Assembly: GCA_964036195.1 (NCBI GenBank)
Contig: OZ038452.1
Span: 31,321,785-31,385,784 of the forward strand
Length of the DNA stretch: 64,000 nucleotides
Reading direction: 5' to 3'
Source: Sphaerolaimus hirsutus
Lineage: Eukaryota > Nematoda > Chromadorea > Monhysterida > Sphaerolaimidae
The notes below the pieces were generated by a model that saw only the letters and a program-made list of their open reading frames with translations, did not search any database and had not been told where the DNA came from. Below are positions 1-64,000 of this stretch, piece by piece. Both the position numbers and the translations under genes were made by a program. Numbering within the stretch: the first letter of the stretch is position 1; each line of letters opens with the position of its first letter.

Positions 1-3000
1 CCAGCCCCATTTGCCATACTTGTGATGTTTTTTCGTACGTTTCACAGTAGGTTCCCCCATCCCCTTCTGACCTGTGGAAAACAGCCTCTTCCTCAGATAC
101 TTGGTTGTGCTGCCCAGACATGAGAGTCTTCTCACATGTCGTTGCTGTGGCCTGGGAGCATTCTGGTGGCTGCTGCTGGCCACCGGGGTCCCTTGCTCCA
201 CTGTGAACATCCTCACAACCTTCATCATCTCTATTTCTGGCTTGACCTTCTTTGGTGGTGGTGGCACTGGCTGCTTTGGGGGTATCGGTGGCATTGGAAT
301 GGCCACTGCTGATGTGCTCGGTGGACAATCTGCCACTGTTGCTGTCTGTGATGGATAAACAGCTGGCAGTGGGATTGTAGACGGATCCATCAACAGTGTA
401 CATGACTATGAATGGGGGAAAAGGTGTGAGCAATGGGATATGGCTTAGGCTTAGGCTTAGGCTTAGGCTTAGGCTTAGGCTTAGGCTTAGGCTTAGGCTT
501 AGGCTTAGGCTTAGGCTTAGGCTTGAGTACCCCATAGGCTTGAGTACCCCTTAGGCTTGAGTACCCCTTAGGCTTGAGTACCCCTTAGGCTTGAGTACCC
601 CTTTAGGCTTGAGTACCCCTTAGGCTTGAGTACCCTTAGGCTTGAGTACCCCTTAGGCTTGAGTACCCCTTAGGCTTGAGTACCCTTAGGCTTGAGTACC
701 CCTTAGGCTTGAGTACCCCTTAGGCTTGAGTACCTTAGGCTTGAGTACCCCTTAGGCTTGAGTACCCTAGGCTTGAGTACCCTTAGGCTTGAGTACCCTG
801 GGGGTGGGTACCCTGGGGGGTTGGGTACCCTGGGGGGTTGGGTACCCTGGGGGGTTGGGTACCCTGGGGGTGGATACCCCTTGGGGGTTGGGTACCCTTG
901 GACCTGGGTACTCAAGCCTAAGGTACTCTTATGCCTAGGCTTAGGCTTAGGCTTAGATCCCCTTAGGCTTAGGCTTAGCTTTTGTGAAACATCAAAAACA
1001 TGGCCAATCAATTGAAACCACCACTGTCAACACACAACATATAAAAACAAAACAAAAACATCATAAAACCCACACACCTGGTCCACATCCATCAGTGTCA
1101 CAGGCTCCTGACACTGGCTGTCCACCTGCTGAGATGTTGTTTCCATTGGGATCTGTGACTGGCTTGGTGACTGTGATGCTGGCGATGGAGAAGGCTTTGC
1201 TGGGGCTACTGCTGGAGCCTGTAAATGAAAGGGTAAAAAAGGTTAAAAGAAAGCCACTTAAGCACACATACTTTGGAACATTATAAGCACTTCAAAAACA
1301 CAAAAAAACACTTTTTGAAACATATAAAACAATATAAAAAGACACACACCAAGGAGGAGACTCTGTTTCTCTGGTGAGCCTGGCTGGGGGATGGTGTGTC
1401 CAAAGGTTGGCAGGCCTGGCTGTTGCTGCTGAAAGAGCTGTCCAGGATGTTGATCTGCAGGATATGTGGTCTTTTGAGCAACAAAAACCAATAATACAAG
1501 ACATCACAAATGCTATGACAGGTCACAAAAACAACAGACCTGTCCCACAATAGACACCAAAAAAGCTATGTCAAACCACAAAAGCAACAGACCTGTTCCA
1601 GAGCACCTGCCCTCCTTTCTTCTCTCATCACTTCTCTCTCTGGATGGTGTGCTTGTCTTTCTCTTCTGGCAGCCATGCTTTGTCTGGATGTTGTCACCAC
1701 AAGTGTTGATGATATTTCCTTCTCTGTAGAAGGCTGAGTGGGGGGGATGGGATTTTGCACAATGGTTTTTTCACAGTTTTCCAACCTATTTAGCCAAAAT
1801 ATAACCATCACAAACCTGGGGGGGTGACTGCTGACGCTCTGCCAACCTCCTGACCCTGTGGGGATAGCTGGTGGTCTTTGCTGACTCCTTTTCTGACTTC
1901 TTTGTTCTGACCATTGGCTCTGTGTCCCTCTGATTGCTTGTTGATGGTCTGGGTGTCTGGATTGGAATTGGGTCCTGCTGGTTTGCAATCACACTGACTG
2001 ATGTGGTGACAACTTCGTTTGTGGCACAGAGGTTCTGATCCACATTCATTCGTATGGAGTTTGCTGGGATCGCCCTGGACAGCACAGCTGCAGCTTCTGG
2101 GCACAGAGGTCCCACCTGATAGCTCTGGCTGATTGTGGTTGGCACAGCTACAGCCACCTTCACAGAACCTGATGATGGGGGGGTTTCTATTAAGTAGAAT
2201 AATGACATCACAGATAAAATCAAGATGGGGGGGAGGGGGGACAACAAAATGACCAAAACATCAAAAATCTGGCTTTTATGGTAAGCAGAATGAATACAGT
2301 CCAGATAAAAAATCACAAAAATGGCCAGTAAGCAAAACACACCATCTGCAAAGAGTAAAAACATCAAAAACCAACCCTGGGTTCTTCTCTGTTGCTCTGC
2401 TGTTGCTGACAACACAGCTGCCCTGATTGGTGATGGCTGGTTGTTCATTGGAATCTGGGCCAAAGTCTGTCAGCTTCTCAATGTCAGCCACAGGTTGCAC
2501 AGGCCCAATATCCTCCACAAGGACCCTGTGGGGGGTTTTATTTTTTATTATATAGAGAAAATAGACAAAATATTACCATGTTTGCTTGAATAATTCCCCC
2601 TTTTACGAATGGTTTCATATTACAAAATGTGTCTGAATAAGTTCTGAACACTTATTTGAGCAGCATGTCAAAATTTAGTAAAATACAACACCCCTGGGGT
2701 CTTATTTAGGTGCACATTCAAAAACAGCATCGAAAAACAACCAAAAAATCATCACACCTGGCTTTTGGAGTCTGCACAGACCGTCCACGTCCCCGCCCAC
2801 GTCCACGAGCAGGAAGGCTTGGGCCCTCCTCCACTTGCTTCACCTGCTCCAGCTCAAACGTCTGCACCAGTGTCTCTGGCTTTACTGGTGATTTTCTGTC
2901 TGCTCTTCTGTAGATTCCTGGCTTGGAGACAGTGCTGACTGCTTTGATGCCTGAGCAAATAATGAAAACATGTGTAAACACTATTGTACAGTTTACAATG

Positions 3001-3787
3001 GTAATGTAACATTTTGGAAACCCTTGACCAAAAAACACTCATGGACCCACTTTTATGATGTCAATATGGAAATTTGGAGCTCATTTCATTCCAAATACAT
3101 ATGCAAAATCCCATTACAGCACTAAAAACATGGCACAAACACACCTTCTTTTGAGAGGCTGCACAGGGGTTCTTGACTCTTTTCAATCTCTTGATCAGCC
3201 TCCCAATCTCCACCAGCAGTTGATAACGCTCCTGTGCACACGTGAACTGGCCTGCATGTACAGCCAGCAAGGTTTCCAGCAGGTTTGGGTGGTGCAGTGG
3301 TGCAGTTGATGTCTGGGCCCTGTGGTGATGGGGGTGTTATTTAATTGATGGAGAGTATTGGTTTGTTTTATTATTATTATGTAAACCTAACATAAACACA
3401 TTGAATAAGACCCAGGGGATGTTATTTTGATTCGAAATGCACACTTTACATCCTTTCACAATGAAAAAATCCCAATGTAGTTATTGTTTCATTAGAATTC
3501 GCTTCAAGGGGGAATAATTCACGCAGGGGGGGGGGGGAGTTATTCAAGCAGGGGGGGTACAGTAAAATTAGAAAAAACCCACTTTGGCGTGCTGGCTTTC
3601 TGTTTCTGTTGTTTTGCTGGCATCTGAGGGGCCAAATTTGAGGCGCAGTTCCTCAAAAGCCTCCTTGAAAATGTCTAGAACCTCCTGGGAGGTTTTGCTG
3701 CCCTCAAAAGATACAAGCTCAAACAAGAGCTTGTAGCTGCCGCCGCGGTCGTCTTCCAGGTTGTGCTGCTGCACACCACCCGGATAC
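1..3787 (-). CDS. Proline/glutamine-rich protein with RG-rich stretch, partial (3' part runs off left edge)
   Basis: I do not recognise this protein. Exons in transcript order: 3583-3787, 3145-3319, 2758-2950, about 2431-2525, 1816-2168, 1593-1733, 1350-1454, 1078-1218, 405-1. Most are bounded by AG and GT. The first exon shown is helical and charged; 5' exons before it were not found. Exon 2758-2950 encodes an arginine-glycine run (RGRGRGRGR), common in RNA- or DNA-binding proteins. Later exons are rich in P, Q, S and T, and the last ends in a prolines-then-basic segment open to base 1. The chain 1816-2168 to 1-405 joins in phase 0 throughout. A second frame is also open across the same exons, so the frame is favoured, not proven. 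The joins at 3145 and 2431 do not both fit simple GT-AG phases. A nuclear or RNP role is inference. Confidence 0.6.
445..978. repeat. Interstitial TTAGGC array and derived 16-17 bp minisatellite
   Basis: About thirteen tandem TTAGGC hexamers occupy 445-524. They pass into some seventeen copies of a unit like TTAGGCTTGAGTACCCC (to about 800), then a GGGTTGGGTACCCT variant (about 790-900), and hexamers return at 936-978. The whole array lies inside the intron between exons 1-405 and 1078-1218 of the minus-strand gene. TTAGGC is the telomere hexamer of nematodes, but an interstitial array is not evidence of taxonomy or of a chromosome end. Confidence 0.9.
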
Positions 3788-4833
3788 CTGAGTGTGAAAA
3801 AGGGATTAGAAGGTTTCCTGAAAAACCTGGAGTCTCCAATAGAACCGCACTTCATAGAATAATGTTTGAATAAAAACCATGAAAATCCTTAAACATTAAA
3901 CAGGAAGCTCCAATAGAATGATAAAAAACATCTCCAGAGGGTTATTTTTCAAAGATAAGGTTGTGTGGGTTTTGAGTATTTTCAAATAAATTGTTTCAAG
4001 GTTTTATTGTTTCCACACTTCAAAAACACTTAGGAGTGTTTCGAGGAATAATTCGAGGGAATTGAAACTTTCGATAAAAATATTACATGTCCAACCATTA
4101 TAACACATATACCGTATTAGCTCGAAATACCCCCACGGGATTTATTATTTCGACAACAAAATTTGAGGGGAGATATTTCGAGGGGGTTTATTTTTTCCTC
4201 AGTCGAATTTTAGGGGGATATTTTGAGGGGAGTTTATTCAAGGGGGATAATTCAAGATAATACAGTAGCCATATAAAAATACAATAACCACAAAGTATAA
4301 AAGTACATGGCCTTATACATGTGCGATCTTATTAAATGAACAAACCGTTTCCCATAACATTTATCATCTACGTTCACTATATAATGAATTTAGGGGAAAT
4401 TTCGAGGGGTAATTCGATAAAATATGGTATATTTGTTTTGATTGAAACATTATTACATTATATAAAAACATGATTTAAAATGCATAAAAACGTATTTACA
4501 ATAAAGAGAAAACACTCATTTCCCCTGATTTTGATAGAAATCATTTTGACAGTAAAAATAGAAAAACGCCCCCCATCCCCACCTAATACTCAAGTCAAAA
4601 TCTACACAACGAAAAGTCATGTTGTTAAACGTTATAAATCATTCGCTTTAATGGAATGCAAAACATGTTGTTGCAATGGTAATGTAATGCCATGTATCCA
4701 AAACAAATTATCGTTTTTAGAGACACAAGACAAAAAATAAGTCAAAAACACTAGTTTTATCTGGCCGCTCTACATTCATTTATCGCTTCTAAATAAAAAA
4801 ACATCATTCATGTTTCTGTTTTTAACAAAACCC
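3788..4833. other. Intergenic region with remnants of G-run MITEs
   Basis: No exon is convincing here. 3488-3560 and 4125-4260 hold fragments of the MITE type whose ends read TTGCTTGAATAATTCCCCCC or TCGAAATACCCCC, with long G runs. The region separates the divergent genes at 3787 (minus) and 4834 (plus), so promoters for both may lie here. None could be pinpointed. Confidence 0.5.
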
Positions 4834-7800
4834 ATGGACCGGCCGCTGTTTTTCGTGTTTTTGTCTCTATTTGGTATGTTTTAAATCATTCTGGCACTGT
4901 TCCATAAAAAATTTCAAAACAATTATCAAAACATAGGCTGCGGTTTCGGTGCATACACCAGCATTTGTGACTGGTGTCAATTCCAAATCTTGCAATGTCT
5001 CAAGCAAAGTGCCAAGTGCGATGTAAAAAGTTAGAAAGTTAATTAATATTCAACGTAAACAATGGATAGTTTTCGTTGAACATTAATTAACTTTCTAACT
5101 TTTTACATCGCACTTGGCACTTTACTTGAAGCATTGCAAAATTTGGAATTGTTCCAGGTGTTTCTGCCCGGCCAATTTCACAGCTAGTATTGTTTGCTCC
5201 GTGGAAAACTTAAGCAAACGGAACTTCCGGCCGGTCCGTTTTCTACCGTTTTTTTAAAATATTAAATTTTTTAAAAATTTACCTTTTTCAGGACCGAATT
5301 AAAAGCGAATGGGGTCTTGCAAAGCAGTTACAGTTACCCGCTGAATTTTGTGCACTACAGACACAACTACAGCCGCGGTACGTTTTGCACATTATTGTAG
5401 CGTTATTTCTAAAACTGGGGGGAGAAGGGGAAAGGAGGGGAGAAGAGTGAAAGAGGGAAAGGGAAATGTGAGTAAAATAGCCATTAATGGTTCAATTGTT
5501 TTTCATTAGAGTTTTAAAAACATAAAAAGATTGTACAAAAAACTTTGTAAAACATTCGGCCGTTTCAAGACTTTTCAAGCGATATACCTTGGCCACTTTA
5601 CACTCTACACATCTGGTTCTCATTGGAAGTATGCCAACAATGATTTGGTTTATCTTTTATACAATAATCACATGCTTTCTCATCATTGGCACACTTCCAA
5701 CATAAGACATCGTTGGCACACTTCCAGCGGGAACCACGCGTGCAGGGTGTAAAGTAACCGGAGTATACGCATTTTGAGTATCTATTTCAAAAGAAGCCCT
5801 TCAAGGGATTTTTTCGATGAAATCAGGCATTTATAATTATAATATTTGTGGTGAAAATTAAAAACATTAAATCTTATTTATTTCTCATCACCAATAAACC
5901 TTTCAGCTTTGGCCCCACCACAGTGATAACATGTGAAAGAAAAAACACACAAGCACCCCGGCCACACCTGTCGCTGAAAGCGGAACTGCTGCCGAAATCC
6001 GCGGTTGGCACCACAGAGACGGTGGCCAGCAGCACAATGCCCACTGTCAAAACGGACATGGACTTTTTTAGAACGATGGCTCCGGATACAGTGACGATTC
6101 CAAAGGCGGTATGTTGCAATGGGTTTTTCTGGTTTTTGGTTTAGGATTTGGTGTTTTTAGTTTTAGATAATTTTATTGCAAAACGGAATGTATACTTATC
6201 AACCGACAATTGAAACATAGGTGGATAGATGTGAGAGCATGGAAACAATGCAAGAAAAAACCTACAATTACCTTGTCAGCATTGAAAAAAAAGTACTGAA
6301 TGATATTGCAAAACAAAGCAAACAGATTGCAGCCCAGCACGATGTACAAATGAAAACAATGTCTGATTTGAAAGTCCCTAATATACCTGCAATCGAAAAA
6401 TTGGATGCCTCCAATGTTTGCAACAGATTTAGTACAGAATTAAATGGGCAAAACAGTCATTTCATGGAACAGTTTGGTAGCATTAAAACAAAAATTGATG
6501 AGCATAAGGCTGAATGTTTGAGCAAACCGCCACAGAACCCAAAACAGGATATCTCCAATGTTTGCAGCAGATTTAGCACAGAGTTAAGTGGGCAAAACAG
6601 TCATCTCTCCAAACAGTTTGACAGCATTATGACAAAAATGGATGGGCACAAGACAGAAATTTTGAGCAAAATTCCACAGAGTACAAAACTGGATACCTCC
6701 AGCATTTGGAGCACATTCAGCACAGAACTGAGTGGCCAAAGCAGTGATCTCTCAAAGCAGTTTGACAGCATTATGACAAAAATGGATGGGCACAAGACCG
6801 AAATTTTGAGCAAAATGCCACAGAGCACAAAACCAGATACATCCAACATTTGGAGCAGATTTAGCACAGAACTGAGTGCCCAAAACAGCCATCTCTCAAA
6901 GCAGTTTGACAACATTATGGCAAAAATTGATGGGCACAAGACCGAAATTTTGAGTAAAATGCCACAATGTACAAAACTGGATACCTCCAACATTTGCAGC
7001 AGATTTAACACAGAACTGAGTGGCCAAAACAGCCATCTCTCAAAGCAGTTTGACAACATTATGGCAAAAATTGATGGGCACAAGACCGAAATTTTGAGTA
7101 AAATGCCACAATGCACAAAACTGGATACCTCCAACATTTGCAGCAGATTTAGCACAGAATTGAGCGGCCAAAGCAGTCATCTCTCCAAACAGTTTGACAT
7201 CATTATGACAAAAATGAATGGGCAAAAAGCTGAAATTTTGGACAAAATAGCACTGAAAAATGACAAGCCCAATGTAGATGTGGCTACAATGGTATGTATA
7301 GCAGATGTAATATGTAGTTTTTTGGGGGGTAAAATTTTAGTTATTTAATTTTTATAAAGTTGAGGGGAGATATTCACAAACATTCAAAATATTACCTTCA
7401 ATATATAATAACATTTTCACCTGTAAAAACAATACAACCAGTTCACCACTACCTTTTCAACAATACCATTTAAACATTTGTTTATTTTTTATCTTGTTTG
7501 TCTTTTTCATTCATATTTACTCTTTTTAAAAGCTCAATGGCATGAAATCTGGACTTGAAAGCAGCATAATGGACAAAGTGGAAAAATGCTGTTCTCAAAC
7601 ATTGGAAAAGCTAGTTGATAGCAGTGTCACCAAAACACCAACAGCAGTGACATTGGTATGTATTTATGGATTTATGAAAATCAGGTCTAATCATATTTTC
7701 TAGAACATGCAGAGCAATGACATGCTGTTTGAAAGAGTTGACAATCATGTGAAAAGTTTTTTGGAAAAAATTGAACAAACTTTTAAAGAGCAAATTAAAG

Positions 7801-9752
7801 GAATTACATTGCTGCAATCACAGACCACACAGGCTTGCCAAACCATAGAAACAAAAGCGGTATTTTTTTATCTAAAAAACTCTTTTACACATTTATTTTT
7901 CATGTGAAAATTTACAGATTTCATTGAATATGGCTTTGAGACAAGTAAACCACACATTGAATTGCATGTATAATTCAATGTGCAGTGGCTTTTTTGGACT
8001 GAACAGCACACTGTCAGAAATAGAGGTTTGTACATAATATAACCATATTTTGTATTTAAAAATTAATGCTGCTTTCAAGCTCAGATGACATGCCCAAATG
8101 AAACTCCACCTGCAAACAGCAATATTGAAATGACACATATTTTGACCAAGTTGGATAACATTGAACAAAGTTGGGTGAACAGGTGTCTGTTCCACAAGTG
8201 GAAAACTTAAGAGTAAAGAGCTAACAGTTCAATAAAATGATAAACGATAAGTTAGGAGTAAAGTGAAAAGTTAAGTGTTGAGTAAAACCACATGTCATTT
8301 TGCTCACCTCTTAGCATTTCATTTTACTCTTAACTTATCATTTATCATTTTACTGAACACTTAAGTTTTAACCCTTAACTTTTCCACTTGTGGAGCCGAC
8401 CACAGATACACATCACAAGCCACAACAACATCAAGCAATCCTAGCACTGTTTCCATGCTTTCAAGCACATCACTGGAAAATCTGAAAGAAATAGATGAAA
8501 AAACGGCTGAAAAGTTGCAATCCATTATGGTAGCTGCACAAACTTCCGCAGAAAGCGCATTCAAAACAGTTGTCATGGAGAAATTACATGACATGGAAAA
8601 AATGCTCCACGTAACACTGAATCAAAACTACCAGGTCACATCAATATTTATCAACAGCTCTTATATATACAAACCAATGCCTCTATTTTTCAGACCTATG
8701 TGATAATGCACAGCATCAGCATTTTCCTGGGGTGCATTTCTTTCACAGCCATAATTGCCTTGGTTTTTGGATATCGGATTTATGTGAAACAAAACAGAGG
8801 GATGGCGGCAGATGTCGAAAGGGCCCAAATGTAATATGCTTACATATTTAAACGTCTATCATTTTAATAAAAAATAACAAAAACGATTATAGGCAAGTAA
8901 CTGCACTTTCCGCGCTGGCCGAACTGTCAACCGAGCGCTTCGCTACATCCCACAGAGTGCCGACAGATTTTGCTGTTTGTACTTTTGAGTATTTTCTGGG
9001 AAAAAGTGTTTTTCAATTACTAGCTTTAAAGGTGAAATAAAAAGTAAAAACCAGTGTTTTCAATTAAAAATTTTTCAATGTGAAAACATTTCTTTATGTA
9101 GCCTTCAAGTGAACCTTCAATTTTCATGTGAAACAAACATTTCCATTGTACAGGCACCGATACCGCCGCACTCGTACGTGGAAACAACCCACCACGAAAC
9201 GGCTGCGATAACAAGCTTGAATAGAACCTATGATGAAGTGGAAAGTGAAGAAAACAATGCAAACGGTTAGAAAAGATGGTGATATATACTCGACGAAAGT
9301 TCTACTTAACGTGGAAATCTACCATAGCCCATCTGAATAGTCGAAAAGAAAGTAGGCAACTTTTCATTTTTCAAGTCACCCTATACGGATCTTTTCAAAG
9401 TGGAAATCTTGATTGAGGGGGGAGGGGGGGTTAAACGATGTCAAAAGGTTTTTCAAAAGGGGGGAAACAAAACCGTTTTGTCAGAACACTTTTCAATCCC
9501 AGCACAAAATCTGCATTCGGAGAGTATTTCGAAGAGGCTTTATAAGTCCATAACATTCATTTTAAGGAGGATATTTTGACAAATAAAGTATTTTTACATA
9601 TGCCCGTTAGGATTCTACCTACGATTCAAAAAAACCTAATTTTATTAAAACATAATAACTTTGGCTCAATTCCAGATATGGACGACTTTCCTACGCCGCC
9701 GCCACAGTTGAAAGTCACGCTCTGCCGCTTGGGAAAGCCGGCTACCCATTAA
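4834..9752 (+). CDS. Secreted/single-pass membrane protein with Cys-rich head and six 48-residue repeats
   Basis: Complete gene model of 15 exons: 4834-4873, 4937-4973, 5158-5233, 5292-5377, 5907-6108, 6221-7291, 7533-7655, 7704-7859, 7918-8025, 8085-8182, 8406-8634, 8694-8830, 8893-8974, 9154-9265, 9676-9752. All junctions agree in phase, giving 877 residues. The start Met opens a hydrophobic signal peptide (MDRPLFFVFLSLFG). A Cys cluster follows (CDWCFCPANF...VCS), faintly like an LRR N-terminal cap. Exon 6221-7291 carries six repeats of about 48 residues (DTSNICSRFSTELSGQNSHL type) with coiled-coil character. Exon 8694-8830 has a membrane helix (ISIFLGCISFTAIIALVFGY) and then a basic stop-transfer segment. 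The tail has two tyrosine sites (SYVETT, TYDEVESEE) that could bind SH2/PTB proteins. Two introns are MITEs. The ligand is unknown; an adhesion or receptor role is inference. Confidence 0.8.
4974..5157. mobile_element. Introner: near-perfect palindromic MITE forming intron 2 of the 4834-9752 gene
   Basis: The intron begins GTGTCAATTCC and ends GGAATTGTTCCAG. Its halves are long inverted repeats; the core from 5020 to 5120 is an almost perfect hairpin around AATTAATATTC. The ends pair as (G)TCAATTCCAAATCTTGC against AACAATTCCAAATTTTGC. Flanks CTGGTGT and CAGGTGT resemble a decayed duplication. Removing it joins codon TG|G in phase and keeps the Cys-rich frame open. Confidence 0.8.
8183..8405. 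mobile_element. Introner: MITE with CAGTTCCACAAGTGG-type ends forming an intron
   Basis: TIRs GTCTGTTCCACAAGTGG and (reverse complement of the right end) GTCGGCTCCACAAGTGG. The interior is an imperfect palindrome of AGTTAAGAGTAAA-like motifs. Splicing at CAG|GTGTCTG and CCACAG|ATAC joins AG|A in phase 2. Relatives outside genes lie at 27154-27358 and 51912-52236, with a one-ended fragment at about 20630. Confidence 0.85.
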
Positions 9753-11507
9753 GTAGTGGTAGGGTGGCCTTGTTTACCCATTTTTTTGTCTTTTTACAGA
9801 AGGGGGTACATTGAAAAGTTTTTAATGCTTTAATGTCGCAAAAAAATGGAAAAACACGGCCCCCAAAAAACCGTATCATTGATTTATTTATTTCACTCAA
9901 GCACGCGCGCGCAGCGGTCGTGAAACATGTAACCACGTGTGCATTTTGTAGAATGGTTACTAGGGTTGGAAAAGTTGATGTTTCTAAAAATAAAAAAAAT
10001 TATTTTTTGTTTTTTATCAACGTAAAATAAGACAAAAAAACTGTTCAAATCCAACGGTTTTAAAAAAATATAGAAACATAAACTTTAGAAACGTCATCTT
10101 GAAACGTTTTCGATATATTCATATTATCAATAGTTGTGACTTACATTTGAAAACTCTTTTTTCATAAGTTTTATTCTTATTTATTATATTTATTTTACCA
10201 TTTGTTTTATCAACATTCCCATTTTTTCAATATTTATTATTTTTTATAAAGATAACATAGAGTGTAAAAATTGCAATCACTACATTCGGCACACAAGAGC
10301 GAAATCCGGTGAACGTAAACATTCGATAAATAGAACGCATATCGTTTTTTATTAAAGAACCCCCCATGGGGTTAAATTTCCCACAATTCAGTTCAAAACA
10401 ATCTTAATTTCTTCGCATTTCTACAATAAAGTTATCATGTACGACAGTTGCGGAGATTAAAAACAAATGTATTCAAAGCTACTTTATATGTTTTCCAAAT
10501 TACAAACATGTGTAGAAATGCGAAGAAATTAAGGTCGTTTTGAACTGAATTGTGGGAAATTTAACCCCATGGGGGCTCTCTAATGAAAAACGGTATGTAA
10601 AACACATTATTGTGGCCAGATAAATGTCACAAAGATGGAAATACATGAAACTAATGTCTACAAGGTCGTGATGTTTTGCGCGTAGATTATCTGCCTGTAA
10701 ACCCCGATTTCTAACCGCCGCTTTAATTAATCACATTTGCGGCCGTCGAAAGGCCATTATTATACCATTTATCCACGTAACATGTCCGCCAGGGTCACCG
10801 GTGGGCTGGGCATAATGTGAAACGTTAAAATTTCATTTACCGTATTTGCACCAAATTCAAAACACCCTCCAATTTTTGGAAATACAATTCAATTTCACCA
10901 CTTTTCAACAAAAAAGTACAAAAAACCATTCCATTTGGATGTTTTTTGTTTTCATTACCACTATATGTAAAAATAAATACACCCCCCACATTGAGGAACA
11001 TTTTTCACCACCCAAAACACCCTATTTTTGGCTGTCACATAGGCAACACATACAATTTTATGGGTCTTTTTTCAACAAAAGTGATCAATATTTAAAGGTA
11101 TTTCATGTTGTAATTTAGAAAATCATATTTCAATGGGTATTTAAATAGAAAAAGGGCAATGAACGATTTAGCCCAAAAAGGGGACCAATTGAATCCAGCC
11201 CCTGCACTCATGTTACATGCATTTGAGCTTTTTTACAAAATCAAAAAGTAATAAACATGCATCAATGCATAATCTCTCCGTGAGATCATGTAGATGACAT
11301 CTGCAGAGCGAGCAACCAAATTTTGGTTAGCTCCCCCTCCGCAAAAATCCGCCATCTTGTGTTTTTATAAAAAAAATCTGCTCATTCCCGGTCACATGCC
11401 CAGCCCAGTTCATTTGCAATTTTGCTCGTTCATTTCTATCCTTTTATATATGATACAGGGTGTCTCATTTGACATGACATCCCCCAAACTTTACTAATAA
11501 AACAGAA
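9753..11507. other. Intergenic, AT-rich, with one long-TIR MITE
   Basis: The only clear structure is an inverted-repeat element at about 10338-10597. Its roughly 80-bp arms contain CCCATGGGGTTAAATTTCCC and its ends read CATATCGTTTTTTATT and, inverted, CATACCGTTTTTCATT. The rest is AT-rich sequence without convincing exons. Confidence 0.55.
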
Positions 11508-11837
11508 ATGAAGTCAAAGTTGCAAATGAAAAAACAGACCCTTTCACTTCATGAACAGCATCTAAAAACAGCTGCCTACAGCCTGGTGCCAGTCCCACAC
11601 TCTGTAAAATGTAAAATAAAGAGTCAAAATTCATGTAAAATGTCAATTTTCATGGTAATGGTCAAGTAAATTGTCGACTATCACGACAATTGACATTTTA
11701 CATGACTTTTGACACTTTAATTTACACCTTATAGCGTGTGGGACCACCCCCAGACACCCCATTCAATCAATCATTCTTCTGGGGCGGGGAAAACTCCAGC
11801 TGAAACACAGTGGCGGCGGCATGACCGTGTAGATTGA
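11508..11837 (+). CDS. Small two-exon reading frame interrupted by an introner
   Basis: ATG at 11508 (an AG lies three bases upstream at 11505, so this could instead be an internal exon). The frame runs to 11585, skips a 168-bp MITE, and resumes in phase 0 at 11754 to a TGA at 11835-11837, giving 53 residues. The product begins MKSKLQMKKQTLSLHEQ and has no known domain. It could be a small protein, the end of a gene with missed upstream exons, or chance. Its main support is that an introner sits in it with its splice signals in the usual register. Confidence 0.4.
11586..11753. mobile_element. Introner: 168-bp MITE, GCCAGTCCCACACTCTG-type ends
   Basis: Left end GTGCCAGTCCCACACTCTG, right end GTGTGGGACCACCCCCAG. 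The interior has inverted TGTAAAATGTCAATTTTCATG motifs typical of this family. The left flank ends CTG|GT and the right flank gives CCCCAG|AC, the same register as the family members inside proven frames. Confidence 0.65.
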
Positions 11838-12160
11838 GGTGTGTTATCCTTCCATCACAACGCGACGACATCTGCGGTATGTAGGGTTTTTCAGAGTTTC
11901 AAATGTGCTGTGAAGGTACATGGGCCACCTGGCATTGACACTCGCTGCGCCGCCCCCAAATCGTTACACTAATTTCCATTAAGAAATTGCCGTAGACAGT
12001 TCGCTCAACATTTCCATGTGCTCTACATTCAATACATTTCATTTTACATTTATTCTCTATTTTATGTACACCCCCCCAAACATTTCAGTATTTAGCATTT
12101 ACCGAATCTCAATCAAAATTTGCATTTTTTCATCTTGAAAAATTCAAAACAAGGGCCTCC

Positions 12161-12558
12161 TAACCTATTGACTAATTGGGTAAAGATACACTCGTTCCCA
12201 CAAAAAATTCCACTCACAAACACCATTTTTACACTTGCAAGATTACGGTAGTGTAGATTATAGTAATCTGTAATCTACGTTACCGTAATGGATACAGTAC
12301 TACCATATTCCATCAATATTACGGTAACAATAGATACTGTATTACCGTATCCCACTCTCATAGGATACAGTTGTACAGTAACCCAGTATTACCATAACAA
12401 GATCTGGATACGGTAGTACCGTATCCTATTCTACCGTAATATGATGTCAGGGGGACATAAGTACCCCTAAACGGACACTTTCCGGACACAATTCTACAGT
12501 AATCACACTTTTTTCTTTACTGGGAACGAGTGAAGCTTTACCTATTAGCCAATAGGTC
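12161..12558. mobile_element. MITE with TIR CCTATTGACTAATTGG and ACGGTA palindromes
   Basis: The left end at about 12161 (CCTATTGACTAATTGGGTAA) pairs with the right end at about 12540-12558 (inverted CCTATTGGCTAATAGGTAAA). Both are followed by ACTCGTTCCC. The interior is packed with short palindromes built on TACCGTA and GGATACGGTAGTACC. Confidence 0.6.
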
Positions 12559-12705
12559 CAAAGGCTCTCGTATTCTGCTTACGGAAATGTAACAAATTTT
12601 GTAAAAAGAAAGATATAGCTTTTGCCATGTATCTAAGTTGTGTTAATTTTGCAGATTTTATGCAGTTTTTGCAGATTTTATGTATATGCAGAGCACTAAA
12701 ATAAC

Positions 12706-13540
12706 CTTTTGGCTTAGCTGAACCCCTCGAAAAAACTTCGTTCTCAAACGAATGAACAGATTGTTTTGCCAGTTTACCACTGGCAGCCGATTCCAAACTA
12801 TCATTTTTCGCAGTGTTGCCATTTTCAAAGTCAACCTCGTTCACATCGCCGGGGTCTTTGGGGGTCATATTGGAAATAGGCGGATTCAGTTTGGATGCGA
12901 CCTTATCCCCAGCAGTCAGTTCCGGCGAGTTGTCGTCCGGCGCCGTTTTTCTGCACCGATGCAATTTTTTGAGGACAGTGTGTGACATATTTAAATTTTT
13001 GATTTCTCTAGATGCAACCGCGTAGTATAACATTGATCTTTGACGCTTCATAATAAAATTTGATAAAGCAAAACCCCCCAAATCCACAAGATCCGACATG
13101 AATACTAACCTAATCGCCTTTGAAGAGCGTGAAGGATGTGGCGTAATCTTTGTACTCGACGCAGCGTGGGGGTGCTTTGTGTTTGCCCGAAAAATACGCA
13201 AGGCGACTTTCTCAGCTTTGGGCTTTTTGACAATCGCATTCTGCAAGGTGATATGTATGTTATTCATCATTTTCACCACTTGAGAGCATATACAGGGGCG
13301 CATTATATCGACAATATACAGTAGCACAATATCGGGCAACCCATGACTATTTTGAGGAATTTTGTTGTGGCTTGTGATAATTTTTATACTTTGAATATGG
13401 AAGCTCACCTCAAATTCAGTGTCACTTTCCATATTCACCAAATCGGCCTCATCCGGAGGCGGAATTTTCGAGGTAGAGACGGATTTGCTGCGCGATTTCG
13501 ACCTCGTGTGACGGTTTTCTTCAGATTGATTTTCATCCAT
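12706..13540 (-). CDS. Charged, probably nuclear protein: first three exons
   Basis: Exon 1, 13540-13409, starts at ATG and reads MDENQSEENRHTRSKSRSKS; its SR-like stretch is basic. Exon 2, 13240-13110, is lysine-rich (KKPKAEK). Exon 3, 12950-12706, is acidic and low-complexity (DPGDVNEVDFENGN). Junction phases 0 and 2 agree, and exon 3 ends at AAAAG|GTTATT in phase 1, so more exons are expected further left but were not found. The composition is that of a disordered nuclear protein. No domain is recognised. The introns are also free of stops in this frame, so intron retention would not truncate the protein at once. Confidence 0.55.
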
Positions 13541-14473
13541 TGTGTTAGTATAAAAGCATTGATTAGATTGAAACGGCGAACGGTACCCAAGACACCGCGC
13601 AAACCTGCGATGTGTGCACACTAGTTTGAAGCAAAAATAGCCCTGATAATCGGTGCAACATGCAAAGGGTGCAAGCAATGTGGTAGTATGCATATAACAC
13701 TTTGTTAGTGCGTCCAAAGACATTTGATACAAACAGATATGCAAGCTAGACATATTTACATTGTTACTTACGTCTCTCATGATCGTATTGGTTGTATTCA
13801 TGTAGAGTAAGATATTAGAATCTATTAACACCCAATTATTAGCTATTCCTCTATGCAGGAAATATCTCTCGTATCGTTGGCAGGTTGCCAAGGTCCAAAT
13901 TTTGGACCGTGCGCGTTTGCACATGGTCACGAATACCTTGGTAACCTTGGCAATTTGCCAATTATAGCAAGAGAATGTGTCTCGTCTATGTAATGACAGT
14001 GTAGATCTGTTGAGACCATTGTCGCCAAAAAGTGCCAAAACTTTTTGGCACTCGTCCAAATAGGAACTGTCGACTACGTTGTCGATCAGTGTCATGGTAA
14101 GTCTCCCATGGAGTCGCATACCTGACTTTGAGACAAAAAACTTATTTGTCTCACTAATAAACCTAACAATACATTTGATTTCGATGTTCAATACCGTGTT
14201 CAAAATGTTTTGGCACTTGGCCAATTCGGCCGTGATGATCCAAACTTCACTTCCCGTCAACGTATGTCTCCCATGGAGTCGCACACGTGACTGAGAGGCA
14301 GAAAACTCATCTGCCTCTCCAAAACTACACCTGTAACCTTGCGTAGTACCTCTCACCAGTGTTATTTGTATCCTGGCCGGAAGAATTGTCCCGGCCTTTT
14401 TTTCAAAATACGGCCCGGAGTTATTTGTATTACATTTTCTCAAAATCACTCATTTTCCAATGCTAATTAGTGC

Positions 14474-14716
14474 GCGTAGTGGCCCTACACACACTAGTTT
14501 TCACCGTGACTGATGTGAAAACTGAAATGGCCACATGGCCACATCCAGCCTACTCTTATTGTATGCTATACGTGTTTTAGTTTTCAAATTTTCAAAGTTA
14601 AACTTTCATTAATTTTAACTTAAATTTAATCAAATAATTCAACCGTGTTCATTAATTTGCACTTAAAAAATTTCAGTTTTCACACAACGTCACGGTGAAA
14701 ACTAGTGTGTGTAGGC
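14474..14716. mobile_element. MITE with TIR CCTACACACACTAGTTTTCA
   Basis: The ends are inverted copies of CCTACACACACTAGTTTTCA followed by CCGTGA and a GTGAAAACTGAAAT block. Half-copies recur at about 28930-29015 and 60210-60290, where only one end is present. Confidence 0.65.
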
Positions 14717-16652
14717 ACAATAATTACCATTGCTGGTAGTTTAATTGTGTGTTTTATATTTATATCAAGTTTATGTCAATGTGACTCATCGCAGAAATGG
14801 AAGAAAGGAAAAGCAGTCACCATGTTCCGGAACCCGCTTTTCGAAGAGTGATATAATATTTAGGTGTTTTGTTTATCGCATTGTGTGCAAATGACATTTG
14901 AGGCGTCCAATTGTAAAAGACGACAAGTCCAAATCTTAAAAAATGTTCAGTTCCACCCGGAAGCATTGTCTGGGGTAGTGATGGAAAAAGCGCCAGGCTT
15001 TCGGCGCCAAGCGCCAAAATCGCCATGGCGCTTTTCTGAACCTCAGCGCCAAGCGCCAATGGCGCCGGATGGTAATGGCGCCAAGCGCCAATAGCGCCAG
15101 CGCCAAAAAATTACTTCTACGATTTGATGGTAGACAAATGAGTGCATAACTGTGAGTGACGTCATAGTAGTCTATTGAACTTTTGCCCACTCAAACAACC
15201 ACTAAATCGGGGCAAAATTTCTCAAATAATCGCTATGGAGAGATACATATCTGGTATATTTGAGGGGGTGGGGGGCTCGAGGGATAGTAGCCTAAAATTT
15301 AGCCTCAGGTTAGATAGATAGCTGAGCGGCCCCGGGGATAGATAGCTGGAGCATTTGTTGGGGGGGGGGGGGGTAAGCCCCTCCAACCCCCGCCAGACTG
15401 AACCCCTGATTTAAACTGCAAGAAAGAATTGGGAGCAAAGCATCAAATGGGATTTACCTCGATTTAAACACCTCTGCTTTTATTCGATGTAGGCATCTAT
15501 TTATATAAAGTCTACCCTAATATTTATCAATATTTATTCAGTTGCCTCAAAATTGATCAACTGCAGTGTCGATTTCACCGTATTATAACACTTTTTTACT
15601 ATCATGGTTGGCGCTTTTTTGGCGCCATTTAAAATGTCGGCGCCAGGCGCCAATAGCGCCACCAGAAAATAGCGCCAAGCGCCAAAAGCGCCATGGCGCT
15701 TTCTCAGACCCCAACGCCAATGGCGCCAGAGCGTTTTAGCGCCAAAAGCGCCATGGCGCTTTTTGCTTTGGCGCCAGCGCCATGGCGCTTTTCCATCACT
15801 AACCAGGACTTTCCAGGATTTCGAAAAAATTCATTTAAAGGGTTTTACAAATTACAGATTTCTACCAGAGTTGTTAAAAGTACCGAACTTTTTTCAAAGT
15901 ATACGTAAACGTTAAGTATTTTTTTTATACTCACCCCCCGAGTACAGAAAACGTAAAGCAATTTTTTTAACTTTTACTCACGAGTAAACATGAGTAAATG
16001 TACTTTTGCTCCCAGAAAACGTAAACGTGAGTATTTTTTAGAAATGTTACCCCAATTTTCACTGAAACTCACTCATTTTCATCACTTTTTGACTGTTTTA
16101 AGCCATTTTCGGATTTTATGTGCGTGTAGACACATTACCGACTATTTTGCCATATTTTTAGCAGATTCTCTCCCGTTTTCCCTTATATTCCTTCAAAAAG
16201 TCTATATAAAACCCTACCAGAAATACGTTTTATGTACTCGAGTACTTCAAAAAGTATACGTAAAAGCGAGTACAGGAACTTTTTTCGGAGGAAACTTAAA
16301 CGTATTTACTCAGTACTTGAGTATACGTATTTATCGAGTAAAAGTAAATACGTTTTAACAACTATGATTTCTACCCGTTCATGATGAATAATTAATTTTA
16401 CAGTGAAATTTCATTTCAAATTACACGTTGCGTTGTATCGCGGTAATAAATATAGCACCATTTTGTTTATTATTACCCACTCGAAATGACCCTGGCAAAT
16501 GTAAAAAAAGTGATTATATCGCACACGTTACAAAGAAATGTTACCATATTTTGTTGAATCAAGTCACATGAAATGGAGCATGGACTAGATTCCACTGTAA
16601 AGTGTGCGGTCGGCAGATTTCACCTGTTTATAGCCAATAATACAAAGGCACA
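14638..16652. repeat. About 2-kb repeat, copy 1 (copy 2 at 28926-30137)
   Basis: From the AATTCAACCGTGTT block at 14638 to CAAAGGCACAATG at about 16652, this stretch matches 28926-30137 closely. Copy 1 contains an extra 0.8 kb (about 14996-15800) of GCGCC-rich MITE sequence. In copy 2 the same point keeps only the left MITE end (TAGTGATGTAAAAAGCGCCA), suggesting insertion followed by internal deletion there. Embedded in both is an element with TIR GTTGTTAAAA (15870-16362). Confidence 0.7.
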
Positions 16653-16813
16653 ATGGGGCCACACAAGCTAGTTTTCAATGTTCCTTTTTGAAAACTCATA
16701 AATCAGCATTGTACGCCTTGAGTTTTCTAGAATGAGTCATTTTTACTCTCTGTCAACTGTAGATGACGGGCACCCATAGAAGTTTTAGGGGTTAGCATTT
16801 TGAGGGGGGGGGG

Positions 16814-17422
16814 TAGGGTTCAAACGGGATTGACTTTTCGGGATCGGGATCGGGATCGGGATTCACTTTTTGAGATTTCGGGATCGGGATCGGGATTGGG
16901 GTTTCGGGATCGGGATCGGGATCGGGATTGGTTTTTTGAGATTTCGGGATCGGGATCGGGATCGGGATTGGCTGGGATTGGGGTCACGGGATCGGGATCG
17001 GGATTGGGATAGGCATTTTTCCGGGATCGGGATTGGGTTCTAGGGATAGAGATTTTGGCCATTTTTCTGGCATTCACAGTTGTTCATAAAGGTCTCAAAA
17101 CACTGTTGGATGCCAGAAAAGTGGCATAAAATTGACGCTGGGGGATTGCATCCACTTTTTTGCATGCAAAAACGTCATTATTTCACTTTTTGTAATTTCC
17201 ACTAATTTTTCCGGGATCGGGATCCCGGACTTGGGAGTTTCTCGGGATCGGGATCGGGATTTGAAAACTTTCGGGATTGGGATCGGGATCGGGATTGGTA
17301 TTTTTGAGATTTCGGGATCGGGATCGGGATCGGGATTGGGGTTTCGGGATCGGGATCGGGACTGGTAAATCCCGGAATTTCACGGGATCCGGGATCGGGA
17401 TCGGGATCCCGTTTGAACCCTA
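16814..17422. mobile_element. MITE with TIR TAGGGTTCAAACGGGAT and GGGATC microsatellite interior
   Basis: The ends read TAGGGTTCAAACGGG and, inverted, CCCGTTTGAACCCTA. The interior is mostly (GGGATC)n on both sides of a unique core with the words AAACACTGTTGGATGCC. It sits in a G run, so the 8-bp target duplication is only GGGGGGGG. A second copy lies at 52488-53052. Confidence 0.8.
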
Positions 17423-18149
17423 GGGGGGGGGTCCTACCCCTGGCACGTGTTAATAACTCGGGAACCGCTTGGCGAAAAATGTTGAAATTTGGATATATTA
17501 TGGTTTCAGGTCGGGGCTCTCTCAGATTTCGACGAAATTTTTCTACGACCCCCGAGACCGGAGATAGGGGGGATCTATAAAAACACTGTCATTTGCGTTT
17601 TTTTTGGGTGTCGCCGAGAACATGCAAACTTTGAACATCAATATCTCGGTCATTTGTGAACCGATTTTAGTCATTAAAATGTTAAAATGATCACAAATGT
17701 TCGGAGAGTTCATTTCTGAGGTCAAATCGGAGATACACATTTGTTTATATATCGATTTAGCCCGATTTCGAAATGCAAAATTTCCGCAAAAGTTTGCTTT
17801 TTGAACATGCTATCCTATTCTCCTGATCGAGAGAAACTCAATGAAACAAAAATGAGATCGATATCTCTTTCCGATCAAAAGTTATGGCGCTTCAAACTTT
17901 TCCCTCCCATCCACATAAATAAACACATGCATGCAACTTCAAAACTCCATATCTCGGCCATTTCTGTGCCTATTTGCACCATTGAACACTTAAAATGATC
18001 AGAATGACATGTAGATATAGTTTTTAGTACCAGATTATCCGTATATTTCAGCAGATTTCCCATACAAGAAATTGATGTGAACTCTTGAATTAAATTGTCA
18101 TATTGAAAATGCATACAAATAGACTGTGAATAAAAACGATATCTCCATG

Positions 18150-18349
18150 NNNNNNNNNNNNNNNNNNNNNNNNNNNNNNNNNNNNNNNNNNNNNNNNNNN
18201 NNNNNNNNNNNNNNNNNNNNNNNNNNNNNNNNNNNNNNNNNNNNNNNNNNNNNNNNNNNNNNNNNNNNNNNNNNNNNNNNNNNNNNNNNNNNNNNNNNNN
18301 NNNNNNNNNNNNNNNNNNNNNNNNNNNNNNNNNNNNNNNNNNNNNNNNN
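18150..18349. other. Assembly gap (200 N)
   Basis: Exactly 200 N, a conventional gap of unknown size. The sequence to its right (18350-18692) is one arm of a TACCGTATTTCCTCGAAATA-family MITE, so the gap probably hides the other arm. Confidence 0.95.
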
Positions 18350-19216
18350 TTTCACAAGAAAATTTTTGAAAACCAAGTACGAAATAGTCGTCTGAAACGT
18401 ACGCAGACGTCGAAAAATGCAACAAAAACCGCCATTTATAAGGTTCTGTAGACTAATATTAGTATGTAGATGGTATGTACACTGTTCTAACGTGACACCG
18501 ACATTGTTTTAACGTGTGTTCTGCAGTACACAGAACACAAACTGCAGTATTTGTCATGTACGTTCCCTTTACACTCAATTTGGGGGGGGTATTTCGAGGG
18601 GGGGGGTGATTGTTTCATAGTGGTCCCGAGAGGGGGGGGGTCAAACGAGGGGGGGGGTATTTCGAGGGGGGGGGTATTTCGAGGAAATACGGTATGTATA
18701 AGAGTCAGGGGTCTGGTAGGGGGCCCCAAAACGCTCCAGCTATCTATCTATCCCGGAGGCCGCTCAGCTATCTATCTATCCCGAGGCGACATTTTTGGCT
18801 ACTATCCCCTGAACATCCCCCCCCCAAAAAAAAAATCGCCAGCTATCTATCTATCCTGGAGCGATTTTTGAGAAATTTACCCTAATTTTCACTCAAAATC
18901 GCTACTTTTCATACCTATTTTCGCCTTCAAAAAATCATCAATGTGTATGTCTTATTGACTAATTTCAGCTATTTTTGGCTATTTATGTGCTTATGTACCT
19001 ATTTGTACCTACTCTTAACCTATTTTTAGGAATGTTTCACCTATTTTTAGCGATGTTTCCCCCTTTTTAGCGTTTAAACCTCAAAATAGCCTATATATTG
19101 AACCCCCCAACCCCCCGACCCCCGCCAACCCTCCCCCCCCGAAATTTTTTTCAGCTATCTATCCCTCCGGAGGAGCGATTTACTATCTATCTGAATCTAT
19201 CTATCCAAATCTACAA
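18350..19216. mobile_element. Arm of a TCGAAATACCCCC MITE followed by a CTATCTATCTATCC element
   Basis: 18350-18692 matches, inverted, one arm of the element at 56276-56727 and ends GAGGAAATACGGTA. 18711-19216 is a second type, starting AGGGGTCTGG, ending AGACCCCTT, and containing several CAGCTATCTATCTATCC blocks. Relatives of the latter occur at 36652-37149 and 54009-54473. Confidence 0.6.
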
Positions 19217-20088
19217 GACCCCTTATAAGAGTCTACAGCCTTATATGAGTGTCGACGGTATAAACTATGTTCTCACGTAACTCAATCATTGTTATGCTTT
19301 GCCCGGGTCATAAACCGCAGCTTTTGTCATTGACGTTCTCTTTACACTCAATTGGGGGGGGGGCTTTATCAATTCATAGTGCCCATTTTGAGGTGGGTAT
19401 TTCGAGGAAAGACGGTATACTCGGCGTGCATGATACTGTGCCCTCGCACTGATTTATGTCTCGTGTTGGAAGCGTGCCAATGATTATTAAATCATGTGAT
19501 TTCCGTAAAAAGATGAAAAAATTCATCGATGTTTATATGTTAATGAATAACATTATAACAACAATCAGTTTTGTCATCTTTTTATGAAACTCGCACGCGT
19601 TAACCATCGTTGGCACACTTCCAGCGGGAACCACGCGTGCAAGGTGAAAAGTAACCGGAGTTTAGCTGTTGCTTGTCAGTCATGTTTCCTTTGCCTAGAT
19701 TGCCTAGATGTTTCCTCTGCCGTGTTAGAAAAGGTCCGTTTACTTTTCATGCATATAGTCCACTGCCTGCTCACATCACAATGAAATTTACATAACACGA
19801 TCAGGATAACAAACGTTTGTTTCATATCACTCTCATCACTCTCAAAATGACTGAATTTGGTGCATTATTTTTCACTTGATTTCATTTGTCAAATTCTGTA
19901 AAATTCCTTCTGAAGCTTGTTGTCCGGGGCTAAATATTCCCACACCCTGTAAAATGTCATGTTTAGCGTAAAATTTCCGAAAAAATTGTCAAATGTCATG
20001 TAAAATGTTAAATAGGTCCTGTTACACACTTGTCATTTTACACGTAAATTTTTCGAGCCCAATAAAAAAAAATTCTTCTAATTTTCAG

Positions 20089-20294
20089 TTGACCAACCCG
20101 ACGCCGGCGTGGGTTCGAAATCTGAAAAATCCGCACCGAAAATGGCACTGCCGAAAAAATCACCAGAAACTTCAAAACCGGTTGAAAATGGCGTCGCGGC
20201 AAATTCGAAAGTGAATAAAAAAGTGAAGCCTTCCGCCTCGAAAAAGCGCAGGTTGAAAATGAAAAGAAAAAAACTAACGGGGGGGCGGAGGTAA
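20089..20294 (+). CDS. Basic C-terminal exon of an unidentified gene
   Basis: A pyrimidine-rich tract and TTTTCAG at 20082-20088 precede an open frame ending in TAA at 20292-20294. The peptide is lysine- and serine-rich and ends with a strong basic cluster (KKRRLKMKRKKLTGGRR), like a nuclear or nucleolar signal. A GTAAAA donor overlaps the stop, so the exon could continue. It does not resemble an amnionless N-terminus, so I assign it to a separate gene whose other exons were not found. Confidence 0.45.
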
Positions 20295-20354
20295 AACGAA
20301 AAGTTAATTTTTAATTCGTTATTTGAGTTTTGATGGGGAATTGTTTTAGTGAAA

Positions 20355-20565
20355 ATGTCGCTACGCACACTTGTTTGACATCGACAATTCGTGTCAACTA
20401 AATGTCGAGTCAATAACACAACAAAATAGAAACAATGAAAATTACATATCACGATAAAAATTGACTATGCTCTATCTCATCGGAAACTTGAAATCACATA
20501 GATAATTGACCAAAATTAAGTTTTCCTTTCAGTTGACACGAATTTTAATGTCAACTAGTGTGGGG
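20355..20565. mobile_element. MITE with GTTGACACGAATT inverted ends
   Basis: The left arm (CACACTTGTTTGACATCGAC...AATTCGTGTCAAC) and right arm (TTGACACGAATTTTAATGTC...AACTAGTGTG) are inverted repeats. Related CTAGTTGACAC motifs recur at 20585-20610 and 59815-59920. The exact ends are uncertain. Confidence 0.5.
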
Positions 20566-20999
20566 TGTAATGGCGCTGCGCACACGCGCACTAGTTGACA
20601 CCGGTGTCACTGTAAATTTATCGGATGCCAGTTCCGCAAGTGGAAAAGTTAAGAGTAAACTGTCGGGCCACTGCCAAACTTTAAAACGCGATTTTGAAAA
20701 ATCTAAAAATCTGGATATGTGCACATTTGGAATGAAACTCTTCAATTGGTATGCACTGTGCACAACTCCATTGCATCGGAATTTCTGCGCTATAAAGCTT
20801 GTTTAATTCAGATATGTTATTAGATACTGCTGGATTTTGTTGTTATCGATTTTTATTGTTTAAAATTGGACAGTGCGTCGAAAATAAACAATCGTTGAAA
20901 TGCGGCCCGATACATAAATAATATTGACCGGTTTTATTTTACACATTTATGATAACTTCAAGCGACTAAAGCTACTCAGGATAACTAGTAAACCTCATA

Positions 21000-23900
21000 A
21001 TGGCAAGTCCAAACCTCAAAAACACATATGTACTTGTGAATTTCATGATCATATGCTGCAGCTGTGCCAAATTCGCTTTGAAAACGCCAAAATTGTCAGA
21101 AATCAGTCCTACAAACTGTAAACATGACACGTTATTACTTGAAAATTCGGCAAAAAATTTCGCTGGCATTTCCCCCGTCGCGTTTGCCGAGGGTATTTTC
21201 GACCAGGTGCCAATCCCAGACCCTGTAAAATGTCAAATGTCATGCAATTGAGTTGTCAGTAGTGATGGAATGGCGCCATGCGCTGGCGCTATTTGAGGGC
21301 GCCGGCGCCATGGCGCCATTGGCGCTTGGCGCCCTTTCTCTGTGGCGCCATTGGCGCTTGGCGCCCACTTTCTGGAAGGCGCCATGGCGCCCTTGGTGCT
21401 TGGCGCCCTTTTCCCGTGGCGCCCTTGGCGCCTGGCGCCCAGTTTCCGAATGGCGCCATGGCGCCTTTTTTTTCTGGCGCTTTTCCATCACTAGTTGTCA
21501 GGCAAACTCGGTTGCCATTTTGCCGGGCATTTTCCATGACTTTAGACACTTTGCATGACATTTGACTTTTTACAGGGTTTTGGAGTGCCACCAGTACGCG
21601 GTGGTTTTCCCGGACAACGGTAGTTTTTATCTGCCCGAATCGTTCCACTTTGTCCCGGGTGAAGTCGTTGGCTGCGCGCCAAAATCGTTGGTTTATTTTG
21701 TTGGATTTGAGCGTCTAATGGTTAGGCAGTTCCAATGAACGATCGTCGTGAATCGCAACAATTTGTATACATGATATTTTTTGGTATCCTTTTTTTCTAT
21801 TTCTGAAGCGCTTCTCCATTTTGTGCTCTAGTCTAATGTTAAGTTAAATAATGAAAATATTCTTTTTACGAAAGAACATTTTCAATGACAGACGAGGCTT
21901 TACAGGGTTCGGGACGGCTAGGGCCGATTCCGCATCAAAGCCCATTCCGCATGTAGACCCATTATAGACACATTATGCCTGCAGGGGTAAGAAAGGGGGG
22001 TGGGTAACACCACCCCAAACCACCCAGCTATCTATCTATCCCTGGCGCAATTTTTTGGCTACATTCTCCTGAACACCCCCCCCCACCAGCAAATTGCCTA
22101 GCTATCTGGAGCGCTTTTGAGCAATTTTACCCTAATTTTCACTAAAATTCCCTAATTTTCATACTTATTATAGATTTTCACCTTCAAAATAACTATGTGT
22201 TTTATTACCTATTTTCAACATGCCAGGTATAATTAAATGTGCTCCGGGTCAACATGCGGGATGGGTTTACATGCGGAATAGTGCACTGCCGTTCGGGACT
22301 GCCACCATGTGTAGTGGTTCTACGCCCACTAGTATATCACTGTATTTTTGAAAAGTTATGTCAGCTTTGAACACATTTTAGTTGACCGAAACAAATCATG
22401 ATTACAATCAGAAGTAACTCATTCGAGTATGCTCAAGTGAGTTCTAAGCTGATTTGTGAGTACCGTATTTCCTCGAAATGAACTTCAGGCGTATTTCTGG
22501 GAAATACGGTATTCAAATTTCAGTTGAAAACGTGTGTGCAGTACGGTAAACTTTCGAATTTAAAGTCCTTTCACAGCAGACCTACAGTGAATTCTACTTA
22601 TTGATAAAAGTTACAGTAAATTCTGAACCAAACTACCAACTTTTTCAACTGGGTGAATTCTGCCTTCACAGAAATTTTTATTTGACTTTTTTCAATCACT
22701 GCTGCGTTGTTTAAATTTTCCCATCCGGGCATAAATTTTTTTACAGGGTCGTAAAGAATATCGATCAGCCGGACTGTCTATTCAGTTCATTTCACGATCC
22801 AAACATTTGGCAGGTTTCCAGCGATGAAAATATGGTCAGATTTTTGGACATGGATAAAGTTCCTTCGAATATGGATTACGTCAATCTTGATTCTAATAAC
22901 TGTATCAGACTTGAGATTAACAGGTGCCACTACCAGACCCTGTAAAAAGCCATGTAAAATGTAAAATGTAATGCAAAGTGTCAAAAGTCATGGAAAATGC
23001 CCTGCAAAATGGCAACTCAGTTGCCATTTTGCAGGGCATTTTCCATGACTTTTGACACTTTGCATGACATTTGAAATTTTGCAGGGCTTTTTACAGGGTC
23101 TGAGAGTGCCCCCAGGCCCATACACTTGAAAAGAGTTTCATTTGACTCCATGGAAATGCTTAGTAACACCCTGAAAGATATGATTTGGTCAGTCGAAGGT
23201 TAGCAGCGGTCATTTCTGTAAGTGGACGAGTGAAAACAGTGCGAAGTAATAGTGTTTATCATAATTTTTAAATTGATTTTCTGGGTTATTATTTTAAAAA
23301 TTGTCTGATTTCTGGAAAGTTAACCGCCAATATCAATCATCTACATGACGTATTTCATCGAAATACCCCTGGCTGGGTGGTTTACTATTCGAGGGGGTTG
23401 TTATTCCGCCAGAGAATTTCGTGAAGTATCGTAGTAAACAATTTATTGGCTTTTATTATACATACCTAAAACAAGTGATAAATGTTTCCGAACAGGACAT
23501 ATTTGTATGTACTTATGTAGATAGCTACTTACCGTATTTCCTCGAAATACCCCCCGTCGCGAAACACCCCCTCAAAATGGACACTATGAAATAATTACCC
23601 ACCCCCTCGAAATACCCCCCCCCAAATTGAGTGTACAGGGAACGTACATGACAAAACTGCAGTTTGTGATTCGGGCAATGCAAAGCACACGTTAAAAACA
23701 ATGAGTTGTTACGTTAGAACAGTGTCACACACTTGTATAATAAGTCAATAGACTCATATACCGTATTTCCTCGAAATACCCCCCGGGGTGATTGTTTCAT
23801 AGTGGTCCCGAGAGGGGGGGGGGTTAAACGAGGGGAGTATTTCGAGGGGGGGGGGGTCATTATTTCGCCAGAAATTTTTTCAAATCCTAGTACAAAATCG

Positions 23901-26900
23901 TCGTTTGTGATGTACACTGGGGTAGAAAAATGCATCAATAACTGACATGTATAGACTCCTGTAGACTAATAGTAGTACGTAGATGGTATAAACACTGTTC
24001 TAACGTGATTACGACATTGTTTTAACGTGTGTTCTGCACTACGCAGAACACAAACTGCAGTATTTGTCATGTACGTTCTCTTTACACTCTATCTGGGGGG
24101 GGGGTATTTCGAGGGGGGGGTGATTCTTTCATAGTGGTCTCGAGAGGCGGGGGGTCAAACGAGGGGGGGTATTTCGAGGAAATACGGTATAGCGGCTATT
24201 GTTGCATTTTTTTACGTCTGCGTACGTTACAGACAACAATTTAGTACTGGAATTTCAAAAAAAGTCCGAAATAATAAGCCCCCCCCTCAAAAATCTCACT
24301 CTGAAACAATCACCCCCCCCCCCCCGGGGTATTTCGAGAAAATACAATATGTACGTATGTAGATTGCTACAAAAACTACCTAGTCAAATGTGTAGCACAA
24401 ACAAACATGTATAGCTGCGATGACAATGCGCTGCAATTTATTGCACGTAACGTATTTCCTCGAAATACCCCCACCCCCTCGATATACCCCCCTCGAAATA
24501 CCGCCCTCGAAATATCCCCCTCAAAATGGGCACTATGAACTAATAAACCCCCCTCGAAATACCCCCCCCCCCAAGTTGAGTGTAAATAGAACGTACATGA
24601 CAAAAGGTGCGTTTTGTGAACTGGCAATGCATATTAAACGTTAAAAACAATGACTGTGTTACAATATAACGTTGTTTATACCATCGACATACCAAGTCTG
24701 TAGACTATTATAGATGGTGGTTTTTGTCGCATTTTTCTACGTCTGCGTACGTTACAAACAAATTAGTACTGGGTTTTCAAAAAATTTCTGGCGAAATAAT
24801 AACCCCCCTTGAATTACCTCCCCCCTCGAAATACCCCCCTCAAAATTCTCACTCTGAAAAAATAAACGCCCGGGGGTATTTCGAGGAAATACGGTACCTT
24901 GTTCCAGATGGGGTGTATTTCGAGACGTATTATTTTTACCTCACAGCTTGCTATAACCTGGGGGGTTTTAGAGGGGGGGGGGGTATTTAGGGTATTTCAA
25001 TAAAATGCATTTTGTCACAAAAATAAACAAGAACAACTTTTCAAGGGCAGCTACAACTGAGGCCTGGTGTTGAAATAGCAAAGAAGGTGCCTGTTAATGG
25101 TTATGACTTCATGTGGCCGATTTTGACAGAAAATTTAATCACTGTTGAAAAATGTTCAGACAGTTTGGGCTGCCTTTCAAGCAACTTGGCAGATTCGGAT
25201 GAAATTTGCAGGTTTTTTGATTGTTACTTTTTAAATTTTAATCCTCACCCTGACCCACTTTCTTGAGTCACTACAAAAAAAATATAAGAACCACATGAGA
25301 GCATTCTGTGAACATGTGTGTGAAGCAGTCACTGATTGGAGACTTTCAAACACTTCCACATCAGCAGAGTTAGTTTTATTAAAATTCTTTTTTTTATACA
25401 AAATTTTCAGTAAAATTGGATACAAAATTGTATTTTATTTTTATTTTATAATTTAATTTCCCATTTTATTTTTATTTTATTCTTCAATTTTCCATTTTAT
25501 CTTAGTTTGTGACCAGAATTGGTTTTAGTAAAATTCATTTTACTAAAATTGTGGTAAAGTTGTATAAAAATTGTATCTTATTTTTATTATTTTCATGTTT
25601 TATTTTATGTTAGACCCCTTTTACAAGGATTTTTTGTAACGACTCGACAAAAATAAAATGTTCAATCAGTTGAGTAAAAAGGTTCTATATTCATTAGAAA
25701 AAGTGGTCAAGTAAACCTTCTACCTAAGCAAATATCAGACCAAATTGCAGACTCGTGCTTGTAGCTCAAGATTTAGAACGTTCGAAAAAAGTTTGCTATT
25801 GTCGCTGGCTGTCGGAGACAGTCCGACAACTGTCCAACAACTGCAAAAGTTTTCAAACGCCTTTAACTCATGAGCTACAAGCACGGTTGTGCAATTTGAC
25901 ATGCATATTCGCCTAGGTAAGATGTATAATTGACCACTTTTTCTCATAAATATGGAACATTTTTACTCAACTTATTGAACATTTTATTTTTGTCGAGTCG
26001 TCACAAAAAATCCGTGTAAACGGGGTCTTATTCTTCAATTTTCAATTTTATTTTATTTCTGAGATTTTGCCAACCTTGCACATGAGTAGTTCAGAGTAGC
26101 TATATTCAGTGAACTACCTTCCTTGACCTTCCACCTATCATGATGACCAAAGGCATGCATCACAAACCAAATACAATAGACTTTGCATGATTTATAAAAT
26201 GATATGAATTCTGAGACTTATGGTGGCACAGTGTGCTTGCCTCACACAAATGCCATATTTCTGCAGGAAGCTTCATGTCACCATTCACCACACATTTTTT
26301 GCCTTAATTGCAGTCATGTCACATGCAACAGTGTTGCTGAAAGTCCATGTGACAATCCATTGACCTATGAAGACATGTTTGGAGCAAGTTGCTGCCCCAT
26401 TTGTGGACTTTTGCTGGATATCAATGTTGACAAAAACTTGTATAGAAGTGGAAGTGGGCCATTGGAGTTGAGGGAAGATATTGAAAACATAGTAACCCAG
26501 TTCAATTCAGAATATGGGAGGAATCTTTCATTTGGTTTCTATAGGGTGCCTGAGAATGATGTCACGCAAATAAAGTTGGCAGAATTTTGTGTAAATTGTT
26601 GTGTAAAATTATTTTTTTCATCACTTTTTTATCAGGTATAAACTGGTTATGGCATCAGTTGATGTTGAAAATGATGGCTATGATTGGGCATTAATGGTGC
26701 AGATAGCTGAGCAATTGAAAGATCTTCTGAAATCTAGGCATGCTGGAAATTTTTTGGTTTCAAAAGTGTATCCAAAAGTGATAAAATGGTGCCACGCGAG
26801 TTCATGGTGCCAGGTCATGTGCACTTGACACCATTTTTTATGACATCGTTGAAATTTTTCAGCTTGCACCATTTGTCTGGCCCTATTCTCTCACTATTTT

Positions 26901-28224
26901 TTCACGATATTGATCTAAATAGCCTCGCTCTTCAGGAAATTTCACCACACCACTAAAATATCTGAACAGAAATCCCTGCCGGGCACATTTTCGATTTTAT
27001 CCAGCATTTTTGGCATGTGCGCCCTATGCGCCTTACTTATGATATGCATGCTACTGTTGCATAGAAGCAAGAGGGGGGATTGGCCAAATGTCGATTTTCA
27101 AAATGTTGTCATTGGATGGAGGGGGTCCAGAAAGGGTATGTCAATGTTAACATGGGGCCAGTTCCGCAAGTGAAAAAGTTAAGAGTTAAAACTTAAGAGT
27201 TGAGTCAAATGACAAATGACAAGTTATGAGTAAAGTTAGGAGTTAAGAGTTGAGTAAAACGACAAAGGATTTTACTCAACTCTTAACTTTTAACTTTAAT
27301 CTTCACTTATCATTTATCATTTTACTCAACTCTTAACTTTTCCACTTGCTGAACCTGCACATGGTATTGATTTTACTCGGATTAGGGGGGTCTCCTGATT
27401 TTGTTCATCGTGTTGATAGTAAATGCACATTTGGCATTGTTCCAGGAAAAATTGTGCGAAATCTGGGCTTTTGATTTAATTTTAATGGTAGTGTGTGCAC
27501 AATTCTGACTGATTGTTGTAAACTACGCAGATTTGATGTGGCGTATGAGATACAAGGATGATGAACCTACTGCAGAGTCTGTGCAGTTGCAGGTATACTC
27601 CATTCACTTTACACCCTACACGCGTGGTTGCCGCTGGAAGCGTGCCAGCTTTTTTTAAGCATGCGATTTTCATAAAAAGTTGGAAAAAATCATCGCTGTT
27701 ATAACGTAATATTTACGTTAACTTATTCACAACATTGAATTTTTCATTTTTTATACAAAAATCGCATGCTTTATGATTATTGGCACGCTTCCAGCCTGGG
27801 ACATAAATGAGTGCGAGAGGGGAGAGTATCATGTCCGCTGAGTATATTTGCTTCACTTTTGATTAAAAAAAATTATTTTGTATTCTCAGAAAGGGGTTTC
27901 CTGGAATGGAATTCGTTGTTTTTTACTTTGACAATGCAGGGCGAAAAGCTCATTTTGTGTCTATTGTCATTCGTAAATAACTTCTATTTTCTGTGAATTG
28001 AACATATTTTTAGTTCACCACGCAAGGCAAATGTTTTTCTTCATTATTTTGCTCATATGGTTATTTAAGGTGGCTTATTCAATGATATATGGTGATGTGA
28101 TTTTGCGCATAATTATTGAAGTGAATGTTTGTTTTGAATGCAGGAAACCGGAGCGGCAGAGGCACAGCCGACAGCAACGGCATCTGTGGTGGGTTTCATT
28201 GGTTTACGCATACTTTACCTCTAG
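21000..28224 (+). CDS. AMN-like: Amnionless-like endocytic receptor subunit
   Basis: Exons: 21000-21206, 21595-21725, 22747-22923, 23116-23198, 25046-25211, 25300-25372, 26267-26574, 26636-26788, 26936-27135, 27531-27592, 28144-28224, about 546 residues (mammalian AMN about 450). Met 21000 opens a signal peptide (VLVNFMIICCSCA). Family marks: FHDPNIWQ (AMN has WHDPHLW), a Cys-rich VWC-like part with EKCSDSLGC and ending CCPICG, then FGFYRVPENDVTQIK, a membrane helix (FGMCALCALLMICMLLL) and a cytoplasmic tail ending RILYL. In known animals AMN pairs with cubilin to take up ligands by endocytosis; a cubilin partner here is assumed. No clear FxNPxF-type endocytic signal was seen in the tail. The ends of exons 2 (a GC donor at 21726) and 8 are least certain. 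Introns 1 and 3 are introners; intron 4 is almost all MITE. Confidence 0.82.
21207..21594. mobile_element. Introner forming intron 1 of the amnionless-like gene, with a nested MITE
   Basis: Ends GTGCCAATCCCAGACCCTG and CAGGGTTTTGGAGTGCCACCAG. Splicing CAG|TAC is in phase 0 and gives FDQ|YAVVFPDNG, matching the family. About 146 bp remain after subtracting the nested element at 21260-21493 and one 8-bp duplication. Confidence 0.92.
21260..21493. mobile_element. GCGCC-type MITE nested in the intron-1 introner
   Basis: TIRs TAGTGATGGAAT...TTTTCCATCACTA, flanked by a perfect 8-bp duplication GTTGTCAG (21252-21259 and 21494-21501). The interior is dominated by GGCGCCATGGCGCC palindromes. Both the 8-bp duplication and TAG-type ends fit the hAT superfamily. 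Confidence 0.92.
22924..23115. mobile_element. Introner forming intron 3 of the amnionless-like gene
   Basis: Ends GTGCCACTACCAGACCCTG and CAGGGTCTGAGAGTGCCCCCAG. The halves are near-perfect inverted repeats around AACTCAGTTGCC. Splicing joins AG|G (Arg) in phase 2 and continues EINR|PIHLKRVSF, which aligns with amnionless. Confidence 0.93.
23199..25045. repeat. Intron 4 of amnionless-like gene, made of TCGAAATACCCCC MITEs
   Basis: At least three members or pieces of the TACCGTATTTCCTCGAAATA family lie side by side: one-ended pieces around 23530-23760, about 23760-24190, and 24448-24896. Arms share the block TTTACACTCAATTTGGGGGG and the word CGTCTGCGTACGTTACAGAC. No exon was seen inside. Confidence 0.75.
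27154..27358. mobile_element. Intronic MITE of the CAGTTCC...CAAGTGG family (not an introner here)
   Basis: Ends GCCAGTTCCGCAAGTG and, inverted, GCAGGTTCAGCAAGTG, flanked by ACATGGGG and ACATGGTA, a six-of-eight match. It lies within the amnionless intron 27136-27530 and does not coincide with its splice sites. Confidence 0.75.
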
Positions 28225-30188
28225 TTTAGGCGGAGTTTACGGTAAAAAATGACCACATAGTGAGTTCTGTTTCTATCATAAAGTTCTGTATTTGTGAGAA
28301 AAGGCAGTGAAGTATACATACTACACATAATGTTCTAAAAATCTCTGGGAGATTTATATTTAAAAATCTCAGAAAATTTAATTAAATAACACATTTATTT
28401 ATACTTTTTCTAAGATTTTTCAGAGAGATTAAATTTTACTTTTTATTTCTGTGGGAAAAATATATAAGAATCTTTCTGAAGTCACCTTTTTGAGAAATTT
28501 TGCCCCAATTTTCATACTTTTTGCCCATTTTCACCTTCAACTCTACTACAATCCATGATTTTTCCCCTTATTTTTGGCTATACGGGTGCATATTTATATA
28601 CCATTTTGGCTACCTATTTTTTATGTCTTGAAACAGCTTACACACCTAGAAGCCTATCTGAAATATTTACATGTTATGTACTCCAGTAGATTCAAAAAGT
28701 ATACCATATTTCCTATTCCATATTCAAAAGAATTTCCTATACCGTAAAGAGTGAGAATTTTGAGGGGGGTTAAACGAGGGGGGCTATTTCGAGGGGGGAA
28801 TATTATTCCGCCAGAAATTTGTTGAACTCCCAATACTAATTTGTTGTCTGTAACGGACGCAGACGTCGAAAAATGCAACAAAAACGTTATGTATAGATGT
28901 CTATAGACCAATAAAAGTATGTAGAATAATTCAACCGTGTTAATTAGTTTGCACTTAAAAAAATTTCAGTTTTCACACAACGTCACGGTGAAAACTAGTG
29001 TGTGTAGGCACAATATTTACCATTGTTGGTAGTTTAATTGTGTGTTTTATAGTTATATCAATGTGACTCATCGCAGAAATGGAAGAAGGGAAAAACAGTC
29101 ACCATGTTCCGGAACCCGCTTTTCGAAGAGTGATAAAATATTTAGGTGTTTTGTTTATCGCATTGTGTGCAAATGACATTTGAGGCGTCCAATTGTAAAA
29201 GACGACAAGTCCAAATTTTAAAAAATGTTTAGTTCGACCCGGAAGCATTGTCTGGGGTAGTGATGTAAAAAGCGCCAGGACTTTCCAGGATTTCGAAAAA
29301 ATTCCTTTAAAGAGTTTTACAAATTACAGATTTCTACCAGAGTTGTTAAAAGTACCGAACTTTTTTCAAAGTATACGTAAACGTAAAGTATTTATTTTTT
29401 ACTCACCCCCTGAGTACAGAAAACGTAAAGCAGATTTTTTTACTTTTATACACAAGTAAACGTGAGTAAACGTACTTTTGCTCCCAGAAAACGTAAACAT
29501 GAGTATTTTTTAGAAATGTTACCCCAATTTTCACCGAAAATCACTAATTTTCATCTCTTTTTGACTGTTTTAAGCCATTTTCGGATATGTATGTGCGTGT
29601 AGACACATTACCGACTATTTTGCCATATTTTTAGCATATTCTCTCCCTTTTTCCCTTCTATTCCTTCAAAAAGTCGATATAAAACACTACCAGAAATACG
29701 TTTTATGTGCTCGAATACTTTCAAAAAGTATACGTAAAAGCGAGTACAGGAACTTTTTTCGGAGGAAACGTAAACGTAAACGTATTTACTCAGTACTCGA
29801 GTATACGTATTTATCGAGTAAAAGTAAATACGTTTTAACAACTATGATTTCTACCCGTCGTTCATGATGAATAATCAATTTTACAGTGAAATTTCATTTC
29901 AAATTACACGTTATGTTGTATCGCGGTAATAAATATAGCACCATTTTGTTTATTATTACCCACTCGAAATGACCCTGGCAAATGTAAAAAAAGTGATTAT
30001 ATCGCACACATTACAAAGAAATGTTACCATATTTTGTTGAATCAAGTCACATGAAATGGTGCATGAACTAGATTCCACTGTAAAGTGTGCCGTCGGCAGA
30101 TTTCACCTGTTTATAGCCAATAATACAAAGGCACAATGACAAAAAGTAATATAAAGATAACACTTAAATGCCGAAAAAAGTATGTATT
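28225..30188. other. Intergenic repeats downstream of the amnionless-like gene
   Basis: 28310-28450 holds inverted AAAATCTCTGGGAGATTTAT motifs. 28730-28800 is a fragment of a TCGAAATACCCC element. 28926-30137 is copy 2 of the 2-kb repeat described at 14638-16652, including the GTTGTTAAAA element. No exons were seen. Confidence 0.6.
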
Positions 30189-31593
30189 ACCGTATTTCTT
30201 CTAATAGAACGGCGCCGTTCTATTTTTTCGTGAACGTTTTTTACATTCCGTTCTATCCGGAGGCTGCCGTTTTCAGCAAACCTTTTCACATGATTTTCAT
30301 TTGAACATAGTAATTTTAGTGAGACATGAGCAGGGTTGGCAAAATCTCAGAAAAGAATAACAATAAAATAAAAATAAAATGGAAAATTGAAGAATAAAAT
30401 AAAATAAAATAAAATGGAAAATTTCAGAATAAAAAAAAAATTGTATAAAAATCCGAATTTCTGTAAAATTTTTGTAAAATTGTATACAAATTCATATTTT
30501 TGTAAAAATTGTATAAAAATTCATAATTTTTGTAAAAAAATTATTCTGTTGTTTATTGTTCAACCTGTTTTTTCGCGGAGCTTGGGCAGTCCCAAGCCAT
30601 AAAAAGTGTCAAAATGTCATGAAATGAAATGGAAAGTGTCAATTGTCATGACAAATGTTAAGTAAAGTGTCAATTGTCATGACAAATATAAATTCAAGTG
30701 GAAACTGTAAAGCAAATTGTATCAAAAAAATTTCTTTTGTATCCAAATCTTGTTGTCATTTTTGTAGCCAAATCTTATGTGAACATTTGGATACAAAAAC
30801 ATAAGATTTGGATACCAAAACATAAGGTTTGGATACCAAAACATAAAATTCAGATACACAATTTACACTCTGCATGACATTTGTCATGACAATCATACTT
30901 TGCTTGACATTTCAGATGTCAATTAACTCTTTACTTTATATTTGTCGTGACAATTGACACTTTGCATGACGTTTTACAAATGTGCCCAGCACACTCCAGT
31001 AATCCTTCTACTGAAAATGCAAACCATTCTTATCGATAATTGTAACTTTACACTTGCAACTAGCTAACAATACCTATTGCAGCATGCAACTTTTGCAGAG
31101 TAATGGAAAAATTTGTCACGCGTTTTTCATGTTTAGGTCTAATTATCACATTTTTCTGGCCTTGCATGCAAGATTCAGATTTTTTGTAAAATTTTTGTAA
31201 AATGGTCCCATTTTATTTTTTATTATTATTTTGGAATAAAATAAAATAAAATAAAATGAAACAAGAATAAAATACATTTTTATACAATTTTTATACAATT
31301 TGTATACAAATGATTTTTATAAAACCAACCCTGGACATGAGCAACATTTTAAACAAAATCAAGTGTGAAAACAACCCCTGAATCATAGTTCTGAACACCC
31401 TAGATGTTCTCACCACCAATTTCTCTAGTATAAATATTTGTGTTTTGGCACTTCTAAGACATAATTTCTATCTGCTATTCTATTGGAGGTGCCGTTCTGT
31501 TCCTTTGATGGGGATAAAAAGTGTCAAAACCTGCCGTTCTATTGGAGGAGCCGCTCTATTGGAGGCTGCCGTTCTATTAGAAGAAATACGGTA
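30189..31593. mobile_element. TACCGTATTTCTTCTAATAG MITE containing two nested insertions
   Basis: The outer ends read TACCGTATTTCTTCTAATAG and, inverted, the same. Inside is an AT-rich element, 30331-31333, with TIR CAGGGTTGG and a perfect 8-bp duplication GACATGAG on both sides. Inside that, 30598-30985 is an inverted repeat of TGTCAAATGTCATGACAAATG type resembling the introner interior. Confidence 0.8.
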
Positions 31594-31805
31594 TGCTGAA
31601 TTCCATTAAGTAGTGCATCAACCATGTTTTTCAAAGCTAAGTCCATACACCATCATTACCTGGTTCGATCTGGTGATGATACAGTGGCAAAAATTTACAG
31701 CTAATACACTGTGGTGATTTTGAGATATGGCCTGTAGCTACTGGAACTATTGAATTTGGCCTGGGTGCGATTTTCCGAATTTTGGCATACATGGCGATGG
31801 CATAA

Positions 31806-31913
31806 TACCGTATTTCTTCTAATAGAAGACTTCCGTTCAATTTTTTTCGTTAACTATTTTACCTGCCGTTCTATTGGAGGTATGCCGTTCTATTAGGAGA
31901 AATACGGTAATTT
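31806..31913. mobile_element. Short TACCGTATTTCTTCTAATAG MITE
   Basis: A 108-bp element with both ends intact (TACCGTATTTCTTCTAATAG and inverted AGGAGAAATACGGTA). This is one of the shortest intact members of the family in the window. Confidence 0.75.
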
Positions 31914-32151
31914 TAATGTGAATCGATTTATTTTTGGTGGTGTGTGTACCCTTTGCTGAAATAAATATTATGCGAAACGTCGGCGGAAAACACTAAATAT
32001 TTAGGGCAGCGTGCGTCACTTGCTTCCATGTCATTTCAGATTTTTGCTGACTGGAAAAATTCGAACATCGTTCTGCAACCCGTCAACTGAAATCTGATGG
32101 CATATCGCCATTGGCAGCTGCCAACACAAGTTCAACACTCAACAGACCTTT

Positions 32152-32591
32152 TACCGTATTTCCTCGAAATACCCCCCCCCCCCCTTGAAATCCCCCCGTC
32201 TCGAAATACCCCCCCCCTCAAAAAATGGTCACTATGAAATGATTACCCACTCCCTCGAAATACCCCCCCCCCCCAAATTGAGCGTAAAAGAAGACATAGA
32301 TCAAAAAAGCTGCGGTTTGTGACCTGGTCAATGCTGAACACAATTAAAAACAATGACTGTGTTACGTTAGAACATGGTTTATACTATCTACATACTTAAG
32401 TCTACAGACCCTTATACATGGTGCTTACTGTTGAAATTTTCTACGTCGACGTACGTTACAAACAACAAATTAGTACCGTGAGTTCGAAAAAATTTTCTTG
32501 TGAAATAATAAGCCCCCCCCTCGTTTAACCCCCCTCAAAATTCTCACTCTGAAACAATCACCCCCCGGCGGTATTTCGAGGAAATACGGTA
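32152..32591. mobile_element. TACCGTATTTCCTCGAAATA-family MITE
   Basis: Both ends are intact and carry the family arms (CCCCCCAAATTGAGCGTAAA and CACTATGAAATGATTACCC). It lies just past the 3' end of the CaaX gene, whose stop is at 32653-32655. Confidence 0.8.
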
Positions 32592-32652
32592 ATTTGACCA
32601 GAATTGTACATCTTATAAAATACAAGTAAACAAAGTCAATCCATCGACCATG

Positions 32653-35600
32653 TCACATGACCACACAGCAACTTTTGTCTGGAGGTTGCAATAATTTCGC
32701 TCGGGCATTCAGTAGACCATCGGAGCCGGCCCTGGGGGCACTCCCAGACCCTGTAAAATGTCAAATGTCACGCAAAGTGTCAAAACTCATGGAAAATGCC
32801 CTGCAAAATGTCAACCGAGTTGCCATTTTGCAGGGCATTTTGCATCAGTTTTGACACTGCATGACATTTGACATTTTACAGGGCTTTTTACAGGGTCTGG
32901 GAGTGGCACCTGTATAAACGCTGTGCCAGTGTGTTCCCATTTTGATTTGCTGTCCCATTGTGCACGTAATTTTCAGGATAATTTTGGATAGAACATTTGT
33001 CTGAGTTTCCCAGGTCCTGAAATTGGGTAATTCTTGTACTGCTTCGATTATTTTAATTTACGTATTTATGTAAGACTATTTAGTGTAAAAGGCAGTGCAG
33101 TGTTCGTGGCAGAGTTGTTAAAAGTATTGAACGTTTTCCAAAGTATATACGTAAACATAAAGTATTTATTTTTTACTCACCCCCTCAGTACAGAAAACGT
33201 AAAGTAACATTTTTTACTTTTACTCATGAGTAAACGTACTTTTCGCCCCATAAAACATAAATGTGAGTACTTTTGAGAAATATCGCCAAAATTTTTCGGC
33301 TATATATTTGCTTTCATACCCATTTTCGACTAGTATCCCCTATTTTTAGCACACATTCTCCCTTTTTCCTTCTTACCTTAAAAAATCTATAAAAACACTA
33401 TCTGAAAATACGTTTTCTGTACTCGAGTACTTTGTAAAGGTATATGTAAAAGTGAGTACAGGAACTTTTTTAGGAGGAAACGTAAATGTATTTACTCTGT
33501 ACATGAGTATACGTATTTATCGAGTAAAAATAAAGACGTTTTAACAACTATGGTTCGTGGTTGCGCATTTGAGAATCGACTACTAAAGGAAACACTTGTA
33601 ATTGGAAATTTGGAAGTTGAAGACTATTTAAAGAAATCATTGGCACTAGCATTGAAAAAATGGCCAATTTTGAGAAAATATAATTAAATATTATATCAGA
33701 AAATCTCTCAAGGAAAAAATATAATTAAATCTCTTGGGTCATTTTAGAAAATATAATTAAATCTCTGAGAAAATCTCTTTCAGTTCAAAAAAAAATCTCA
33801 GAAAATCTCTCAACTTGAATTATGTTTTATTGGTGTTTCAAGTTAAAGCTAATTTTTTAAACTTTAGTTGTTTAAGCTTTAGCTTTGTTTAAGTTTTTCA
33901 TCAATAATTTTATCAACACATTGTCCACTGACAGCACGCTTTGTACTACTGTTAAGGGCATCGCCATCGTCGCAGCTTGTCAGTCCCTAATATAGACTAG
34001 AGCCCAGCCACCACAGTGGTCCAGCGGTTAGGGCGCTCGTGTTCTATACGAGAGGCACAGGTTCGATTCCCGGTTCGATTCGATCTAAATAAATAATAAA
34101 CGTATTTAGGTACATGTTTCCTCATAAAACAATACATGAATTTCAGGTGTCATGATTCCAACAGAATTTTTCAGATGACTTTTTTCACCAAATTTTGTAA
34201 TTATAGCAAAGCATGCAGTCAACATAGTTCTTAAAACATATTTACATATACTCAAACATGCACATACTTGAGTACTGAGTAAATACATTTACATTTCCTT
34301 TGAAAAAGGTACCAGTACTCACCTTTATGTATACTTTTTGAAAGTATATAAGTACAGAAAATGTATTTCAGATAAGTTTTTATATAAGCTTTTTCAAGCC
34401 ATAGAATGGGAAAGGGAAAGAACCCCCCCCCCAAAAAAAAAAATAGGGACAAACTACCAAAAGGGTGCATAAAATATTTCATCACCCTGCAAATATTCAC
34501 CATTCACCAAATTTTCACTTTCCATCAGTTAAAATTATTGCACTTTGTTGGCTAAATATTCAATCATTGCTAAAAATCAATACATCACACATGTTGTATA
34601 GAGAGATTTTCCCAAGAGATTTTCTCAATCAGAGAAAATATAATTGAGGCGTCCAATTCTAAAAGTTGACAAGTCCAAAATATGAAAATTTCGAGTTAGG
34701 CCCGGAAACATCATCTGGGGCTACTTCTGCACATTTTTCATCATTTTCCATAAATTTTTTGACCTCACATGCCGATATGGCAAAGTGCCAAATTTGACAT
34801 TTTTGAGGAAAAATGCAAAAAGTTTGGGCAAGAAGTCGACAAGTCCATCCTCCGCTTCCTTTTTTTATGGGAAAAAAACGCAAGAAATGTGATAAGTCCA
34901 CTATGGAAACCGATTTCTAAAAGGCGACTAGTCCATACTTTTCCCATAAGGCAGCCTCGGCTTCCCCGGGAACAAAAATGTTCTCGCGTGCAAGAAGGCG
35001 ACAAGTCCATTTCCCTCCCCGAAACAGTTTTGCTCTGACCGAATGGAATTTTATGGACACCCCATTTTTCACATATACGTTGAGATAAGGGGCTGAAAAT
35101 TTGACACTTTATTGTCAACATATGGAACTTTATGAAAACCATGAGAGAGCCAAATTGGACATGCACCACAGGCCTGGAATTGGATCGGAAACTTAAAATG
35201 CGATTTACTCAAAATCACATTTTTTGTGGACTTGTCGACTTTTAGAATTAGACGCCTGAATTAAATCTCTCTGGAACATCATGGAAAAAATATAAATCTC
35301 AGAAAATCTTATATTTTCTGAGATTTTTTTAGATTTTTTAAATATAAATCTCCCAGAGATTTTTTCAATGCTAATTGGCACACAAACTGCGCATGCACAG
35401 TAAAAATACCAAGCGACTGCAGTACACAAATGTATTCAAATATGTACCTCCATTGGATTAGTAACGATGTGCATGGGCAATCCATTCAGTCCCAGTTCGT
35501 CACAGGATTCACTGTCATCGATGCCGAACGTTGTTGGACCATATAAAGTNNNNNNNNNNNNNNNNNNNNNNNNNNNNNNNNNNNNNNNNNNNNNNNNNNN

Positions 35601-38600
35601 NNNNNNNNNNNNNNNNNNNNNNNNNNNNNNNNNNNNNNNNNNNNNNNNNNNNNNNNNNNNNNNNNNNNNNNNNNNNNNNNNNNNNNNNNNNNNNNNNNNN
35701 NNNNNNNNNNNNNNNNNNNNNNNNNNNNNNNNNNNNNNNNNNNNNNNNNTAAAGTGTCCAGTGGTACCTTGGACTGGCTGAAATTACATTATAAATTTGT
35801 AATTATTCTGTTATTTGGTAAATCGGTTTGGTGAGTCAATTTGAGTCAATGTGTTTCCTTGGACACTTGATTGTAGTCTATCAAAGAACTACCCTCCTAG
35901 CAGAAATACTGTATTTATCTTATGTTAGTGATGTGAAATTGACAAAAATCTAGACAAAAGCTTTGGTAAAAAATCCCCCTGCAACTTAAATTGAACCAAC
36001 TTGAACCAACTCAATGGTCTACATAAAATTACCACAAAATGAACTTATTCAAACCCAATGTACCCAATCTACCATTGCACAGAGACACAAAAAAAAAATT
36101 CGCAAAAGAATTCACCCGACAGTGACGGCGCCGGAATGGTGCAGCAGGGTGTGCACGCTGTCCTTGGCGAAGTGCTGCTGCAGACTGGCCTGGCGGCAGT
36201 CCCAGACCCTGTAAAAGCCCTGTCAAATGTCTAATGTCATGCAAAGGTCAAAAGTCATGGAAAATGCCCTGCAAAATGGCAACCGAGTTGCCATTTTGCA
36301 GGGCATTTTCCATGACTTTAGACACTTGCATGACATTTGCCATTTTACAGGGCATTTTACAGGGTCTGTGACTGGCACCAGCTGCGCCTTTGGCAGCAGT
36401 CTGTGCGTTTCAGTAGCATCCTCATCCGGGGCAAAGATGGCAGCTGTGCTCTCCTCATTCATTTGCTCCTGCCATTCGTACTCCGATTGCTGCGAGGTGA
36501 GTTCACTTGATCTGCCTTCTTGTGTCTTTTCGATGCTCGATACTATGTCAAATATGAAAGTTCATGGTGTAAAATATTAGGTTGGAAAGAAAGTTCTGTC
36601 AGTTTCTAGAGACGAAGCCGAAGCCGGACCAGCGAATCGGACTGACAGAACCAGGGGTCTCGAATGGGGGGTGGTTGGGGGGGGGGGTTACCCCCCCCCA
36701 AACCGCCCAGCTATCTATCTATCCCGGAGGCAAAATTTTGGGCTACTACCCCCTAAACCCCCCCCCAAATCGCCCAGCTATCTACCTATCTGGAGCGATT
36801 TTTCAGAAACTATACCCCAATTTTCGCTCAAAATCGCTATTTTTCATACCTATATATAGATTTTCACCTCCAAAATCACTAGTTCATGCATCTAACTGCC
36901 TATTTTCAGCTATTTTAAGTACTATATGCTCTTGTATACCCATTTTGAGCTATTTTACACCTACTTTTAGCGATTTTTCTCCCTTTTCTTCCTTCTATGC
37001 CCTGAAAAATCCTATATATCGAACCACCACAACCCCCCCCCCAAACACCCCCCAACCCCCCCAGAAAATTTTTCAGCTATCTATCCCTCCGGAGGAGCGA
37101 TTTGTCATCTATCCAACCACTCGGAGGGTCAAAATTCAAGATACCCCTGGACAGAACTATCTCTCCAACCTAAAAGTAGTGATGTCAAAAGCTCCAAAAG
37201 CGCCATGGCGCTTTTCTGACCCCCAGCGCTAATGGCGTCAAAGCAAAATGGCGCCAAGCGCCAGAATCGTTATGACGTATGACGCTCCTTGTTTTAGCGC
37301 TGGCGCAAGCGCCAGGCATTTTGTTCCTGGCGCCGGCCGGTCAAAAATAGCACCAAGCGCCAAAAGCGACATGGCGCTTTTCATCGTCATGGCGCCAAGC
37401 GCCAATGGCGTCACAGCAAAATAGCACCAAGCGCCAAAAGCGTCAGGGTGCTTTCTGCTTTGCTGCTAGCGCCAGGCGCCAGCGCCATGGCGCTTTTACG
37501 TCATTCGAGTGCCTGCACCAAAGAAAAATTCCCCCTGGGCTTTTAGCGATTGGTGATGATTTGTAATGATGGCAAACAAAAGTTTAAAAATTTGAAAATA
37601 TTTCCGAGTTTTCGTTTTTTGAAATTTTTTAAATTTTTATTTCCCCCTGGAAAAACACTTAAAACATCTTCCATGATACAAAACTGTTGGATTGTTGCTG
37701 GTGTACAGCAAGTATGAAAACGAAAAACACCCGAGTGCCTCGCTTTCACTTTGCTGCTTGTGTCATTTTCTACCTGTATCATTTCTAAGCCAATGACTTG
37801 AAATGCTAAGCATCTAAAAAGTCTATGAAAATACTTTCCATGATTAAACATGACTTTAAAAATAACAATGACTTACCGAAGCATTGATTATGTCATTATT
37901 ATCGAATGGGTTTGGTCTGCCAGCATTTGTGTCAGAAGGTAGGGCTGAATTTCCTGAATTATTCTGCCCTGTCTGCGGGTGTGGAGGGCCACTGCTGCCC
38001 ACTGCCTGTGCAATCATTTCACAACAATTTAAAAAAACCCTGTAAAATGTCACTGCTACCGTATTTCTTCTAATAGAACGGCATATTTACCTCCAATAAA
38101 ATGGAGGTAAGAAGTTGACAAAAAAATAGAGCGGCGCTCTTCTACTTATTAGAAAAAATACGGTAATCAATTTTCGACCAGTTTAATATAAAAACTTTAT
38201 GTCTAAAATTTGAGCTTTATTGGATAGATTCCATTCATTTCATTGGATTTGATTCGCACTTGTCCCGCTTTTATTCAGATTTTTTGTAGAGAAATTCAAC
38301 TAAGTATGTGGCAACTCTGGATCAGTGCCAAGTTTCCATGACAAATTTGATTCAGCATGCATAAAGGATCACGTGCACACTTCACTGGACCAGTTCTTTC
38401 CATAAAATTGCAAAGCAATTGCGAGCTAACTTCAAAACAGAGCAAAACACACCCAAAATTCATCGAGCATTTCCCACTGGGCCGCGGACAAGTCTGAAGG
38501 CACTCCCAGACCCTGTAAAAAGCCCTGTAAAATGTCACATGTCATGCAAAGTGTCAAAGGTCATGGAAAATGCCCTGCAAAATGGCAAACATGTTTGCAA

Positions 38601-41600
38601 TTTTTGGATATTGCATGACCACACGTGTGATAATTATGTAAAAAGTGTACGTGTAAAAGTGTAAATTTTTGTACGTATGTTTACCATTTTGCAAGGCATT
38701 TCCCACGACTTTAGACACTTAACATGACATGAGACATCTGACAGGGCTTTTTACAGGGCCCGTGAGTGGCACCTGGACACGAGGCAGCCAGCGAGTGCGC
38801 GTACGCGTGCAGATCGCCGCCGCTGCCCGACGAGCCATTCTCTGTGGCTGCAGCCGCTCCCAGTGCTAACGGGTGTGACGGCTGTAAATGGTGGAAATTA
38901 AATTACATTTTCGTCTTGCCCCAGAAAATCTGAGCCCGTACCAGCAAGGGTCAAAATCTAGGATAACCCTGCGGCAAGGAATTAACGAGGAGAAACAAAA
39001 GTTGGAAAAGCTTTCAAATTTTTGAATTTCCTAGAGTGTTTTATTTTTATTTTTACCTAGAACGAACACCTTTTTCACCCCTGCCTATATTTCTATAAAA
39101 TTCTCCATTCAGGGCAATTTCATGTGGTAAAATATAAGCAAAAGGAAATTCTGATGGCACTTTCCCATTACCTGCAGTCGCAAAACAATGATGAAAAATA
39201 CTCCCAAGGGCGGGGGGGGGCTTATTTCACATAACAGCCAAAAACCATTGATCACACCTCATCCCTGCCATTTGCTGACATATCCGGCACAGACGTCCTC
39301 CTGGGCAGTTGGCCCAACTGTCCATTTGGCAGTGTGCCAGCTTGCGCACCGCCATGGGGGCAGAGTTCCTCCGCAGAATGCGACAGACTGGACATCATCG
39401 CGTGGTGATTCAGTGCCAGTGCGCTGTTCGGATCTGTGGGCGCCCTGTCTGATGCAGCCTGCGAGGATTTGTAGATTGAATCCTCAATTTAGGAAAGTTA
39501 CACATCCACTCCGCAGTGAATGATGGGTTCTGTGGACTATTGAGCTTGATTATGGTGTCAACTTTCCATTTTCTGTTTTCCACAGGACAAAGTTCTACCT
39601 TTCCACTTTCGGGTTTCTGGTAGCTGAGAACTTTTTACCTTTCCATTTTCATTTTTCTATAGAAATTCTTTGATACACTAGGCTGGATGTATTTACTTGA
39701 GTGCATAGTTCATGGAGCAATGTAAAGCATCTGGAGACACAGTGAAGTGTATTCATGTGCATGTTCTGTGTCTGGATGATGTCACTTCATGACACTTCAC
39801 CATACAAAACACACTCATTTTTGATGAAATTGGCAAGGTGCCAGCTATAGAGGCAAACAATTCCGGAAAATTAAAAAAATAAAATTTAAACAAAGACAAA
39901 GTTCTAGAAAAATAGTTGCACTCAACCTTTTCTTGTGGAGTTGGGGCCTATGCTTATGGCAAAAATTAAATCTGCCAGGTTGTTATTTTTCAATGAAAAC
40001 AAACAGGGCTCCAATAAGTCAGAAACACAGTCAGCCAAATATTTGAACACTGTTTGCATCGTTATAGCTGGTACGTAATTTTTGACTCACCCATCCATCA
40101 GGAGTTTCAGAATTTGGCTGTGAGCCACTGTCACATTGTGGGGTTGCACTTGTACCGTTGTTAAACAATCTTCGTGTTTTCTTTTTGCGCTTCTTTTTCA
40201 GTACAATTGCTGGGATTGGCATGCCCAGGCCAGCTGAAAAAAATAATTAAAAATTACTTAATAGTAATAGTTTGACATTTTTAAACTAATGTAATCAAAC
40301 AGCAATCATCAGTGATTTCAGTAGAATAAAATTGGATACGTTTTTATATTATAAATTGTAATGAGCATTCTAAAAATGGATTCCGTGGAAACACAGAATA
40401 CCATATATCCTTAGATAAAACCCCTTCAAAAACTTCCCCACATGAATAACACACCCCCTGAGATAGGTGGAAAAGTTGTTAGGTCAATAAAAAAACAATC
40501 AATGAAGTCAGACACACCAAATAAAGCTTCACCTGGGCTGCAAATAGTGCAGTGTGTGAAACAAAAAAATTCAGAAGAACATTAGCCTACAGCAGCGAAA
40601 ACAGGTACATAATGTAATTCTAAGAAATAACTTCTTTTTGAAAATTCCCAGCTCGAAAACTCTGACAAAAAATAATTCCCCTGGGGTCTTATACAAGGAA
40701 ATTGACTTGTCAGCTGAGATCATTTAAAATTTCAGTATGATTAACCCACCATTGATTGAGGTGACATTGGCTGAATACCCAGGGGGTAACCCATTGGCAC
40801 CAAAAGGACCACCAATTCTCTGGTTGTATAGTGAGAAAGGTCTCCCTTTGCCAACTCCAAGCATTTGCATGTTAGCTTTGTTTATGGTAGATGGCAGCAA
40901 ATTTGGATTATAAATTGGTGCACCAGCTGCTGGGTTCATGGCGGGCCTGAAATGTAAACACCGTATTTCTTCTAATAGAATGGCATACCTCCAAAAGAAA
41001 GGCACCTCCAATAGAACGGCACCTCCAATAGAACGGCACAACCAATAGAACATAGCAGGTAAAAATGTAGATTAAAAAATAGAACCACACTCTTCTATTA
41101 GATCAAATGCAAAGTCAAATGTCAAAAGTAAAGTAAAGTGTCAAATGTAAAGTCAAATGCAAAGTCAAATGCAAAGTCAAATGTCAAATGTAATATCAAG
41201 TGTCAAATGTAAAGTAACGTGTCAATTGTGAGATTTGGATACACAATTGACACTTTACTTTACATTTGACTTTACATTTGACACTTGACTTTACATTTGA
41301 CATTAGACTTTGCATTAGACTTTGCATTTGACACTTTACTTTACACTTTACAGGGCTTAGGATTGCCTGCCACCATATGCAATACACACCTGACATTGGG
41401 TCCCATCTGTGCTGGTGCTGGTGTACCCATTTGAAACCTCTGCTGCCCCATGCCCACAGCTCTCACGTAGGGCACCCCAGTGGGCCCAGCCCCAGCAGTG
41501 ACGTAGGCAGCCGGTGCAAATGCACTTGGTGGCAGCTGGTAGCCCGATCCAGGTCCATTTTGAGTCATTGCAAGTCCCCTTGGCGGGCCCAGACCCATCG

Positions 41601-44292
41601 GTGGTGGTGGGTGTGCAGTCATCATACTTTGCCCAGCCTGGAATTGTCTCACCCTGGCTGCCAGCATTTGCTGCTGCAGCAAGTGCATTTGAGCCTGGGG
41701 GGTTTTGTTTTCTTGGATTAATGCCAACAGAATGATAAATTATGGAATGGAATTTCAAACTTGATAATGAGTGCAAAAATGGGCTTGGGAACTGTGTGGA
41801 AACAAGCTGGTTTCATGTGTAGCAGCCATAAAGCGGGAATTAGAGCTCAGCGTCGATTCGACGTGAAATGATGACGTGAAATGACGTCGTGAAATTAATT
41901 ACCCAAGTGTGGATCATGCTACGGGTCTACAATTTTCCAAGGATAATATATGAATCAATACCTTAATCGTGTCCAATACTGAGTGTTATCAGCCACAACT
42001 AGAGCGAATTGAAAAATTCAATTTTTATCATTTCACGTCATCATCATTTCACGTCACAGTGTCAGGGAACAACTTGACATTTCACGTCAGACTGCTGCTT
42101 GCAATAGTCTGACGTGAAATGTCAAGTTGTTCCCTGACACTGTGACGTGAAATGATGATGATGTGAAATGATAAAAATTGAATTTTTCAATTCGCTCTAG
42201 TTGTGGCTGATAACACTCAGTATTGGACACGATTAAGGTATTGATTCATATATTATCCTTAGAAAATTGTAGACCCGTAGCATGATCCACACTCGTGTAA
42301 TTAATTTCACGACGTCATTTCACGTCATCATTTCACGTCGAATCGACGCTGAGCTCTAATTCCGGCTTAAAATGGTTGCGACAACATGTTACACATGTTG
42401 CACATGCTTCACAAAATCTTAGTATTTTTCAAATGCCTCACAGATAATCAAAACTTATTAAAGTGTCTTCACAAAACATTTAAGCATGTTTTTCATGGTT
42501 TGTGAATTGAAGTGAAGTGTCTGCATGGCACAAAAAATGCCTTCAAGCCAAAACTCTGCCTGCTTGAATGAAGACTCTACACATCACTTCACCGTGCATC
42601 ACACACCTATTTTTGCCATGAACGCTCACCTGAAATAATGCCGCACTTCCATTCACAGGTTGCATTGGCCCAATTGGCATGCCCTGCTTTGGGTTAACAT
42701 TGTATCCGGGTGCACCAGCATTGTTGTTAACCCCAGGTTGGACTAAACAGCCAGAAACGGGCAACATTGGATTATTCACTACGAAATTGTTTTGCACCTG
42801 GTTGGTTGATTGCATGGCTGGCTGATGCTGTTGATTTGGGTCAGCTGGTGGAGTTTCCACAGGTTTTGGAGGAATTTTACCAGTGGGCACAAATTCTGGT
42901 GCCTGCAGCCAGTCTGGGTGGATGATATGTTGCGAATTCAGGCCAGATTTCATGTTTGCACAGCAAAGTTGTTACTACCTATATATTTTACGTTTTTGAA
43001 AAAAACGTAAGAATTTTGTTGGCTGCAGGTGCCCAGTTTAAACGTGTGCACGTGTGTACGATCAGAATTTTTTTATTTTCCATAGTACCCGGGTATTTTG
43101 GCCAGGAAAACCTTAAAAAAACGTAATAGTAGTTTTGGAAAACATAAATGTAAATGTAAGTATAAATACCCAAAGGACCGGGTATTCCGGGTAAACGTAA
43201 ATACCTTTTTTGCAACACTGATATTTTGTCACGTTCAAAAAGATCAAAACCTTCAATTAGAGAAACATTTTTTTGGAGGTATGCCTACGATTTGAGATAA
43301 CAGGGTATTTACTTGTAACCTTAGAAATGCTATGTTTGGCAGTGACAGCACAACACTCATTTTTTTGCTGTGAAAGCACATCACACATGTATTCCCCAAT
43401 TGTTCAACAACACCAAATCATGCACGAACCATTTGCCTTGCTGCCGGACGCGGAGCTGTGCACCGACGGAGTGTCGCCCGTCTGACTCCTGCTACCAGTC
43501 CCGGACCCTGTAAAATGCCCTGTCAAATGTCAAATGTCAAATGTCATGCAAAGTGTCAAAAGTCATGCAAAATGCCCTGTAAAGTGTCAAATGTCATGCA
43601 AAGTGTCAAAAGTCATGGAAAATGCCCTGTAAAGTGTCAAATGTCATGCAAAGTGACAAAAGTCATGGAAAATGCCCTGCAATGTGTCAAATGTCATGCA
43701 AAGTGTCAAAAGTCATGGAAAATGCCCTGTAAAGTTTCAAATGTCATGCAAAGTGTCAAAAGTCATGGAAAATGCCCTGTAAAGTGTCAAATGTCATGCA
43801 AAGTGTCAAAAGTCATGGAAAATGCCCTGTAAAGTGTCAAATGTCATGCAAAGTGTCAAAACTCATGGAAAATGCCCTGTAAAGTGTCAAATGTCATGCA
43901 AAGTGTCAAAAGTCATGGAAAATGCCCTGTAAAGTGTCAAATGTCATGCAAAGTGTCAAAAGTCATGGAAAATGCCCTGTAAAGTGTCAAATGTTAGGCA
44001 AAGTGTCAAAAGTCATGGTAAATGGCCTGCAAAATGGCAAATGTCATGCAAAGTGTCTTAAGTCAATCAAGTAAAATGCCCTGCAAAGTGGCAACTGAGT
44101 TTGAGTTTTACAGGGCATTTTGCATGACTTTTGACACTTTGCATGACATTTGACATTTGACAGGGCATTTTACAGAGTCTGGGACTGACTCCTGTGGTAG
44201 TAACTGGGCGGCGGCCGATCTTCGATATCAAAATAGATTTTCATCAAGTGCGCATCCGCATCTTCTTGGCTTTCGAATTTTCTTGTGGCCAT
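32653..44292 (-). CDS. Large low-complexity protein with PAM2-like motif, basic patch and C-terminal CaaX box
   Basis: Exons in transcript order: 44292-44192, 43488-43430, 42953-42630, 41694-41390, 40946-40750, 40233-40091, 39458-39258, 38881-38773, 38493-38453, 38005-37877, 36489-36379, 36189-36116, 35777-35448 (holding a gap), 33016-32910, 32731-32653; about 700 residues. It starts MATRKFESQEDADAHLMK. Exon 3 has LQAPEFVPTG, like the PAM2 peptide that binds the MLLE domain of poly(A)-binding protein. Exon 6 has KKKRKKKTRR. The chain ends SCCVVM; CVVM is a farnesylation-type CaaX box, so membrane attachment is expected. The middle is rich in P, Q, N, G and S. Phases agree everywhere except exon 2 to 3, where no AG acceptor fits. 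Four introns are introners. I do not recognise the family; a link to mRNA regulation is inference. Confidence 0.75.
32732..32909. mobile_element. Introner forming the last intron of the CaaX gene
   Basis: On the minus strand it begins GTGCCACTCCCAGACCCTG and ends GGGAGTGCCCCCAG. Splicing joins AG|G (Arg) in phase 2 and leads straight to the CaaX terminus; without removal the frame is broken. The TIRs are 17 bp and nearly perfect. Confidence 0.92.
34010..34085 (+). repeat. tRNA-Arg(TCT)-like sequence, probably a SINE head
   Basis: Contains a good A box (TGGTCCAGCGGTTAGG), an anticodon arm CTCGT-GTTCTAT-ACGAG with loop anticodon TCT, and a perfect B box (GGTTCGATTCC). The D stem pairs, but the acceptor stem does not and the T stem is mismatched. 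It is followed by an AATAAATAATAA tail. This fits a tRNA-derived SINE or pseudogene rather than a working tRNA. Confidence 0.6.
34645..35265. mobile_element. GAGGCGTCCAATTCTAAAAG element, copy 1
   Basis: TIR GAGGCGTCCAATTCTAAAAG on both sides, followed by GTTGACAAGTCC or its complement. The motif GACAAGTCC recurs through the element in both orientations. Copy 2 is at 55829-57372; a one-ended remnant is at about 14902. Confidence 0.75.
35550..35749. other. Assembly gap (200 N) inside an exon
   Basis: 200 N flanked on both sides by TAAAGT. If the two flanks are merged on this 6-bp overlap, the exon 35448-35777 becomes 124 nt, in phase with both neighbours and free of stops. The gap may therefore be a false join of overlapping contigs, or hide a repeat. 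Confidence 0.85.
36190..36378. mobile_element. Introner in the CaaX gene
   Basis: On the minus strand it begins GTGCCAGTCACAGACCCTG and ends GGGACTGCCGCCAG. Splicing CTG|GCC is in phase 0 (PKAQL|ASLQQHF). The arms are near-perfect inverted repeats around AACCGAGTTGCC. Confidence 0.92.
36652..37149. mobile_element. CTATCTATCTATCC element with perfect 8-bp duplication
   Basis: Ends CAGGGGTCTCG and (right) AAGATACCCCTG, flanked by GACAGAAC on both sides (36644-36651, 37150-37157). It holds repeated CAGCTATCTATC blocks and G/C runs, lies in an intron of the CaaX gene, and is followed by a GCGCC-type element (about 37184-37505). Confidence 0.85.
38057..38165. mobile_element. TACCGTATTTCTTCTAATAG MITE in an intron
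   Basis: Both ends are present (TACCGTATTTCTTCTAATAG; inverted TTAGAAAAAATACGGTA). It lies in the intron 38006-38452 of the CaaX gene. Confidence 0.75.
38494..38772. mobile_element. Introner in the CaaX gene, with extra central sequence
   Basis: On the minus strand it begins GTGCCACTCACGGGCCCTG and ends GGGAGTGCCTTCAG. Splicing joins G|AC (Asp) in phase 1 (ASCP|DLSAAQWEML). About 90 bp of unrelated sequence interrupts the palindrome centre. Confidence 0.9.
40961..41356. mobile_element. TACCGTATTTCTTCTAATAG piece and a GTCAAATGCAAA inverted repeat
   Basis: 40961-41100 is a degraded member of the CTTCTAATAG family. 41100-41356 is an inverted repeat of GTCAAATGCAAAGTCAAATG units resembling the interior of the introner family but lacking its ends. 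Both lie in one intron of the CaaX gene. Confidence 0.55.
41831..42369. mobile_element. Giant near-perfect palindrome (arms about 260 bp)
   Basis: Starts AAGCGGGAATTAGAGCTCAG and ends with its complement (CTGAGCTCTAATTCCGGCTT). The arms match almost base for base around a centre near 42098-42110 (CAGACTGCTGCTTGCAATAG). It contains many GACGTGAAATGA motifs. A truncated copy lies at 61373-61648. It sits in the intron 41695-42629. Confidence 0.9.
43489..44191. mobile_element. Introner in the first coding exon of the CaaX gene, internally expanded, GA-AG ends
   Basis: On the minus strand the right-hand family end reads GTCAGTCCCAGACTCTG and the other end GGGACTGGTAGCAG. A 10-nt direct repeat CAGGAGTCAG spans both insertion edges. 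Exact removal restores YYHR|SQTGDTPSV; the only AG-ending intron that does so starts with GA. The interior holds about ten tandem 50-bp units ending AAAATGCCCTGT. Confidence 0.85.
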
Positions 44293-44952
44293 GAATTTTT
44301 TCGTTAAAGTTGTGGGCGATTTCTTCAGGAAAATAATATAAAATGTAGTTTATTTGTCTGAAAATAAATAGATTCTGGTGCGGTTAGATAGGGGGTGGGG
44401 CAAAACGCTAAATTGTATTCCATATAAATATGTGAATGGTTGTCTTCGAATGACACTGAATAAATGCGCACATCGCATTGAAGTCATTTATTATTTACTC
44501 ACAACTGAAGCAGCTGCGGCGATTCGGCCTTTTCCGAAGTTATTTACAGCTTAAAAATCTAACATAAATACAAGGGTGGGCAGTTCGAGGAAATACGGTA
44601 AATTAAATACCAAAGAAAAGAATTCATTTTACACCTTCAAAAAGGCCACCTCAAACACCTCATAATTGGGTAGCTGTGGAAAAAAGTCTAATCGTTCAGC
44701 TTCACCGAATATGAGTCAAATTCAATCATGTGAACTGTTTCTGGTTGAAATGTCAACATTCCGACAAATTTTTCAAAATGTTATCAACTATTCCAGACTA
44801 GTTTTCAATTCCATTCCCAAATATTTCACAATCACAAAATAAAAAAGGAAGAAGAGTTATTTTTTAAAGAATCTAAAAATTCAAGAAAAACTTCAATATA
44901 ATAAATGCGGGCAACCGCATCTTTTGCAACAGATATATAGCTAAGAACAACT

Positions 44953-45174
44953 ACCGTATTTCTTCTAATATAAGAGCAGGTTTTCAATAGAAAATTAATA
45001 CATTTTTTACTTTTTCTGGGTTGCGAAATAAATAGAAGGGCGGTCTCCAATAGAAGGTCAAAAACTGCTGGAATTTTGCCAAGTGCTAGAATTGAAAAGC
45101 GTCTTCAATAGAAAGACAGGTAAAAAATTTGACGACAAAATAGAGAAGAATCCTTCTGTGGAAGAAATACGGTA
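44953..45174. mobile_element. TACCGTATTTCTTCTAATA MITE upstream of the CaaX gene
   Basis: The left end TACCGTATTTCTTCTAATA and the inverted right end GGAAGAAATACGGTA are both present. The interior has CAATAGAAG-type motifs. No exon was seen between 44293 and 46392 apart from this and the element at 45469-45607. Confidence 0.7.
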
Positions 45175-45468
45175 ATAGGATTTGACAAATTATTTTCACT
45201 TTTCAGACCGGATGAACAGCCACAGGAATTAAGCAAAAAAACCCGGGAGAAATGCTTCACATTTGGCCGGCGCTGTTGTTGTGGGTTCGCTGTGTGAGTT
45301 TGTGAAGTTCTCTAAAGTGAAGTGTGTGCAAAACACCGCGCATATTCTTCCCTTGTTTCAGATATAGTGGGACAAGATTTCATAACATAAGAATGGGACA
45401 CAATAAGAAAAGTTGGTAAATGATACATCAATTTGCAAGTGGTCAGTTAAATTCAAGGTAGCCTGGAG

Positions 45469-45607
45469 GCGCTCCCAGACTCTGTATAATGCCAAATGTC
45501 ATGCAAAGTGCCAAAAGTGTCATTCATAAGATTACAAGGTGTTTAACATGACATTTGACACTTTGCATGACACTTTGATATTTTCCAGAGTTTGGTAGTG
45601 GCTCATA
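45469..45607. mobile_element. Introner-family MITE outside recognised exons
   Basis: Ends GCGCTCCCAGACTCTG and, inverted, GAGCCACTACCAAACTCTG; interior TGTCATGCAAAGTGCCAAAA type. It lacks a GT at either outer edge and no frame surrounds it, so here it looks like an ordinary MITE insertion. Confidence 0.7.
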
Positions 45608-46392
45608 AGAAGTTACAGGTGAACCTCTAATTCTCATTTCTTGTCATGAATACCTAAAGTCGGCGGACATTTCATCCTACAAAATCGGAGAGTTAGAATT
45701 CGCTTGTGAATAGAGCGAACAACGAAACTTGTGTCCCACGCGGACGCTAGAAATTGAAAAAGAAGATCATATTAAAAGAAAAATGGACGTTTCGCTGCGT
45801 CCGTGCGTGTCACACCTAGTTATCTACATTTTAAACGTTGCTCGTAAAGAATTTGACCGTTCAAACTACCGTTTTTGTTTTTCATACGTTGACTCCGTTC
45901 CAACAGCAGAGAACTTGGCAGCTGGCCAAAATTTCGAAATCCGCTATTTATATAAATAAAAAATGCTCACAATAGCTATATAACCATGTATATAAACAAA
46001 AATAGCGATTATGAAGGTGGAAATTGGCAAAGCGAAGCAAATTTTAACGATTTTTAGCTAACTTTGAGTTTTCACTCTCATTTGTATAATACGCAACTGG
46101 TAACTGGGATAAGGGCCAAGTTTTCATACGTGAGCCGATCTATTCCAATGGTTAAAATATTGCGTCACAATACCTAATGCCGTCATGCACTCTCCACTGG
46201 AGAGATTGACGCAAATGTTTGTAGGGCGATACGTCTGCCGACTTTACTTTACTTTCAATCAGGGGTTTTGTAGATTTGGCCCACAGTGGGAGTTCATATA
46301 GATAGTGAATCGCTCCCCTGTGGGATATGGGGGGGGGGGGGTAAGTCCCCACAACCCCCCTACAAAACCGCTGCTTTGAGTTGGTTTACCAC

Positions 46393-47995
46393 TTAGATAA
46401 GTTGACTTTTAATTCTCAGCTTTTCATCAGTTGGTGGAATTGGCCGAAACAATGCCTTCCACATTTCTGGAAATGCACCTATGGTTAGGGTGGCAGCACA
46501 TGCACCAGTTTCCCATGGAAAATTCATGGTTTTGGGAACTATTCCTGATGGAACACCCAACTCCAGCATTTTTTCTCTTTTTGATTTCATCTGTACATGA
46601 TGCTTTCTAACTGAATTTCAACATTAATTCAGTGCATTATTTTTTTAAAATTTCTTGCACCATTACTAAAGATTCACCATGGAAGTTTGGGTTGTATCTA
46701 GGTAACCAAACATATGTCGGTACTGGAAGCTGCAAAATTGCAATATTAAAATATCAAAGTTCCCATTAACCCAAATAATAATTGTGATGGTATTTCCTCC
46801 AAAGAATTGTATTTCTTCTAATAGAATTGTATTTCTTCTAATAGAATTGTCTTTCTTCTAATAGAATTGTATTTCTTCTAATATAATTGTATTTCTTCTA
46901 ATATAATTGTATTTCTTCTAATAGAGTGGCATACCTCCAATAGAAGGGCACTTTCTATCGAATAGCAGGCAATATAGCTGATGGAAAAATAGGATGGCGC
47001 TCTTTTTATTAGAAGAAATATAGTGAACAATTAATCCATTATTATATATATTCATTGTGAAATGCTGTCCCGGAAATTCTGAAACAAACCCCGTTCGGCC
47101 AACTATATATCGCATAAGCAGAAAATGTCAAATTTGATAATTTTTCGACAACTAATAGAAACGACTAAAAGGCGTTGAAAATCGCCAAGCAACAGACACA
47201 AACTAAAAAAAATTCGCAAAATTTTCCGCCCCCGCGCTCAAAGCAGTGCATTTATATAGCTGGTTGTACCGCAATCGATACCAGCTTAATATACATTGAG
47301 TATACATATTTGTGTGGGGAGTCGCTGCACACATAAATAGGTACTCAAATAACAGGGGGCATTTAAGCATACTCTTTGTACCGTAAAATGGCAAACGTTT
47401 CAAAATGGGCCACACTGCAAATTTGGAACTATGGAATTCAATATTGGTGCGCGAGTAAATATTTTAGGAAGCGCATTTTTCAAGGTTAGGTGACTCAACT
47501 GAAAATTGCTCATCAAAAATATACGTAAAGCGATAAAAAACCATAAACCATAAACGGGGATTTGATGCGATTTCAATATTTACGATATAATGTGTTGGGT
47601 AAATTTCTGCTTAGTGCACCCAAAGCACCAGAAAAGGAACCAGAAGAACGGAGCCAAACTGCACGCCAAATTAATACTTTTTCATTTTACGTAGCGCAAT
47701 CCTTTAGGAGGTATCCAATTCATGTTGATACGTAAGTCCTGCGAAAGTTACGTCTATGTGCAAGAAAAATGGCAATGAGCCATTCATAGACATCAAAAAT
47801 ATTTGACTTTGAGAAGTTTCTGAGTTTCGCACTTACGTTTGCTGCAATGTCAACTGGAATTCGTTTTTTGAAAGAAAAATTGCGCTCAATGGATGATGTC
47901 ATCAATGCGGAAAATTTAAAAACATTTTTTTGATGGTTTAGTGTGGTTCTCTCGTGTAGGTAATTCCGAAGTGTAGGTAGGTTCTTCCGAAGCAT
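46393..47995 (-). CDS. Small, probably mitochondrial protein of 139 residues
   Basis: Exons 47995-47837, 46729-46667 and 46590-46393; all junctions are phase 0 with GT-AG ends (donors GTAAGT and GTAATG). ATG at 47995 opens a basic, acid-poor N-terminus (MLRKNLPTLRNYLHERTTL) typical of a mitochondrial presequence. Exon 2 reads PTYVWLPRYNPNFHGESL. Exon 3 has GVPSGIVPKTMNFPWETG and ends KSQLI before TAA at 46395-46393. The exon 2/3 sequence is tryptophan- and proline-rich and looks conserved, but I cannot name the family. An extra exon in the 1.1-kb intron is possible. That intron carries a MITE with six tandem TTGTATTTCTTCTAATAG-type units. Confidence 0.6.
46804..47020. repeat. Tandemly repeated MITE end (20-bp unit, six copies) plus MITE body
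   Basis: The 20-bp unit AATTGTATTTCTTCTAATAG is repeated about six times at 46804-46923, followed by a single MITE body and an inverted right end (TTAGAAGAAATATAGT) near 47020. Only the outer end of the transposon has been amplified. Confidence 0.8.
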
Positions 47996-48097
47996 TCCTT
48001 TCGCATGTTTTGTTTCCTTTTTTTTTTTTTGTCGTTCTTTAGTTCGTCGCCTTATGTGCGTGGTATCATTTTCAGATTGATCAATCTGTATATCAAA

Positions 48098-50076
48098 GTT
48101 GTTAAAAGGTACGTACGTTTACTCGAAAAATACGCGTACGCGAGTACGCGGTAAATACGTTTACATATACTTTTCAAAAAAGTAACGTACTCACGTGTAC
48201 GCGTACAATTTTTAAGCATACGCGTAAAGAAAACGTATTTCTGTGAATTAAATGTGGGACATATTTATAAGGCGACTACACTGCAGAGTTGTACAAATAC
48301 TGGTATTTTTGGAAAACGTAAACGTAAACGTAAATACCTTTTCCAAATCAAAAGTATAAATACTAAAACGTAAGGTATTTTTAAAATACCAGGGAAAACG
48401 TAAAATAAAACGTAAACGTAAAAATTACATTAAGTGCTTATGCTATCAGAGAATACAAAAACACAATGTTTTTTACAACATTATGGATGTTCATATGATC
48501 TCCATCAACATTTTCTCTGCTTAAATACCTGTATTTTATATATACCGTATTTGCTTGAATAGTTCCCCCCTGAATAATTTCCCCCCTCGAATAATCCCCC
48601 CCTGTAAGACGAGTGAGGAAATAATAATTCCCCCCCTTGAATAATCCCCCCCTTTAAAGATTTGATTAATTTGTCGTACCTCATTTTAACAAAAATGACA
48701 CGTTATTATGTTTATGAAGCATATTTTGTGAAATGAGTTGATATAAACATGCTTGAAAATTTTGACGAAATAATAATTCCCCCCTTGAATAATTCCCCCC
48801 CTCGAATAGTTCCCCCCTCAAAAATGTCTGACGAAATAATAATCCCCCAGGGGGATTATTCAAGCAAATACGGTATATAGAATGATGGGATCGTGGTATT
48901 GAATTGGGATTGGAGTTGACATTTTGCGTCGTTGTCAACTACTGGGTGTAGGGCCATAACGTGCTAATTCCGTAACAGGAGAACTAACAAAAATTATTAC
49001 AAGAAGTAATGGCAAGTTGAATGGTAAGTAAAAATTTAAAGAAAAGTAAATTTTTAAGTGAAATGGCGAGTTAAAAGACAAATGGTCAGTCATGAGAAAA
49101 CCCTAAAAATGTTTCGACTTTTTATTCGCATTGCAGTTCTCCCTCACAAAAATACTTTCCTTCAACTTTTTACTTTTCACTTGCAAATTGGTGTTTGAGT
49201 TCTCCAATTGCGGAATTCAAACTCTTCAACATTAGAACATGTTGAACTCATCATAATACACTACATTTGTCAAACAATATGGTTCTGTGTAGCATATTTT
49301 TACGTTTTCTCTGGTACCCGGGTAATTGTGCCAGGAAAACGTAACAAAACATAACGGTATTTTTGGAAAGCGTAAACGTAAATGTAAGTATAAATACCCG
49401 AATAACTGGGTATTTCGGGTAAACGTAAATACGTTTTCGCAACTCTGCTACACTGCAATGAACTCTATTTCCTCGAAATACCGTTAATTTTGAGGGGGGG
49501 GGGGGGTGGTTAAACAAGGGTGGGTATTTCGAGCGGGGTTTATTACTTCGCCAGAATGTTTTGGAACTGTCAGTGCTAATTCGTTGCTTGTCATGTACCC
49601 TGAGGTAGAAAATATTCACCATGTACAAAAGCATACCTATGTATTTATAGGGTTACCTATATAGGTAAGTAAATATGTATTTAGGTATGTAAATATAGAT
49701 GGTATAAACCCTGTTCTAACGTGACTCGGTCATTGTTTTAACGTGTGTTCTGCATTTCAAAGAACACAAACTGAAGGTTTTGTTATTTACGTTTTCTTTA
49801 CACTCAATTGGGGGGGGGGGTTCGACGGGGGTCTATGAGGTAATTCGTAGTGGCCATTTTGAGTGGGGTACTTCGAAAACGTACCCAGTTCTACATATTC
49901 TATGAAAAAAGTGCTCGCTTTTGCAATTTACTGGGAATAAATTTTGTACTCGCATTTACGCGTACGTACGAGTAAAAAACAAGTATTTTACGTTTTCTAT
50001 ACTTTGTGATGAGTAAAATAAAAATACTTTACGTTTACATATACTTTTAAAAAAGTTCAGTAATTCTAACAACTCT
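48098..50076. mobile_element. Nested ACGTAAACGTA-rich elements
   Basis: The outer element has ends AGTTGTTAAAAGGTACG and (right) CTAACAACTCTG. A second lies within it (48283-49449) with ends GAGTTGTACAAATACTGG and GTTTTCGCAACTCTGC. Within that is a CTTGAATAATTCCCCCC MITE (48543-48876) whose two ends read TACCGTATTTGCTTGAATA. Long TACGTAAACGTAAA tracts give open but non-coding stretches. Confidence 0.65.
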
Positions 50077-50244
50077 GCTGTATATAAACGTTGTTCTTTT
50101 AGTTTTTTTGCCAATTTCATTTGCAATAGCTGCACTGGCATACCGTAAGTTCTCTAATAATACGACACGATTTCGGGGGTCGTACTAATAGAGAGTGTCG
50201 CATTTTATGCAGCCTCAAATCAACAACTCCACTGTGCACATACC

Positions 50245-50694
50245 CAAGGACGTATCCAGGGGGGGGGGCGGGGGGGGCTGCAGCCCCCCCCTTCCCGGGG
50301 TCAGACCTAAAAAATTCCGGAAATTGCAACTTTTCCTATATATTTTTTTCGATGTCTCTTAAAAATTTTGCGCGCAAGCGCGCAATTTCTTCCCCATGCA
50401 TTGTATTTTCAGCGGATCGGCCTCTGTAAGCCAATATCCTTGGAAATGAACGCATTTTTGCGAATTTCGTTGTATATGTATGCATATTTACATACATATA
50501 AAGCGGTTCCTGGCGCTGGCGCCAACCCCAAAAGCGCCATGGCGTGGCGCCTTTGTATGGCGCTAGCGCCAAAACGCCTCTCCGACCCTATATAGGGATA
50601 AAATTTAGGGGGGGGGGGGGGCTGAGCCCCTCCCGTTCGCCGGCCCCCGTAAACAAGCAGCCCCCCCCGCTCAAAAATCCTGGATACGTCCCTG
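50245..50694. mobile_element. GGACGTATCCAGG MITE with perfect 8-bp duplication
   Basis: Ends CAAGGACGTATCCAGG and, inverted, CAGGGACGTATCCAGG, flanked by CACATACC at 50237-50244 and 50695-50702. The right duplication overlaps the first bases of the next MITE (50699-51113, CTTCTAATAG family), so the insertion was at its very edge. Confidence 0.88.
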
Positions 50695-50698
50695 CACA

Positions 50699-51113
50699 TA
50701 CCGTATTTCTTCTAATAGAAGAGCGCCGTTCTATTGTTTTCGTCAAGTTTTTTTACCTGCCGTTCTATTGGAGGCTGTCATTCTATTACTTTCACCAATT
50801 TTTTCACAGATTTCTCATTTGAACTAAGTCGTATTTTTGATGAAGCTTGAGCAATATTTCAATATCAGAGCATCAATTTTGCATTTTATATCTATTTTAA
50901 TGCTTAGAATGTTCTCTCCATCCATTTTTCATTAATTTTTGTTTTCTGGCACAGTGTCAACATAATCTCTACCTGCGGTTCTATCGTGGGTGCCGTTCTA
51001 TTGGAGGGTGCCGTTCTATTGTTTTCATGACCGAAAAAATGTGCCAAAACCTGCCGTTTTATTGAAGGTGCCGTTCTATTGGAGGTATGCCGTTCTATTA
51101 GAAGAAATAGGGT
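50699..51113. mobile_element. TACCGTATTTCTTCTAATAG MITE
   Basis: Left end TACCGTATTTCTTCTAATAG, right end (inverted) TAGAAGAAATAGGGTA. The interior repeats GTGCCGTTCTATTGGAGG. Confidence 0.75.
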
Positions 51114-51911
51114 AACTCGAGTGCGAGCATGACATTGTAAACCCATTGAACTGCCCGCCACCTTGTCCAAAAGTGCGGATCCGAAAGCGCCGAATCCGCA
51201 GATTGCACCATCGTTACGTCGTTTTTAAAAGTGTTTTTCTCTTTGTGTTGCATTATTGGAAAGTGTCGCATTATACTCGCTCAACGTGACCAAGGGGGTC
51301 GCACTTTTGGAGGGGTCGCTTAATTGGAGACCTGTCGCCAAAATAGATGATTTACTGTTTTGACATTGATTTGCTGAGAACGTTTTTTTTAATTGTCAGC
51401 CTCAAAACGTTTCCTCATTCCGCATTTCCTCCTCAGCATGAATTCAGGCCATTTTATCCGTTTTCTATGCCTCTATTTTCAATTTATAATGATAAATTAA
51501 TAATTATTTGTTGTAGTTTCAGTGAAAAAGGTATACATTTGCCATTTTATTCGGTCTGAAATTAGTTATATTAGTTTGCACCCTGGATCATTTTGCTTGC
51601 AGCTCGCTTTTGGGGAATTGATCTTTGTCAAATATTTTTTTTTGTGGTGGAACATACATAATTCATCATTGTGTATGAACATAAAGATGACAGACTGCAT
51701 TTGAATGTAATAATTTTGAGACACACACAACACTGATTATTTGAAAATGAGAAGGATCGACATAAGATTACCTCACAACAGAAGAACAAAATTATGATAA
51801 AAACAACAGTGGTTTATCAAATATTGAAAAATCATCAAACATGTAGTACACATTACTCTTTAGACTAATAAATTGATAAGTAAATGATCTGTATTCAGTC
51901 AACTAAGTCCA

Positions 51912-52236
51912 AGGATGTTCCAGGGCCAGTTCCACAAGTGGTAAAGTAAACAGATGTAAAGTGTAAGTAAAGTTAAGTAAAGAGTAAAGTGAAAAAAGAA
52001 AAAAAGTAAAGATGAAGGGACAAGTGGAAAATAACAATAAAATGCTAAAAAAATTAAAAAAGGGGGAAAATGTTACATTTTTAACACTATCATTATTTTC
52101 AGTTTGTCCCTTTACTTTATTCTTTACTTTTCGCTTTACCCTTCAATTTTTACTTTACTATTTAATTTTCACTTTACTATTCAATTTTCACTTTACTCTA
52201 CTTTTTACTGTTTACTTTACCATTTGTGGAACTGAC
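51912..52236. mobile_element. CAGTTCCACAAGTGG MITE, intergenic
   Basis: TIRs GCCAGTTCCACAAGTGG and, inverted, GTCAGTTCCACAAATGG, next to CCAGG on both sides. The interior repeats AAAGTAAAGTGAAAA and TTTACTTTACTATT. It belongs to the family that makes the intron 8183-8405 but is not in a recognised gene. Confidence 0.75.
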
Positions 52237-52487
52237 CCCAGGGTGGGGGGCAGGGGGCTACAGCCTAACCTTTTCCCAGGGTGAGACAAGGAAATTCCGG
52301 AAAATGCAACTTGCAAAAAGGCTTGTGTAAAGTTCTGCATGAAAGCACACCTTTTCATCCCATGTAATGTATTATTAGCAGAGTGATCTCTGTAGATGCT
52401 AATCCACAAAGATACACTCAATAATGCACAATTTGAAATAGAAACAAGTGAGAAAAATAACTCCTTGATTTTCCCTGAACATATCCT

Positions 52488-53052
52488 TAGGGTTCAAACG
52501 GGATTGACTTTTTGGGATCGGGATCGGGTTCACTTTTTGAGATTTCGGGATCGGGATCGGGATTGTGGTTTCGGGATCGGGATCGGAATCGGGATTGGTA
52601 TTTTGAGATTTCGGGATCGGGATCGGGATTGGCCGGGATTGGGGTCACAGGATCGGGATTGGCATTTTTTCGGGATCGGGATTGGGGTTTAGGGATAAAG
52701 ATTTTCGTCACTGTTCTGGCATTCACAGTTGTTCATAAAGGTCTCAAAACACTGTTGGATGCCAGAAAAGTGACATAAAATGGACGCTGGGGGTTTGCGT
52801 TCACATTTTGGCACGCAAAAATGTCATTTTTACACTTTTTATAATTTCCACTATTTTTTCCGGGATCGGGATCCCGGACTTGGGAGATTCTGGGGATCGG
52901 GATCGGGATTTGAAAGTTTTCAGGATCGGGATCGGGATTGGTATTTTTGGATTTCGGGATCGGGATCGGGATTGGGGTTTCGGGATCAGGATCGGGACTG
53001 CTAAATCCCGGAATTTCACGGGATCCGGGATCGGGATCCCGTTTGAACCCTA
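52488..53052. mobile_element. TAGGGTTCAAACGGGAT MITE, copy 2, with perfect 8-bp duplication
   Basis: Same organisation as 16814-17422: GGGATC microsatellites flank a core with AACACTGTTGGATGCCAG. CATATCCT lies on both sides (52480-52487, 53053-53060). A minimal relative with ends TAGGATTCAAACGATAT is at 55391-55455. Confidence 0.9.
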
Positions 53053-53060
53053 CATATCCT

Positions 53061-55695
53061 TCTGTCATCAATTTTGAAAAAAACAGGTATAATTTTGAAT
53101 CAGCCCTGAAAAGTATTCTAGCCAAAAACCTGACAAAATTATCATCCTGGTGACTTATCCAAGTGAATTTGATGTGAAGATGGGTGGTTTGTATAAGATT
53201 TTGTTCCAATATTTGATAAATATATACAAATGTGAATATATGCTGTTATTAATGACTTGGTTAATACAGTTGTGCTGTTTTGTCCTACCTAAGTGTATGT
53301 ATATTTAAAAAAATACTGAGTGTGAATAACACAAATAGATATACTGTATTTGCTCTTAGCACCCCCCAGGGGTTTATTTTTTGAGTGAAAATTTTGAGGG
53401 TAGGGGGTAAAACAAGCGTGGGTGTATTTTGAGAGGGTTTCATCATAAATTTTTGTGAAATTAATAGTAAAAAATGTGCTTTTCAGTACCCAAAACCTAT
53501 AATAAATGTGTCCAACTATGATATATTAGGAATATCAACACACAAACTAGTGTATATATGTAGCGTCAATGCAAATTGGCAGCAATAAATACATCATGTA
53601 CAGTGCATACATGATGTACATCATTCTTGATGGGGCTATTTTGATGGTAGGGTTTATTTATTCCTGGTGGTCATTTTGAGGGGGGTATTTTGAGGGAGGG
53701 GTATTTCGAGGGGGTATTTTGAGGAAATACAGTATATATAACTTAGTGCATTCTGAAAATCATTTTTCTACCAGAACATTTCAAATGCCTTGAATCTTCA
53801 AATTTGACATGTTATGGCTACAACAATCATCTTCAATAAAATTTTCAAAATGTAGAAGCAAAATGCACCAAGTAATAACCTGAATTCAGTATCATAAAAG
53901 AATTCTAAAATGCACAATAAAATGTACCTTGAATGGAACTTTTTTAACAAAATCTATATATTATGGTCCGAGTAATAAATCGCATACATGTATTTAGTGT
54001 CTGCATTCAGGGGTCTGGCAGGGGGTGTGGAACACCTACCAAATTGTCCAGCTATCTGTCAACTGCAGAGGATGCTCAGTTGTCAATCTATTCCAAGGCA
54101 AATGTTTTGACTATATTTTCTGCACCCCCATAAGCTCATCCAGCTGTCTATCTATCTGGAGTGATTTGTCAGAATTTTTGCAAAGATCATTACACAAAAT
54201 CATCAATTTTCATACCTTGTTGCCTATTTTCACCTGCAAAATTCATTCATGTGCTTTATTTTCAGATATTCTATGCACTGTATGTGCTATGTTTTGCCAT
54301 ATTTTGTGCAATTTATCTCCCTTTTCCGTTACCTACACATTGGAAAAACCATAAATTCAGCCCTATGACCCCCAAATGACTTTCCTGAAACACTTCAGAA
54401 AATTTTTCAGCTTTCTTCTACCTGATTTACTGTATCTGTATCCCAACAGTGGTCCAGATCTACAAGACCCCTGCCTGCATGCCACCAAAATTACTTGAAT
54501 ACAATAGCCCTCGGAAAACAGATATGTATTTATGGCAACCACATAAACCGTATGTATGGCAACATAAAGATACAATAGTATTCTGTTGAAAAAATTCCAA
54601 ATATTGTGACCGGTGTGAAACATTAGCTCACCAAAACGATGCAAGACCCAAATTTAATATTTTTTTTTGCTTTATGGTTGATTTAACTGATCTCTATGTT
54701 CTGTTTATAGTGAAGTCCAATCGACCACCCCACACTATTTGTCACGAATTAAGAACAATGTAACCGTGGATTGTTGATTTTACTTAGCCAATTAATTTTA
54801 CTTATTACAACAAGAGAACAAGAATGTTGTAGTGGAATAAGCCACTTTTAAGTCATGTATCCTATTTTCTGATTATAATACAAAAGATGATCACTTGATA
54901 ACAAAGTTTAAATTGATGAATTAAAAACTTTTTAAACCACGGAAGTTTTCTAAACATTTAGAAAATGATGTATGTTTATTTACATGAATATGTAATGACA
55001 AAAATGAAAGGGTTCTCCAATGGGGTAAGGGGCTGGGGCAAAAAAAATTCTGCATCATTTTGCCCCGATTTTCAGTCAAAATCGGGCTAGTTATTGTGCT
55101 TTTTGTTGATTTTCACTGCCAAAATCCGAGTGCTTATAGTTGAGATATATTTATACCTGAAATAGTGCCTTGTCTCAACTTTCTCTTAGCTATATTTTAT
55201 ATATTTTCACTATTTTTCACATAACTTAAGAAATTTCTTTCCCTTTTCCATTAATTGAGGTAAAAAGTCCCCATAAATGTCAAAATATTGGAGAACCCTC
55301 CTGACGCTTGACAATTTATAAATATAAAAAAGAACATTAGCAGAGAAAGTAACCCAAAGTTCAATTTCACACCATAGCGAGCATACAACATAGGATTCAA
55401 ACGATATATCCTGTCAACGATCGATGTCTAAAAGTAATATCGTTTGAACCCTAAAGTTACAAAATGTTTTTCCTCTCGATTGGACCCGTGCAAAACTCCT
55501 TTGGTTTTTATTCCAAACACTCAAACTGGAACGAAAAAACACATCTTTTCCAATCCTTTATTTTTACCAAAAACCCATTCACACAGAACATAACATCTTT
55601 GAATGATAATTCTCATCTCACTATCTTATATTGGCCGCACTCTACAGTAATGGGACATAAGTTTCTGTGGAGTTAGATCCTGCCGCGGTGCCATT
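53061..55695. other. Intergenic, AT-rich with degraded MITEs
   Basis: 53340-53735 is a decayed TCGAAATACCCC element. 54009-54473 is a CTATCTATCTATC element with ends AGGGGTCTGG and AGACCCCT and an imperfect CTGCAT duplication. 55391-55455 is a 65-bp hairpin (TAGGATTCAAACGATAT). No exon is convincing. Confidence 0.5.
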
Positions 55696-58600
55696 TCAGT
55701 TGCAACAGTAGGTTTTCATATAGGCCACGGTGCACCGCCGCTCGCAGCATTCGTAGGCTAGCCCGCCCAGACCCGCCGCTGGCACGCGTTTGTCCGCCAC
55801 CTGCGAAACGCACGACAATGTGTTTAACAATTGAGGCGTCCAATTCTAAAAGTCGACAAGTCCAAAATATGAAAATTTTGAGTTAGGCCCGGAAACGTCA
55901 TCTGGGGCCACTCCCGCACATTTTTCATAATTTTCCATAAATTTTTTGACCTCACATGCCCATATGGCAAAGTGCCAAATTTGATGCCATTTTTGGGGAA
56001 AAATGCAAAAAAATGGGCATGAAGTCGACAAGTCCACTTAGTTTTGGGCTAAAAGTCGACAAGTCCACCTTCCGCAGCCTCCTTTTATGGGGAAAAATGC
56101 AAGAAATGTGATAAGTCCATCATGGACACCGATTTCTAAAAGTCGACAAGTCCATAAATTTCCCATAACGCGGCCGCTTCCTCCCCGGGAACAAAAATGT
56201 TCTCGAGTGCAAGAAGGCAACAAGTCCATTTCCCTCGCGAAAACAGTTTGGTTCTGTCCGAGTAGAATTTTATATACCGTATTTCCTCGAAATACCCCCC
56301 CCCTTGAAATACCCCCCCCCTCGTTTGACCCCCCCCCTCTCGAGACCACTATGAAACAATCACCCCCCCCCTCGAAATACCCCCCCCCCAAATTGAGTGT
56401 AAAGGGAACGTACATCACAATAACTGTAGTTTGTGTTCAGTGTACTGCAGAACACACGTTAAAACACTGTCGGTGTCACGTTAGAACAGTGTACATACCA
56501 TCTACATACTAATATTAGTCTACAGAACCTTATAAATGGCGGTTTTTGTTGCATTTTTCGTCGTCTGCGTACGTTTCAGACGACAATTTCGTACTTGGTT
56601 TTCAAAAATTTTCTTGTGAAACAATAACCCCCCCCCTCGAAATACCCCCCCCCTCGTTTAACCCCCCCCCCTCTCGGGACCACTATGAAACAATCACCCC
56701 CCGGGGGGTATTTCGAGGAAATACGGTAGCGTATTTCCTCAAAATACCCCCGGGGGGTGATTGTTTCATAGTGGTCCCGAGAGGGGGGGGGGGGGGGGTT
56801 AAACGAGGGGGGTATTTCGAGGGGGGGGCTATTATTTCACAAGAACTTTTTTGAAATCCTAGTACAAAATCGTTGTTTGTGATGTGCGCGGGGGTAGAAA
56901 AATGCATCAATAACTGACATGTAAAGACTCCTGTAGACTAATAGTAGTATTTACGTAGATGGTATAAACACTGTTCTAACGTGATTCCGACATTGTTTTA
57001 ACGTGTGTTCTGCACTACGCAGAACACAAACTGCAGTATTTGTCATCTACGTTCTCTTTACACTCAATCTGGGGGGGGGGTATTTCGAGGGGGGGAGGGT
57101 GATTGTTTCATGATGGTCTCGAGAGGGGGGGGGGGTCAAACGAGGGGGGGGTATTTCGAGGAAATACGGTACACCCAATTTTTCACATATACGTTGAGAG
57201 CAGGGGCTGAAAATTTGACACTTTATTGTAAACATTTGGAACTTAATGTTGAGCATGAGATAGCCCCATTGGACACGCACCACGGACCTGGAATTGGAAA
57301 TGAATCTTAGAATGCGATTTACTCAAAATCGCATTTTGTGGACTTGTCGGTATTTAGAATTAGACGCCTCAATTCGATTGTAAACAGATGCGTGGCGCGT
57401 TTGACGGGTGGAGTTTTTTCTACAGATTTCTTACATTACTCCCAGGGGGGGGGGTATTATTTCGCCAGAAATGTTCGTGTAATATTGTTGTAAAGAAGCG
57501 GCTTTACATACACAAAACTGATAGTAAACGTGACCTTATCTATATTTAGAAATATAGTATCAACGTAAATAGCTACATAGATGTGTAGCTGCGACGCAAA
57601 TTGACAGCTATTTATTAATACATCATTTACGTTGCATACAGGGGGGGGGGGGCTAATTCAAGGTTGTATTTCGAGGAAATACGGTAGGCATATTTTTTCA
57701 TGAACACATTCGAAAGCACTAACTTGATTTTTGTCAACTTTTTTATCATTTTGTTTGATCTCTCGCTTAGGTCGCAGGTTGGAAAATGTGCTGGGTTCCC
57801 ACGCGCCGAACGACTGGTCACTGTTATCTGCGGATTTAAACTTGCCATTTATATTTACACTTTGAAAATTGCGTTTTTTTGACAATAAAGGTCATCACGT
57901 TGAAACACACTAATTAATTTATGTGCTGAAACTTTGGGGTAGTTGTATAGCTGAGATTACAGTTTGATGGAGAATTGGTAAACGGAAATTTCAACGGAAA
58001 ATTGATTACATGAGAGTGGATGATGCGATGGTACAGTGCTCAAATTTTGTTTCGGTAATACTAGGGTTGGCCGATGTTTTTTTTAAACGTTTTTTTAAAA
58101 GTTTTTTTTAAAGAACGTTGTTTTTAAAGAAAACATGACATCCGAAATGTTTTTTAAAAAACATCACCCAAAATTTTTACTACCAAGCACTAGGTATTTT
58201 GTAATATTTTTGTGTGCAAGCAGCAATTTCACACACAAATTGACATAAGTTTTGTGGCATTTTTAGTATCAAAGCATCCATTTCTATGTACTACCATGGG
58301 TTAATAAGCCGTCATATGTTGCTGTAATATATAATATTGAGGTAATGTGCTTCCATGTACCTCCACAGTGTGTAACTTCACTCCCAAAGTAACAACCTTC
58401 TTTTATAACGTTGTTTGATCACTATTCCTTGCCAAACTTCATCTGAAGTCACAAACATTCGACTATAAGGCGATATACGAACATGTCGACAAAAAATGGA
58501 TATTGTCGACACAAATCACCAGTTATAATGCTATCCCGTGGCTCCACAGCCATTATATGGTCATATATAACATCACAGAGTATTGTCACTGTCTGATATA

Positions 58601-59711
58601 CGGTATAGGTTGACACAAGATCATATCTGGGAGCTTTAAAAAACAACGTTTTTAAAAAACATGGAGTTGATAAAACGTTTTTTCCAACCCTAGGTAATAC
58701 CCATTTTTATCAATACTCGAAATGTGTCCGAAATACAGCGTCAACGGTCACGGCTGGATCGAATTGAAAGTTTGAAAAATGATAATTTTCCATTAGTATT
58801 TTCCGTCAGGGAACTAATTTTTTTTTTCCGTTAGGTGATTGCAATGCAATCGTGTTCTATACATGAAAATTTGAGCCTTGTACCATCATCCACTCTAAAG
58901 TAATAAATTTTCCATTACGTACCTTTTCTCCGTCAAGGTGTATTCTCAACTTATTCTGGACTTCTGAGTGTGTAGATATTTAGAACACATTGTCAAGTCA
59001 AATTTCTTTTGATATTGATAATTAGCGGAGAAATAGAGGTTGCAAACGGCAGTTATAGCTGCAATGCTTTTTGGTTTTACAACTGATTTTTAAAAATTAT
59101 AACCGTTAAGCCGCGTTTACACTGTCACGTGTGCCGACAAATTTTTTTCGCTTTCATGTCATAAAAATGCAATATTTGTTGTGTCGGACACCTAGATCTC
59201 GACTACCCGTTTTGCCTAGGACAAACATAAATTTTCATATATGACATTATTTTACACAATAAGATATATTTTTATTGTCGTCGCATTAAAGCCAACAAAA
59301 TTATTGTAATGTAAACGCCGCTTTAACTAAAAAAATCATGCCGTTGAATTTTTCAACCCGGAGGGTCAAAGTGTGTAAGACCCCTGACAAAGACAAAGCC
59401 ACTGCCAAAATAAACTCACATTGAAGAGTATGCAAGAACGTGGGTGCCTGATGGCCCTGCACCAGGGCGGGGGCGGGGGCGGCCCTCTTCTGGCCCACGC
59501 CGCACACGCTGTTGTTGCACAGTAGGGCGAGCATGCGCGTCAGCCGCTCGCCGCACAGCTTCTGCCCGCCGCCCTGCGCGCCCGCCACCAGCAGCAGTGA
59601 AATAACGCACACTTTTAGCGGGCCGGTGAGTAGGGGCCAGCCGGGTCGGGCGGAGCCGGGGGTCGCCCGCTGCCGGCCGAGGTCGGAGCGAACGCTTTTC
59701 CACCTGCCCAT
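55696..59711 (-). CDS. Insulin-like peptide precursor with an extra cysteine in each chain
   Basis: Three exons: 59711-59420, 57827-57724, 55800-55696; 501 nt, 166 residues. Exon 1 gives a long n-region, a hydrophobic signal core (VCVISLLLVAGAQG) and a B chain with CGERLTRMLALLC, the family's C-x11-C, then NNSVC and QKR. Exon 2 is a connecting peptide with KR and KK. Exon 3 has DKR and then the A chain CCERRCTVAYMKTYCC, which carries CC-x3-C-x8-C, then N and stop. Phases (1 and 0) agree. Cleavage at the dibasic sites and pairing of the chains by disulfides is expected of this secreted hormone family. The extra Cys after each chain's last canonical one suggests a fourth disulfide. Insulin, relaxin-like and ILP classes cannot be separated here. 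The intron before exon 3 is nearly filled by MITEs. Confidence 0.88.
55829..57372. mobile_element. GAGGCGTCCAATTCTAAAAG element, copy 2, with two nested MITEs
   Basis: Ends GAGGCGTCCAATTCTAAAAG and (inverted) GAGGCGTCTAATTCTAAATA. At 56276-57172 two TACCGTATTTCCTCGAAATA-family elements are inserted head to tail. Copy 1 at 34645 lacks them (GAATTTTATGGACACCCC across the site), showing the empty site and a TA target. All of it is in the second intron of the insulin-like gene. Confidence 0.85.
58062..58692. mobile_element. TAGGGTTGG MITE with perfect 8-bp duplication
   Basis: Ends TAGGGTTGGCCGATG and CCAACCCTA, flanked by GGTAATAC at 58054-58061 and 58693-58700. The interior begins and ends with AAAAACGTTTTTT-type tracts. 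It lies in intron 1 of the insulin-like gene. Confidence 0.9.
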
Positions 59712-61372
59712 CGTTTGACCGCAAGCTACTAAGTGGGAGGATCGGTGTTTTGATGTTGCCCCCTCGCTTTTCGGGCAAGTCACCGTATGAATGCAAATGG
59801 AAGTTCTGAGGGCCCGCACACTAGTTGACACATGTGTGTTAACTAGTGTGTCAACTCAGATTTCAGCTTCACGTGTCGCTGAGCGATCACCACATGCGTG
59901 TCAACTAGTGAGCGGGCCGCAATTGGCGCGGCAGTTGCAACTCGCAATGTAAGTCGAAAGTTTTTCACTGCAAATTTACAATGCTCCAAGTTTTGGTGAA
60001 CTTTACGCAAAATATTGCTAGTGAGTTTATTCATCAAAATAAATGGTAACATTTTTTGTATAGTTTCCTGTCCTATCGATATATGCAGATGTCTTCTTAA
60101 TAATTTATATGAAACTTCCCATGCTATTGGCTTTGCGGACAACACTACCATAACTTGACGAATAATGGGACATGATAGTTTTTGCAACTACAAATTGTGC
60201 ACTAATGTACCTACACACACTAGTTTTCACCGTGACTTCCTGTGAAAACTGAAATTTTTTTAAATGCAAATTAATGAACACGGTTGACCTTAGAGGCACC
60301 GCGAGGGTCAAAACCTCAGAAACCCCTGATCCGTTATCTACATGTCGAACGGGTTTACATGCCAAATGGCACAGGGTCGGTGAGGTAGATTGGCTGAATA
60401 TTACACACTAACACTAGCATATCGTTTATCATTACTACTACATGGCAGCATGGAGCATGCGGGAACAGCTTTGCCACTAAATACAATTGCCACAAAACCA
60501 ATGGAAACAACCCCCAATTCAAATGTGTGCTTGCATGAAAAAAATTGTAAAATACCTAGTCGAGTGAATAAGTACAGAAAGTTCCAGTTTTTATAAGAAA
60601 CAATATTGGTAAAAGGGTTAAAAACGGCAGCAATTCATAGACGTCATAGAGGCACCTTTGACGTAATTAGATGGTGTATATATAATTAAACGGATACATT
60701 CATTTCATTCGAATCGGGCTTGCATGCCATTCAAGTGGCACTCGAATTTCCCTTTAGCCAATAGCTTGTGAAGTGTGAAATACCTGCTAATATGCTCTGC
60801 CGATGTTTTAATGACACTAAAATAGTGAACACCTTAAGTAGGATAGAACCCAAATTCTAGAATCCTAAATCTTAAGGAGTGAACACTTCATTCAAGAAAT
60901 TAACATTCTCTGAAATGAAAACTCAGAAGTTTCCAGAAACGATGAGATTTTTATAGAATTCTGAAAAGTGAGTACTCTCAGGCAGGGACATACCCACAGG
61001 GGTTTCCAATGGGAGGCTGGAGGCATCCGCCAAATGTATCTATTTCTTGTGGGCCGACACAGCATACTTACTATTTATGTATCTCGAGGCAAAATTTCTG
61101 GTCGCTATTTATTCCCTGAGCCCCCCCCCCACAAAAAAATGCTAAAGTTTTGGTGCTGGGCTAAAAATGCCAAAAAAAATTTCAATGACCCCGTTTAAAA
61201 AAACAACGTTTTTTAAAAGATAAAACCTTTTTTAATCGGTCTATTTTTCAAGGATTTCATGGTATTTCATATGATGAAAGGGTTGATTTGTGGTTACAGT
61301 TTGGAACCCCATAAGAATCTATAAAAATTTACCAGAAAAATTCGAAAATGCAACAACTTAGTGTAAAGCGGG
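59712..61372. other. Upstream flank of the insulin-like gene: short repeats, no exons seen
   Basis: 59815-59925 has inverted CTAGTTGACACATGTG-type motifs. 60210-60290 is a half-copy of the CCTACACACACTAGTTTTCA element. 60995-61200 is a fragment of a CTATC/CCCCC element. The promoter of the insulin-like gene should lie in the first part, but no TATA box or initiator stands out. Confidence 0.45.
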
Positions 61373-61648
61373 AATTAGAGCTCAGCGTCGATTCGACGTG
61401 AAATGACGACGTGAAATGATGTCGTGAAATTAATTACACGAGTGTGGATCATGCTACGGGTCTACAATTTTCTAAGGATAATATATGAATCAATACCTTA
61501 ATCGTGTCCAATACGGAGTGTTATCAGCCACAACTAGAGCGAATTGAAAAATTCAATTTTTATCATTCCACGTCATCATTTTACGTCAGGGAACAACTTG
61601 ACATTTCACGTCAGACTATTGCAAGCAATAGTCTGACGTGAAATGTGT
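61373..61648. mobile_element. Truncated copy of the giant palindrome
   Basis: Matches the left arm of 41831-42369 from TAAAGCGGGAATTAGAGCTC, then crosses a small inverted centre (CAGACTATTGCAAGCAATAG) and stops about 25 bp into the other arm. Confidence 0.85.
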
Positions 61649-61659
61649 AATGCGAGAAC

Positions 61660-62080
61660 TGACGGCGGGCCACCAAAGTGCCAGACCTACATCTCTGGGA
61701 CGGTGACCCAGCGTCAATTAACGCTACCAAATCCTAATTATGGCGCTTTAGCCGCCTGAAATGCCACACGGGCCATCTTTAGACCAAGTGACGTCATTTC
61801 GACGTCGCCCTATATGAAACCTAACTTGTAGGAGACTTACGGCGCAGTGGACGCCAGCTATGGTAATTGGCGCCAGATCACCAAAGTGCCAGACCTACGT
61901 CTCTGGGACGGTGATTCAGCGCGAATTACCATAGAACAATAAATCGATGGCGCTATGCCGCCGGCCTTAATTAACAAGACGGCTTAATTAGCCGCTTCCA
62001 GTCGTGAAAAGAACCGGGTGACGTCATTCGACCTCCCCGGGAATGAAACCTAACTCTCATGAGAATTACGGCGCTTTTCA
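61660..62080. repeat. Two tandem ~210-bp units, GC-richer than the surroundings
   Basis: Both units contain CCAAAGTGCCAGACCTAC, CTCTGGGACGGTGA, an AGCG...AATTA block, ACGTCATTTCGAC or a close variant, GAAACCTAACT and TTACGGCGC. Spacing between units is about 210 bp. Function unknown. Confidence 0.7.
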
Positions 62081-64000
62081 TTAAAAGAAAAGCAGCGCCG
62101 AGCAGAAAGTCGATTCCCTTGGGCATGGCGGCCAAACGAGCGCCGGCAAACGATCCCGACGGCCGCGACCGCGCCGCGCCGCCGCCATTTGACGACCGCC
62201 GACCACCGGAACCCGGGAGAGGGGGATTTTGGGTCATTTTTGGAACTTTCGTAAAAGTGCGAGTCGGCCACTTTTGGCCGAGTGCCAACCTTCGGAAAAT
62301 GGCACCGAGTGTATTTTCAAGGGGGGGTTAAGTACTGTCGCCGTGTTTGGCGACAGTTTATCACTCAAACTTGCAAATCTACCCCCTACCCAGTCCCCGC
62401 GAGCGTCGACAGCGTTGGCCGCCGGAAACGTCCGCGGAGCGACAGACTTCGGCCGCTCAGAGTTTTGGTAGGAGTGGCCACCGGAAGGGATGGCCCCGAT
62501 AGCTCCTGAAGCCTACGTCCTTCGGAGTAGAGACGGGTCACCCCTTCTGGAGGGGTATGTGCCTTAGGTAAAATAGTAAAAATAGGGAGCGGCCTTGATA
62601 GCTCCTGAAGTCGACGTCCTTCGGAGTAGAGACGGGCCAATCCCACAGGAAATTGGAACAGTGCCAAAAAGGCCGTTTTTTTGTGTGTAATTTGGCACAT
62701 ATCCCGTAGCCATTGCTGCCACAGGGAGGAGTTTTGTGATTTTGTAGGGTGTAGGAGTAGGTTTAGGGAGTAGGTTCGCGGTAGGTGCCGCGGTATGTGA
62801 TTTATGGCGCGTATATTTGTGTTTATTTGTATCTAATTACCCACCTAACCCCTTTTGTTTGTGATAATTGCATGAGTTTGTGATTGTATTTTTACGTTCG
62901 CATTTATTTTCTGTGTTTCGCACGTGTTTCTATGTTTTGCACTTATTTCTGTGTTTTGCACTTTTTGCACCTTGTGTTTAGCTTCACGTTGGCCGATTGG
63001 TACGCTGGTTTTGGACGAGCTCACGTTTGAGCAATTACGGTTGTTTTTGTAATTTTTGGTCCTTTTGCACTTGCTTGCAGTTCGAGTAGCTGTGGATTCA
63101 CTCGGCTTGTTTTTAGTTGTGTCATGCTTAGTTTTGAGAGTCTCACTCAGTTTAGGTACTTTTAAGCTGTTAGTTTGTGCGTTTACATTCGGTAGGTTAC
63201 TGTAGGTATTTTATTTTCTAGTTTGGCACAGTTCCAAGTCTGGTTTATTAGCTGGCTGAGTGCCAGAAGAAAGGTGTTCCTGAATGTCAAGTCACCATTC
63301 CCTTGTTCCATTAAAAAGTAACCCTTGTGGTAACATGGCTCTGTTCAACTGAAGTCACTTATTTTTGGTACACTTTTGAATGCACTTTCGTGATTGGTTG
63401 GCTCCGCCCAGCTGCAAACCAGTTTTGGGCACTTCAAACCCATAAAAGAGAGCCCCAATCCAGTGATTGTCATCAGTCTATTCAATCCAATTTTAATTAC
63501 TAAGTCAGTGATTTACCAGCTGAAATGAGCCTACCCTTGGTTATTCATTCTCTGCTAACTCTGGCATAGGCCTTCTCTTCCCTCTGCACGGTGACATTTA
63601 GGTTCACAGGGGCAGGAGTGGCCACACGGAGCTGCCGGTATAGCTAAGATAGGGTGTTGTATGGGGAGAACCCACCATCTGTGATGCTTACTGTACGTCT
63701 GGACCTCTGTGGACTTGTTTTAGGCGTAGTATAAGCTGAAGTAGGCTGTACACCTATTGACTCGCTCTAGGCTTTCGTAAGGGCCCAAACAGTTGTGCTA
63801 CGTCGTCGTAAATTACTTTTGATAGTGGTGCTGTGCCAAGCTAGGACTTAAGTACCTGGACTTGTGTGGTCTCTTACCAGTGCATCGTACTGCTATCCTC
63901 ACCCGTCTGGTTTAGCTTATATGACCCTGAGTGTTATTTAGTCATTTTTGTATCACTGTTTTGGTTTGGAAAGTGGAAAGGTAAATTGGAAACATTCAAA
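62081..64000. other. GC-rich then AT-rich region with a tandem stem-loop repeat and a possible promoter
   Basis: 62498-62541 and 62598-62640 are two copies of a block (GATAGCTCCTGAAG...ACGTCCTTCGGAGTAGAGAC) in which CTCCTGAAG can pair with CTTCGGAG. At 63441-63480 CATAAAAGAGAGCCCC is followed about 30 bp later by TCATCAGTC, the spacing of a TATA box and initiator, as in LTR-retrotransposon or gene promoters. No reverse transcriptase or other coding sequence is visible before the window ends, so the identity is open. Confidence 0.35.

What the first reader, a model, noticed from the sequence alone, without database searches (positions are those of the whole stretch)
4974..44191. A burst of transposon-made introns (introners) in one 40-kb neighbourhood
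Nine introns in four genes (4974-5157, 8183-8405, 11586-11753, 21207-21594, 22924-23115, 32732-32909, 36190-36378, 38494-38772, 43489-44191) coincide end to end with MITEs. Removing each leaves the frame open with matching phase. Two lie in an amnionless-like gene whose flanking residues align with the family across the junction. MITEs that insert as ready-made introns are known as introners from some algae and from the larvacean Fritillaria. I infer this genome has an active or recently active introner system. The family ends (GCCACTCCCAGACCCTG) do not match any introner I know.
Basis: partly seen in the sequence, partly recalled or inferred. Interest (0 to 1): 0.93.

Follow-up and report, generated by a model that had tools for sequence, protein, structure and literature searches.

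The report
Transposon-made introns in an animal genome
Short hairpin-shaped mobile DNA pieces, present in thousands of copies in this animal genome, appear to turn into ready-made introns when they land in genes, because the three letters they duplicate on landing complete the splicing signals.

Summary
All nine sequences exist at the stated coordinates and are hairpins ending in CAG; eight begin GTG and one (43489-44191) GAG. Seven belong to one very large MITE family: its terminal 20-mer occurs 21,150 times at 2 or fewer mismatches in the 348-Mb genome (reversed control 1). 8183-8405 belongs to a second large family; 4974-5157 looks unique. The elements duplicate a 3-bp target, CWG (same triplet on both sides in 47 of 59 copies sampled without regard to it), as NuwaI/PIF-Harbinger-type transposons do. 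One terminus carries GT, and the target copy CAG supplies the 3' splice site, so CAG|GT...CAG| is an exact intron. Joining the flanks of CAG/GT/CAG copies preserves an open frame in the sense direction (p=0.0001, n=30) and not antisense (p=0.61); CTG/CTG copies show no clear signal. PRPF8, a lipase and a GPCR align with no gap at the junction, and an amnionless match spans 22924-23115. Splicing is untested (no RNA data). Coding evidence is weak for introns 1, 3 and 6, a bestrophin copy does not fit, no autonomous partner was found, and orientation is not biased genome-wide. I judge this a genuine introner system: a new member of a known kind, very abundant, with an unusually clear mechanism.

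The parts
4974..5157 (+). claimed intron 1: hairpin, ctg|GTGTCAATTCC...TTGTTCCAG|; unique in the genome by one 25-mer
   Evidence: ends; only itself and its other arm; open frame phase 2 (29 aa up, 33 aa down); no protein support
8183..8405 (+). claimed intron 2: member of a second high-copy MITE family, cag|GTGTCTGTTCCACAAGTGG...CCACAG|
   Evidence: (2,836 ends at 3 or fewer mismatches, control 0); CWG in 104 of 135 exact ends; frame open 38 aa up, 99 aa down
11586..11753 (+). claimed intron 3: diverged member of the main family, ctg|GTGCCAGTCCCACAC...CCCCCAG|
   Evidence: left end 3 mismatches, right end not found at 6 or fewer; phase 0; coding not shown
21207..21594 (+). introner in the amnionless-like gene, cag|GTGCCAATCCCAGACCCTG...GAGTGCCACCAG|, with a GGCGCC-rich insert inside
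   Evidence: Pfam match to PF14828 starts just after the junction
22924..23115 (+). introner in the amnionless-like gene, cag|GTGCCACTACCAGACCCTG...GAGTGCCCCCAG|
   Evidence: one Pfam PF14828 stretch (residues 12-68, junction after residue 57) spans it, E 3.1e-5, 23.4 bits against a cut-off of 30.4 (protein 2; alignment not shown)
32732..32909 (-). claimed intron 6: main-family element, cag|GTGCCACTCCCAGACCCTG...GAGTGCCCCCAG|
   Evidence: both ends exact in the 20-mer, 13 more than one frame open, the phase 2 one ends ...KSCCVVM stop; coding not shown
36190..36378 (-). claimed intron 7: main-family element, ctg|GTGCCAGTCACAG...GACTGCCGCCAG|
   Evidence: phase 0, 61 aa up and 25 aa down open
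38494..38772 (-). claimed intron 8: main-family element, cag|GTGCCACTCACGG...GAGTGCCTTCAG|
   Evidence: phase 1 frame open 43 aa up, 20 aa down
43489..44191 (-). claimed intron 9: main-family element enlarged by a 50-bp tandem repeat (11.3 copies); donor reads GA; CAGGAGTCAG at both ends
21204..21206 (+). left copy of the 3-bp target CWG (here CAG), exon side
   Evidence: genome sample
21592..21594 (+). right copy of the 3-bp target (CAG) = proposed 3' splice site
   Evidence: genome sample
21000..21206 (+). amnionless-like exon 1 (start codon inferred)
   Evidence: translation; signal-peptide-like start by inspection
22749..22923 (+). amnionless-like exon before the second introner (start inferred from TTTTTTTACAG|)
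26198..26641 (+). open frame holding a later amnionless-like exon
   Evidence: protein 4 (E 0.0086, weak)
45463..45604 (-). main-family copy with both ends (donor position reads GA), upstream of the minus-strand gene; not shown to be an intron
   Evidence: ends inferred from the terminal repeats
41107..41370 (-). main-family copy with one recognisable end, lying about 22 bp inside a larger intron; not an exact intron
   Evidence: approximate limits
19927..19971 (+). fragment with one terminal repeat, outside any recognised exon

Best explanation
These are introners: non-autonomous, palindromic DNA transposons (MITEs) that insert by cut-and-paste into the trinucleotide CWG and duplicate it. Shown: one terminus begins GT (GTGCCACTCCCAGACCCTG), the other begins GG (GGGGCACTCCCAGACCCTG read inward), and a copy of CWG flanks each end. 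When a copy lands on a CAG of the sense strand with its GT end first, the gene reads ...CAG|GT[element]CAG|..., that is, exon CAG, donor GT from the terminal repeat, acceptor CAG from the duplicated target. Removing it restores the exon exactly, frame included. Landing on CTG gives no AG, so those copies are not exact introns unless the right-hand copy changes to CAG. Inferred: the spliceosome removes them; the terminal-repeat stem hides the decoy AGs just upstream and leaves the last AG free; the transposase is of the NuwaI/PIF-Harbinger (PHIS) kind.
For: Family size: 1,732 exact 17-mers, reversed control 0; 21,150 20-mers at 2 or fewer mismatches, control 1. TSD: same CWG on both sides in 47 of 59 copies; 53 of 64 after removing shared flanks and adding (the copies were picked from a list that already had CWG on the left). 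1,241 of 1,732 17-mers are preceded by CWGGN, under 1% expected by base count. GT/GG asymmetry, first 100 places listed each, tallied by eye: left end GT in 91, right end GG in 92. Frame test, with no coding information used to choose ends: CAG/GT/CAG sense p=0.0001 (22 up, 4 down, n=30; mean open length 30.0 codons of 35 at the exact join against 25.0-27.1 out of frame), antisense p=0.61; CTG/GT/CAG sense 6 of 6, p=0.016; CTG/GT/CTG p=0.14 sense, 0.72 antisense. Homology with no gap at the junction: PRPF8 (E about 1e-30 per copy), acid lipase (5e-19; a one-residue gap lies two residues before it), rhodopsin-type GPCR (3e-9); amnionless match spans a junction (3e-5). Folding: terminal AG unpaired in 39 of 39, 99 of 104 other AGs in the last 45 nt paired. 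CWG TSDs define NuwaI (PMC4482050, passages, section 7).
Against: No transcript data, so splicing is inferred. No bias of CAG over CTG genome-wide: 50 to 41 among GT ends and 52 to 48 at right ends, so many copies are not under selection for splicing. Raw open-frame length did not separate sense from antisense in the first 13 CAG/GT/CAG copies (9 against 9 at 20 or more codons); only the frame-shift comparison does. The bestrophin copy (L088) lies in a conserved coding frame but with CTG/CTG, so it lacks an AG at the exact end. L068 and L095, which do align, have CTG on the left and CAG on the right, an imperfect TSD. 31 of 90 and 6 of 19 sampled left ends had no right end found. The one PIF/Harbinger transposase copy read has a different right terminus. 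The nine window introns alone do not pass the frame test (p=0.19).
Confidence: 0.9

Rival explanations
1. The MITEs inserted into pre-existing introns next to the splice sites and the rest of the old intron was lost, so they mark introns but did not make them.
For: One copy (about 41107-41370) does lie inside a larger ordinary intron some 22 bp from its donor, so the element also enters existing introns.
Against: The 3-bp target duplication coincides with the splice boundaries (47 of 59 copies; 53 of 64), and flanking codons join directly in conserved proteins. An old intron would leave residual intron sequence outside the TSDs.
Confidence: 0.05
2. The insertions are simply disruptive exon insertions or lie in pseudogenes; GT and AG at the ends are chance features of the terminal repeats and nothing is spliced precisely.
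For: Some coding insertions (bestrophin L088 by homology; L108, L053 and L025 by reading frame only) have CTG at the acceptor position; overall orientation is unbiased; the PRPF8 stretch is present twice, so one copy could be dead (both carry the element).
Against: Frame preservation is seen for copies with AG at the right end and, for CAG/GT/CAG, in the sense strand only; two elements sit in one amnionless-like gene.
Confidence: 0.05
3. The introns spread as RNA by reverse splicing, as proposed for fungal introner-like elements, not as DNA transposons.
For: They are similar introns at many positions; background only (PMC9860276, parts 1 and 2 of 7).
Against: Terminal inverted repeats, a 3-bp target duplication, and many copies in the unspliceable CTG orientation (17 CTG/GT/CTG against 30 CAG/GT/CAG), which RNA copies of introns would not produce.
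Confidence: 0.02

Closest known systems
Introners (Gozashti et al. 2022, PMC9860276; parts 1 and 2 of 7 and two passages read)
   Same: Families of introns alike to their splice boundaries, with TIRs and TSDs; the element carries one splice site and takes the other from the TSD (their Chrysochromulina case carries the 5' and co-opts the 3' site; their Symbiodinium case has 4-bp TSDs and TIRs).
   Different: 3-bp CWG TSD that is itself the exon-end and acceptor consensus; near-complete palindromes; over 20,000 terminal repeats in one animal genome (how many are introns is not known), where that paper reports 5 to more than 2,000 introners per family and genome.
NuwaI group of the PHIS (PIF/Harbinger) superfamily (PMC4482050; passages and section 7 read)
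   Same: CWG target duplication; found in that survey only in animals; TIRs usually starting GGG, as the right end here does (GGGG).
   Different: The left end here starts GTG, which makes a splice donor; no NuwaI transposase with these ends was found; no intron formation is described in the parts read.
Larvacean Fritillaria introners and tunicate non-canonical introns (PMC13326754; search listing and passages read; Fritillaria introners recalled)
   Same: Animal; [quoted passage not shown]
   Different: Here most element left ends read GT; taxon not identified.

Membership tests
Introner | introns of similar sequence with similarity reaching both splice boundaries | tested here: met
   63 of 73 elements (64 genome, 9 window) have an end-to-end relative within the set; 5 of the 9 window elements (4974, 8183, 21207, 38494, 43489) do not
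Introner | insertion lies exactly between exon halves, frame restored on removal | tested here: met
   (CAG/GT/CAG sense p=0.0001, antisense p=0.61); homology; not shown for every copy
Introner | precise splicing of the insert | not testable with these tools
   no transcript data held
Introner | intron absent at the same place in relatives (gain) | not testable with these tools
   the genome has no relatives in the set; the one search for an empty paralogous site gave six matches at three places, none spanning the junction
DNA-transposon (cut-and-paste) MITE | terminal inverted repeats and fixed-length target duplication | tested here: met
NuwaI (PHIS) | 3-bp CWG target duplication | tested here: met
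   47 of 59 copies, 53 of 64; second family: CWG at the expected spacing in 104 of 135 exact ends
NuwaI (PHIS) | TIR beginning GGG | tested here: inconclusive
   right end GGGG in 92 of the first 100 listed of 869; left end GTG in 91 of the first 100 listed of 1,241
NuwaI (PHIS) | DDE transposase plus Myb/SANT protein in an autonomous copy with the same ends | tested here: inconclusive
   PF13359 has 163 matches, but the one copy read has another right end and its left end was not reached; other matches not read

The most novel reading that the evidence does not exclude
CWG-targeting (NuwaI-like) transposons are pre-adapted intron makers: their duplicated target CAG is both the exon-end and the acceptor consensus, so a change of the GGG terminus to GTG turns the whole family into splice-ready cargo. 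In this animal two such families have supplied thousands of introns, including one in the spliceosome core gene PRPF8, and the CAG or CTG choice at landing decides whether the insertion is silent or damaging, with damaged ones sometimes rescued by a CTG-to-CAG change at the right end only.
Probability: 0.55. Interest if true: 0.85.

Novelty: new member of a known kind. Interest (0 to 1): 0.76.

Why it matters
How new spliceosomal introns arise is a long-standing question, and animals offer few cases. Here the insertion chemistry explains the splice sites letter by letter, and the two landing orientations provide a built-in natural control (spliceable CAG against unspliceable CTG). That makes the cost of an intron gain, the rescue of a bad one, and the role of intron hairpins directly measurable with RNA-seq and a relative's genome.

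Tried and rejected
Pfam on ten short single junction peptides gave nothing useful: two chance-level hits, and no hit even for peptides that look like SMYD, a 7-TM receptor or a KCC transporter. A solved-structure search found nothing for full amnionless, the SMYD-like piece or a C2-like piece; the 7-TM piece of L031 reached an adhesion GPCR only at E 0.38. The KCC piece matched residues 52-120 in the best chain and 67-120 in several others, with the junction after residue 65, so it supports the exon more than the junction. A first comparison of raw open-frame length, sense against antisense, showed no difference. An amino-acid composition score leaned the right way for CAG/GT/CAG (19 of 27 higher in sense) but not for CCG/GT/CAG (0 of 2), is crude, and was replaced by the frame test. 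The idea that the PIF/Harbinger transposase family mobilises the introners was dropped for the one copy read: its right end differs, its left end was not reached, and no close match to the introner terminus was seen. Identifying the organism failed; Membranipora membranacea was considered and set aside because its chromosome sizes differ (passages). Selection seen as TSD mismatch (CTG/CAG 6 against CAG/CTG 1 with GT, flank-distinct, p=0.125; the window adds 3 and 0) is suggestive only. Some right ends accepted at 7 mismatches (L069, L070, L083, L092, and L043 and L044 by their sequence) are doubtful. L010 is one element counted in both orientations. For the 611-bp loci a right end could be found only within about 460 bp. 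The C1 cluster at 16.48-16.53 Mb was left out except L098.

Full report
What was claimed and what is there. The nine intervals were cut out and their ends read. All nine end in CAG in the gene direction; eight begin GTG and one (43489-44191) begins GAG. Each folds with 19-27 pairs between its ends. A scan of the window with the 20-base terminal repeat at 6 or fewer mismatches found 12 places on the plus strand and 18 on the minus strand, against about 2.0 per strand in three mononucleotide shuffles. Both ends of six of the nine are among them, plus one end of 11586-11753; 4974-5157 and 8183-8405 are not.

Genome-wide size. The window lies in a 348-Mb genome of 762 contigs held here. The 20-mer CACTCCCAGACCCTGTAAAA at 2 or fewer mismatches occurs 10,607 and 10,543 times, control 1. 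Since a complete element has two ends, this means on the order of ten thousand elements (inference; fragments are not excluded, and counts are said to be lower bounds). The terminus of 8183-8405 occurs 1,411 and 1,425 times at 3 or fewer mismatches, control 0, so it belongs to a second large family. A 25-mer from 4974-5157 finds, at 3 or fewer mismatches, only itself and its own other arm.

Anatomy. I sampled left-end hits on contig C1 in listing order, leaving out most of a cluster at 16.48-16.53 Mb. Of 90 scored, 59 had a right end (ending CAG or CTG by the search) within 800 bp, or about 460 bp for the short loci, at 7 or fewer mismatches. Of 19 scored (20 fetched, from a list that required CWG on the left), 13 had one. 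In the 59 the same CWG stands on both sides in 47. Of the 72, 64 have distinct flanks: left flank, first two bases and right end read CAG/GT/CAG 30, CTG/GT/CTG 17, CTG/GT/CAG 6, CAG/GT/CTG 1, other combinations 10 (L010 counted in both orientations); the same CWG stands on both sides in 53. Genome-wide, 1,241 of 1,732 17-mers are preceded by CWGGN. So the elements duplicate a 3-bp CWG target. Oriented to CAG, the 53 target sites also prefer C just before it (0.70).

Asymmetric ends. Among the first 100 places listed for each end, tallied by eye, the left end (GNGCCACTCCC, 1,241 in all) has T at the second position in 91 and the right end (GNGGCACTCCC, 869 in all) has G in 92. One end thus carries a splice donor and the other does not. 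The second family behaves alike: 104 of 135 exact termini have CWG eight bases before the core and 66 of the 104 start GT.

How it makes an intron. In a sense-strand CAG with the GT end first, the gene reads CAG|GT...CAG|. The terminal repeat gives the donor, the duplicated target gives the acceptor, and removal restores the exon. A sense CTG gives GT...CTG and no AG. The model predicts that copies with AG at the right end should sit at frame-preserving exon positions in the sense direction. That was tested by joining the flanks and comparing the junction-spanning open frame for in-frame offsets (0, 3, 6) with out-of-frame offsets (1, 2, 4, 5). CAG/GT/CAG, 30 copies: sense p=0.0001 (22 up, 4 down; mean 30.0, 29.9 and 29.8 codons of 35 in frame against 25.0-27.1 out of frame), antisense p=0.61. 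CTG/GT/CAG, 6 copies: sense 6 of 6, p=0.016; antisense p=0.06. CTG/GT/CTG, 17 copies: sense p=0.14, antisense p=0.72. The nine window introns alone give p=0.19. An earlier comparison of raw open-frame length, sense against antisense, showed no difference.

Homology across junctions. PRPF8 (L103, CAG/GT/CAG): TEDP|DLPAFYYDPLINP aligns with no gap at the junction, E about 1e-30 for single-copy chains (5e-62 for a chain holding the stretch twice). Acid or gastric lipase (L068): RP|VIFLQHGLL, E 5e-19, with a one-residue gap two residues before the junction. Rhodopsin-type GPCR first helix (L095): IVFL|AIFCLSVVGNS, E 3e-9. Amnionless intron 22924-23115: one Pfam PF14828 stretch spans it, E 3.1e-5 but below the curated cut-off in bits, and its gaps were not displayed. 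For 21207-21594 the Pfam match starts a few residues downstream of the junction; my view that it also fits the upstream residues rests on recall of the human protein. A KCC-type transporter exon begins right after a junction on the opposite strand, where that copy also reads GT...CAG (L046; ends).

Results that do not fit neatly. Bestrophin (L088) aligns without a gap across a CTG/GT/CTG insertion, where exact GT-AG removal is impossible. The terminal repeat holds an AG nine bases upstream whose use would add three codons, but not every CTG/CTG copy has it. CAG and CTG are near balance genome-wide: 50 to 41 with GT at left ends, 52 to 48 at right ends, first 100 listed each. Many copies are therefore not kept because they splice. 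In the window, copies at about 45463-45604 and 41107-41370 and a fragment at 19927 are not exact introns. Coding status of introns 1, 3 and 6 is not shown; the phase-2 reading of intron 6 ends in a CaaX-like CVVM (motif recalled), which is only suggestive.

Hairpin and decoys. In single-sequence folds of 39 elements (30 sampled, 9 window) the last AG is unpaired in 39 and 99 of 104 other AGs in the last 45 nt are paired. This is nearly forced by the palindrome. It suggests, but does not show, that the stem hides decoy acceptors.

What kind of transposon. CWG duplication defines the NuwaI group of PIF/Harbinger-like (PHIS) elements, found in that survey only in animals, with TIRs usually starting GGG (PMC4482050; passages, section 7). 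The right end here starts GGGG; the left start GTG would be a derived form. The genome holds a PIF/Harbinger transposase family (163 PF13359 matches). The single copy I could read, 4.1 kb in three pieces, has a different right end, so it is not shown to be the partner.

Comparison with print. The 2022 survey (PMC9860276; parts 1 and 2 of 7 and two passages read) describes introners with TIRs and TSDs, including ones that carry one splice site and take the other from the TSD. This system is of that kind. Searches for 'introner' with two other terms (20 papers), 'introner' from 2023 (24 papers), 'intron gain' with 'MITE' and 'Fritillaria' (1 paper), two combinations on new introns and inverted repeats or Harbinger (0 and 1 listed), and 'Harbinger' with 'CWG' (2 papers) listed no title or abstract opening that describes introners with CWG duplications. 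I did not read most of those papers, and the library lacks most subscription papers, including, by recall, a 2025 follow-up survey of introners.

Verdict. An introner system, strongly supported by sequence alone, in an unidentified animal; splicing and absence in relatives remain to be shown.

Noticed in passing
window 41831-42368: Near-perfect 538-bp palindrome (97% complementary arms, 2-nt spacer) inside an intron of the minus-strand gene; an arm copy lies at 61366-61579.
   Followed up: no
window 18350-18700, 23814-24190, 49692-49835, 56268-57172: Another repeat family with GGGGGGTATTTCGAGG / CCTCGAAATACCCCCC stretches, copies up to 98% alike, in both orientations.
   Followed up: no
window 16793-17399 and 52526-53041: Two blocks (parts up to 95% alike) made of GGGATC-type repeats.
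   Followed up: no
window 6221-7345: Open frame with tandem 144-bp (48-aa) repeats, upstream of the intron at 8183-8405; Pfam hits look spurious.
   Followed up: partly
window 43528-44094: 50-bp tandem array (11.3 copies) inside the element at 43489-44191, made of the element's own kind of motif, so elements may grow internally.
   Followed up: partly
window 32640-32732, minus strand: Possible last exon ending KSCCVVM, a CaaX-like prenylation motif (recalled).
   Followed up: no
L123, L124, L125 (G000 C1:20512501-20516600): PIF/Harbinger DDE transposase gene whose matched stretch seems interrupted by short introns; 131 of the listed PF13359 matches reach E 2e-10, most of much the same length and score, which suggests a young transposon family; its right terminus is not the introner's.
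   Followed up: partly
L103 and L104 (G000 C1:22.18 and 22.20 Mb): A stretch of PRPF8 is present twice about 19 kb apart, both copies with an introner at the same place.
   Followed up: no
G000: Hits reach far into about eleven large contigs (C1-C4, C6, C7, C9, C13-C16), hinting at eleven chromosomes; the species was not identified.
   Followed up: partly
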